Part shown: positions 1 through 64,000 of the stretch, piece by piece
How positions within the stretch are numbered: position 1 is the stretch's first letter
Layout of the letters: each line of letters starts with the position of its first letter
Assembly: GCA_963082975.1 (NCBI GenBank)
Contig: OY720344.1
Coordinates: 79,286,053-79,350,052 of the forward strand
Source of the DNA: Labia minor
Taxonomy: Eukaryota > Arthropoda > Insecta > Dermaptera > Spongiphoridae
Length of the DNA stretch: 64,000 nt
Direction: 5' to 3'
Made by a program: the position numbers and the translations under genes
The notes under the pieces: generated by a model
Seen by the model: the letters and a program-made list of their open reading frames with translations, nothing else
The model's database searches: none
Told to the model about the DNA's origin: nothing

Positions 1-1519
1 CAATATTTTATAAATAATATTAATAACTATAAAAATATGAACAAATATATGCTTTATTGCAAAATATAAGATTAATAGCAATAATACTAGCAGAATATAG
101 GATATATATAATAAATAACTTATTTATACATATATCCATATATGTAATATGTATTGTATAATAAATAATTGCAAGTAAAACTATAGAAACAAAAAATACC
201 ATAACTGTAAATGTAAAATTATCATAGAAAATTATATAAATACTTATATATCATTTTATTTAATTTTTTTAATAATATTTTAAACTAATAGGTGTACTTA
301 TTTAAATAGGATTATCTCTTATCAGTTGCACTATTGTATTTCTCTGATGACATAATTTTATTTAAAATTTTCTTTTGAAATATTTTGAAAAAATTGTTTG
401 CATGTCAAGTTACAATTTTTACAAATAATTGTATATTTAAAAAAAATACGAAAAAATAAGGAAAAAATTGAAAATCATTCAAAACGGATCAAATTTGTAT
501 ATTTCAAGAAAACGACGGTACGGTTAAAACTAACTTGTAAAACGGAACTGTCCCGTTCAAAACAGTACGAATGGTCAGCCTACCAGTAGTTGACACTTGT
601 ATATTTAATATCGGATAATAAGACTTATATCTGTCTAAACATTTTTAAATGAGTGCTATATGAAAGTAGTTCCTTCTATATTGAAGATGTATAAATATAA
701 AAGTTTTGAGTCACCGTGTTAGTAGACGGCAGAACAATTACTTTTTATAGAATCGAACAAATGGGTATTTTAATATTTTGTTCTTCTAATGCTTAAGGAG
801 GTAATCATTAATTTTTTTTAGTATTAACATCAATATTAAATATTATTAAGTGAATGACCATATTAACTAGTTTTAAGGATACCTTTAATAACTACTGGTG
901 CTTTTAGATGCTAATGTTAAAAAAAAGTATAAAAAATAAAAGAATTAGAAAATTGCATTGATTGTAGATAAATTCTTCATTATTAACCAATGAATCTATC
1001 ACCCAAAACTCAAATTGATATCGAATAAAAAATAGAAAATATCAAATTTTTCTCATAAAGTTGTCCTTATAGTATAACTACTGGTACATTTACCTTATAC
1101 TAGTAATTAATTTTTTTCTAACAGGGGGAACAAATTAATTAAACCTAAAACTTAATCCAAATTTTTAATGAATCTATTGAAATAACTTAAATAAAAACAA
1201 ATTTAAAATCAGATTAAGTATTTTAATTAAATATTTCCTATTTTTAGCAATAATTTATAATTGATTTGATTATTTTTTATAAATTTTTTCGCTAGAGCTG
1301 ATTTGATTAAATAATGAAATTGTTATTATTATAATCAACACAAACAATTAAATACAAAAATGTTTGTTTGAAAAAAATAAAATATACCCATATCTTATAA
1401 TTGTTTTTATTTTTATATTTCTAATTCATCATAAAGTAATTAGTAAATATAATACCAAGTCCTAAAGATGATTTTTTTATTATATTATTTGTATAACAAT
1501 ATATAACATTTATTTATTC
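1..1519. other. AT-rich intergenic DNA, no gene seen
   Basis: Very AT-rich sequence with only short chance open frames, the longest about 63 codons. No splice-linked coding pattern, RNA gene or recognisable mobile element is visible. It lies upstream of the 1520-2401 inverted-repeat element and of ZAD gene A, so distal regulatory sequence is possible but not identifiable. Confidence 0.6.
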
Positions 1520-2401
1520 ATAAGGGAATTTTGTAAATAAAACCACATATTGATATTTGTTATTGTAAATTTATTAAAAAAAAAATACAAAAAATACACG
1601 TTTGTCCGACTTGACGAGTGACTGGACGCTCGGACAGTTCAGTCACTTTATAACGATTGCAGAAGTAGCAATCGAAACGTAGTATATTTTTTACCGACCG
1701 ACGATAGTAAGGGAGGTATTGTTTTCACACCAAATTTCACATGTGGAGATTTTTACATATCTCCACGAATCATGCATTTTCTAAACAGAAAAAAGTATTT
1801 TTAGCATGATGTCTGTCCGTCCGTCCGTCTTTCCGTCTGTCCGTCCGTCCGTCCGTATAGATGTGTACAGCCTGAACGGCTCAACCGATTTTGATGAAAT
1901 TTGGTATATTTACTTAATGCATCAGTGGGATGAATTGATCAACTTTTGGTGCAATTCCGGAAACCGGAAGTGGTAGTATTAGCGATCGAAGATAGGAAGG
2001 AAAGGGTTATTTTCACACCAAAGGAGATTTTTTTATATATCACCACGAATCATGCACTTTGTATTGGTTTTATCCTCGATAAAAATCATATTTATTAGTT
2101 TTTTCTTGATTTAAAATTATATGACGTCACCCAGCCATTCATGACGTCACAGCCTGGTCTTGCATATATATTATAAATAAAATAAAATTAAAAATATTTA
2201 TATTTATTATTTATGTATCCATATCTGTTTTTTATTACATTAATAGATATATTAAAATTATTTGAAATTGTTTCTGTAGCTGGAAATTAATTTATTTCAA
2301 ACAGTCGGTCGGTTCGGACCTGGCCACAGGTCAACTTATTTTTTCAATAAATTTACAATAACAAATATCAATATGTGGTTTTATTTACAAAATTCCCTTA
2401 T
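1520..2401. mobile_element. 0.88 kb non-coding element with 55-56 bp terminal inverted repeats
   Basis: Positions 1520-1575 and 2346-2401 are perfect inverted copies; the left arm begins ATAAGGGAATTTTGTAAATA. The interior is less AT-rich than its surroundings and has no open frame. It holds a (CCGT)n tract and the phrase CCTGAACGGCTCAACCGATT, a kind of sequence I recall from insect interspersed repeats. A roughly 70 bp internal segment (about 1716-1785) recurs degenerately at about 2008-2065, both copies containing CCACGAATCATGCA. A 12 bp string, ATTTATTTATTC, abuts the left end (1508-1519) and lies 2 bp beyond the right end (2404-2415). It could be the target duplication or chance in AT-rich DNA. 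The structure fits a non-autonomous cut-and-paste or fold-back element; the superfamily is unknown. Confidence 0.85.
1811..1856. repeat. (CCGT)n microsatellite
   Basis: A run of CCGT units with a few substitutions (CTTT, CTGT) inside the 1520-2401 inverted-repeat element. It stands out as a GC-rich tract in a strongly AT-rich region. Confidence 0.9.
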
Positions 2402-2929
2402 AAATTTATTTATTCTATTTATTAGACGAAAGTTTTATTCTATTATTTATTCAAAATGATTTTTATATATCTTTTTATTTTAGAGAATTATTCCTTTAAT
2501 TTAATTTTCTTTGCAAGTTTTTTATTCCTTTTGATATTTTTTTTAAATTTTTATTATTTAAAATAATAATATTATTATAAATACATATACTTATACAAAT
2601 AATAAATATATTTAAATAATATACTTAAATAATAAAAAATATTTAATTTATTAATTTTTTAATGTTTAATTGATAAAAATATTTTATAATCATTTTATTT
2701 GATTTAGATGAATCAATTTCTATGAAAATATCAATTTCATAATGAGATTAAATCCAGTTCCAAAAATAATTATTCTAGGATTTACCAATTTCAATGAGAA
2801 TAACATCAAACGCTTGGCGTCTCTTTTTTAATTGAAGTTAGGCTTCTATTTGTTTCAAAGAAAACTTAGTGAATTTAAAAACAGAATAAAAAGTTTTTTA
2901 TTTTTAATCTATTTTAGATTTCTTCTATC
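2402..2929 (+). promoter_or_regulatory. 5' flank or 5' leader of ZAD gene A
   Basis: AT-rich sequence between the inverted-repeat element and the start codon of gene A. No defined TATA or initiator can be assigned in such biased DNA. A good splice acceptor (CTATTTTAG, ending at 2918) lies just before the ATG, so the start codon may sit in an exon preceded by a 5' untranslated intron. This is an inference from the splice signal only. Confidence 0.35.
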
Positions 2930-5900
2930 ATGACATCTCCAATGAATCAATTATGTCGATTATGTTTACAAAAGGATAATCAACCAATTGAAATATTTAG
3001 TGATTATGGATTTCGTATGGGATTACAAGCAAAAATATGGAAACTATATAGAATTTGGGTAAGATTAGAAAAAATAACTTATTCTATATTTATAAATATC
3101 TATATTTATAAATATAAATATAAAATTTTCTGGTTATTTATACATTACATTTGATTATTATTTAAATAATTTTCCAATTTTTAAGTAAATTTTAGATGTA
3201 TTCATTTTCAAAAAAATGTAAATAAATAAATTTAATAAATGGTCAATTTATTTTAATTATTTATGTATTGCATTTGTTCTTAGAAAATTTAGTTTATATA
3301 TAAAATATGTTTTTATTAATTACTTTAAAATTTTTATAAAACATAACACATACATATTCGTTTATAAAATTTGTTTTTTGAGTGAATATATAATAAAAAA
3401 AAATTGATGACTCTCTCTCCCTTATAATGTGAATATTAAATATATATTAGCTTACCACACATGATATTGTATGTATATTTATTCATATAGGATAATATAA
3501 ATATTTTCAAATTTGCTATTAATATTCATTATTATTTATTGATATTATTTTATACTACTTATTATAATTTAATGTTTATTTATACAAATTAGAATTATAA
3601 ACTATAATACAATTATCATTTTTTTTAATTTAAACATCCATTTCTTTTCAATCTTTTGCAAATTATAATTTTAAATCAGTGTCAAAAAATATAAATTTAT
3701 GTAATTATTAAACATTTTTAAAATAATTATTATTGACTATGAATATGAATCAATTTAATATATAAGTAACATAATAATATCTGTTTTCGGACCCGAGAGC
3801 AATTAAATTGTTTAGGAATATAAATTCATTTTATTTGGGAATTTTTCGATTTAATTAATAATATACAAAAGAATTTTATATTTCTTGAGTTAATACATTA
3901 GTATAGCGTTCATCAGTGTAGTTCATCATCATTTATCATTTCTTTAAATTTCATATATATGCTTTATTTTTTAGATTAAATTTGATGAGCCTTTGCCAAA
4001 GAAAATCTGTCATAATTGTTTTTTTCATATTGAAAAATTTTATAACGTCTCCTTTAAAATTGAACAAATACAAACCAATTTAGATATTTATATGCACCGG
4101 GATCTACAATTTGATAAATTAATGATGTTATCTCAAAATTTATCATGCAAAAGTATTTGATATTATTTTTTTAATAAGTTTATTATATATTCTAATATTC
4201 AAAATTTGTCTTCTATCTAGATATAGAATCGAAAATAACACAAACTGAGGTTAATTTTGAAGATATCAATGCAAATGGAATAAGACGTTATGTGAAAAGA
4301 GGAAGACCAAGAAGATGTGAAACAGATGAAGGGATTATCCAAAGGTTTGATATTTTCAATCAATAAATAACTCTCATTTTATTACTAATGAATATTATTT
4401 TGAATTAGACCCAATTTACAGTCTCGTGGGAAAGTGATCCGTTTGGATAGATCTACACTTGCTCAATTTTATAATTACGCTTGTAGTGAATGTAAAAAAG
4501 CTGGTGTTCCGGATAAAGAAAATACCTTTATTAATTTCCCTAGGCTTTGTGCTCATTATGAATCATGGCATGGTCAAAGGGGATATGTTATTTGTTGTAG
4601 TAAACGTCTATTTAGTCGAAAATCTGTTAGAACACATTTTCTAAAACACAATCAACCTGAACTTTTTAGGTAACTAAATTTGTTTTTAAATTTCACATTT
4701 TTCTTCTATAATTGAATTGTAATATTTTTTTAAAAAATATATTTAAATTTTATTTATTTTTTTAATATTATTATTTTTTAATGGAAAATTAAACACGACA
4801 AAAATTTATAAATTAAAGATAAGATAAAAAATAACAAATAATTATATATATTTAAATTTTAAGTCGTTACGCCACGTACACACTGAGCACGCACACATAT
4901 GAGACAAGTTACACAGCCCTCATGCTCAGATGTGTACAGGCAATAAATGCCAAACAAATTTGAGTATTTGGTTCTGTCTTATAAAGTCTCATATGTGTGC
5001 GTGCTCAGTTTATACGTAGTTAAGGACAAAAAGAAAACATTCGAATTATTTAAAAAATATGTTCTTTTTAAAATATACTCCTTCTTATAAAATATAGATG
5101 TAATTTATGTGGAAAACAACTCGCCAATTCTCGATGTTTGGCGATGCATAAACTTCGTCATTCTACAAATCGCCCTTTTCATTGTAATGAATGTACGAGG
5201 GCATTTGTTTTCAAAGAAGATTTGGCTAAACACACCAGGACACATTTACCAGATGAATTAACATTAATTCACCATTGCAACACATGTGGGAAACGGTTAG
5301 TTAGCATCCATCGTTTACCATTAAAAATATTAATGAAACTTATTAATTAGGAGATCATTAATCTTATTTAATAGTTTTAAGCATTTGACCACACTTATGT
5401 ATCACATCAAGTCAATTCATCTGGGACTTACTACAGAAATCTGCCATATTTGTGCAAAAATATTTTCGCATCGCAGTGTTCTTGAGGCGCATATGCTCAC
5501 ACATCGCGAGGGCGAAGAGCTGCTTGCCTGTTCTGTCTGCCAAAAAAAGTATTTCTCTTTTTAAGAGAATATCTTGACTTAATTATAATTTATAAGTCTA
5601 AATCCCCAGAATGACTAAATTTGAATTTTAATTCTAAACATAACATAAATAACAACTAAAACTTAAGATATAAAATAAACAAAAGCACCTACAATATGGG
5701 CAAAATGGTAAAATGAATAAGAAACCAAGTCCAAAATTAGAAAAGGAATAATTTGTATAGGATATGTGATTATATAGACTATAGGAAATCGAATTGGAAA
5801 TTTTTTTGATGAAAAATTTAACATTAATATTTTTTTAAAAAAAATTTAATTATTTCAGAAAATAATTAAGATTTATTTATTTATTTTATTACAGAAATTT

Positions 5901-7021
5901 AATTTTTTGTAACACAAGAACGTTCTTTCTAATTAATAAAATATTATGAAACTCCATTTAAATATGATATTTAATAGTTATAATGAAAAATATTATCTGT
6001 TTTAGAATGAAAAATAAACTAACTTTGAGAAATCATATGAAAATTCATGAATCAACTATAAATTATCCATGTCCACTATGCCAAAAAGTAATTTGTTTAA
6101 TATGAAACAATGTGTTTTTATAAAATATTAATTCTATTATTTTATTATTATTACAACTTTACTTTTAGGTTTTTAAAATAAAAACACGTTTAAATCATCA
6201 TTTAAAAACTCATAATGTAGAAAAACAATTTAAATGTGGAGGATGTATGAAATACTTTAAACAAAAAGCAAGCTTAAAAGTAAGAATTTTAAATATAATA
6301 AATTATATAGTTATATATTTGGAAGGCGCCATTGGGTGTGTGGGTAGTGAACCTGCCTCACATTCACATGGCTCTGGGTTCAAGTCCCGGGCTTGGCAAG
6401 GGAATTTCCCTAGCTGAGGTCTATGGGTCGGAGTCAACCCAGCCTCCGGGAAAAACATTGGGGAAAAGCTACTTGAAAGCGCCTCCGATCAAGAAAATCA
6501 AGGTAAAGGTTGAGAGGACCCGTTCTACTGATCATAGGACACCTCATTGATATAATCGGCTTGATAGGCGTTGTCGTTGAGTAGGACGTACAAAGTCAGA
6601 GGTTTTTTTTTATTTATATATTTATTAATAAATATTTTTGTAAAACTACTATATTAAATTTCAATATTTATTGTTTTGAATAAAATAACAAATTAATTTG
6701 AATTTTTATATAATTTATTATTTTTAGTTGCATATTTCTCATCATTGTAAATCACGTGAAGCAAATGCCATTGAAGTTCTTGCTTCAATGCATAGGCACT
6801 CCCAAAGCCAGAGGCACCTTACAGATTCTGAATACACCTTTCCTCTACCAATTGATATTAATATGATAAAAAAATCACCAGCAACAATAGACAGTGAAGA
6901 CAATCAGATCGTAGTGGATGATTTATCGCCATTCTATCTAATCAATTCATTAAATATAAGCCCAACACCTGACCAATTTAAAACAATAGATGAATTATCA
7001 TTTTCACCAATTCAATTTTAA
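2930..7021 (+). CDS. ZAD-domain C2H2 zinc-finger protein (gene A), nine coding exons
   Basis: Spliced gene. Coding exons: 2930-3058, 3975-4152, 4221-4344, 4409-4669, 5098-5295, 5375-5548, 6006-6087, 6169-6279, 6728-7021. All junctions are GT-AG and the frame stays open, giving 516 residues. Residues 1 to about 90 form a ZAD with the zinc-binding cysteine pairs C9-X2-C12 and C55-X2-C58, a domain known to mediate dimerisation. Exon 3 contains an AT-hook-like KRGRPRR. Exon 4 encodes an atypical finger pair (about 169-220, with ACSEC and SRKSVRTHFLKH). Seven C2H2 fingers follow from about residue 232 to 428, then a non-finger acidic tail. The overall plan is like grauzone-type ZAD proteins, so a nuclear DNA-binding regulator is likely; its target is unknown. 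Intron 4 carries a MITE and intron 8 a SINE. The start is the first ATG before the ZAD. Exon 6 uses the acceptor at 5373-5374, because the AG a few bases downstream would break the frame. Confidence 0.9.
4874..5017. mobile_element. 144 bp palindromic MITE in intron 4 of gene A
   Basis: Positions 4883-4905 and 4986-5008 are a perfect 23 bp inverted repeat (core GAGCACGCACACATATGAG). Imperfect pairing extends outward to about 4874 and 5017 (ACGTA arms). The loop between the arms is about 80 bp. It lies inside an intron between a coding donor and acceptor, so it does not disturb the coding frame. No clear target duplication is visible. Confidence 0.8.
6321..6613 (+). mobile_element. tRNA-derived SINE in intron 8 of gene A
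   Basis: The 293 bp element has a tRNA-like head with a perfect RNA polymerase III box B (GGTTCAAGTCC, 6377-6387) and a box A-like region near 6338-6350. A unique GC-richer body follows, ending in a T-run (6603-6611). The 10 bp string TTATATATTT is present perfectly on both sides (6311-6320 and 6614-6623), a typical target-site duplication of an L1-type or RTE-type integration. The body is much less AT-rich than the host intron. An open frame of about 72 codons inside it is incidental. Confidence 0.85.
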
Positions 7022-8224
7022 ATATATACTTATATTCTAATTTCATTATAAAATTTTTTTAGTTAAATCTTCAATTTTATTATTGAGACAAGTGAAATTT
7101 TGTCCTTATATTATAATACTTATTTTATTAATTTTTTTATAGAAATATAACTAAAATATTTATTATTTTGATTTTGTTAATTAAATTGTGTTTCCTTAAA
7201 TAATAGGAATATAATTCGAAACATTTTAGTTGTCTTCTAATCTTATTTAATTATCATTATGAAAAGAAAATATGTAAAATATTATCAATTTTATATTTAT
7301 ATTTATTAGATAACAGATAATTTCATAATCATGTTTACTTGATTTATTAATTATTTAATTAAATAATTTCTAGTTATATCTATTTTAACAAGAAGAATAA
7401 TCTTATGTTAAATAATTTATTTTTGTTTTGTAATTCTAAGCCGTTAATATAAAGATTTGGCTTAATAATAAATATAACTATTTAATAATAATTAAATTAC
7501 TAAAGACTATAAATAATAATAATTTTGTTAAAAAATTTGATTAAATACATTTCTCAAAATTACATTAATTAAGTAAATATTAAATTAAAATTTTTAATTA
7601 TATTAATTTTATATAAATTTATTTTAAATTTTAATTATTATTTAGTAATAAAATTTAAACTTAAACATTCTGATATGCTTATAATTTTTTTCAAAAAACC
7701 CGCTTTATCATTTATTTATTTTTATTTAAACGCAGATTATATTTAAATCATGAATTATATATGAAAAAATTAAATACAAATTTTCATTTATATATATATA
7801 AATATGATATATTCATAAATACATTTTATATTTAAATGAATTCACAATATATTAACATTAATCTCTGTGAAGATTCAGATGTTTTTTCCACAGACTATTT
7901 ATAAGATGCACTCACTCTGGGTTAAATTTTGAAACAAAGTTTTAGCACATCGCGTCATCTCTTAACCTTAACCTGTACCCAATACTAATTTTATAAAAAA
8001 CGTTATAAAAAAGTGGGCTTGTGTGTGTGTCTGTTTTTTTTTCTCTCTTTTTTATGAAGGAATATTGTGAATGTTGGGAATTAAAAAATTGTAGAAAATT
8101 TTCTGTTAAATGAAAAATTATCTAATTGGAGATAAATATTGGTTTAATTTCCTAATAAATAATTTTTCATTAAACTGAAAATTATCTCCAATCTTTTTAT
8201 GTAATTAACATATCTAAAAGAAAC
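7022..8224. other. AT-rich DNA downstream of gene A, no gene seen
   Basis: Presumed 3' untranslated and intergenic sequence. AATAAA-like strings occur but cannot be separated from background. A (GT)n stretch near 8020 and a roughly 16 bp imperfect inverted repeat (about 8105-8122 versus 8156-8173, containing AATTTTTCATTAA) precede the tandem repeat. Open frames here look like AT-rich chance frames. Confidence 0.5.
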
Positions 8225-8850
8225 GAATAATTTTTTATGTATATAAACAATATATATTTGAAAATTAATAAAAATTATGAAATTATATTTACAAATTGAT
8301 CTCACTATTAAACATATGTTTTTAACATATTGTTTTTTCATATATTGTATTAAATTTTTCTCTTGTGAGAAAATTTGGGCAATTTTAAATTGTAAATATC
8401 TAATTTGCATTTCCAACAGAAAGGAATAATTTTTTATGTATAGATATATAATATACAATAAATATATTTAAAAATTAATTTAAATTATAAAATTATATTT
8501 ACAAATTATGTGATGAGCTCACTATTAAACATATCTTTTTAACATATTGTTTTTTCGCTTGTGCGAAAATTTGACAATTTTTGAATTGTTATTATTGAAT
8601 TTACACAGCTAGATGAAAATAGTAATGTTCTAAGTAATATATAATATATATTACATAATATTTATTTGAAAATTAATAAAAATTATAAAATTATATTCAA
8701 ATTATGTGGTGATCTCACTATTAAATCTTATTTACATATTGTTTTTTCATATATTGTATTAAATTTTTCTCTTGTGAGAAAATTTGGCAATTTTTAAATT
8801 GTAAATATCTAATTTGCATTTCCAACAGAAAGGAATAATGTTTTATATAT
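8225..8850. repeat. three-copy AT-rich tandem repeat with a conserved stem-loop
   Basis: Three units of about 200-220 bp start near 8225, 8427 and 8630. Each contains TCTCACTATTAAA or a close variant, then a stem-loop, and units 1 and 3 end in TTGCATTTCCAACAGAAAGG. In units 1 and 3 the stem closes CTC-TTGT-GAG (8352-8376 and about 8760-8784). In unit 2 it closes CGC-TTGT-GCG (about 8550-8570). The paired bases therefore changed together. No coding sequence is convincing here. Confidence 0.75.
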
Positions 8851-8852
8851 AT

Positions 8853-8911
8853 ACTAGCTGCTCCGAGCGCCTTCGGCGCTCTCCACACCTAGACGGGGGC
8901 TCCGCCCCCTG
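8853..8911. repeat. head of an interspersed element with two short GC-rich hairpins
   Basis: Begins CTAGCTGCTCCGAGCGCC and contains two perfect short hairpins: GAGCGCC-TTC-GGCGCTC (8865-8881) and GGGGGC-TCC-GCCCCC (8895-8909). Sequences of this style (CTAGCTG plus a GC-rich hairpin) are, from general knowledge, frequent at one end of insect interspersed repeats. It may be the other end of the repeat whose tail lies at 9787-10013, later split by a non-LTR fragment; that link is inferred. Confidence 0.5.
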
Positions 8912-9452
8912 TACCCCCGAGTGTCCCTATTCTGAGCTATAACCATCTAACTCCTACCCTGTCCCATCTCTCTCACGTTCCTTCCTACATTGTCCACCCT
9001 GTTCACAATTGGTCTTCCAAACGGACGTTTTCCAATCGAACTCCCCACCAATATATTTTTCCTCTCCCATTCTAGCCATGTGCCCTGCCGATCCCAGCCT
9101 TCCCTATTTTATGACCTATATCTAGAGATGCATAGAGGTCATGCAATTCCTTGTTATGCAGTCTCCGCCATTCCCCGGTGTCCTCATCTTTCTTTGGCCC
9201 ATAAATGCTGGGAAGAATCCTATTCTCAAATACTCTGAATCTACTCTCATCTCCCAGGGTTATAGACTATCCCTCCCACCCATATAATACAATTAATAAT
9301 TTAATAATTTTGATCCCCTTTGATAATAATTTCCAGATTGCAACCTCGATTTAAATTCTTTGCAAATATTATTCTCTCTGATACTAATTATTTTGTCTTA
9401 TCACTATTAATTTCAAACCCCATCAATTTTCCTGCCTCGATTAATTTTTTTT
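8912..9452 (-). pseudogene. decayed non-LTR retrotransposon reverse transcriptase, 3' part
   Basis: On the - strand this aligns along its length with the better preserved fragment at 16046-16810. Shared + strand words include TCCCATCTCTCTCACGT and GTTATGCAGTCTCCGCCATT. The - strand near 9440-9395 reads like the GFEIN-DKTK signature of the reverse transcriptase thumb region. Frames are broken throughout by indels, and no full domain survives. It is a dead 5'-truncated insertion. Confidence 0.75.
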
Positions 9453-9786
9453 TATGCTACTTTAAATGTTATTAATTTATTTAAAAAAAAACAAAGTAAA
9501 CAAAATAAAAATAAAATATAAAGAAATTAGCATAACACTAAACTACTATAAAAATATATATTAAACTCTTACGTGAAAATCCAATTATGAGATCAAATTT
9601 TCTTAATTAAAATGATTTACTCACATAATCTTAAAAATTAATAGTATTAAATTATAGCCGTAATGTGAATGTTTTCAAAGTTTAAAAGGACAATAAGATC
9701 AATTGAGATATTGTAAATATCAATATAAATATATATATATATATAAAGATTTTTATCTGCACATTGCTCAGAATTTAAATTACCGC
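9453..9786. other. AT-rich spacer, no gene seen
   Basis: Low-complexity AT-rich DNA with an (AT)n tract near 9728-9744. No coding, RNA or mobile-element signal is recognised beyond the flanking repeat pieces. Confidence 0.5.
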
Positions 9787-10013
9787 CAAATTATCGCCAG
9801 CAGTGCCTCTATGATCTAGCATTGTAACTAAATTATTTTTATTTAAATTCCACCCCCTAGACACACCTTAGCAATTAGCGGTTTAATAAAAGAAGTCTGA
9901 CATGCCCTGAGACCAACTGAATATGCATAAAAAATTTCATAAGAATCGGTCCAGCCGTTTCTGAGGAGTATGATTTCAAAGTTTTGTGACACGAGAATTT
10001 TATATATAAGATA
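9787..10013. repeat. interspersed repeat copy 1 (tail ending in TATATATAAGAT)
   Basis: This 227 bp segment closely matches 10557-10784. Shared words include GCCTCTATGATCTAGCA and AAGAATCGGTCCAGCCGTTT, then ACACGAGAATTTTATATATA at the end. The CGGTCCAGCCGTTT...ACACGAGAATTTTATATATAAGAT ending is, from general knowledge, a common tail among insect interspersed repeats. The class is not certain. It is non-coding. Confidence 0.8.
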
Positions 10014-10439
10014 TAGATATATATTTAGTATTTTAAATAAATACAAATAATAAACGGTTCGTGCTAATTACACTAAAAATTAAAAAAATTATTAGCTATA
10101 TATTAATAAATTAAATTCAAATCAGCGCCGAAGCAGCGCCCTACATATTTCCACTGTAACTAAAATAATTAGAACAGATATATTCAACAATTTATTTTGA
10201 ATAAGATATTCTTTAATTATCATTTTAAATGAATATTTTAATATCATTTTAAATGAATGAATGAATAAAAATTCAAATTTTATATATAGTTTTTTATATA
10301 TGTTTATTTATGCAGAAAAAATTAATTGACATAATTATTAATTTAAAAAAATAAAATTTAATAAAATAAAATAATTTAATAAAATATTAAAATAATAAAA
10401 ATTAATAAATTTGTAAAAAAAATATATAATACTTAAAAA
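10014..10439. other. AT-rich spacer, no gene seen
   Basis: Low-complexity A/T sequence between two repeat copies. No feature is recognised. Confidence 0.5.
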
Positions 10440-10545
10440 AAAATGTGCCTTTGCGAGTTTCGAACTGAGGGTGCAAAGTCACAAGATTACGCGCTAGCTA
10501 GTTTATCCACGAACCAGTCTTGTTGGCAAGTCTCCTATTAGGATA
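10440..10545 (-). repeat. possible tRNA-like SINE remnant
   Basis: The - strand reads with tRNA-like spacing: GTGGATAAACTAGCTAGCGC resembles a D-arm or box A region, and CAGTTCGAAACTC about 50 bases later resembles box B (GTTCGA core). A full cloverleaf does not close and no poly-A or T tail is clear. It is either a decayed SINE head or a chance resemblance. Confidence 0.35.
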
Positions 10546-10556
10546 TATATAGATGT

Positions 10557-10784
10557 CAAATTATCGCCACCAGCGCCTCTATGATCTAGCACGGTAACTA
10601 AACTATTGTTAGGTAAATACCACCCCATGGACACATCTTAGCAATTAGCGGTTTAATAAAAAGAAGTCTGACATACCTTGAGACCTACTGAATATGCATA
10701 AAAAATTTCATAAGAATCGGTCCAGCCGTTTCGGAGGAGTATGATTTCAAAGTTTTGTGACACGAGAATTTTATATATAAGATA
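10557..10784. repeat. interspersed repeat copy 2
   Basis: Second copy of the 9787-10013 repeat in the same orientation, with scattered substitutions (for example CAGCGCC for CAGTGCC, ACGGTAAC for ATTGTAAC). Two diverged copies within 0.8 kb suggest independent insertions or an old local duplication. Confidence 0.8.
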
Positions 10785-11279
10785 ATATATAATTTCAAAA
10801 AAAAAAAACAATATAAGACGTATAAATTTACACCTTTGAAAATAGTTTTATTATTAAATACACAAAACATACCATCTTGGGTTTAACTTTTTCTTCTCGC
10901 TTGATGTAAAATCGCTATTTTCATGATTAATTCATCTGAGAAATGATAACAAATAATTTTAAAATAGTTTAACATATATGTTTTGAATATCGAATTATTA
11001 GTACATGGGTTGATCAACAGGTTATAAATATGGTCAGTTTAATAAAAACTTAGCCTATTGTCTTGGATCAGGTATACGAGGAAATAGAAGAATAGTTAAA
11101 ATAGAAAGAAAGTCGTTCATTTTCAATAGATTTTCATTTTCAATAGACAATGAATAGAATATAATTCGAAAATTGTCTTTTGGACGAAAATATAATATTT
11201 ATATATTTATATATGCATATATTTAAAAATTAATTTATTATATGTTTGGGACAAATAGTAACCTTTCACCCCTTTCCCC
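10785..11279. other. AT-rich spacer, no gene seen
   Basis: No coding or repeat signal is recognised. It contains a short internal duplication around 11120-11150 (TTTTCAATAGA repeated). Confidence 0.5.
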
Positions 11280-11690
11280 TGACCCCTCCTTTTTTATGAG
11301 AGTACTGAAGCGAACTCTGGCGAAGACAATATATATACTTTATATGCTGTGATGTTCAGAGTCGAAAAACCGCAAATAATACCCGCTTTCTTACCAATTA
11401 CATATAACACTCGCTTTTTCACCCGCTACATATACATCTACACATAATCATCTCATACCCGCCTATAAAGAAGTAGGAAGAAACACGCGTTTTCCTGCTC
11501 CTTTCACCGCGCATATGTGCATCGCAGCCCGCGAGTCGATAGGAACAGTTTAACAGCAAAGTGTTGGTCACCATCCTAACGAGGTAAGTACACTCACTGT
11601 TCCTTCCCAGAACCAGCTCAACCCGCCGGAAACGGGGATTAAAACCGTCTAATTGCCGAACGGTTTGCTCCGTCCCATTCATAATATATA
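11280..11690. other. unusually GC-rich unexplained block upstream of gene B
   Basis: About 400 bp with clearly higher GC than the surrounding DNA, 0.65-1.05 kb before gene B. On the - strand it holds an 87-codon open frame (11682-11419) with phrases such as RRVELVLGRNSECTYLVRMV and KTRVSSYFFIGGYE. I recognise no domain. The + strand contains a strong splice-donor-like CGAGGTAAGTACAC at about 11579-11592. It may be a 5' exon or promoter island of gene B, or a piece of an unknown repeat. It abruptly gives way to TATA repeats at 11682. Confidence 0.4.
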
Positions 11691-12330
11691 TTATAATATT
11701 ATATATATATAGTATATAATTTAATATATAATAATATATTAAAATATTTTATTTTATATATACATAATTTAGTAATACTGATTATTAATGTAAATATAAA
11801 TAATAATATTTAATATGGCAAATATCAAATATGTAAAATTTTGTAAAAATAAAGCTGTAAATTTGAACCAAAATGGCAATAAATAAATAAAATATATAAT
11901 AATATATTTAATATTAATATAAAATAATTTATATATGTAAAATTTACTTACTTTAGACATGTTTGCAATTGCTGCCTTCGGATCTCTCGAATTTTTATGC
12001 ACGAGATAATGTATGGCGTGTGAAAAGTCTGTGTCTGTGTCTGTGACCATCTGTGCATCTGTGACTGGGGGGATGATTTTACAAGACCAAGGAAATTCTC
12101 TTTTAAATTATGCTTGCTCTGCAGCAGTGCGATCTCTTGAGCGCCTGCAGAGTTAATAATTGGGTGCCTGCCAGTGCCTGCCCATCTATTAACATGTACC
12201 CAAATACCAAACAAGGATTGATAAGGATTCAGCTTGGCGGTAAGATGACATGGGCTTTTTTTCTTTCAACTGTCAAACGTCAAAAAATTATATATTTATT
12301 AAATCTATGTATTCAATTTGTTTTAAGTAA
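11691..12330 (+). promoter_or_regulatory. presumed 5' flank or leader of ZAD gene B
   Basis: AT repeats up to about 11930 are followed by a moderately GC-rich 300 bp (11970-12260) with a (TGTGTC)n-like tract near 12030 just before the start codon. This position and composition suit a proximal promoter or 5' leader, but no defined core promoter motif is assigned. The codon just before the ATG is an in-frame TAA (12328-12330). Confidence 0.35.
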
Positions 12331-14938
12331 ATGGAAACAAATATTAACATAAAATTATCCAAAGAAACTGGTTGTCGACTTTGTTTGTCAAATGAAGCAA
12401 ATAATATTCATATTTTTAGTGATTATGGTCAAAAAATCTCAATTCAAGCCAAAGTTTGGAAGCTTTTTAAATTTTGGGTATTATAATTTAATAATATAAA
12501 CTTTACTTTATTAATAAATAATATTATTAATAAGGCATGATATTAAATTTGTTAAATATTCTGTTTAATGTATATTTTTATTAAATATTAAGTTTAGAAT
12601 GCTTAAAATAATATTCGACATTCAAAAATTAAATTTCTAATGATGAGATATTTGATTAAAAAACACTGCAATTTGATATTAATATTACTACTCAATTGGA
12701 CGTTCATAACTAGTTTATCTGTGAAACTAATAATGTTTATCTTGGAAACTAGAAGCGACCGAGAAATAATGCATAAGGAAATTTTCTTTGGAATTAAAAA
12801 AGGAATCCACTGGTAAAGTTTTATCCAAATCTCTGAAGCCTTTGTTTTTGTAAACAATCACCAATTTCTTATATCCAATTATAATAATAATACAAATCAG
12901 AATAAATATTAAATATATTTATTACTATAATATTAATTTTTAATCTTTAATATATCTTTAGTATATTTTTCAATATACTTTTTCATTTATCTTTTAATTT
13001 TGATTAAAATACATTATTTTCTGAAACTATAATGTAGTGTATTTATAACAACTTGATTAAGTCTGAGCATATTTATCACATTAATAATTTTGTTCTCAGG
13101 TCAGACATGACGATTCATTGCCGAAGATGATTTGCCAAAATTGTTACAATCAATTGGATGTTCTACACTGTTTCACTTTAAAAGTCGAAGAAGTTCAACG
13201 AAAATTAACATTATTCTTACCAGAAAATGAAGTAATTACAATTGATAATAATATAAAATTGAATGACAACTTTCATCTCTCCTTGGATTCGTATTCTCAA
13301 TCATTAAATTCAAATATCACGGAAACAATAAATAATGAACAATTTGAACCAATGAATGATTCATTTTGGACTGAAAATCAATTTTTTGATCAGAATTTAC
13401 ATCTATCGACAACAAATGATAATTTACTATTTAAAAATGAGACAAATATCAATATAACTTTTACTGAAAATAAATATACAAATAAAAAATCCAAAAAAAG
13501 TAGTTCTGATACCAGTGAAAAATCAATTTTAATGAAAACAAACAAACCATCATCTAAAAAGAAAAAGAAAATTGATGCTGTTGTTAAAGCATGCGAATTA
13601 GCAGAATTTTATAAATTTTCTTGTGAAGAATGTTCCTCAGAAGGAAAACAGTATTTCTTCTCTAGTTTTAGTAATCTTTGTGATCATTATTCAAAGAAAC
13701 ATAATATGAGAGGGTATGTCATGTGTTGTGGACGAAAAATTTTTAGTAGAAAATCTGTTCGGACACACTTCTTAAAACATCAACGCCCTGAAATTTTCAA
13801 GTAATTATTCTTTTTCACATTTATTTTGTATACCTTTAATGGATATATTTATATATGTAGTTACAAATATTTATCAATTATTAATTTTTTTTCTTTTTTT
13901 AATTAGATGTGATTTATGTGGGAAACAACTTGCTAATAAATTTTGTCTGAAAACACATAAATTACGTCATACAGGTGAAGAGCCTTATATATGTTCAACA
14001 TGTGGAAAAAGTTTTGCAGCTAAAAGTGATTTACTTAAACATGAACAAAAACAACATCTCCCAGAAAATGAAATTAAAAATTATCCTTGTGAATTATGTG
14101 GGAAAATGTAAAAAGATATATATATATATATATATATATTTAATTAAGATTTTACTTTATTTCTTTTTTCAAAAAATTATATTATACAATAATAATTATG
14201 TTGCTGTATATTTCAACTATTGTTTAGATAACATTTAAGTATAATATGATAATTGATATTATATTTTAAAAAATTAGGATCTACATTAAAATACTCATAA
14301 AATTTAAAAAATTCGTTATCCTTTCTCCAATAAAATTTTTTTATTATATGAAATTATTTTCAAAGAATCAAGTCTAAATTTAACTTAACATTTTCATATA
14401 CAGGGTCAGCGCATTATCTTGTAAATCTTATACAATGTGTCATTCTTAGGGATCGTTAATTCAAACGTCTAAATATAAATTTTTTTATTTCTACCTGATT
14501 GCTTATCTCTGGAAGGCTCTTGTCCTTTTACTGATTATAATATTTAATGTATAACAAAATAAAATCAATAGAATTTCTACTAAAAATGTATAATTAAAAG
14601 ACACTTAATCATTATTTTATTATTCTGTTTTTACTTTATCAGAATATTTCTTTATTTATATATATAACAATTTATAATTAACAAATATTTGAAAACATTC
14701 TTTATATTTTCGAGATTAATTTATTTGTATTTTAATTTTTTAGATTCAAACATCGAGATAATTTAAATATTCATAAAAATTTTGTACATCTCAAAATAAT
14801 GGCTGAAATATGTCATATCTGTGCAAAAACATTTCCAAATCGTAGTGGTTTAAAAGTTCATATGCTTAGCCATGATGATATTAAAGAACACCAAATGCAA
14901 TGTAATATTTGTGGAAAATGGTATTTATTTTTAAAAAA

Positions 14939-14969
<31 letters not shown>

Positions 14970-17405
14970 GGACAAATTAATTTCTAAATTATGGTTGTAT
15001 TACTGCTCCTCTAGAATCAAAAAAAAATAATAGTTATATGCTTATAAAGTAATCAAACGATACAAAACTAGGTAGTATACACTAATTTGGCATTAAAATT
15101 ATATATAAATTTCATAAAATTTTGCTCATTCAACTTTTCTGCTATATAATATTTTAACTTTTTAACGATTATTCGTTTTCCCCATTTTTGAATCTGGATA
15201 TGTTGCTGTTTTTAAGATATAATATAAAAATATAAATATAAATGTTCTTTTTAAATTGAATGAATGAACCTGCCCAGTCAATATACCTCAAAAATAGGGT
15301 TACCAAAAAAGAACATATTTTGAAAAAAAATATTCTTAATTCGTATTTTTTTAATTACATAACATTAATCAATTTACAAACTAAGATTCCACATGAAAAT
15401 GTTACTTTTTCATTCATCAATCATCTTTTTAGTTTCATTAACTTATTTTATGCTTATCCTCGCCATTGATTTGCTAAAATAGTATGTAATTTTCTTTTAT
15501 TTCATTATAAAAGTCAAAAATTGATATATTTAACACAACTTTTAAAATTATGCAAAACAATGGAAATTTGTAATTTATTTCATTCTTTAGTCAACTATCT
15601 ATCAATCATAGAAAATATTGTTCCTACGTTTGGATTTTGGTATTCACAAATTTTTAATAATTCACTTTAAAGCCCAATAGAATTTGTAACACTCATTCAA
15701 GAGAGGAAATAAATCTTTTAAATTGTTCTCTTAAAAATAACTTTAATTTGCAAACTTGATCAAAGCATTTTGAATTATCCACTGCTACGTTTCTAAAGTC
15801 AAGAAATACAATAGACTTTTGAATTTCAATCTTTTCCCATTTCATCAAAGTAAAATTTTTAGCATAAATAAAAAAAGAAAGAGAACATGTTCTCTTTTTG
15901 GCAACCCTATTCAATAGTCCAAAGATATTTATAAGAATGTTAATTTATAAAAACTTTGAATTTTCTCTGTACTTCAATATTATCGATTACATTCATATCT
16001 ATCGATTTATCTGTATCAATAGTGAACTTATAAAAATTTCATAATTATCTATCTATCTCTGTGGCTCTACGGAACTCGAAAGTTCTTGGCCGCAGCAACC
16101 ACACTTCTCCAAGTATCCCTATTCTGAGCCACAACCCTCCAATCCCTACTCTCTCCCATCTCTCTCACGTCCCTTCCCACATTATCCACACACCGCGTCC
16201 TTGATCTTCCAAGCGGACGTTTCCCACTCGGTCTCCCCACCAATATTTTTTTCGCCATTCTTTCCTCTCTCATTCTAGCCACGTGCCCTGCCCATCGCAG
16301 CCTTCTCGATTTTATAATTCTATGTCTGGAGATACTTAGAGATCATGCATTTCCTCGTTATGCAGTCTCCGCCATTCCTCGCTAACCTCATCTTTCTTTG
16401 ACCCATAAATGCTACGCACAATCCTATTCTCAAATACTCTAAATTTACTCTTGTCGTCTAAGGTCAAAATAATTGTTTTATATATTTTAATTTTTATCCC
16501 AATTGATAATAATTTTGACGCGATAACCCCCTTTACTGCATGATAACAGGCGCTTCCCGATTGCAACCTCGCTTTAAATTCTTTTCGAATATTATTATCC
16601 TTCGATATTACAGAACCTAAGTATTTAAATTTTTCTACATTTTCAAATTCTAAAAATTTCATAACTGCAAACACATTTCTCCTATATCCTGAAACTATTC
16701 TCTCATTTTCAATAAATCAGTTTTTATAATGTTCCTAAACATGGCCTCTGTTTGCTTACTTAGTGTTTCCACTAGATTTTCTCGTACATATATAAGATTT
16801 TCCTCTCATAGTTATTTTTTTCATTTTATTATTTAATTTATATTCGGAGATTCTTAAAAATTTGAAAATATGTTTTATTATTTAATCTCTGTAATTCCCT
16901 TTCTAATCTGTTGCAAACTGAATTTATTTTCCAATATCATTCAATAAGCAATACTTCTAACATTATTTTCTTTAACCATATCTTATTATTCAAAAATCTT
17001 TTCACAAAGATAAATAAAAAAAAATTAATTTTGAAAATTATTTTTAGGTTGAAAAATAAACTAACAATGCGAACTCATATGAAAACTCATCAAGATGGTA
17101 TAATGATTCCATGCCCTAAATGCGATCGAACATATAAAATTCGTGATCATTTAAACAAACACTTAAAAAGTCATAGTGACGTACGTCCTTATCAATGTTC
17201 CTATTGTGGAAAATGTTTTAAAATGAAACAAACATTAACTGTTCATTTACGACAACATACAGGAGAAAAGCCTTATGTTTGTCCTTACTGCCCTAGTAGA
17301 TTTGCCAATAGTGCCAATTTTTATTCGCATAAAAAAAGGTTTCACGGCAATATATGTGGAAATGATAATAGAAACTCTTCAGGTAATATAACATTTTGTA
17401 AATAA
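12331..17405 (+). CDS. ZAD-domain C2H2 zinc-finger protein (gene B), five coding exons
   Basis: Spliced paralogue of gene A. Coding exons: 12331-12477, 13100-13800, 13907-14107, 14744-14920, 17048-17405; all GT-AG, frame open, 527 residues. The start is fixed by an in-frame TAA immediately upstream. The ZAD has C15-X2-C18 and C61-X2-C64, the same spacing as gene A. The linker (about 70-220) is polar and Asn/Ser-rich with a basic SSKKKKK stretch, in place of gene A's AT-hook-like motif. The atypical finger pair ends in SRKSVRTHFLKH, as in gene A. Eight C2H2 fingers follow from about residue 284, with HTGEKPY-type linkers late in the array; this is one more finger than gene A. A likely nuclear DNA-binding, dimerising regulator. 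TCTTCAGGTAATA near the end (about 17377-17389) could serve as an alternative donor, but the simple reading stops at 17403-17405. Confidence 0.9.
14108..14743 (+). other. intron 3 of gene B
   Basis: A GT-AG intron joining two finger-encoding exons in phase 2. It contains an (AT)n microsatellite at about 14116-14140 and otherwise AT-rich sequence with no recognised element. Confidence 0.8.
15293..15911. repeat. inverted-repeat pair, possible decayed DNA transposon in intron 4 of gene B
   Basis: The left arm AATAGGGTTACCAAAAAAG (from 15293) and the right arm, whose reverse complement reads AATAGGGTTGCCAAAAAG (ending 15911), are about 24 bp imperfect inverted repeats flanking 0.6 kb. AGGGTTGCCA-type ends resemble hAT termini. 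No 8 bp target duplication and no transposase remain, so the assignment is weak. The right arm also has a local palindrome, GAGAACATGTTCTC. Confidence 0.45.
16046..16810 (-). pseudogene. non-LTR retrotransposon C-terminal fragment in intron 4 of gene B
   Basis: On the - strand an open stretch (16674-16336) has KFKYLGSVIS, EFKARLQSGSACYHAV and FENRIVRSIYGSK. After a frameshift a second (16282-16067) has RMAKKILVGRPSGKR, TRCVDNVGRDVREMG and DTWRSVVAAAKNFRVP, then a stop. This is the well-known region downstream of the reverse transcriptase in many arthropod non-LTR elements. A very short 3' end follows, with an (AGAT)n tail (complement at 16046-16058). At least one frameshift and the 5' truncation make it inactive. 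It sits antisense inside the gene B intron, without effect on its exons. Confidence 0.85.
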
Positions 17406-17870
17406 TTTATTTTTGTATGGAAGTTAAAATTCATATTATTTTGATTAAATAATTTTCAAAGGTCTAAATGTACATATTTTTATCTATTTTCATATGGTCA
17501 GTCAATTGTTTATATCAAAACCAAAGACAGATTTCTGTCATGTCACCAAATTTTTATTATTACTAAAGTGTAAAAGTTAATTTTTTTCGAATTTATAATA
17601 TTTGTAATATTATTATTTTTTCAAAATAATAATTGATTATTAATATGATAATTAATTTAGGCTTATCTAGATTTAAATGAATAAATTTTATGAAAATATT
17701 ATCAACGAGAGATTGAATATTCTTATAAATAATTAAAATAAGAAAATTTTTAATATAAATAATTACGAATTATAATTTATGCGCGGAAGTTTTTAGTAAT
17801 TGATAGGACCACTATAAAAACAAAGTTAAAATAAACAAGAAACATATTTATATGTAACAGTTTTTTATTA
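17406..17870. other. AT-rich DNA downstream of gene B
   Basis: Probable 3' untranslated and intergenic sequence. No further finger exon or other coding signal is seen before the mariner remnant. Confidence 0.5.
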
Positions 17871-18415
17871 TACGAGGGTTGAATGAAAAGTAATGCCTCC
17901 ATTTTCATAACTTGGGTTTGGATGGGAATATTTTAATAAATCAAACGCTGAAATAATCCTTAGAATGTGAAGTTTAATTACCAATATTCACTTTACCACA
18001 TAACCACCAGACAATTGAATACATTTCCGCCAACAATGAACCAGTTATCTGAAGCCGTCACGGAAGAAGTCGACACTCTGTTTCCGCAACCACACCACGT
18101 TCTTGTGAAATACCGATTATGCTTGCAATTTCTCTCTATGTGATACGACGATCGTCCTGAATAAGTGTGTCAACTTTTTGCTTTTGAAACTCGGTGGTTG
18201 CTGTCACAGGACGTAGAACTCTTTGTTTGTCACGCAAATCAGATGTTCCCACCTCAACAACTCGCCCAACGACGCACAGTACTCACATTAACGCAATAAA
18301 CAGCTTGCATTCTCTGATGAATCTCCTTTGGGGTGACACACACACCTTTTGCTGTCAAGAATTCAATGATTGCACGTTTTTTAAATCGCGTTAACCGACT
18401 GTGCAAGGTTGCATA
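17871..18415 (-). pseudogene. mariner-like transposase remnant with internal deletion
   Basis: The left edge ACGAGGGTTGAATGAAAAGT (from 17872) looks like a mariner terminal repeat next to a TA. The - strand encodes an N-terminal helix-turn-helix piece (about 18412-18254) with RFKKRAIIEFLTAKG and MQAVYCVNVSTVRRW. It continues past a stop into a second HTH-like piece (REIASIIGISQERG) and then jumps directly to a C-terminal piece near 18070-17990 (FFRDGF...WRKCIQLSGGY). The central catalytic region with its three acidic residues is missing. No matching terminal repeat is seen at the right edge, where Gypsy sequence begins. Confidence 0.8.
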
Positions 18416-18866
18416 GAGAAAAATAATTTTGAGATAAACCGAAGACATTTAGACATTATAAAGAAAAATAAAATAGAAAAATTAATTGAAAAATATAAAA
18501 CTGTATTTGCTAAGAAAAAATACAATATTGGCACTGTAAATGATTATGAAGCAAGGATCGAGTTAATAGAGGACAAATATTCTAGTAAAAGATAATATAG
18601 GTGTTGAATAGAGGATAAAAAAGAAATAAAAGCCCAGGTGGCAAAGCTATTAGAAAATAATTTGATTGAAGAATCCTACAGTCCATTTGGTGCTTCGGTG
18701 ACATTGGCATATAAAAGAGATGAAAAAAAAGAAAATCGACTATGCATTGATTATAGAGACCTAAACAAGAATATTGTACCACAAGCTCAGTCATTTCCGC
18801 TTATAGAAGACCTAAAAATTAAAACTAGAAAGTGCATTACTTTTTTCAATTTACCTAATGGTGCAA
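18416..18866 (+). pseudogene. Gypsy-type LTR retrotransposon pol fragment (N-terminal reverse transcriptase)
   Basis: One + frame reads through two stops (18593-18595 and 18605-18607). Motifs in order: IEKYKTVFAKKKYNIG, then IEDKKEIKAQVAKLLENNLI, then SPFGASVTLAYKRDEKKENR, then LCIDYRDLNKNIVPQAQSFP, then LIEDLKIKTRKC. This is the classic start of a Ty3/Gypsy reverse transcriptase, up to just before the first catalytic Asp region. It then runs directly into satellite sequence. The same LIEDL...TRKC segment is part of every satellite unit, so this fragment shows where that part of the unit came from. It is inactive. Confidence 0.9.
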
Positions 18867-19944
18867 TTTCAAAATAACTCCTGAGAAATTTTCTTCAGGG
18901 CCTCGGTTTTTAATCTGTAGGTATTCTAAATGTTCTAATTTGGACAAATAAGATGGCCAGGTTCTATTACTTGAATGAAACCGGATTTCTAATTATCTTA
19001 AATTAGAAAAGTTTATTTCGCTTATAGAAGACCTAATAATTAAAACTAGAAAGTGCAAATCTTTTACATCTTTAACATCAACTCTCCATTTTGGTCGAGT
19101 CCACTCCGAATAGAGGACAAGAAAAAAAAATGGTTTTGGAAGAATGACAAACACACGTATTAAGAAAGCCAGAAGACCGGCTCGTAAAAAAGTAATTAAA
19201 GGAATTAAATTTTCAAACTGATTAAGCATATTCAAGGCATTTTTATGAATATCGTGGCATAAATCTATTTTCAAATTTGTTAATGGTAACCTTTTTTCAA
19301 CAAACACTTTAAATAGTTGTTTTCTATAAAAGGATTTAATTTCTATTAACATTACTTTTTTCAAGGAATTAAATTTTCAAACTGATTAAGCATTTTCAAG
19401 GCATTTTTAATAATATCGTGGCATAAATCTATTTTCAAATTTGTTAATTGTAACCTTTTTTCAAGAAACACTTTAACTAGTTGTTCGGTAAAAGGATTTA
19501 ATTTCTATTAACATTACTTTTTTCAATTTACCTAATGGTGCAATTTCAAAATAACTCCTGAGAAATTTTCTTCAGGGCCTCGGTATTTAATCTGTAGGTA
19601 TTCTAAATGTTCTAATTTGGACAAATAAGATGGCCAGGTTATATTACTTGAATGAAACCGGATTTATAATTATATTAAATTAGAAAAGTTTACTTCGCTT
19701 ATAGAAGACCTAAAAATTAAAACTAGTAAGTGCAAATATTTTACAACTTTAGACATCAACTCTGCATTTTGGTCGGGTCCACTCCGAATAGAGGACATTT
19801 AACATTACTTATTTAAATTTACCTAATGGTGCAATTTCAAAATAACTCCTGAGAAATTTTCTTCAGGGCCTCGGTATTTAATCAGTAGGCATTCTAAATG
19901 TTCTAATTTGGAAATGGTAACCTTTTTTCAACAAAAATTTAAAT

Positions 19945-20695
19945 CAGGGATGGGCAAACTTTTTTATGATGCGGTCTACTTCTAATTTTTTTACAATAAG
20001 TCGGTCCACCAGATATTTATTAAAATAATAATAATAAACAATGTGGTATAAATGTACAAAGGTAACTAAAAAAATAGAATAAGAAAGGAACCTAGGTATA
20101 TATTTTCAAACAAAATTTAAAGATTATAAAAGTATAAAAATAGCAAGTTCATAAGAAATATTCTGATTCGAATTATTATTTAAGATAAAGTCATGTGAAA
20201 TTGTCCACATTAGAAGATTTACACTGCATATCCTCTGCTAATTTAGTAAATCTTGGTGTATAATTACTAACTGCCAGTCTTGTACTGAATTCGAGGTGAT
20301 TGTCTGTAAGACGGGAGCGATATTTTGATTTAATTATATTGATCGTAGAAAATGCAGATTCACATATGTAGGTAGAGCCAAAGAACGATGTTAAATTTAA
20401 TGCGAGACCTTTTAAATTAGGATACTTAACTTCGTCCATTAAATTCCAAAAAATATTTGTAGGATCTGAATTATGTGCTTTTAAAATTATGTCATTTTGA
20501 AGAAGAAGAACTTCATCTTCCTCAATAGTTATAGAAAACAATTCGTTAATATTTTTGGTTATTTCTTCCCCGAGTAATGGAATTTTTTATATGCTAAGGA
20601 GTAGTTTAAGTAAAAAAGGCAATGAGTAAAGGCGATCATTTAAATTGACTCGGCGGTCCACCAGTCGATGGCGATCGACTTAATGCCCATCTCTG
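19945..20695 (-). mobile_element. hAT-type element, internally deleted, copy 1 (complete ends)
   Basis: The ends CAGGGATGGGCAAAC (19945) and GCCCATCTCTG (to 20695) are imperfect terminal inverted repeats. The 8 bp string ATTTAAAT flanks both sides (19937-19944 and 20696-20703), as expected for hAT insertion. The - strand (20541-20191) encodes the C-terminal dimerisation region of a hAT transposase: LTSFFGSTYICESAFSTINI, IKSKYRSRLTDNHLE, then a natural stop. The domain resembles that of GTF2IRD2-like hAT proteins. The N-terminal and catalytic parts are absent, so it could only be mobilised in trans. It landed in the TTTAAATAGTTG part of a satellite unit. Confidence 0.9.
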
Positions 20696-22048
20696 ATTTA
20701 AATAGTTGTTCTGTAAAATGATTTAATTTCTATTAACATTACTTATTTCAATTTACCTAATGGTGCAATTTCAAAATAACTCCTGAGAAATTTTCTTCAG
20801 GGCCTCGCTATTTAATCTGTAGTTATTCTAAATGTTCTAATTTGGACAAATAAGATGGCCAGGTTCTATTACTTGAATGAAACCGGATTTATAATTATAT
20901 TAAATTAGAAAAGTTTACTTCGCTTATAGAAGACCTAAAAATTAAAACTAGTAAGTGCAAATATTTTACAACTTTAGACATCAACTCTGCATTTTGTTCG
21001 TGTCCACTCCGAATAGAGGACAAGTAAAAAAAAATGTGGGTTTAATTAAGCATTTTCAAGGCATTTTTAAGAATATCGTGGCATAAATCTATTTTGAAAT
21101 TTGTTAATGGTAACCTTTTTTCAACAAACACTTTAAATAGTGGTTCTGTAAAAGGATATTATTTCTATTAACATTACTTATTTCAATTTACCTAATGGTG
21201 CAATTTCAAAATAACTCCTGAGATATTTTCTTCAGCGCCTTGGTATTTAATCTGTAGTTATTCTAAATGTTCTAATTTGGACATTTAAGATGGCCAGGTT
21301 CTATTACTTGAATGAAACCGGATTTATAATTATATTAAATTAGAAAAGTTTACTTCGCTTATAGAAGACCTAATAATTAAAACTAGAAAGTGCAAATATT
21401 TTACAACTTTAGACATCAACTCTGCATTTTGTTCGGGTCCACTCCGAATAGAGGACATTTAACATTACTTATTTAATTTTACCTAATGATTAAGCATTTT
21501 CAAGGCATTTTTAAGAATATCGTGGTTCAAATCTATTTTCAAATTTGTTATTGGTAAGATTTTTTAAACAAACACTTTAAATAGTTGTTCTGTAAAAGGA
21601 TATTATTTCTATTAACATTACTTATTTCAATTTACCTAATGGTGCAATTTCAAAATAACCCCTGAGAAATTTTCTTCAGGGCCTCGGTATTTAATCTGTA
21701 GTTATTCTAAATGTTCTAATTTGGACAAATAAGATGGCCAGGTTCTATTACTTGAATGAAACCGGATTTATAATTATATTAAATTAGAAAAGTTTACTTC
21801 GCTTATAGAAGACCTAAAAATTAAAACTAGTAAGTGCAAATATTTTACAACTTTAGACATCAACTCTGCATTTTGTTCGGGTCCACTCCGAATAGAGGAC
21901 ATTTAACATTACTTATTTAAATTTACCTAATGGTGCAATTTCAAAATAACTCCTGAGAAATATTCTTCAGGGCCTCGGTATTTAATCAGTAGGCATTCTA
22001 AATGTTCTAATTTGGAAATGGTAACCTTTTTTCAACAAAAATTTAAAT

Positions 22049-22563
22049 CAGGGATGGGCAAACTTTTTTATGATGCGGTCTTCTTCTAATTTTTTTTCAA
22101 TAAGTCGGTCCACCAGATATTTATTAAAATAATAATAATAAACAATGTGGTATAAATGTACATAGGTAACTAAAAAAATAGAATAAGAAAGGAACCTAGG
22201 TATATATTTTCAAACAAAATTTAAAGATTATAAAAGTATAAAAATAGCAAGTTCATAAGAAATATTCTGATTCGAATTATTATTTAAGATAAAGTCATGT
22301 GAAATTGTCCGCATTAGAAGATTTACACTGCATATCCTCTGCTAATTTAGTAAATCTTGGTGTATAATTACTAACTGCCAGTCTTGTACTGAATTCGAAG
22401 TGATTGTCTGTAAGACTGGAGCGATATTTTGATTTAATTATATTGATCGTAGAAAATGCAGATTCACATAGGTAGGTAGAGCCAAAGAACGATGTTAAAT
22501 TTAATGCGAGACCTTTTAAATTAGGATACTTAACTTCGTCCATTAAATTCCAAAAAATATTTG
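22049..22563 (-). pseudogene. hAT fragment, copy 2 (right end deleted)
   Basis: Same left end (CAGGGATGGGC) and transposase C-terminus (22594-22295 frame) as copy 1. The sequence jumps from CCAAAAAATATTTG directly into the satellite word TTCTGTAAAAGGATA, losing about 245 bp including the right terminal repeat. The junction has a TTGT microhomology. Confidence 0.9.
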
Positions 22564-24347
22564 TTCTGTAAAAGGATATTATTTCTATTAACATTACTTA
22601 TTTCAATTTACCTAATGGTGCAATTCCAAAATAACTCCTGAGAAATTTTCTTCAGGGCCTCGGTATTTAATCTGTAGTTATTCTAAATGTTCTAATTTGG
22701 AGAAATAAGATGGCCAGGTTCTATTACTTGAATGAAACCGGATTTATAATTATATTAAATTAGAAAAGTTTACTTCGCTTATAGAAGACCTAAAAATTAA
22801 AACTAGTAAGTGCAAATATTTTACAACTTTAGACATCAACTCTGCATTTTGTTCGTGTCCACTCCGAATAGAGGACAAGTAAAAAAAAATGTGGGTTTAA
22901 TTAAGCATTTTCAAGGCATTTTTAAGAATATCGTGGCATAAATCTATTTTGAAATTTGTTAATGGTAACCTTTTTTCAACAAACACTTTAAATAGTGGTT
23001 CTGTAAAAGGATATTATTTCTATTAACATTACTTATTTCAATTTACCTAATGGTGCAATTTCAAAATAACTCCTGAGAAATTTTCTTCAGCGCCTTGGTA
23101 TTTAATCTGTAGTTATTCTAAATGTTCTAATTTGGACATTTAAGATGGCCAGGTTCTATTACTTGAATGAAACCGGATTTATAATTATATTAAATTAGAA
23201 AAGTTTACTTCGCTTATAGAAGACCTAATAATTAAAACTAGAAAGTGCAAATATTTTACAACTTTAGACATCAACTCTGCATTTTGTTCGGGTCCACTCC
23301 GAATAGAGGACATTTAACATTACTTATTTAATTTTACCTAATGATTAAGCATTTTCAAGGCATTTTTAAGAATATCGTGGTTCAAATCTATTTTCAAATT
23401 TGTTATTGGTAAGATTTTTTAAACAAACACTTTAAATAGTTGTTCTGTAAAAGGATATTATTTCTATTAACATTACTTATTTCAATTTACCTCTTGGTGC
23501 AATTTCAAAATAACCCTTGAGAAATTTTCTTCAGGGCCTCGGTATTTAATCTGTAGTTATTCTAAATGTTCTAATTTGGACAAATAAGATGGCCAGGTTC
23601 TATTACTTGAATGAAACCGGATTTATAATTATATTAAATTAGAAAAGTTTACTTCGCTTATAGAAGACCTAATAATTAAAACTAGAAAGTGCAAATATTT
23701 TACAACTTTAGACATCAACTCTGCATTTTGTTCGGGTCCACTCCGAATAGAGGACATTTAACATTACTTATTTAATTTTACCTAATGATTAAGCATTTTC
23801 AAGGCATTTTTAAGAATATCGTGGTTCAAATCTATTTTCAAATTTGTTATTGGTAAGATTTTTTAAACAAACACTTTAAATAGTTGTTCTGTAAAAGGAT
23901 ATTATTTCTATTAACATTACTTATTTCAATTTACCTAATGGTGCAATTTCAAAATAACCCCTGAGAAATTTTCTTCAGGGCCTCGGTATTTAATCTGTAG
24001 TTATTCTAAATGTTCTAATTTGGACAAATAAGATGGCCAGGTTCTATTACTTGAATGAAACCGGATTTATAATTATATTAAATTAGAAAAGTTTACTTCG
24101 CTTATAGAAGACCTAAAAATTAAAACTAGTAAGTGCAAATATTTTACAACTTTAGACATCAACTCTGCATTTTGTTCGGGTCCACTCCGAATAGAGGACA
24201 TTTAACATTACTTATTTAAATTTACCTAATGGTGCAATTTCAAAATAACTCCTGAGAAATATTCTTCAGGGCCTCGGTATTTAATCAGTAGGCATTCTAA
24301 ATGTTCTAAGTTGGAAATGGTAACTTTTTTTCAACAAAAATTTAAAT

Positions 24348-24862
24348 CAGGGATGGGCAAACTTTTTTATGATGCGGTCTTCTTCTAATTTTTTTACAAT
24401 AAGTCGGTCCACCAGATATTTATTAAAATAATAATAATAAACAATGTGGTATAAATGTACAAAGGTAACTAAAAAAACAGAATAAGAAAGGAACCTAGGT
24501 ATATATTTTCAAACAAAATTTAAAGATTATAAAAGTATAAAAATAGCAAGTTCATAAGAAATATTCTGATTCGAATTATTATTTAAGATAAAGTCATGTG
24601 AAATTGTCCGCATTAGAAGATTTACACTGCATATCCTCTGCTAATTTAGTAAATCTTGGTGTATAATTACTAACTGCCAGTCTTGTACTGAATTCGAAGT
24701 GATTGTCTGTAAGACGGGAGCGATATTTTGATTTAATTATATTGATCGTAGAAAATGCAGAATCACATAGGTAGGTAGAGCCAAAGAACGATGTTAAATT
24801 TAATGCGAGACCTTTTAAATTAGGATACTTAACTTCGTCCATTAAATTCCAAAAAATATTTG
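24348..24862 (-). pseudogene. hAT fragment, copy 3 (right end deleted)
   Basis: Identical deletion junction to copy 2, with a few substitutions (for example a Glu to Asp change in the CESAFSTI motif). It was copied as part of a higher-order satellite block rather than by transposition. Confidence 0.9.
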
Positions 24863-26202
24863 TTCTGTAAAAGGATATTATTTCTATTAACATTACTTAT
24901 TTCAATTTACCTAATGGTGCAATTTCAAAATAACTCCTGAGAAATTTTCTTCAGGGCCTCGGTATTTAATCTGTAGTTATTCTAAATGCTCTAATTTGGA
25001 CAAATAAGATGGCCAGGTTCTATTACTTGAATGAAACCGGATTTATAATTATATTAAATTAGAAAAGTTTACTTCGCTTATAGAAGACCTAAAAATTAAA
25101 ACTAGTAAGTGCAAATATTTTACAACTTTAGACATCAACTCTGCATTTTGTTCGTGTCCACTCCGAATAGAGGACAATTAAAAAAAAATGTGGGTTTAAT
25201 TAAGCATTTTCAAGGCATTTTTAAGAATATCGTGGCATAAATCTATTTTGAAATTTGTTAATGGTAACCTTTTTTCAACAAACACTTTAAATAGTGGTTC
25301 TGTAAAAGGATATTATTTCTATTAACATTACTTATTTCAATTTACCTAATGGTGCAATTTCAAAATAACTCCTGAGAAATTTTCTTCAGCGCCTTGGTAT
25401 TTAAACTGTAGTTATTCTAAATGTTCTAATTTGGACAAATAAGATGGCCAGGTTCTATTACTTGAATGAAACCGGATTTATAATTATATTAAATTAGAAA
25501 AGTTTACTTCGCTTATAGAAGACCTAATAATTAAAACTAGAAAGTGCAAATATTTTACAACTTTAGACATCAACTCTGCATTTTGTTCGGGTCCACTCCG
25601 AATAGAGGACATTTAACATTACTTATTTAATTTTACCTAATGATTAAGCATTTTCAAGGCATTTTTAAGAATATCGTGGTTCAAATCTATTTTCAAATTT
25701 GTTATTGGTAAGATTTTTTAAACAAACACTTTAAATAGTTGTTCTGTAAAAGGATATTATTTCTATTAACATTACTTATTTCAATTTACCTAATGGTGCA
25801 ATTTCAAAATAACCCCTGAGAAATTTTCTTCAGGGCCTCGGTATTTAATCTGTAGTTATCCTAAATGTTCTAATTTGGACAAATAAGATGGCCAGGTTCT
25901 ATTACTTGAATGAAACCGGATTTATAATTATATTAAATTAGAAAAGTTTACTTCGCTTATAGAAGACCTAAAAATTAAAACTAGTAAGTGCAAATATTTT
26001 ACAACTTTAGACATCAACTCTGCATTTTGTTCGGGTCCACTCCGAATAGAGGACATTTAACATTACTTATTTAAATTTACCTAATGGTGCAATTTCAAAA
26101 TAACTCCTGAGAAATATTCTTCAGGGCCTCGGTATTTAATCAGTAGGCATTCTAAATGTTCTAAGTTGGAAATGGTAACTTTTTTTCAACAAAAATTTAA
26201 AT

Positions 26203-26717
26203 CAGGGATGGGCAAACTTTTTTATGATGCGGTCTTCTTCTAATTTTTTTACAATAAGTCGGTCCACCAGATATTTATTAAAATAATAATAATAAACAAT
26301 GTGGTATAAATGTACATAGGTAACTAAAAAAATAGAATAAGAAAGGAACCTAGGTATATATTTTCAAAGAAAATTTAAAGATTATAAAAGTATAAAAATA
26401 GCAAGTTCATAAGAAATATTCTGATTCGAATTATTATTTAAGATAAAGTCATGTGAAATTGTCCGCATTAGAAGATTTACACTGCATATCCTCTGCTAAT
26501 TTAGTAAATCTTGGTGTATAATTACTAACTGCCAGTCTTGTACTGAATTCGAAGTGATTGTCTGTAAGACGGGAGCGATATTTTGATTTAATTATATTGA
26601 TCGTAGAAAATGCAGATTCACATAGGTAGGTAGAGCCAAAGAACGATGTTAAATTTAATGCGAGACCTTTTAAATTAGGATACTTAACTTCGTCCATTAA
26701 ATTCCAAAAAATATTTG
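26203..26717 (-). pseudogene. hAT fragment, copy 4 (right end deleted)
   Basis: Identical deletion junction to copies 2 and 3 and the same flanking satellite variants. The 1855 bp offset from copy 3 marks the higher-order repeat period. Confidence 0.9.
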
Positions 26718-27989
26718 TTCTGTAAAAGGATATTATTTCTATTAACATTACTTATTTCAATTTACCTAATGGTGCAATTTCAAAATAACTCCTGAGAAAT
26801 TTTCTTCAGGGCCTCGGTATTTAATCTGTAGTTATTCTAAATGCTCTAATTTGGACAAATAAGATGGCCAGGTTCTATTACTTGAATGAAACCGGATTTA
26901 TAATTATATTAAATTAGAAAAGTTTACTTCGCTTATAGAAGACCTAAAAATTAAAACTAGTAAGTGCAAATATTTTACAACTTTAGACATCAACTCTGCA
27001 TTTTGTTCGTGTCCACTCCGAATAGAGGACAATTAAAAAAAAATGTGGGTTTAATTAAGCATTTTCAAGGCATTTTTAAGAATATCGTGGCATAAATCTA
27101 TTTTGAAATTTGTTAATGGTAACCTTTTTTCAACAAACACTTTAAATAGTGGTTCTGTAAAAGGATATTATTTCTATTAACATTACTTATTTCAATTTAC
27201 CTAATGGTGCAATTTCAAAATAACTCCTGAGAAATTTTCTTCAGCGCCTTGGTATTTAAACTGTAGTTATTCTAAATGTTCTAATTTGGACAAATAAGAT
27301 GGCCAGGTTCTATTACTTGAATGAAACCGGATTTATAATTATATTAAATTAGAAAAGTTTACTTCGCTTATAGAAGACCTAATAATTAAAACTAGAAAGT
27401 GCAAATATTTTACAACTTTAGACATCAACTCTGCATTTTGTTCGTGTCCACTCCGAATAGAGGACAAGTAAAAAAAAAATGTGGGTTTAATTATGCATTT
27501 TCAAGGTATTTTTAAGAATATCGTGGCATAAATCTATTTTGAAATTTGTTAATGGTAACCTTTTTTCAACAAACACTTTAAATAGTGGTTCTGTAAAAGG
27601 ATATTATTTCTATTAACATTACTTATTTAAATTTACCTAATGGTGCAATTTCAAAACAACTCCTGAGAAATATTGTTCAGTGCCTCGGAATTTAATCTGT
27701 AGGTATTCTAAATGTTCTAATTTGGACAAATAAGATGGCCAGGTTCTATTACTTGAATGAAACTGGATTTATCTTATCTTATTATGCTAGCTAAAATTGT
27801 ATATATCTATCTATTTATCTATAACCATTGGTTCTCAAAAACCGCTCTAACGATTTTTTTCAAATTCACACTAGATATAGTATTTATAAAGAAAAATTGA
27901 GTTTTATTGATCACATCTCTTGAAACTTACAGCTTCATTATTAATTTCTTAATTAAAAATTATATATGGGTGTGACGTCATCAATTTTA

Positions 27990-28322
27990 CTCCCGCCTTT
28001 TTTTAAAAGATATTGTATTAATATTTTTTTTATATTTAAAATATTTTAAAATAAAATTAAATTTCGAAATAAAATTAAAAATATTTATTTTTAATAAAAT
28101 ATATATATATTTTTATTAATCTCTCTCAAAAAAAAATAACAACAAAATAAAATACGGTTGGTTCACTCCCGCCTTTTTTTAAAAGATATTGTATTAATAT
28201 TTTTTTTATATTTAAAATATTTTAAAATTTATTATTTAATTTCGAAATAAAATTAAAAATATTTATTTTTAATAAAATATATATATATTTATTAATCTCT
28301 CTCAAAAAAAAAACAACAAAAC
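27990..28322. repeat. about 173 bp tandem duplication inside the 27772-29132 insertion
   Basis: ACTCCCGCCTTTTTTTAAAA followed by the same AT-rich run through TTAATCTCTCTCAAAAAAAA occurs at about 27990-28145 and again at about 28164-28322, with small indels. It is non-coding. Confidence 0.85.
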
Positions 28323-28611
28323 AAATAAATGTCTTTGAAAGATGGTAAAAATATCTTTTTAATTATCAAAATATCATAGAACATTGGTAAGAACAATTGT
28401 TTTTACTCCCCGAGTTCGAAGGATCGAAACTCGCCGCGTGCATTTTTTTTTTATCTATTTTCGTGATTTATTTATTCATTGTTCTTTTATTAATTAAGTT
28501 TTAGATAGTTTTATAATTTTTAATATTTTTTCAATAAAATATTATTTAATACAATTAATAATTGTAATAAATAATTAAAGAATAGTATATCAATATTTTT
28601 TAAAGGGTAGA

Positions 28612-28700
28612 GCGAGCTCGGTGTCCCAGGTATTAATATTACCAGCCAAATCCAATAATAATGAATCATTTTTTTTAACTTAAGTACCGGGTCCCGGTAT
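28612..28700. repeat. terminal repeat copy 1 of the Helitron-like insertion
   Basis: Contains AGCTCGGTGTCCCAGGTATT, then CCAGCCAAATCC, then TTTAACTTAAGTACCGGGTC. It lacks the GAGCCGAGGCTC part, so the hairpin is lost. The same block recurs at 28791-28893 and 29031-29132. Confidence 0.85.
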
Positions 28701-28790
28701 ACATATTTATGTATTATTGAGGACCCCAAGTTCCATGCATTGATGCAACATTTAATAATTGTAATAAATAATTAAAGAATTGTATATCAG

Positions 28791-28893
28791 CTCGGTGTCC
28801 CAAGTATTAATATTACCAGCCAAACCCAATATAATAATGAATTATTTTTTTTTAACTTAATTACCTAGCCGAGGCTCGGGGTCCCGGTGTGAT
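28791..28893. repeat. terminal repeat copy 2 of the Helitron-like insertion
   Basis: AGCTCGGTGTCCCAAGTATT through GCCGAGGCTCGGGGTCCCGG. The hairpin is partly kept (CTAGCCGAGGCTCGG). Confidence 0.85.
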
Positions 28894-29030
28894 CTTAATA
28901 TATTGTCAGAATTAGATAAATAATGTAGAGAGAAAAATTATTTAAAAATAGATATTTATTTAAATGAAAGAAAATTATTTAATTTACAGAATGAAAATGT
29001 CTATAATAATGTCTAAACATTTTTTCGAGC

Positions 29031-29132
29031 GACAGCTCGGTATCCCAGGTATTAATATTATCAGCCAAACCCAATAATAATGAATCATTTTTTTTAACTT
29101 AAGTACCGAGCCGAGGCTCGGGGTCCCGGTAC
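29031..29132. repeat. terminal repeat copy 3, forming the right end of the insertion
   Basis: AGCTCGGTATCCCAGGTATT through the perfect hairpin CCGAGCC-GA-GGCTCGG and GGTCCCGGTAC. It directly abuts resumed satellite sequence. Confidence 0.85.
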
Positions 29133-29314
29133 TAAATGTCTTAAATTAGAAAAGTTTACTTCGCTTATAGAAGACCTAGAAATTAACGCTAGAAAGTGCA
29201 AATATTTTACAACTTTGGACATCAACTCTGCATTTTGGTCGGGTCCAATCCGACTAGAGGACAAGTAAAAAAAATGTGGGTTTGGAAGAATGACAAACAC
29301 ACGTATTAAGAATG

Positions 29315-32300
29315 CCAGAAGACCGGCTCGTAAAAAAGTATATAAAGGAATTAAATTTTCAAACTGATTAACCATTTTCAAGGTATTTTTAAGAATATCG
29401 TGGCATAAATCTATTTTGAAATTTGTTAATGGTAACCTTTTTTCAACAAACACTTTAAATAGTTGTTCTGTAAAAGGATATTATTTCTATTAACATTACT
29501 TATTTCAACTTACCTAATGGTGCAATTTCAAAATAACTCCTGAGAAATTTTCTTCAGGGCCTCGGTATTTAATCTGTAGATATCCTAAATCTTCTAATTT
29601 GGACAAATCAGATGGCCAGGTTCTTTTACTTGAATGAAACCGGATTTATAATTGTCTTAAATTAGAAAAGTTTACTTCGCTTATAGAAAAGCTAAAAATT
29701 AAAACTAGAAAGTGCAAATATTTTACAACTTTAGACATCAACTCTGAATTTTGGTCGGGTCCACTCCGAATAGAGGACAATTAAAAAAAAATGTGGGTTT
29801 GGAAGAATGACAAACACACGTATTAACAATGCCAGAAGACCGGCTCGTAAAAAAGTATATAAAGGAATTAAATTTTCAAACTGATTAAGCATTTTCAAGG
29901 CATTTTTAAGAATATCGTGGCATAAATCTATTTTGAAATTTGTTAATGGTAACCTTTTTTACAACAAACACTTTAAATAGTTGTTCTTTAAAAGGATATT
30001 ATTTCTATTAACATTACTTATTTAAATTTACCTAATGGTGCAATTTCAAAACAACTCCTGAGAAATATTGTTCAGTGCCTCGGAATTTAATCTGTAGGTA
30101 TTCTAAATGTTCTAATTTGGACAAATAAGATGGCCAGGTTCTATTACTTGAATGAAACTGGATTTATAAATGTCTTAAATTAGAAAAGGTTACTTCGCTT
30201 ATAGAAGACCTAGAAATTAACACTAGAAAGTGCAAATATTTTACAACTTTGGACATCAATTCTGCATTTTGGTCGGGTCAAATCCGACTAGAGGACAAGT
30301 AAAAAAAATGTGGGTTTGGAAGAATGACAAACCCACGTATTAAGAATGCCAGAAGACCAGCTCGTAAAAAAGTATATAAAGGAATTAAATTTTCAAACTG
30401 ATTAACCATTTTCAAGGTATTTTTAAGAATATAGTGGCATAAATCTATTTTGAAATTTGTTAATGGTAACCTTTTTACAACAAACACTTTAAATAGTTGT
30501 TCTGTAAAAGGATATTATTTCTATTAACATTACTTATTTCAATTTACCTAATGGTATTTTTAAGAATATATTTCAAAACAACTCCTGAGAAATATTGTTC
30601 AGTGCCTCGGAATTTTATTCTGTAGGTATTCTAAATGTTATAATTTGGACAAATAAGATGGCCAGGTTCTATTACTTGAATGAAACTGGATTTATAAATG
30701 TCTTAAATTAGAAAAGGTTACTTCGCTTATAGAAGACCTAGAAATTAACACTAGAAAGTGCAAATATTTTACAACTTTTGACATCAACTCTGCATTTTGG
30801 TCGGGTTCAATCCGACTAGAGGACAAGTAAAAAAAATGTGGGTTTGGAAGAATGACAAACACACGTATTAAGAATGCCAGAAGACCGGCTCGTAAAAAAG
30901 TATATAAAGGAATTAAATTTTCAAACTGATTAACCATTTTCAAGGTATTTTTAAGAATATAGTGGCATAAATCTATTTTGAAATTTGTTAATGCTAACCT
31001 TTTTTCAACAAACACTTTAAATAGTTGTTCTGTAAAAGGATATTATTTCTATTAACATTACTTATTTCACTTTACCTAATGGTGCAATTTCAAAACATCT
31101 CCTGAGAAATATTGTTCAGTGCCTCGGAATTTTATTCTGTAGGTATTCTAAATGTTATAATTTGGACAAATAAGATGGCCAGGTTCTATTACTTGAATGA
31201 AACCGGATTTATAATTGTCTTAAATTAGAAAAGTTTACTTCGCTTATAGAAGAGCTAAAAATTAAAACTAGAAAGTGCAAATATTTTACAAATTTAGACA
31301 TCAACTCTGCATTTTGGTCGGGTCCACTCCGAATAGAGGACAATTAAAAAAAATTTGGGTTTGGAAGAATGACAAACACACGTATTAACAATGCCAGAAG
31401 ACCGGCTCGTAAAAAACTATATAAAGGAATTAAATTTTCAAAATGATTAAGCATTTTCAAGGCATTTTTAAGAATATCGTTGCATAAATCTATTTTGAAA
31501 TTTGTTAATGGTAACCTTTTTTCAACAAACACTTTAAATAGTTGTTCTGTAAAAGGATATTATTTCTATTAACATTACTTATTTCAATTTACCTAATGGT
31601 GCAATTTCAAAATAACTCCTGAGAAATTTTCTTCAGGGCCTCGGTATTTAATCTGTAGATATTCTAAATCTTCTAATTTGGACAAATCAGATGGCCAGGT
31701 TCTTTTACTTGAATGAAACCGGATTTATAATTGTCTTAAATTAGAAAAGTTTAATTCGCTTATAGAAGAGCTAAAAATTAAAACTAGAAAGTGCAAATAT
31801 TTTACAACTTTATACATCAACTCTGCATTTTGGTCGGGTCCACTCCGAATATAGGACAATTAAAAAAAAATGTGGGTTTGGAAGAATGACAAACACACGT
31901 ATTAACAATGCCAGAAGACCGGCTCGTAAAAAAGTATATAAAGGAATTAAATTTTCAAACTGATTAACCATTTTCAAGGTATTTTTAAGAATATCGTGGC
32001 ATAAATCTATTTTGAAATTTGTTAATGGTAACCTTTTTTCAACAAACACTTTAAATAGTTGTTCTGTAAAAGGATATTATTTCTATTAACATTACTTATT
32101 TCAACTTACCTAATGGTGCAATTTCAAAATAACTCCTGAGAAATTTTCTTCAGGGCCTCGGTATTTAATCTGTAGATATCCTAAATCTTCTAATTTGGAC
32201 AAATCAGATGGCCAGGTTCTTTTACTTGAATGAAACCGGATTTATAATTGTCTTAAATTAGAAAAGTTTACTTCGCTTATAGAAAAGCTAAAAATTAAAA

Positions 32301-34506
32301 CTAGAAAGTGCAAATATTTTACAACTTTAGACATCAACTCTGAATTTTGGTCGGGTCCACTCCGAATAGAGGACAATTAAAAAAAAATGTGGGTTTGGAA
32401 GAATGACAAACACACGTATTAACAATGCCAGAAGACCGGCTCGTAAAAAAGTATATAAAGGAATTAAATTTTCAAACTGATTAAGCATTTTCAAGGCATT
32501 TTTAAGAATATCGTGGCATAAATCTATTTTGAAATTTGTTAATGGTAACCTTTTTTACAACAAACACTTTAAATAGTTGTTCTTTAAAAGGATATTATTT
32601 CTATTAACATTACTTATTTAAATTTACCTAATGGTGCAATTTCAAAACAACTCCTGAGAAATATTGTTCAGTGCCTCGGAATTTAATCTGTAGGTATTCT
32701 AAATGTTCTAATTTGGACAAATAAGATGGCCAGGTTCTATTACTTGAATGAAACTGGATTTATAAATGTCTTAAATTAGAAAAGGTTACTTCGCTTATAG
32801 AAGACCTAGAAATTAACACTAGAAAGTGCAAATATTTTACAACTTTGGACATCAATTCTGCATTTTGGTCGGGTCAAATCCGACTAGAGGACAAGTAAAA
32901 AAAATGTGGGTTTGGAAGAATGACAAACCCACGTATTAAGAATGCCAGAAGACCAGCTCGTAAAAAAGTATATAAAGGAATTAAATTTTCAAACTGATTA
33001 ACCATTTTCAAGGTATTTTTAAGAATATAGTGGCATAAATCTATTTTGAAATTTGTTAATGGTAACCTTTTTACAACAAACACTTTAAATAGTTGTTCTG
33101 TAAAAGGATATTATTTCTATTAACAATCCTTATTTCAATTTACCTAATGGTATTTTTAAGAATATATTTCAAAACAACTCCTGAGAAATATTGTTCAGTG
33201 CCTCGGAATTTTATTCTGTAGGTATTCTAAATGTTATAATTTGGACAAATAAGATGGCCAGGTTCTATTACTTGAATGAAACTGGATTTATAAATGTCTT
33301 AAATTAGAAAAGGTTACTTCGCTTATAGAAGACCTAGAAATTAACACTAGAAAGTGCAAATATTTTACAACTTTTGACATCAACTCTGCATTTTGGTCGG
33401 GTTCAATCCGACTAGAGGACAAGTAAAAAAAATGTGGGTTTGGAAGAATGACAAACACACGTATTAAGAATGCCAGAAGACCGGCTCGTAAAAAAGTATA
33501 TAAAGGAATTAAATTTTCAAACTGATTAACCATTTTCAAGGTATTTTTAAGAATATAGTGGCATAAATCTATTTTGAAATTTGTTAATGCTAACCTTTTT
33601 TCAACAAACACTTTAAATAGTTGTTCTGTAAAAGGATATTATTTCTATTAACATTACTTATTTCACTTTACCTAATGGTGCAATTTCAAAACATCTCCTG
33701 AGAAATATTGTTCAGTGCCTCGGAATTTTATTCTGTAGGTATTCTAAATGTTATAATTTGGACAAATAAGATGGCCAGGTTCTATTACTTGAATGAAACC
33801 GGATTTATAATTGTCTTAAATTAGAAAAGTTTACTTCGCTTATAGAAGAGCTAAAAATTAAAACTAGAAAGTGCAAATATTTTACAAATTTAGACATCAA
33901 CTCTGCATTTTGGTCGGGTCCACTCCGAATAGAGGACAATTAAAAAAAATTTGGGTTTGGAAGAATGACAAACACACGTATTAACAATGCCAGAAGACCG
34001 GCTCGTAAAAAACTATATAAAGGAATTAAATTTTCAAAATGATTAAGCATTTTCAAGGCATTTTTAAGAATATCGTTGCATAAATCTATTTTGAAATTTG
34101 TTAATGGTAACCTTTTTTCAACAAACACTTTAAATAGTTGTTCTGTAAAAGGATATTATTTCTATTAACATTACTTATTTCAACTTACCTAATGGTGCAA
34201 TTTCAAAATAACTCCTGAGAAATTTTCTTCAGGGCCTCGGTATTTAATCTGTAGATATTCTAAATCTTCTAATTTGGACAAATCAGATGGCCAGGTTCTT
34301 TTACTTGAATGAAACCGGATTTATAATTGTCTTAAATTAGAAAAGTTTAATTCGCTTATAGAAGAGCTAAAAATTAAAACTAGAAAGTGCAAATATTTTA
34401 CAACTTTATACATCAACTCTGCATTTTGGTCGGGTCCACTCCGAATAGAGGACAATTAAAAAAAAATGTGGGTTTGGAAGAATGACAAACACACGTATTA
34501 ACAATG
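29315..34506. repeat. 2596 bp higher-order block, tandemly duplicated
   Basis: Positions 29315-31910 and 31911-34506 match at an offset of 2596 bp (five units), including shared rare changes: TCTGAATTTTGG, TCAAATCCGACTAG, a TATTTTTAAGAATATATTTC insertion and AAAATTTGGGTTT. The match ends near 34550, where TCCAACTGATTAAGC begins. Confidence 0.85.
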
Positions 34507-35347
34507 CCAGAAGACCGGCTCGTAAAAAAGTATATAAAGGAATTAAATTTTCCAACTGATTAAGCATTTTCAAGGCATTTTTAAGAATATCGTTGCATAA
34601 ATCTATTTTCAAATTTGTTAATGGTAACCTTTTTTTCAACAAACACTTTAAATAGTTGTTCTTCAAAAGGATATTATTTCTATTAACATTACTTATTTAA
34701 ATTTACCTAATGGTGCAATTTCAAAACAACTCCTGAGAAATATTGTTCAGTGCCTCGGAATTTAATCTGTAGGTATTCTAAATGTTCTAATTGGACAAAT
34801 AAGATGGCCAGGTTCTATTACTTGAATGAAACTGGATTTATAAATGTCTTAAATTAGAAAAGTTTACTTCGCTTATAGAAGACCTAGAAATTAACACTAG
34901 AAAGTACAAATATTTTACAACTTTGGACATCAACTCTGCATTTTGGTCGTGTCCAATCCGACTAGAGGACAAGTAAAAAAAATGTGGGTTTGGAAGAATG
35001 ACAAACACACGTATTAAGAATGCCAGAAGACCGGCTCGTAAAAAAGTATATAAAGGAATTAAATTTTCAAACTGATTAACCATTTTCAAGGTATTTTTAA
35101 GAATATAGTGGCATAAATCTATTTTGAAATTTGTTAATGGTAACCTTTTTTCAACAAACACTTTAAATAGTTGTTCTGTAAAAGGATATTATTTCTATTA
35201 ACATTACTTATTTCAATTTACCTAATGGTGCAATTTCAAAACAACTCCTGAGAAATATTGTTCAGTGCCTCGGAATTTTATTCTGTAGTTATTCTAAATG
35301 TTATAATTTGGACAAATAAGATGGCCAGGTTCTATTACTTGAATGAA

Positions 35348-37805
35348 ACTGGATTTATAAATGTCTTAAATTAGAAAAGGTTACTTCGCTTATAGAAGAC
35401 CTAGAAATTAACACTAGAAAGTGCAAATATTTTACAACTTTGGACATCAACTCTGCATTTTGGTCGGGTCCAATCCGACTAGAGGACAAGTAAAAAAAAT
35501 GTGGGTTTGGAAGAATGACAAACACACGTATTAAGAATGCCAGAAGACCGGCTCGTAAAAAAGTATATAAAGGAATTAAATTTTCAAACTTTTTAACCAT
35601 TTTCAAGGCATTTTTAAGAATATCGTTGCATAAATCTATTTTGAAATTTGTTAATGGTAACCTTTTTTCAACAAACACTTTAAATAGTTGTTCTGTAAAA
35701 GGATATTATTTCTATTAACATTCCTTATTTCAATTTACCTAATGGTATTTTTAAGAATATATTTCAAAACAACTCCTGAGAAATATTGTTCAGTGCCTCG
35801 GAATTTTATTCTGTAGGTATTCTAAATGTTATAATTTGGACAAATAAGATGGCCAGGTTCTATTACTTGAATGAAACTGGATTTATAAATGTCTTAAATT
35901 AGAAAAGGTTACTTCGCTTATAGAAGACCTAGAAATTAACACTAGAAAGTGCAAATATTTTACAACTTTTGACATCAACTCTGCATTTTGGTCGGGTTCA
36001 ATCCGACTAGAGGACAAGTAAAAAAAATGTGGGTTTGGAAGAATGACAAACACACGTATTAAGAATGCCAGAAGACCGGCTCGTAAAAAAAGTATATAAA
36101 GGAATTAAATTTTCAAACTGATTAACCATTTTCAAGGTATTTTTAAGAATATAGTGGCATAAATCTATTTTGAAATTTGTTAATGGTAACCTTTTTTCAA
36201 CAAACACTTTAAATAGTTGTTCTGTAAAAGGATATTATTTCTATTAACATTACTTATTTCAATTTACCTAATGGTGCAATTTCAAAATAACTCCTGAGAA
36301 ATTTTCTTAAGGGCCTCGGTATTTAATCTGTAGATATCATAAATCTTCTAATTTGGACAAATCAGATGGCCAGGTTCTTTTACTTGAATGAAACCGGATT
36401 TATAATTGTCTTAAATTAGAAAAGTTTACTTCGCTTATAGAAGAGCTAAAAATTAAAACTAGAAAGTGCAAATATTTTACAACTTTATACATCAACTCTG
36501 CATTTTGGTCGGGTCCACTCCGAATAGAGGACAATTAAAAAAAAATGTGGGTTTGGAAGAATGACAAACACACGTATTAACAATTCCAGAAGACCGGCTC
36601 GTAAAAAACTATATAAAGAAATTAAATTTTCAAACTGATTAAGCATTTTCAAGGCATTTTTAAGAATATCGTTGCATAAATCTATTTTGAAATTTGTTAA
36701 TGGTAACCTTTTACAACAAACACTTTAAATAGTTGTTCTGTAAAAGGATATTATTTCTATTAACATTACTTATTTCAATTTACCTAATGGTGCAATTTCA
36801 AAATAACTCCTGAGAAATTTTCTTCAGGGCCTCGGTATTTAATCTGTAGGTATTCTAAATGTTATAATTTGGACAAATAAGATGGCCAGGTTCTATTACT
36901 TGAATGAAACCGGATTTATAATTGTCTTAAACTGGATTTATAAATGTCTTAAATTAGAAAAGGTTACTTCGCTTATAGAAGACCTAGAAATTAACACTAG
37001 AAAGTGCAAATATTTTACAACTTTGGACATCAACTCTGCATTTTGGTCGGGTCCAATCCGACTAGAGGACAAGTAAAAAAAATGTGGGTTTGGAAGAATG
37101 ACAAACACACGTATTAAGAATGCCAGAAGACCGGCTCGTAAAAAAGTATATAAAGGAATTAAATTTTCAAACTTTTTAACCATTTTCAAGGCATTTTTAA
37201 GAATATCGTTGCATAAATCTATTTTGAAATTTGTTAATGGTAACCTTTTTTCAACAAACACTTTAAATAGTTGTTCTGTAAAAGGATATTATTTCTATTA
37301 ACATTCCTTATTTCAATTTACCTAATGGTATTTTTAAGAATATATTTCAAAACAACTCCTGAGAAATATTGTTCAGTGCCTCGGAATTTTATTCTGTAGG
37401 TATTCTAAATGTTATAATTTGGACAAATAAGATGGCCAGGTTCTATTACTTGAATGAAACTGGATTTATAAATGTCTTAAATTAGAAAAGGTTACTTCGC
37501 TTATAGAAGACCTAGAAATTAACACTAGAAAGTGCAAATATTTTACAACTTTTGACATCAACTCTGCATTTTGGTCGGGTTCAATCCGACTAGAGGACAA
37601 GTAAAAAAAATGTGGGTTTGGAAGAATGACAAACACACGTATTAAGAATGCCAGAAGACCGGCTCGTAAAAAAAGTATATAAAGGAATTAAATTTTCAAA
37701 CTGATTAACCATTTTCAAGGTATTTTTAAGAATATAGTGGCATAAATCTATTTTGAAATTTGTTAATGGTAACCTTTTTTCAACAAACACTTTAAATAGT
37801 TGTTC
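35348..37805. repeat. 1583 bp higher-order duplication with visible crossover junction
   Basis: Sequence from about 35348 repeats from 36931 at an offset of 1583 bp, sharing AACTTTTTAACCATT and an extra A in CGTAAAAAAAGTATAT. At 36913-36945 a subtype B word, GGATTTATAATTGTCTTAAA, is joined directly to the subtype A word CTGGATTTATAAATGTC. This leaves two copies of the same unit position side by side, the scar of an out-of-register exchange. The match ends near 37805. Confidence 0.85.
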
Positions 37806-40399
37806 TTCAAAAGGATATTATTTCTATTAACATTACTTATTTAAATTTACCTAATGGTGCAATTTCAAAACAACTCCTGAGAAATATTGTTCAGTGCCTC
37901 GGAATTTAATCTGTAGGTATTCTAAATGTTATAATTTGGACAAATAAGATGGCCAGGTTCTATTACTTGAATGAAACCGGATTTATAATTGTCTTAAATT
38001 AGAAAAGTTTACTTCGCTTATAGAAGAGCTAAAAATTAAAACTAGAAAGTGCAAATATTTTACAAATTTAGACATCAACTCTGCATTTTGGTCGGGTCCA
38101 CTCCGAATAGAGGACAATTAAAAAAAATTTGGGTTTGGAAGGATGACAAACACACGTATTAACAATGCCAGAAGACCGGCTCGTAAAAAACTATATAAAG
38201 GAATTAAATTTTCAAAATGATTAAGCATTTTCAAGGCATTTTTAAGAATATCGTTGCATAAATCTATTTTGAAATTTGTTAATGGTAACCTTTTTTCAAC
38301 AAACACTTTAAATAGTTGTTCTGTAAAAGGATATTATTTCTATTAACATTACTTATTTCAATTTACCTAATGGTGCAATTTCAAAATAACTCCTGAGAAA
38401 TTTTCTTCAGGGCCTCGGTATTTAATCTGTAGATATTCTAAATCTTCTAATTTGGACAAATCAGATGGCCAGGTTCTTTTACTTGAATGAAACCGGATTT
38501 ATAATTGTCTTAAATTAGAAAAGTTTAATTCGCTTATAGAAGAGCTAAAAATTAAAACTAGAAAGTGCAAATATTTTACAACTTTATACATCAACTCTGC
38601 ATTTTGGTCGGGTCCACTCCGAATAGAGGACAATTAAAAAAAAATGTGGGTTTGGAAGAATGACAAACACACGTATTAACAATGCCAGAAGACCGGCTCG
38701 TAAAAAAGTATATAAAGGAATTAAATTTTCAAACTGATTAACCATTTTCAAGGTATTTTTAAGAATATAGTGGCATAAATCTATTTTGAAATTTGTTAAT
38801 GGTAACCTTTTTTCAACAAACACTTTAAATAGTTGTTCTGTAAAAGGATATTATTTCTATTAACATTACTTATTTCAATTTACCTAATGGTGCAATTTCA
38901 AAATAACTCCTGAGAAATTTTCTTAAGGGCCTCGGTATTTAATCTGTAGATATCATAAATCTTCTAATTTGGACAAATCAGATGGCCAGGTTCTTTTACT
39001 TGAATGAAACCGGATTTATAATTGTCTTAAATTAGAAAAGTTTACTTCGCTTATAGAAGAGCTAAAAATTAAAACTAGAAAGTGCAAATATTTTACAACT
39101 TTAGACATCAACTCTGCATTTTGGTCGGGTCCACTCCGAATAGAGGACAATTAAAAAAAAATGTGGGTTTGGAAGAATGACAAACACACGTATTAACAAT
39201 GCCAGAAGACCGGCTCGTAAAAAACTATATAAAGAAATTAAATTTTCAAACTGATTAAGCATTTTCAAGGCATTTTTAAGAATATCGTTGCATAAATCTA
39301 TTTTCAAATTTGTTAATGGTAACCTTTTTTTCAACAAACACTTTAAATAGTTGTTCTTCAAAAGGATATTATTTCTATTAACATTACTTATTTAAATTTA
39401 CCTAATGGTGCAATTTCAAAACAACTCCTGAGAAATATTGTTCAGTGCCTCGGAATTTAATCTGTAGGTATTCTAAATGTTCTAATTGGACAAATAAGAT
39501 GGCCAGGTTCTATTACTTGAATGAAACTGGATTTATAAATGTCTTAAATTAGAAAAGTTTACTTCGCTTATAGAAGACCTAGAAATTAACACTAGAAAGT
39601 ACAAATATTTTACAACTTTGGACATCAACTCTGCATTTTGGTCGTGTCCAATCCGACTAGAGGACAAGTAAAAAAAATGTGGGTTTGGAAGAATGACAAA
39701 CACACGTATTAAGAATGCCAGAAGACCGGCTCGTAAAAAAGTATATAAAGGAATTAAATTTTCAAACTGATTAACCATTTTCAAGGTATTTTTAAGAATA
39801 TAGTGGCATAAATCTATTTTGAAATTTGTTAATGGTAACCTTTTTTCAACAAACACTTTAAATAGTTGTTCTGTAAAAGGATATTATTTCTATTAACATT
39901 ACTTATTTCAATTTACCTAATGGTGCAATTTCAAAACAACTCCTGAGAAATATTGTTCAGTGCCTCGGAATTTTATTCTGTAGTTATTCTAAATGTTATA
40001 ATTTGGACAAATAAGATGGCCAGGTTCTATTACTTGAATGAAACTGGATTTATAAATGTCTTAAATTAGAAAAGTTTACTTCGCTTATAGAAGACCTAGA
40101 AATTAACACTAGAAAGTACAAATATTTTACAACTTTGGACATCAACTCTGCATTTTGGTCGGGTCCAATCCGACTAGAGGACAAGTAAAAAAAATGTGGG
40201 TTTGGAAGAATGACAAACACACGTATTAAGAATGCCAGAAGACCGGCTCGTAAAAAAGTATATAAAGGAATTAAATTTTCAAACTGATTAACCATTTTCA
40301 AGGTATTTTTAAGAATATAGTGGCATAAATCTATTTTGAAATTTGTTAATGGTAACCTTTTTTCAACAAACACTTTAAATAGTTGTTCTGTAAAAGGAT

Positions 40400-43300
40400 A
40401 TTATTTCTATTAACATTACATATTTCAATTTACCTAATGGTGCAATTTCAAAACAACTCCTGAGAAATATTGTTCAGTGCCTCGGAATTTTATTCTGTAG
40501 GTATTCTAAATGTTATAATTTGGACAAATAAGATGGCCAGGTTCTATTACTTGAATGAAACTGGATTTATAAATGTCTTAAATTAGAAAAGGTTACTTCG
40601 CTTATAGAAGACCTAGAAATTAACACTAGAAAGTGCAAATATTTTACAACTTTGGACATCAACTCTGCATTTTGGTCGGGTCCAATCCGACTAGAGGACA
40701 AGTAAAAAAAATGTGGGTTTGGAAGAATGACAAACACACGTATTAAGAATGCCAGAAGACCGGCTCGTAAAAAAAGTATATAAAGGAATTAAATTTTCAA
40801 ACTGATTAACCATTTTCAAGGTATTTTTAAGAAAATAGTGGCATAAATCTATTTTGAAATTTGTTAATGGTAACCTTTTTTCAACAAACACTTTAAATAG
40901 TTGTTCTGTAAAAGGATATTATTTCTATTAACATTACTTATTTCAATTTACCTAATGGTGCAATTTCAAAATAACTCCTGAGAAATTTTCTTAAGGGCCT
41001 CGGTATTTAATCTGTAGATATCATAAATCTTCTAATTTGGACAAATCAGATGGCCAGGTTCTTTTACTTGAATGAAACCTGATTTATAATTGTCTTAAAT
41101 TAGAAAAGTTTACTTCGCTTATAGAAGAGCTAAAAATTAAAACTAGAAAGTGCAAATATTTTACAACTTTAGACATCAACTCTGCATTTTGGTCGGGTCC
41201 ACTCCGAATAGAGGACAATTAAAAAAAAATGTGGGTTTGGAAGAATGACAAACACACGTATTAACAATTCCAGAAGACCGGCTCGTAAAAAACTATATAA
41301 AGAAATTAAATTTTCAAACTGATTAAGCATTTTCAAGGCATTTTTAAGAATATCGTTGCATAAATCTATTTTGAAATTTGTTAATGGTAACCTTTTACAA
41401 CAAACACTTTAAATAGTTGTTCTGTAAAAGGATATTATTTCTATTAACATTACTTATTTCAATTTACCTAATGGTGCAATTTCAAAATAACTCCTGAGAA
41501 ATTTTCTTCAGGGCCTCGGTATTTAATCTGTAGATATTCTAAATCTTCTAATTTGGACAAATCAGATGGCCAGGTTCTTTTACTTGAATGAAACCGGATT
41601 TATAATTGTCTTAAATTAGAAAAGTTTAATTCGCTTATAGAAGAGCTAAAAATTAAAACTAGAAAGTGCAAATATTTTACAACTTTATACATCAACTCTG
41701 CATTTTGGTCGGGTCCACTCCGATTAGAGGACAATTAAAAAAAAATGTGGGTTTGGAAGAATGACAAACACACGTATTAACAATGCCAGAAGACCGGCTC
41801 GTAAAAAAGTATATAAAGGAATTAAATTTTCCAACTGATTAAGCATTTTCAAGGCATTTTTAAGAATATCGTTGCATAAATCTATTTTCAAATTTGTTAA
41901 TGGTAACCTTTTTTTCAACAAACACTTTAAATAGTTGTTCTTCAAAAGGATATTATTTCTATTAACATTACTTATTTAAATTTACCTAATGGTGCAATTT
42001 CAAAACAACTCCTGAGAAATATTGTTCAGTGCCTCGGAATTTAATCTGTAGGTATTCTAAATGTTCTAATTGGACAAATAAGATGGCCAGGTTCTATTAC
42101 TTGAATGAAACTGGATTTATAAATGTCTTAAATTAGAAAAGGTTACTTCCCTTATAGAAGACCTAGAAATTAACACTAGAAAGTGCAAATATTTTACAAC
42201 TTTGGACATCAACTCTGCATTTTGGTCGGGTCCAATCCGACTAGAGGACAAGTAAAAAAAATGTGGGTTTGGAAGAATGACAAACACACGTATTAAGAAT
42301 GCCAGAAGACCGGCTCGTAAAAAAGTATATAAAGGAATTAAATTTTCAAACTGATTAAGCATTTTCAAGGTATTTTTAAGAATATAGTGGCATAAATCTA
42401 TTTTGAAATTTGTTAATGGTAACCTTTTTTCAACAAACACTTTAAATAGTTGTTCTGTAAAAGGATATTATTTCTATTAACATTACTTATTTCAATTTAC
42501 CTAATGGTGCAATTTCAAAATAACTCCTGAGAAATATTGTTCAGTGCCTCGGAATTTAATCTGTAGGTATTCTAAATGTTCTAATTGGACAAATAAGATG
42601 GCCAGGTTCTATTACTTGAATGAAACTGGATTTATAAATGTCTTAAATTAGAAAAGTTTACTTCGCTTATAGAAGACCTAGAAATTAACACTAGAAAGTG
42701 CAAATATTTTACAACTTTGGACATCAACTCTGCATTTTGGTCGGGTCCAATCCGACTAGAGGACAAGTAAAAAAAATGTGGGTTTGGAAGAATGACAAAC
42801 ACACGTATTAAGAATGCCAGAAGACCGGCTCGTAAAAAAGTATATAAAGGAATTAAATTTTCAAACTGATTAAGCATTTTCAAGGTATTTTTAAGAATAT
42901 AGTGGCATAAATCTATTTTGAAATTTGTTAATGGTAACCTTTTTTCAACAAACACTTTAAATAGTTGTTCTGTAAAAGGATATTATTTCTATTAACATTA
43001 CTTATTTCAATTTACCTAATGGTGCAATTTCAAAATAACTCCTGAGAAATATTGTTCAGTGCCTCGGAATTTAATCTGTAGGTATTCTAAATGTTCTAAT
43101 TGGACAAATAAGATGGCCAGGTTCTATTACTTGAATGAAACTGGATTTATAAATGTCTTAAATTAGAAAAGTTTACTTCGCTTATAGAAGACCTAGAAAT
43201 TAACACTAGAAAGTGCAAATATTTTACAACTTTGGACATCAACTCTGCATTTTGGTCGGGTCCAATCCGACTAGAGGACAAGTAAAAAAAATGTGGGTTT

Positions 43301-46300
43301 GGAAGAATGACAAACACACGTATTAAGAATGCCAGAAGACCGGCTCGTAAAAAAGTATATAAAGGAATTAAATTTTCAAACTGATTAACCATTTTCAAGG
43401 TATTTTTAAGAATATAGTGGCATAAATCTATTTTGAAATTTGTTAATGGTAACCTTTTTTCAACAAACACTTTAAATAGTTGTTCTGTAAAAGGATATTA
43501 TTTCTATTAACATTACTTATTTCAATTTACCTAATGGTGCAATTTCAAAACAACTCCTGAGAAATATTGTTCAGTGCCTCGGAAATTTATTCTGTAGGTA
43601 TTCTAAATGTTATAATTTGGACAAATAAGATGGCCAGGTTCTATTACTTGAATGAAACTGGATTTATAAATGTCTTAAATTAGAAAAGTTTATTTCGCTT
43701 ATAGAAGACCTAGAAATTAACACTAGAAAGTGCAAATATTTTACAACTTTGGACATCAACTCTGCATTTTGGTCGGGTCCAATCCGACTAGAGGACAAGT
43801 AAAAAAAATGTGGGTTTGGAAGAATGACAAACACACGTATTAAGAATGCCAGAAGACCGGCTCGTAAAAAAGTATATAAAGGAATTAAATTTTCAAACTG
43901 ATTAACCATTTTCAAGGTATTTTTAAGAATATAGTGGCATAAATCTATTTTGAAATTTGTTAATGGTAACCTTTTTTCAACAAACACTTTAAATAGTTGT
44001 TCTGTAAAAGGATATTATTTCTATTAACATTACTTATTTCAATTTACCTAATGGTGCAATTTCAAAACAACTCCTGAGAAATATTGTTCAGTGCCTTGGT
44101 ATTTAATCTGTAGTTATTCTAAATGTTCTAATTTGGACATTTAAGATGGCCAGGTTCTATTACTTGAATGAAACCGGATTTATAATTATATTAAATTAGA
44201 AAAGTTTACTTCGCTTATAGAAGAGCTAAAAATTAAAACTTTGAAAGTGCAAATATTTTACAACTTTAGACATCAACTCTGCATTTTGGTCGGGTCCACT
44301 CCGAATAGAGGACAATTAAAAAAAAATGTGGGTTTGGAAGAATGACAAACACACGTATTAACAATGCCAGAAGACCGGCTCGTAAAAAACTATATAAAGA
44401 AATTAAATTTTCAAACTGATTAAGCATTTTCAAGGCATTTTTAAGAATATCGTTGCATAAATCTATTTTGAAATTTGTTAATGGTAACCTTTTACAACAA
44501 ACACTTTAAATAGTTGTTCTGTAAAAGGATATTATTTCTATTAACATTACTTATTTCAATTTACCTAATGGTGCAATTTCAAAATAACTCCTGAGAAATT
44601 TTCTTCAGGGCCTCGGTATTTAATCTGTAGATATTCTAAATCTTCTAATTTGGACAAATCAGATGGCCAGGTTCTTTTACTTGAATGAAACCGGATTTAT
44701 AATTGTCTTAAATTAGAAAAGTTTACTTCGCTTATAGAAGAGCTAAAAATTAAAACTAGAAAGTGCAAATATTTTACAACTTTGGACATCAACTCTGCAT
44801 TTTGGTCGGGTCCAATCCGACTAGAGGACAAGTAAAAAAAATGTGGGTTTGGAAGAATGACAAACACACGTATTAAGAATGCCAGAAGACCGGCTCGTAA
44901 AAAAGTATATAAAGGAATTAAATTTTCAAACTGATTAACCATTTTCAAGGTATTTTTAAGAATATAGTGGCATAAATCTATTTTGAAATTTGTTAATGGT
45001 AACCTTTTTTCAACAAACACTTTAAATAGTTGTTCTGTAAAAGGATATTATTTCTATTAACATTACTTATTTCAATTTACCTAATGGTGCAATTTCAAAA
45101 CAACTCCTGAGAAATATTGTTCAGTGCCTCGGAAATTTATTCTGTAGGTATTCTAAATGTTATAATTTGGACAAATAAGATGGCCAGGTTCTATTACTTG
45201 AATGAAACTGGATTTATAAATGTCTTAAATTAGAAAAGTTTACTTCGCTTATAGAAGACCTAGAAATTAACACTAGAAAGTGCAAATATTTTACAACTTT
45301 GGACATCAACTCTGCATTTTGGTCGGGTCCAATCCGACTAGAGGACAAGTAAAAAAAATGTGGGTTTGGAAGAATGACAAACACACGTATTAAGAATGCC
45401 AGAAGACCGGCTCGTAAAAAAGTATATAAAGGAATTAAATTGTCAAACTGATTAAGCATTTTCAAGGCATTTTTAAGAATATCGTTGCATAAATCTATTT
45501 TGAAATTTGTTAATGGTAACCTTTTACAACAAACACTTTAAATAGTTGTTCTGTAAAAGGATATTATTTCTATTAACATTACTTATTTCAATTTACCTAA
45601 TGGTGCAATTTCAAAATAACTCCTGAGAAATTTTCTTCAGGGCCTCGGTATTTAATCTGTAGATATTCTAAATCTTCTAATTTGGACAAATCAGATGGCC
45701 AGGTTCTTTTACTTGAATGAAACCGGATTTATAATTGTCTTAAATTAGAAAAGTTTACTTCGCTTATAGAAGAGCTAAAAATTAAAACTAGAAAGTGGAA
45801 ATATTTTACAACTTTATACATCAACTCTGCATTTTGGTCGGGTCCACTCCGAATAGAGGACAATTAAAAAAAAATGTGGGTTTGGAAGAATGACAAACAC
45901 ACGTATTAACAATGCCAGAAGACCGGCTCGTAAAAAAGTATATAAAGGAATTAAATTTTCCAACTGATTAAGCATTTTCAAGGCATTTTTAAGAATATCG
46001 TTGCATAAATCTATTTTCAAATTTGTTAATGGTAACCTTTTTTTCAACAAACACTTTAAATAGTTGTTCTTCAAAAGGATATTATTTCTATTAACATTAC
46101 TTATTTAAATTTACCTAATGGTGCAATTTCAAAACAACTCCTGAGAAATATTGTTCAGTGCCTCGGAATTTAATCTGTAGGTATTATAAATGTTCTAATT
46201 GGACAAATAAGATGGCCAGGTTCTATTACTTGAATGAAACTGGATTTATAAATGTCTTAAATTAGAAAAGTTTACTTCGCTTATAGAAGACCTAGAAATT

Positions 46301-49300
46301 AACACTAGAAAGTACAAATATTTTACAACTTTGGACATCAACTCTGCATTTTGGTCGGGTCCAATCCGACTAGAGGACAAGTAAAAAAAATGTGGGTTTG
46401 GAAGAATGACAAACACACGTATTAAGAATGCCAGAAGACCGGCTCGTAAAAAAGTATATAAAGGAATTAAATTTTCAAACTGATTAACCATTTTCAAGGT
46501 ATTTTTAAGAATATAGTGGCATAAATCTATTTTGAAATTTGTTAATGGTAACCTTTTTTCAACAAACACTTTAAATAGTTGTTCTGTAAAAGGATATTAT
46601 TTCTATTAACATTACTTATTTCAATTTACCTAATGGTGCAATTTCAAAACAACTCCCGAGAAATATTGTTCAGTGCCTCGGAATTTTATTCTGTAGGTAT
46701 TCTAAATGTTATAATTTGGACAAATAAGATGGCCAGGTTCTATTACTTGAATGAAACTGGATTTATAAATGTCTTAAATTAGAAAAGGTTACTTCGCTTA
46801 TAGAAGACCTAGAAATTAACACTAGAAAGTGCAAATATTTTACAACTTTGGACATCAACTCTGCATTTTGGTCGGGTCCAATCCGACTAGAGGACAAGTA
46901 AAAAAAATGTGGGTTTGGAAGAATGACAAACACACGTATTAAGAATGCCAGAAGACCGGCTCGTAAAAAAAGTATATAAAGGAATTAAATTTTCAAACTG
47001 ATTAACCATTTTCAAGGTATTTTTAAGAATATAGTGGCATAAATCTATTTTGAAATTTGTTAATGGTAACCTTTTTTCAACAAACACTTTAAATAGTTGT
47101 TCTGTAAAAGGATATTATTTCTATTAACATTACTTATTTCAATTTACCTAATGGTGCAATTTCAAAATAACTCCTGAGAAATTTTCTTAAGGGCCTCGGT
47201 ATTTAATCTGTAGATATCATAAATCTTCTAATTTGGACAAATCAGATGGCCAGGTTCTTTTACTTGAATGAAACCGGATTTATAATTGTCTTAAATTAGA
47301 AAAGTTTACTTCGCTTATAGAAGAGCTAAAAATTAAAACTAGAAAGTGCAAATATTTTACAACTTTATACATCAACTCTGCATTTTGGTCGGGTCCACTC
47401 CGAATAGAGGACAATTAAAAAAAAATGTGGGTTTGGAAGAATGACAAACACACGTATTAACAATTCCAGAAGACCGGCTCGTAAAAAACTATATAAAGAA
47501 ATTAAATTTTCAAACTGATTAAGCATTTTCAAGGCATTTTTAAGAATATCGTTGCATAAATCTATTTTGAAATTTGTTAATGGTAACCTTTTACAACAAA
47601 CACTTTAAATAGTTGTTCTGTAAAAGGATATTATTTCTATTAACATTACTTATTTCAATTTACCTAATGGTGCAATTTCAAAATAACTCCTGAGAAATTT
47701 TCTTCAGGGCCTCGGTATTTAATCTGTAGATATTCTAAATCTTCTAATTTGGACAAATCAGATGGCCAGGTTCTTTTACTTGAATGAAACCGGATTTATA
47801 ATTGTCTTAAATTAGAAAAGTTTAATTCGCTTATAGAAGAGCTAAAAATTAAAACTAGAAAGTGCAAATATTTTACAACTTTATACATCAACTCTGCATT
47901 TTGGTCGGGTCCACTCCGAATAGAGGACAATTAAAAAAAAATGTGGGTTTGGAAGAATGACAAACACACGTATTAACAATGCCAGAAGACCGGCTCGTAA
48001 AAAAGTATATAAAGGAATTAAATTTTCCAACTGATTAAGCATTTTCAAGGCATTTTTAAGAATATCGTTGCATAAATCTATTTTCAAATTTGTTAATGGT
48101 AACCTTTTTTTCAACAAACACTTTAAATAGTTGTTCTTCAAAAGGATATTATTTCTATTAACATTACTTATTTAAATTTACCTAATGGTGCAATTTCAAA
48201 ACAACTCCTGAGAAATATTGTTCAGTGCCTCGGAATTTAATCTGTAGGTATTCTAAATGTTCTAATTGGACAAATAAGATGGCCAGGTTCTATTACTTGA
48301 ATGAAACTGGATTTATAAATGTCTTAAATTAGAAAAGTTTACTTCGCTTATAGAAGACCTAGAAATTAACACTAGAAAGTACAAATATTTTACAACTTTG
48401 GACATCAACTCTGCATTTTGGTCGGGTCCAATCCGACTAGAGGACAAGTAAAAAAAATGTGGGTTTGGAAGAATGACAAACACACGTATTAAGAATGCCA
48501 GAAGACCGGCTCGTAAAAAAGTATATAAAGGAATTAAATTTTCAAACTGATTAACCATTTTCAAGGTATTTTTAAGAATATAGTGGCATAAATCTATTTT
48601 GAAATTTGTTAATGGTAACCTTTTTTCAACAAACACTTTAAATAGTTGTTCTGTAAAAGGATATTATTTCTATTAACATTACTTATTTCAATTTACCTAA
48701 TGGTGCAATTTCAAAACAACTCCTGAGAAATATTGTTCAGTGCCTCGGAATTTTATTCTGTAGGTATTCTAAATGTTATAATTTGGACAAATAAGATGGC
48801 CAGGTTCTATTACTTGAATGAAACTGGATTTATAAATGTCTTAAATTAGAAAAGGTTACTTCCCTTATAGAAGACCTAGAAATTAACACTAGAAAGTGCA
48901 AATATTTTACAACTTTGGACATCAACTCTGCATTTTGGTCGGGTCCAATCCGACTAGAGGACAAGTAAAAAAAATGTGGGTTTGGAAGAATGACAAACAC
49001 ACGTATTAAGAATGCCAGAAGACCGGCTCGTAAAAAAGTATATAAAGGAATTAAATTTTCAAACTGATTAAGCATTTTCAAGGTATTTTTAAGAATATAG
49101 TGGCATAAATCTATTTTGAAATTTGTTAATGGTAACCTTTTTTCAACAAACACTTTAAATAGTTGTTCTGTAAAAGGATATTATTTCTATTAACATTACT
49201 TATTTCAATTTACCTAATGGTGCAATTTCAAAATAACTCCTGAGAAATATTGTTCAGTGCCTCGGAATTTAATCTGTAGGTATTCTAAATGTTCTAATTG

Positions 49301-50700
49301 GACAAATAAGATGGCCAGGTTCTATTACTTGAATGAAACTGGATTTATAAATGTCTTAAATTAGAAAAGTTTACTTCGCTTATAGAAGACCTAGAAATTA
49401 ACACTAGAAAGTGCAAATATTTTACAACTTTGGACATCAACTCTGCATTTTGGTCGGGTCCAATCCGACTAGAGGACAAGTAAAAAAAATGTGGGTTTGG
49501 AAGAATGACAAACACACGTATTAAGAATGCCAGAAGACCGGCTCGTAAAAAAGTATATAAAGGAATTAAATTTTCAAACTGATTAACCATTTTCAAGGTA
49601 TTTTTAAGAATATAGTGGCATAAATCTATTTTGAAATTTGTTAATGGTAACCTTTTTTCAACAAACACTTTAAATAGTTGTTCTGTAAAAGGATATTATT
49701 TCTATTAACATTACTTATTTCAATTTACCTAATGGTGCAATTTCAAAACAACTCCTGAGAAATATTGTTCAGTGCCTCGGAAATTTATTCTGTAGGTATT
49801 CTAAATGTTATAATTTGGACAAATAAGATGGCCAGGTTCTATTACTTGAATGAAACTGGATTTATAAATGTCTTAAATTAGAAAAGTTTACTTCGCTTAT
49901 AGAAGACCTAGAAATTAACACTAGAAAGTGCAAATATTTTACAACTTTGGACATCAACTCTGCATTTTGGTCGGGTCCAATCCGACTAGAGGACAAGTAA
50001 AAAAAATGTGGGTTTGGAAGAATGACAAACACGAGTATTAAGAATGCCAGAAGACCGGCTCGTAAAAAAGTATATAAAGGAATTAAATTTTCAAACTGAT
50101 TAACCATTTTCAAGGTATTTTTAAGAATATAGTGGCATAAATCTATTTTGAAATTTGTTAATGGTAACCTTTTTTCAACAAACACTTTAAATAGTTGTTC
50201 TGTAAAAGGATATTATTTCTATTAACATTACTTATTTCAATTTACCTAATGGTGCAATTTCAAAACAACTCCTGAGAAATATTGTTCAGTGCCTTGGTAT
50301 TTAATCTGTAGTTATTCTAAATGTTCTAATTTGGACATTTAAGATGGCCAGGTTCTATTACTTGAATGAAACCGGATTTATAATTATATTAAATTAGAAA
50401 AGTTTACTTCGCTTATAGAAGAGCTAAAAATTAAAACTTTGAAAGTGCAAATATTTTACAGCTTTAGACATCAACTCTGCATTTTGGTCGGGTCCACTCC
50501 GAATAGAGGTCAATTAAAAAAAAATGTGGGTTTGGAAGAATGACAAACACACGTATTAACAATGCCAGAAGACCGGCTCGTAAAAAACTATATAAAGAAA
50601 TTAAATTTTCAAACTGATTAAGCATTTTCAAGGCATTTTTAAGAATATCGTTGCATAAATCTATTTTGAAATTTGTTAATGGTAACCTTTTACAACAAAC
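40400..50700. repeat. 6.2 kb (12-unit) higher-order periodicity
   Basis: Rare variants recur at offsets of about 6196-6198 bp. Examples are the one-A insertion unit (40691 and 46887), the TTTTTTTCAACAAAC unit (41945 and 48141 edges) and AAAACTTTGAAAGTG (44236 and 50434). Within it a stretch near 42117-43470 instead matches at 6713-6715 bp, one unit further on. A shift of register by one unit within the large duplication explains this. Confidence 0.7.
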
Positions 50701-52370
50701 ACTTTAAATAGTTGTTCTGTAAAAGGATATTATTTCTATTAACATTACTTATTTCTATTTACCTAATGGTTTAATTTCAAAATAACTCCTGAGAAATTTT
50801 CTTCAGGGCCTCGGTATTTAATCTGTAGATATTCTAAATCTTCTAATTTGGACAAATCAGATGGCCAGGTTCTTTTACTTGAATGAAACCGGATTTATAA
50901 TTGTCTTAAATTAGAAAAGTTTACTTCGCTTATAGAAGAGCTAAAAATTAAAACTAGAAAGTGCAAATATTTTACAACTTTATACATCAACTCTGCATTT
51001 TGGTCGGGTCCACTCCGAATAGAGGACAATTAAAAAAAAATGTGGGTTTGGAAGAATGACAAACACACGTATTAACAATGCCAGAAGACCGGCTCGTAAA
51101 AAAGTATATAAAGGAATTAAATTTTCCAACTGATTAAGCATTTTCAAGGTATTTTTAAGAATATAGTGGCATAAATATATTTTGAAATTTGTTAATGGTA
51201 ACCTTTTTTCAACAAACACTTTAAATAGTTGTTCTGTAAAAGGATATTATTTCTATTAACATTACTTATTTCAATTTACCTAATGGTGCAATTTCAAAAC
51301 AACTCCTGAGAAATATTGTTCAGTGCCTTGGTATTTAATCTGTAGTTATTCTAAATGTTCTAATTTGGACATTTAAGATGGCCAGGTTCTATTACTTGAA
51401 TGAAACCGGATTTATAATTATATTAAATTAGAAAAGTTTACTTCGCTTATAGAAGACCTAATAATTAAAACTAGAAAGTGGAAATATTTTACAACTTTAG
51501 ACATCAACTCTGCATTTTGTTCGGGTCCTCTCCGAATAGAGGACATTTAACATTACTTATTTAATTTTACCTAATGATTAAGCATTTTCAAGGCATTTTT
51601 AAGAATATCGTGGTTCAAATCTATTTTCAAATTTGTTATTGGTAAGATTTTTTAAACAAACACTTTAAATAGTTGTTCTGTAAAAGGATATTATTTCTAT
51701 TAACATTACTTATTTCAATTTACATAATGGTGCAATTTCAAAACAACTCCTGAGAAATATATTCAGTTTCTCGGAATTTTATTCTGTAGGTATTCTAAAT
51801 GTTATAATTTGGACAAATAAGATGGCCAGGTTCTATTACTTGAATGAAACTGGATTTATAAATGTCTTAAATTAGAAAAGGTTACTTCCCTTATAGAAGA
51901 CCTAGAAATTAACACTAGAAAGTGCAAATATTTTACAACTTTGGACATCAACTCTGCATTTTGGTCGGGTCCAATCCGACTAGAGGACAAGTAAAAAAAA
52001 TGTGGGTTTGGAAGAATGACAAACACACGTATTAAGAATGCCAGAAGACCGGCTCGTAAAAAAGTATATAAAGGAATTAAATTTTCAAACTGATTAACCA
52101 TTTTCAAGGTATTTTTAAGAATATAGTGGCATAAATCTATTTTGAAATTTCTTAATGGTAACCTTTTTTCAACAAACACTTTAAATAGTTGTTCTGTAAA
52201 AGGATATTATTTCTATTAACATTACTTATTTCAATTTACCTAATGGTGCAATTTCAAAATAACTCCTGAGAAATATTGTTCAGTGCCTCGGAATTTAATC
52301 TGTAGGTATTCTAAATGTTCTAATTGGACAAATAAGATGGCCAGGTTCTATTACTTGAATGAAACTGGAT

Positions 52371-55300
52371 TTATAAATGTCTTAAATTAGAAAAGTTTAC
52401 TTCGCTTATAGAAGACCTAGAAATTAACACTAGAAAGTGCAAATATTTTACAACTTTGGACATCAACTCTGCATTTTGGTCGGGTCCAATCCGACTAGAG
52501 GACAAGTAAAAAAAATGTGGGTTTGGAAGAATGACAAACACACGTATTAAGAATGCCAGAAGACCGGCTCGTAAAAAAGTATATAAAGGAATTAAATTTT
52601 CAAACTGATTAACCATTTTCAAGGTATTTTTAAGAATATAGTGGCATAAATCTATTTTGAAATTTGTTAATGGTAACCTTTTTTCAACAAACACTTTAAA
52701 TAGTTGTTCTGTAAAAGGATATTATTTCTATTAACATTACTTATTTCAATTTACCTAATGGTGCAATTTCAAAACAACTCCTGAGAAATATTGTTCAGTG
52801 CCTCGGAAATTTATTCTGTAGGTATTCTAAATGTTATAATTTGGACAAATAAGATGGCCAGGTTCTATTACTTGAATGAAACTGGATTTATAAATGTCTT
52901 AAATTAGAAAAGGTTACTTCGCTTATAGAAGACCTAGAAATTAACACTAGAAAGTGCAAATATTTTACAACTTTATACATCAACTCTGCATTTTGGTCGG
53001 GTCCACTCCGAATAGAGGACAATTAAAAAAAAATGTGGGTTTGGAAGAATGACAAACACACGTATTAACAATGCCAGAAGACCGGCTCGTAAAAAAGTAT
53101 ATAAAGGAATTAAATTTTCAAACTGATTAACCATTTTCAAGGTATTTTTAAGAATATAGTGGCATAAATCTATTTTGAAATTTGTTAATGGTAACCTTTT
53201 TTCAACAAACACTTTAAATAGTTGTTCTGTAAAAGGATATTATTTCTATTAACATTACTTATTTCAATTTACCTAATGGTGCAATTTCAAAACAACTCCT
53301 GAGAAATATTGTTCAGTGCCTCGGAATTTTATTCTGTAGGTATTCTAAATGTTATAATTTGGACAAATAAGATGGCCAGGTTCTATTACTTGAATGAAAC
53401 TGGATTTATAAATGTCTTAAATTAGAAAAGGTTACTTCGCTTATAGAAGACCTAGAAATTAACACTAGAAAGTGCAAATATTTTACAACTTTGGACATCA
53501 ACTCTGCATTTTGGTCGGGTCCAATCCGACTAGAGGACAAGTAAAAAAAATGTGGGTTTGGAAGAATGACAAACACACGTATTAAGAATGCCAGAAGACC
53601 GGCTCGTAAAAAAGTATATAAAGGAATTAAATTTTCAAACTGATTAACCATTTTCAAGGTATTTTTAAGAATATAGTGGCATAAATCTATTTTGAAATTT
53701 GTTAATGGTAACCTTTTTTCAACAAACACTTTAAATAGTTGTTCTGTAAAAGGATATTATTTCTATTAACATTACTTATTTCAATTTACCTAATGGTGCA
53801 ATTTCAAAATAACTCCTGAAAAATTTTCTTAAGGGCCTCGGTATTTAATCTGTAGATATCCTAAATCTTCTAATTTGGACAAATCAGATGGCCAGGTTCT
53901 TTTACTTGAATGAAACCGGATTTATAATTGTCTTAAATTAGAAAAGTTTACTTCGCTTATAGAAGAGCTAAAAATTAAAACTAGAAAGTGCAAATATTTT
54001 ACAACTTTAGACATCAACTCTGCATTTTGGTCGGGTCCACTCCGAATAGAGGACAATTAAAAAAAAATGTGGGTTTGGAAGAATGACAAACACACGTATT
54101 AACAATGCCAGAAGACCGGCTCGTAAAAAACTATATAAAGAAATTAAATTTTCAAACTGATTAAGCATTTTCAAGGCATTTTTAAGAATATCGTTGCATA
54201 AATCTATTTTGAAATTTGTTAATGGTAACCTTTTACAACAAACACTTTAAATAGTTGTTCTGTAAAAGGATATTATTTCTATTAACATTACTTATTTCAA
54301 TTTACCTAATGGTGCAATTTCAAAATAACTCCTGAGAAATTTTCTTCAGGGCCTCGGTATTTAATCTGTAGATATTCTAAATCTTCTAATTTGGACAAAT
54401 CAGATGGCTAGGTTCTTTTACTTGAATGAAACCGGATTTATAATTGTCTTAAATTAGAAAAGTTTACTTCGCTTATAGAAGAGCTAAAAATTAAAACTAG
54501 AAAGTGCAAATATTTTACAACTTTATACATCAACTCTGCATTTTGGTCGGGTCCACTCCGAATAGAGGACAATTAAAAAAAAATGTGGGTTTGGAAGAAT
54601 GACAAATTTGTTAATGGTAACCTTTTTTTCAACAAACACTTTAAATAGTTGTTCTTCAAAAGGATATTATTTCTATTAACATTACTTATTTAAATTTACC
54701 TAATGGTGCAATTTCAAAACAACTCCTGAGAAATATTGTTCAGTGCCTCGGAATTTAATCTGTAGGTATTCTAAATGTTCTAATTGGACAAATAAGATGG
54801 CCAGGTTCTATTACTTGAATGAAACCGGATTTATAATTATATTAAATTAGAAAAGTTTACTTCGCTTATAGAAGACCTAATAATTAAAACTAGAAAGTGG
54901 AAATATTTTACAACTTTAGACATCAACTCTGCATTTTGTTCGGGTCCTCTCCGAATAGAGGACATTTAACATTACTTATTTAATTTTACCTAATGATTAA
55001 GCATTTTCAAGGCATTTTTAAGAATATCGTGGTTCAAATCTATTTTCAAATTTGTTATTGGTAAGATTTTTTAAACAAACACTTTAAATAGTTGTTCTGT
55101 AAAAGGATATTATTTCTATTAACATTACTTATTTCAATTTACATAATGGTGCAATTTCAAAACAACTCCTGAGAAATATATTCAGTTTCTCGGAATTTTA
55201 TTCTGTAGGTATTCTAAATGTTATAATTTGGACAAATAAGATGGCCAGGTTCTATTACTTGAATGAAACTGGATTTATAAATGTCTTAAATTAGAAAAGG

Positions 55301-58300
55301 TTACTTCCCTTATAGAAGACCTAGAAATTAACACTAGAAAGTGCAAATATTTTACAACTTTGGACATCAACTCTGCATTTTGGTCGGGTCCAATCCGACT
55401 AGAGGACAAGTAAAAAAAATGTGGGTTTGGAAGAATGACAAACAGGAATTAAATTTTCAAACTGATTAACCATTTTCAAGGTATTTTTAAGAATATAGTG
55501 GCATAAATCTATTTTGAAATTTCTTAATGGTAACCTTTTTTCAACAAACACTTTAAATAGTTGTTCTGTAAAAGGATATTATTTCTATTAACATTACTTA
55601 TTTCAATTTACCTAATGGTGCAATTTCAAAATAACTCCTGAGAAATATTGTTCAGTTCCTCGGAATTTAATCTGTAGGTATTCTAAATGTTCTAATTGGA
55701 CAAATAAGATGGCCAGGTTCTATTACTTGAATGAAACTGGATTTATAAATGTCTTAAATTAGAAAAGTTTACTTCGCTTATAGAAGACCTAGAAATTAAC
55801 ACTAGAAAGTGCAAATATTTTACAACTTTGGACATCAACTCTGCATTTTGGTCGGGTCCAATCCGACTAGAGGACAAGTAAAAAAAATGTGGGTTTGGAA
55901 GAATGACAAACACACGTATTAAGAATGCCAGAAGACCGGCTCGTAAAAAAGTATATAAAGGAATTAAATTTTCAAACTGATTAACCATTTTCAAGGTATT
56001 TTTAAGAATATAGTGGCATAAATCTATTTTGAAATTTGTTAATGGTAACCTTTTTTCAACAAACACTTTAAATAGTTGTTCTGTAAAAGGATATTATTTC
56101 TATTAACATTACTTATTTCAATTTACCTAATGGTGCAATTTCAAAACAACTCCTGAGAAATATTGTTCAGTGCCTCGGAAATTTATTCTGTAGGTATTCT
56201 AAATGTTATAATTTGGACAAATAAGATGGCCAGGTTCTATTACTTGAATGAAACTGGATTTATAAATGTCTTAAATTAGAAAAGGTTACTTCGCTTATAG
56301 AAGACCTAGAAATTAACACTAGAAAGTGCAAATATTTTACAACTTTATACATCAACTCTGCATTTTGGTCGGGTCCACTCCGAATAGAGGACAATTAAAA
56401 AAAAATGTGGGTTTGGAAGAATGACAAACACACGTATTAACAATGCCAGAAGACCGGCTCGTAAAAAAGTATATAAAGGAATTAAATTTTCCAACTGATT
56501 AAGCATTTTCAAGGTATTTTTAAGAATATAGTGGCATAAATCTATTTTGAAATTTGTTAATGGTAACCTTTTTTCAACAAACACTTTAAATAGTTGTTCT
56601 GTAAAAGGATATTATTTCTATTAACATTACTTATTTCAATTTACCTAATGGTGCAATTTCAAAACAACTCCTGAGAAATATTGTTCAGTGCCTCGGAATT
56701 TAATCTGTAGGTATTCTAAATGTTCTAATTGGACAAATAATATGGCCAGGTTCTATTACTTGAATGAAACTGGATTTATAAATGTCTTAAATTAGAAAAG
56801 TTTACTTCGCTTATAGAAGACCTAGAAATTAACACTAGAAAGTACAAATATTTTACAACTTTGGACATCAACTCTGCATTTTGGTCGGGTCCAATCCGAC
56901 TAGAGGACAAGTAAAAAAAATGTGGGTTTGGAAGAATGACAAACACACGTATTAAGAATGCCAGAAGACCGGCTCGTAAAAAAGTATATAAAGGAATTAA
57001 ATTTTCAAACTGATTAACCATTTTCAAGGTATTTTTAAGAATATAGTGGCATAAATCTATTTTGAAATTTGTTAATGGTAACCTTTTTTCAACAAACACT
57101 TTAAATAGTTGTTCTGTAAAAGGATATTATTTCTATTAACATTACTTATTTCAATTTACCTAATGGTGCAATTTCAAAACAACTCCTGAGAAATATTGTT
57201 CAGTGCCTCGGAATTTTATTCTGTAGGTATTCTAAATGTTATAATTTGGACAAATAAGATGGCCAGGTTCTATTACTTGAATGAAACTGGATTTATAAAT
57301 GTCTTAAATTAGAAAAGGTTACTTCGCTTATAGAAGACCTAGAAATTAACACTAGAAAGTGCAAATATTTTACAACTTTGGACATCAACTCTGCATTTTG
57401 GTCGGGTCCAATCCGACTAGAGGACAAGTAAAAAAAATGTGGGTTTGGAAGAATGACAAACACACGTATTAAGAATGCCAGAAGACCGGCTCGTAAAAAA
57501 GTATATAAAGGAATTAAATTTTCAAACTGATTAACCATTTTCAAGGTATTTTTAAGAATATAGTGGCATAAATCTATTTTGAAATTTGTTAATGGTAACC
57601 TTTTTTCAACAAACACTTTAAATAGTTGTTCTGTAAAAGGATATTATTTCTATTAACATTACTTATTTCAATTTACCTAATGGTGCAATTTCAAAATAAC
57701 TCCTGAAAAATTTTCTTAAGGGCCTCGGTATTTAATCTGTAGATATCCTAAATCTTCTAATTTGGACAAATCAGATGGCCAGGTTCTTTTACTTGAATGA
57801 AACCGGATTTATAATTGTCTTAAATTAGAAAAGTTTACTTCGCTTATAGAAGAGCTAAAAATTAAAACTAGAAAGTGCAAATATTTTACAACTTTAGACA
57901 TCAACTCTGCATTTTGGTCGGGTCCACTCCGAATAGAGGACAATTAAAAAAAAATGTGGGTTTGGAAGAATGACAAACACACGTATTAACAATGCCAGAA
58001 GACCGGCTCGTAAAAAACTATATAAAGAAATTAAATTTTCAAACTGATTAAGCATTTTCAAGGCATTTTTAAGAATATCGTTGCATAAATCTATTTTGAA
58101 ATTTGTTAATGGTAACCTTTTACAACAAACACTTTAAATAGTTGTTCTGTAAAAGGATATTATTTCTATTAACATTACTTATTTCAATTTACCTAATGGT
58201 GCAATTTCAAAATAACTCCTGAGAAATTTTCTTCAGGGCCTCGGTATTTAATCTGTAGATATTCTAAATCTTCTAATTTGGACAAATCAGATGGCTAGGT

Positions 58301-58560
58301 TCTTTTACTTGAATGAAACCGGATTTATAATTGTCTTAAATTAGAAAAGTTTACTTCGCTTATAGAAGAGCTAAAAATTAAAACTAGAAAGTGCAAATAT
58401 TTTACAACTTTATACATCAACTCTGCATTTTGGTCGGGTCCACTCCGAATAGAGGACAATTAAAAAAAAATGTGGGTTTGGAAGAATGACAAATTTGTTA
58501 ATGGTAACCTTTTTTTCAACAAACACTTTAAATAGTTGTTCTTCAAAAGGATATTATTTC
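52371..58560. repeat. 3.4 to 3.9 kb higher-order duplication
   Basis: Units at 52371 and 52973 recur at 55743 and 56345 (offset 3372). Units at 53406 and the short deletion unit at 54601 recur at 57293 and 58488 (offset 3887). The deletion junction GAATGACAAATTTGTTAATG is identical at both sites, so the second is a copy. Other short units (AATGACAAACAGGAATTAAA at 55433) occur only once. Confidence 0.75.
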
Positions 58561-61158
58561 TATTAACATTACTTATTTAAATTTACCTAATGGTGCAATT
58601 TCAAAACAACTCCTGAGAAATATTGTTCAGTGCCTCGGAATTTAATCTGTAGGTATTCTAAATGTTCTAATTGGACAAATAAGATGGCCAGGTTCTATTA
58701 CTTGAATGAAACTGGATTTATAAATGTCTTAAATTAGAAAAGTTTACTTCGCTTATAGAAGACCTAGAAATTAACACTAGAAAGTGCAAATATTTTACAA
58801 CTTTGGACATCAACTCTGCATTTTGGTCGGGTCCAATCCGACTAGAGGACAAGTAAAAAAAATGTGGGTTTGGAAGAATGACAAACACACGTATTAAGAA
58901 TGCCAGAAGACCGGCTCGTAAAAAAGTATATAAAGGAATTAAATTTTCAAACTGATTAAGCATTTTCAAGGTATTTTTAAGAATATAGTGGCATAAATCT
59001 ATTTTGAAATTTGTTAATGGTAACCTTTTTTCAACAAACACTTTAAATAGTTGTTCTGTAAAAGGATATTATTTCTATTAACATTACTTATTTCAATTTA
59101 CCTAATGGTGCAATTTCAAAACAACTCCTGAGAAATATATTCAGTGCCTCGGAATTTTATTCTGTAGGTATTCTAAATGTTATAATTTGGACAAATAAGA
59201 TGGCCAGGTTCTATTACTTGAATGAAACTGGATTTATAAATGTCTTAAATTAGAAAAGTTTACTTCGCTTATAGAAGACCTAGAAATTAACACTAGAAAG
59301 TGCAAATATTTTACAACTTTGGACATCAACTCTGCATTTTGGTCGGGTCCAATCCGACTAGAGGACAAGTAAAAAAAATGTGGGTTTGGAAGAATGACAA
59401 ACACACGTATTAACAATGCCAGAAGACCGGCTCGTAAAAAACTATATAAAGGAATTAAATTTTCAAACTGATTAAGCATTTTCAAGGTATTTTTAAGAAT
59501 ATAGTGGCATAAATCTATTTTGAAATTTGTTAATGGTAACCTTTTTTCAACAAACACTTTAAATAGTTGTTCTGTAAAAGGATATTATTTCTATTAACAT
59601 TACTTATTTCAATTTACCTAATGGTGCAATTTCAAAACAACTCCTGAGAAATATTGTTCAGGGCCTCGGTATTTAATCTGTAGATATCCTAAATCTTCTA
59701 ATTTGGACAAATCAGATGGCCAGGTTCTTTTACTTGAATGAAACCGGATTTATAATTCTCTTAAATTAGAAAAGTTTACTTCGCTTATAGAAGAGCTAAA
59801 AATTAAAACTAGAAAGTGCAAATTTTTTACAACTTTAGACATCAACTCTGCATTTTGGTCGGGTCCACTCCGAATAGAGAACAATTAAAAAAAAATGTGG
59901 GTTTGGAAGAATGACAAACACACGTATTAACAATGCCAGAAGACCGGCTCGTAAAAAACTATATAAAGGAATTAAATTTTCAAACTGATTAAGCATTTTC
60001 AAGGCATTTTTAAGAATATCGTTGCATAAATCTATTTTGAAATTTGTTAATGGTAACCTTTTTTCAACAAACACTTTAAATAGTTGTTCTGTAAAAGGAT
60101 ATTATTTCTATTAACATTACTTATTTAAATTTACCTAATGGTGCAATTTCAAAATAACTCCTGAGAAATTTTCTTCAGGGCCTCGGTATTTAATCTGTAG
60201 ATATTCTAAATCTTCTAATTTGGACAAATCAGATGGCCAGGTTCTTTTACTTGAATGAAACCGGATTTATAATTGTCTTAAATTAGAAAAGTTTACTTCG
60301 CTTATAGAAGAGCTAAAAATTAAAACTAGAAAGTGCAAATATTTTACAACTTTATACATCAACTCTGCATTTTGGTCGGGTCCACTCCGAATAGAGGACA
60401 AGTAAAAAAAATGTGGGTTTGGAAGAATGACAAACACACGTATTAAGAATGCCAGAAGACCGGCTCGTAAAAAAGTATATAAAGGAATTAAATTTTCAAA
60501 CTGATTAACCATTTTCAAGGTATTTTTAAGAATATAGTGGCATAAATCTATTTTGAAATTTGTTAATGGTAACCTTTTTTCAACAAACACTTTAAATAGT
60601 TGTTCTGTAAAAGGATATTATTTCTATTAACATTACTTATTTCAATTTACCTAATGGTGCAATTTCAAAATAACTCCTGAGAAATATTGTTCAGTGCCTC
60701 GGAATTTAATCTGTAGGTATTCTAAATCTTCTAATTTGGACAAATCAGTTGGCCAGGTTCTTTTACTTGAATGAAACCGGATTTATAATTGTCTTAAATT
60801 AGAAAAGTTTACTTCGCTTATAGAAGAGCTAAAAAAAAAAACTAGAAAGTGCAAATATTTTACAACTTTAGACATCAACTCTGCATTTTGGTCGGGTCCA
60901 CTCCGAATAGAGGACAATTAAAAAAAAAAAGCGGTGCGTGTACTTATGTACGCGCGTGAGAAGTTATACTGCTTTGGCATCATTAAAAAAATAGTTTTTA
61001 ATTGCATGCAAATAATTAATTACAATAAAATAATAGAAGGATTGGAAAAGGATAATCAACAAAGTTCAGTTTAAATTTGAAAAATTAAATAAATAAATAT
61101 TTATTTTCTTACATTAAGTCTAACATAAATTGTCTTATTATTCGAATTGTATTTTTAA

Positions 61159-61912
61159 TTAAATGATGTCCACTTCCATAGTATCTTCCCGCAATGTCTG
61201 AATCGGAACTTGAGTTATCAGTGGCTTATGATAACTAAAATATGATACGAAAAGTTTTGTCTTAACAGCGTTGAGATATCGTACAAATACAGCATCTATG
61301 GTAGTGCCATGTCGTGTTGTCGAAATCAGAGGATTATTATTCATGGCTAAATTCAAGTCATTTTGGAGGAAATCAATAAGTGGACGAGCATCTTCACGGG
61401 AAAAATTGACGTTGAAGTCTCCACTTAAAATTATCGGTAACTTGTCTTCTCCTCTACCAAGATATTTTATCTCCAGCTGTTGTATATGGCCATAATATTC
61501 TTTTCAGGAAATGAATGATGTCGTCCATTTTTTGATTTGGAGTAATGTAAATTACCATCAATACAATTTTGTTGCCATCTTCCATTTTGCATTCAGCTGC
61601 ACAAGCCTCACTAACTGATGTCACTGTTGAGCTTGCCAATTCCGCCTGTCTTACAGTCATATCAATGTTTGGAGTAATGATATTGGTAGTCTCGTGCATA
61701 TTCTGATAAATCGCAACTCCTCCAGCTCGAACATTTGATCGCTTATATTGTATTATGCAATTGAAATTTGGTATACTAATCGACTCTTCATTGGCTAACC
61801 AGGTTTCATTTAAAAGTAAAACATTCGATTTTTGCATAATTGGATCAATGAGATCAATGGAATGAGCACGGAGACTTTGACAATTAAAAGTATATATTGC
61901 CAATGTTGACAT
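61159..61912 (-). pseudogene. endonuclease/exonuclease/phosphatase (EEP) domain gene of the mobile element, one frameshift
   Basis: The - strand reads YTFNCQSLRAHSIDL, LLLNETWLANEESISIPNF, RAGGVAIYQNM and VLMVIYITPNQKMDDIIHFL (61912-61454). After a frameshift near 61470 it continues with LPIILSGDFNVNFSRED and ISTTRHGTTIDAVFVRYL to a stop at 61159. NETW, the SGDFN motif and the TTRHGTTIDAVF tail are hallmark EEP-fold catalytic regions. Homologues of this style are, to my knowledge, found with PIF1-helicase Helentrons, and EEP endonucleases also occur in non-LTR elements. Total length is near 250 codons, close to a complete domain. The nearby (TCTA)n tract (61912-61930) may mark a replication-slippage zone. 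One frameshift makes it inactive as read, unless it is a sequencing error. Confidence 0.85.
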
Positions 61913-61950
61913 CTATCTATCTATCTATTTATTTGGTTGGTATTAGATTG

Positions 61951-61953
<3 letters not shown>

Positions 61954-61989
<36 letters not shown>
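61954..61989. repeat. (AT)n microsatellite
   Basis: A run of about 18 AT dinucleotides inside the Helentron-like insertion, upstream of the endonuclease reading frame on the - strand. Confidence 0.95.
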
Positions 61990-61990
<1 letters not shown>

Positions 61991-62146
61991 TCTTGGAATT
62001 ATTATAATTTTCTACACACCTTAGATTAGATATGACATCAAGAATTCAACAAGATTCTTCATATTTTGTGTTTAATTAAAAAATTGTTAATAATCTATCC
62101 ATGGGATGGCATATATGGTTAAAATAAGATAATAATGTTGGGGATT

Positions 62147-62238
62147 CGTCATAGCCTAGTGGGTAGAGCGCTCGCTTGCTTTGAGCGCTATGACGTAGTC
62201 GAAGAGAGACATGGTAGGTTCGAATCCTACTTCAGGCA
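62147..62238 (+). ncRNA. tRNA-like sequence with intact RNA polymerase III boxes
   Basis: Box A TAGCCTAGTGGG (62152-62163) and box B GGTTCGAATCC (62217-62227) both match the consensus. A perfect T-arm, GTAGG-TTCGAAT-CCTAC, encloses box B. The centre is not tRNA-like: CGTCATAGC (62147-62155) pairs perfectly with GCTATGACG (62187-62195), and GCGCTC pairs with GAGCGC inside it. No 7 bp acceptor stem closes and the boxes are further apart than in a plain tRNA. It may be a tRNA-derived SINE head or a small pol III-type transcript carried by the element. Confidence 0.55.
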
Positions 62239-62351
62239 AATAAAAATTTATTTTTCTGGAAAAACAAAAAAACTGTTAATTTTTCGTGTCACACATCTTA
62301 AAATTTCACTCCCCATCAATTTTCCATAACGCGCCTAAAGAAGTATAACTT

Positions 62352-63367
62352 CAAAAAATGTGGGTTTGGAAGAATGACAAACACACGTATTAACAATGCC
62401 AGAAGACCGGCTCGTAAAAAATTATATAAAGGAATTAAATTTTCAAACTGATTAAGCATTTTCAAGGCATTTTTAAGAATATCGTGGCATAAATCTATTT
62501 AGAAATTTGTTAATGGTAACCTTTTTTCTACAAACACTTTAAATAGTTGTTCTGTAAAAGGATATTATTTCTATTAACATTACTTATTTCAATTTACCTA
62601 ATGGTGCAATTTCAAAATAACTCCTGAGAAATTTTCTTCAGGGCCTCGGTATTTAATCTGTAGATATCCTAAATCTTCTAATTTGGATAAATCAGATGGC
62701 CAGGTTCTTTTACTTGAATGAAACCGGATTTATAATTGTCTTAAATTAGAAAAGTTTACTTCGCTTATAGAAGAGCTAAAAATTAAAACTAGAAAGTGCA
62801 AATATTTTACAACTTTAGACATCAACTCTGCATTTTGATCGGGTCCACTCCGAATAGAGGACAATTAAAAATAATGTGGGTTTGGAAGAATGACAAACAC
62901 ACGTATTAACAATGCCAGAAGACCGGCTCGTAAAAAAGTATATAAAGGAATTAAATTTTCAAACTGATTAAGCATTTTCAAATTTGTTAATGGTAACCTT
63001 TTTTTCAACAAACACTTTAAATAGTTGTTCTTCAAAAGGATATTATTTCTATTAATATTACTTATTTAAATTTACCTAATGGTGCAATTTCAAAATAACT
63101 CCTGAGAAATATTGTTCAGTGCCTCGGAATTTAATCTGTAGGTATTCTAAATGTTCTAATTGGACAAATAAGATGGCCAGGTTCTATTACTTGAATGAAA
63201 CTGGATTTATAAATGTCTTAAATTAGAAAAGTTTACTTCGTTTATAGAAGACCTAGAAATTAACACTAGAAAGTGCAAATATTTTATAACTTTGGACATC
63301 AACTCTGCATTTTGGTCGGGTCCATTCCGACTAGAGGACAAGTAAAAAAAATGTGGGTTTGGAAGAA
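62352..63367. repeat. satellite array remainder, two units right of the Helentron-like insertion
   Basis: One subtype B unit and one subtype A unit, with box copies near 62831 and 63304. The first continues the unit interrupted at 60930. A deletion joins AGCATTTTC to AAATTTGTTAATGG near 62980. The array stops within GTGGGTTTGGAAGAA at about 63367 and Gypsy sequence follows. Confidence 0.9.
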
Positions 63368-64000
63368 AAGTTTACTATTGTTTTGATCAATTTTTTGATA
63401 ACTACTATTATCTAATAGAAAAAGAAATTAATAGCTAATTGAAAATTATGATAAATTTTTAAATGACCGCATATATCAATATCTTCCACTTTATTGGGAA
63501 TAGGATAAGTAGGTAGTTTATCTTCTTGTATAAGACTACCTAATTTTTGTTGTAGATCTAATATTATATGTAATTTATTTAAGGGGAGGCAGGGGTTAGT
63601 ATTCTGGTTGTAATCTATTATCCTCGCTCGACCGTTAAAGCAGTATTGCTCCCAATCCATCTTGAGAAGCGTCTGTGTGTAATTCCGTTTCGGCATCCTG
63701 ATCGTAGATTTATAGCACTGGCTTTTCTGAAAGAATTTTTTTCAACTGTTTAAATGCTTTTCTTTGATCCTCACCGAAATTAAATTTGATATCTTTCTTC
63801 AATAGATTACTCAGAGGTCTTGCAATTACGGCGTAATTTGTTATGAATTTTCTAAAGTAACCCGTGAGACCCAAAAAACTTTGTATTTGTTTTGTGTTTT
63901 GTTGCTCTGGGTAGCGTTCGACAGCTTCACTTTTTAATAAAGATAGTTTCCCGTTGTCAATGATGTAACCCAAAAATTCAACATTCTTCTTTACGAACTG
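63368..64000 (-). pseudogene. Gypsy-type pol fragment (reverse transcriptase end to RNase H start), runs off the window
   Basis: On the - strand, from the window edge: GYIIDNGKLSLLKSEA, then IQSFLGLTGYFRKFI, then YAVIARPLSNLLKKD and AFKQLKKILSEKPVL. A stop follows, then the RNase H opening IYDQDAETELHTDASQDGLG (with ELHTDAS as the catalytic Asp region), another stop, and decay. This is the standard Ty3/Gypsy order reverse transcriptase to RNase H. The sequence after about 63600 no longer matches RNase H and may be a jump to another part of the element. Two in-frame stops make it inactive. It is opposite in strand to the fragment at 18416-18866. Confidence 0.9.

Follow-up and report, generated by a model that had tools for sequence, protein, structure and literature searches.

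A satellite array in Labia minor with a part-Gypsy, part leucine-rich-like unit and a Gypsy remnant at its left edge

Positions given here are those of the window, a stretch of 64,000 nucleotides from contig OY720344.1 of Labia minor, in which the GC content outside the array (positions 1-18400) is 25.3%. The array proper (~44.5 kb; Table 1) is satellite DNA in the sense of a long head-to-tail run of similar units, and it keeps to one strand throughout, with 0 minus-strand unit matches within it. Unit matches begin at 18798 if 39 bp of Gypsy sequence are counted, and their total cover is 39,500 bases; the six non-unit stretches of more than 20 bp that interrupt the array are all insertions, among them a hAT element that recurs three times, shortened each time. 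Searches with Rfam (gathering thresholds) and ARAGORN found nothing. An earlier note on this DNA had placed the end of the array exactly (63367) and its start at 18867, which is 30 bp inside the true start (18837). The period of about 517 bp that it gave for every unit describes the core, where the period is 517-518 bp, but not the left ~9 kb (18837-27772), in which units are mostly shortened or rearranged and TRF periods are 435-444. Fifty-six copies span the unit at >90% identity to the reference copy at 30000, and a 276-bp segment gave 85 matches, of which 78 are complete. Each unit combines ~102 bp of Ty3/Gypsy reverse transcriptase (RT) on the plus strand with leucine-rich pieces, their frames broken, that make up most of the remainder on the minus strand; unit positions 103-189 (~87 bp) lie outside both assigned halves.

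Table 1. Positions of the array, its parts, its insertions and its flanks in the window
Feature	Position	Strand	Evidence or remark
Left flank with a broken RT fragment of Ty3/Gypsy, the proposed parent for the Gypsy piece of the unit	18430-18836	+	Ty3 RT 4ol8; 39-bp overlap
Satellite array, core unit 517-518 bp	18837-63367		Tiling, unit matches; head to tail
Left part of array, flank-like alleles, mostly shortened or rearranged units	18837-27772		Tiling; 14/14 copies of the 39-bp piece with flank alleles at both variable sites
hAT element in array	19945-20696		Dimer_Tnp_hAT E 4.4e-6; target duplication of 8 bp (ATTTAAAT); terminal inverted repeats imperfect, starting CAGGGATGGGCA
Shortened hAT insertion copy	22049-22554		Duplicated along with array
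Shortened hAT insertion copies	24348-24853 and 26203-26708		Duplicated along with array
1360-bp insertion in one unit	27773-29132		Sequence
Homogenised core, most units regular at 517-518 bp; long exact internal duplications	29133-60927		Tiling, exact matching
Gypsy RT piece, example in one core unit (unit positions 1-102)	29162-29263	+	Tiling, unit matches
Leucine-rich pieces A then B, example from one core unit; frame breaks and stops present	29343-29672	-	tblastn
1425-bp insertion, endonuclease pieces of retrotransposon type and tRNA-like stretch	60928-62352	-	Exo_endo_phos E 0.0012, Exo_endo_phos_2 E 6.5e-4, both under curated cutoffs
Right-flank stretch separating the array from the second Gypsy fragment, possible continuation of leucine-rich pseudogene	63368-63607	-	64-codon open run in A-piece frame
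Second Ty3/Gypsy fragment (RT plus RNase H), strand opposite to left fragment	63608-64000	-	Ty3 RT/RH 4ol8 residues 252-370, E 4.4e-18; RT_RNaseH_2 E 1.8e-14

Within the unit, the Gypsy piece spans 35 codons (SLIEDLEINTRKCKYFTTLDINSAFWSGPIRLEDK, unit positions 1-102) rather than the 40 counted earlier. The Pfam model RVT_1 matches it weakly (E 0.037, 14.2 bits versus a cutoff of 29.6), and its sole PDB match is to a leucine-rich repeat (LRR) protein (E 1.6). A unit made purely of Gypsy RT appears disfavoured, because the RVT_1 match stops four residues after EDK and resumes in no plus-strand frame, and the other two plus-strand frames of the unit's next part match no Pfam family. The left flank is similar to residues 75-139 of Ty3 RT 4ol8 (E 2.6e-6), with homology covering 18607-18834; before 18607 the Gypsy likeness is by eye only, and the upstream piece gave no Pfam match. 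This flank carries two in-frame stops, continues into the unit's own Gypsy piece and ends within it, and its last 39 bp (18798-18836), common to the unit, are the sole overlap between the two. The Gypsy half proposed in the earlier note is thus borne out by the flank, the match of the unit's piece itself being weak, and the longer parent fragment that had been placed at the left border is real, as seen from the overlap (39 bp only) together with the sharing of alleles described below.

The minus-strand pieces reported earlier were all recovered, including the frame break after LKLHH and the stops. Of 11 constructs in which the two leucine-rich pieces were present together, 3 matched the Pfam model LRR_14, as did 0 of 10 controls made by reversal or shuffling; scores were 15-18.6 bits, below the curated cutoff of 40 bits (best E with real sequence 0.011 and 0.0051). 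The E value of 0.011 is close to noise, since 3 of 9 shuffled controls gave stray matches (E 0.046-0.24), to families other than LRR. Pfam matches to LRR families came only from constructs holding both minus-strand pieces; pieces A and B separately, and A and B joined alone, each gave 0 Pfam matches, no LRR model exceeded its curated cutoff for this half, and NCBIfam yielded nothing. PDB matches for A and B together were at noise level (E 0.72 and up) and a longer query had none, while AlphaFold, run without an alignment on the 60-aa B piece, predicted a helical hairpin and not an LRR fold (pLDDT 73.5). Neither relatives of the leucine-rich half nor exact unit patterns were found in viral and genome contigs. 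The LRR reading of the earlier note is thus supported at sub-threshold level only, by the LRR_14 matches, and is opposed by one predicted fold; Pfam scans of array and right-flank pieces gave no F-box match. The minus-strand half probably derives from a dead leucine-rich gene, probably of the F-box/LRR type.

At the right edge, a second Gypsy fragment lies on the strand opposite to the first, a feature absent from the earlier note. The ~237 bp of right flank before it open with a 4-bp microhomology beyond which 9 bp match the A-end of the unit, a length reached by 21 of 2000 shuffles. The flank has an open run of 64 of 79 codons in the A-piece frame, equalled by 17 of 5000 shuffles when a single frame is specified and by 57 of 5000 in any of three, for a stretch that was picked after the frame had been seen. 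A 58-aa piece of this flank alone matched nothing in Pfam, and one of 8 shuffled-flank constructs (E 8.8e-4) outscored the real flank; Pfam therefore gives no support to the flank being part of the same gene, and its use as proof was dropped. Continuation of the leucine-rich pseudogene into the right flank is suggestive only.

Over the shared 39 bp, two sites distinguish the left flank from the consensus of the unit. The flank alleles are present at both sites in 14 of 14 left copies versus 26 of 61 core copies (35 of the 61 have the other pair), and the mean difference from the flank is 1.0 base for left copies and 1.87 for core copies. The left copies look ancestral because of this agreement with the flank, a polarity that is read from two sites that travel together. 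Alone among 75 matched copies, the leftmost one retains a longer spacer, across which piece B stays in a single frame. Exact matching revealed internal duplications of up to 1756 bp (a megablast self-comparison gave two long duplications only and missed others), the TE copies also tag internal duplications, and allele classes recur in the core, so that the array displays the concerted evolution and higher-order duplication characteristic of satellite DNA.

Taken as a whole, these observations make it fairly probable that the satellite arose at this site, through a tandem duplication spanning a junction between Gypsy and the pseudogene. The ancestral locus would have joined a broken Gypsy element on the plus strand to a broken leucine-rich pseudogene, probably of F-box/LRR type, on the minus strand. 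The chimeric unit of ~517 bp would have come from a tandem duplication that broke the Gypsy RT just before LIEDL and the pseudogene at NFS. Unequal exchange may then have multiplied and partly homogenised this unit, and transposons would have inserted in the array and been copied with the units. That unequal crossing-over, and not another process, amplified the array is inferred. The site may be the birthplace of the repeat, since the Gypsy remnant still adjoins the left edge of the array. Neither parental join is intact, as both border joins jump within a unit.

It is rather unlikely that the unit is instead wholly transposon-derived, being either a Gypsy of rearranged or composite make-up or one that captured a second TE, in which the non-RT part is leucine-rich-looking on the opposite strand by appearance only. 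Gypsy fragments on both sides of the array, the lack of an LRR model above cutoff and the helical prediction for one leucine-rich piece are all in keeping with such an origin, but the RT match goes only four residues further than EDK, beyond which no plus-strand frame of the unit's next part matches a Pfam family, and LRR-family matches in Pfam appear only when both minus-strand pieces are present. Quite unlikely is birth elsewhere (e.g., on an extrachromosomal circle) followed by insertion beside Gypsy fragments unrelated to the satellite's origin, a history that would suit the mere 39 bp common to flank and unit and the imperfect joins at both borders. Against it, the end of the left flank falls within the very 102 bp of pol that the unit carries, a part with which contact by chance is improbable, and its alleles are common to all 14 left copies.

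The antisense strand also holds a 116-aa reading frame. Among the 53 stop-to-stop ORFs of at least 90 aa listed in the window, 26 are this frame. That it is a translated, selected protein is hardly credible, as the frame passes antisense through the Gypsy RT and has no synonymous excess (piece B, 0 synonymous versus 16 non-synonymous; piece A, 5 versus 26); a functional antisense protein was rejected for this absence of codon constraint, and the array most likely encodes nothing. A very improbable role is that of a two-way silencing source, with plus-strand transcripts antisense to leucine-rich (F-box/LRR) genes and minus-strand transcripts antisense to Gypsy, for which the Su(Ste) repeats, acting on Stellate, serve as a model. 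If true, small RNAs of one satellite could target a retrotransposon and, at the same time, a family of host genes.

Related systems share parts of this arrangement. The wheat '250' family is described as a satellite derived from a Ty3/gypsy element (PMC6947457), and is alike in that part of such an element became the tandem repeat unit; in Labia minor, however, Gypsy contributes only about one-fifth of the unit, most of the remainder is antisense and probably genic, and a flanking remnant is kept. In the 'first steps' hypothesis of Wong and Choo, as presented in the same source (PMC6947457), satellites start as a partial TE duplicated through unequal crossing-over. The duplication and subsequent expansion of a partial TE are similar here, but the duplicated segment crosses a junction between TE and non-TE sequence, and the array is apparently still at its founding site. 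A candidate source family for the leucine-rich half is suggested by two wasps, Aphidius ervi and Lysiphlebus fabarum, whose genomes are as poor in GC as the DNA outside the array and whose four largest gene-family expansions are given as F-box/LRR (PMC7257214). Among the literature screened by title and abstract opening, no satellite with a fused Gypsy-plus-LRR unit is reported.

The beginnings of satellites are often lost, with arrays cut loose from their parents or overwritten. At this locus, the proposed Gypsy parent still borders the array where the flank-like copies lie, and the opposite border may preserve the other parent, so that the birth event, the direction of growth and the later homogenisation of a satellite could be readable from one contig.

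The array at 18837-63367 is a chimeric satellite, apparently located at its own founding site. Unit matches span 18798-63367, all of them on the + strand and none on the - strand in a search of the window, and amount to 39,500 unit bases with six interrupting stretches longer than 20 bp. The unit length of about 517 bp claimed in the earlier note holds in the homogenised core (29133-60927; period 517-518 bp), but not in the left part (18837-27772), where the majority of units are shortened or rearranged. With the copy at 30000 as reference, 56 copies span the unit at an identity above 90%. A 276-bp segment made up of the A-end and the Gypsy piece has 85 matches; 78 are full-length, 14 of which lie before 27.5 kb and 64 beyond 29 kb. 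The CpG observed/expected ratio is 0.68 in the array core (29162-60814) versus 1.01 in 1-18400; methylation or the composition of the founder might account for the difference.

Features of the array, its borders and its repeat unit (unit positions counted from the Gypsy start)
Feature	Position	Strand	Details
Gypsy RT	unit 1-102	+	
Stretch between Gypsy RT and piece B	unit about 103-189		
Leucine-rich piece B	unit about 190-330	-	
Leucine-rich piece A	unit about 331-518	-	
hAT element	19945-20696		left part of array; Dimer_Tnp_hAT E 4.4e-6; 8-bp target duplication
Internally shortened hAT copies, 506 bp	22049-22554, 24348-24853, 26203-26708		three copies
1360-bp insertion	27773-29132		75-nt stretch x3 in right part; direct repeat spaced 176 bp
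Insertion	60928-62352		endonuclease pieces; tRNA-like stretch near 62150-62240 (by eye)
Second Gypsy fragment	63608-64000	-	RT and RNase H, E 4.4e-18; RT_RNaseH_2 E 1.8e-14

The left flank (18430-18836) is a broken Gypsy RT. The longer Gypsy fragment previously proposed at this border is borne out by a 76-aa piece matching Ty3 RT (E 2.6e-6, residues 75-139) and by 39 bp in common with the unit, followed by a jump to unit position 335, as would result from internal deletion of a first unit; Pfam finds 0 families in 18430-18606, upstream of the 76-aa piece, where Gypsy was recognised by eye only. Within these 39 bp, flank and consensus disagree at two sites, and among 77 array copies of this piece the flank's alleles at both sites occur in 14/14 left copies and 26/61 core copies, with the other allele pair in 35 of the 61 core copies; of the two right-border copies, one has the flank's pair and one the other. 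Because of this sharing and the smaller mean difference from the flank (1.0 base in left copies versus 1.87 in core copies), the left copies seem to be nearest to the parental sequence and some of the core derived, on the basis of two sites travelling together. Adjoining the flank is a presumed Mariner-like transposase remnant (17950-18420, -), and 13088-17405 (+) contains pieces of a C2H2 zinc-finger gene. The first of them matches zf-AD (E 8.9e-5; 23.1 bits, under the cutoff of 28), a hint that the host is an insect.

At the right border, the final unit ends at unit position 129, followed by 4 bp of microhomology, 9 bp of A-end (21/2000 shuffles reach 9), other sequence up to about 63607, and the second Gypsy fragment, a feature missed by the earlier note. 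This fragment has two in-frame stops, lies on the strand opposite to the left-flank Gypsy and spans a different part of RT; the two could be a single family that an inversion has split. The intervening 63371-63607 (237 bp), picked after its frame had been seen, has an open run of 64 of 79 codons in the frame of piece A, matched in length by 17/5000 shuffles in one given frame and 57/5000 in any of three. A 58-aa piece of this region alone has no Pfam match; the region fits a continuation of the leucine-rich pseudogene, which is not proof.

On the - strand, A precedes B, with the previously described frame break after LKLHH and stops; KSFYRKQLFKVF is readable in one frame, via a longer spacer, only in the leftmost of 75 copies (pattern matching at the second break point). 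With X placed at stops, the + frame of the Gypsy piece extended into the next unit part matches RVT_1 over residues 9-39 (E 0.049, below cutoff), so the RT match ends four residues past EDK; the other two + frames have no Pfam match. Synonymous/non-synonymous changes over 56 aligned unit copies (Gypsy 4/22, A 5/26, B 0/16, remaining part read on - 3/7), set against expected synonymous fractions of 0.219, 0.202, 0.185 and 0.247, respectively, reveal no coding constraint in the unit. Given this result, the recurring 116-aa antisense frame (26 of the 53 ORFs listed) is most readily taken as neutral.

The - strand half is probably LRR, as first suggested; its leucine spacing is LRR-like and Pfam LRR_14 matches 3/11 A+B constructs versus 0/10 controls (one reversed, nine shuffles), whereas all these matches fall far under the 40-bit cutoff and the B piece is modelled as helical. 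LRR_14 matches a 183-aa composite (E 0.011), a 124-aa composite (E 0.0051) and one of eight constructs with shuffled flank (E 8.8e-4), with no match to the 111-aa A+B piece alone; three of the nine shuffles match unrelated Pfam families (E 0.046-0.24), and NCBIfam gives no match. When the PDB is searched with A+B in a 108-aa form, seven rows result, at E 0.72-0.99: TLR4 in four, ParA in one and ATP synthase subunit s, which has an LRR fold, in two. The 183-aa query gives none. Since the reversed 183-aa query returns four unrelated rows and an LRR receptor turns up (E 1.6) when the query is just the Gypsy piece, the A+B rows are noise-level. The AlphaFold model of the 60-aa B piece, two predicted helices (pLDDT 73.5), does not support LRR, although folding one short sequence by itself tests this poorly. 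Outside the array, positions 1-18400 have a GC content of 25.3%; PMC7257214 gives 25.8% and 23.8% for two parasitoids of aphids, Aphidius ervi and Lysiphlebus fabarum, with F-box/LRR as their four largest gene-family expansions (232 and 68 genes).

The array contains exact duplications of up to 1756 bp (offset 3887), and the shortened hAT copies, spread by array duplication, are a natural marker of array growth. Both patterns are as predicted by repeated unequal exchange of array blocks, by which the array may have grown. The 60928-62352 insertion is possibly a LINE or a Helentron with SINE; ARAGORN makes no call on its tRNA-like stretch. Satellites derived from transposons, Ty3/gypsy among them, are already known (PMC6947457), and less usual here are a unit that spans a junction and the remnants adjoining the array.
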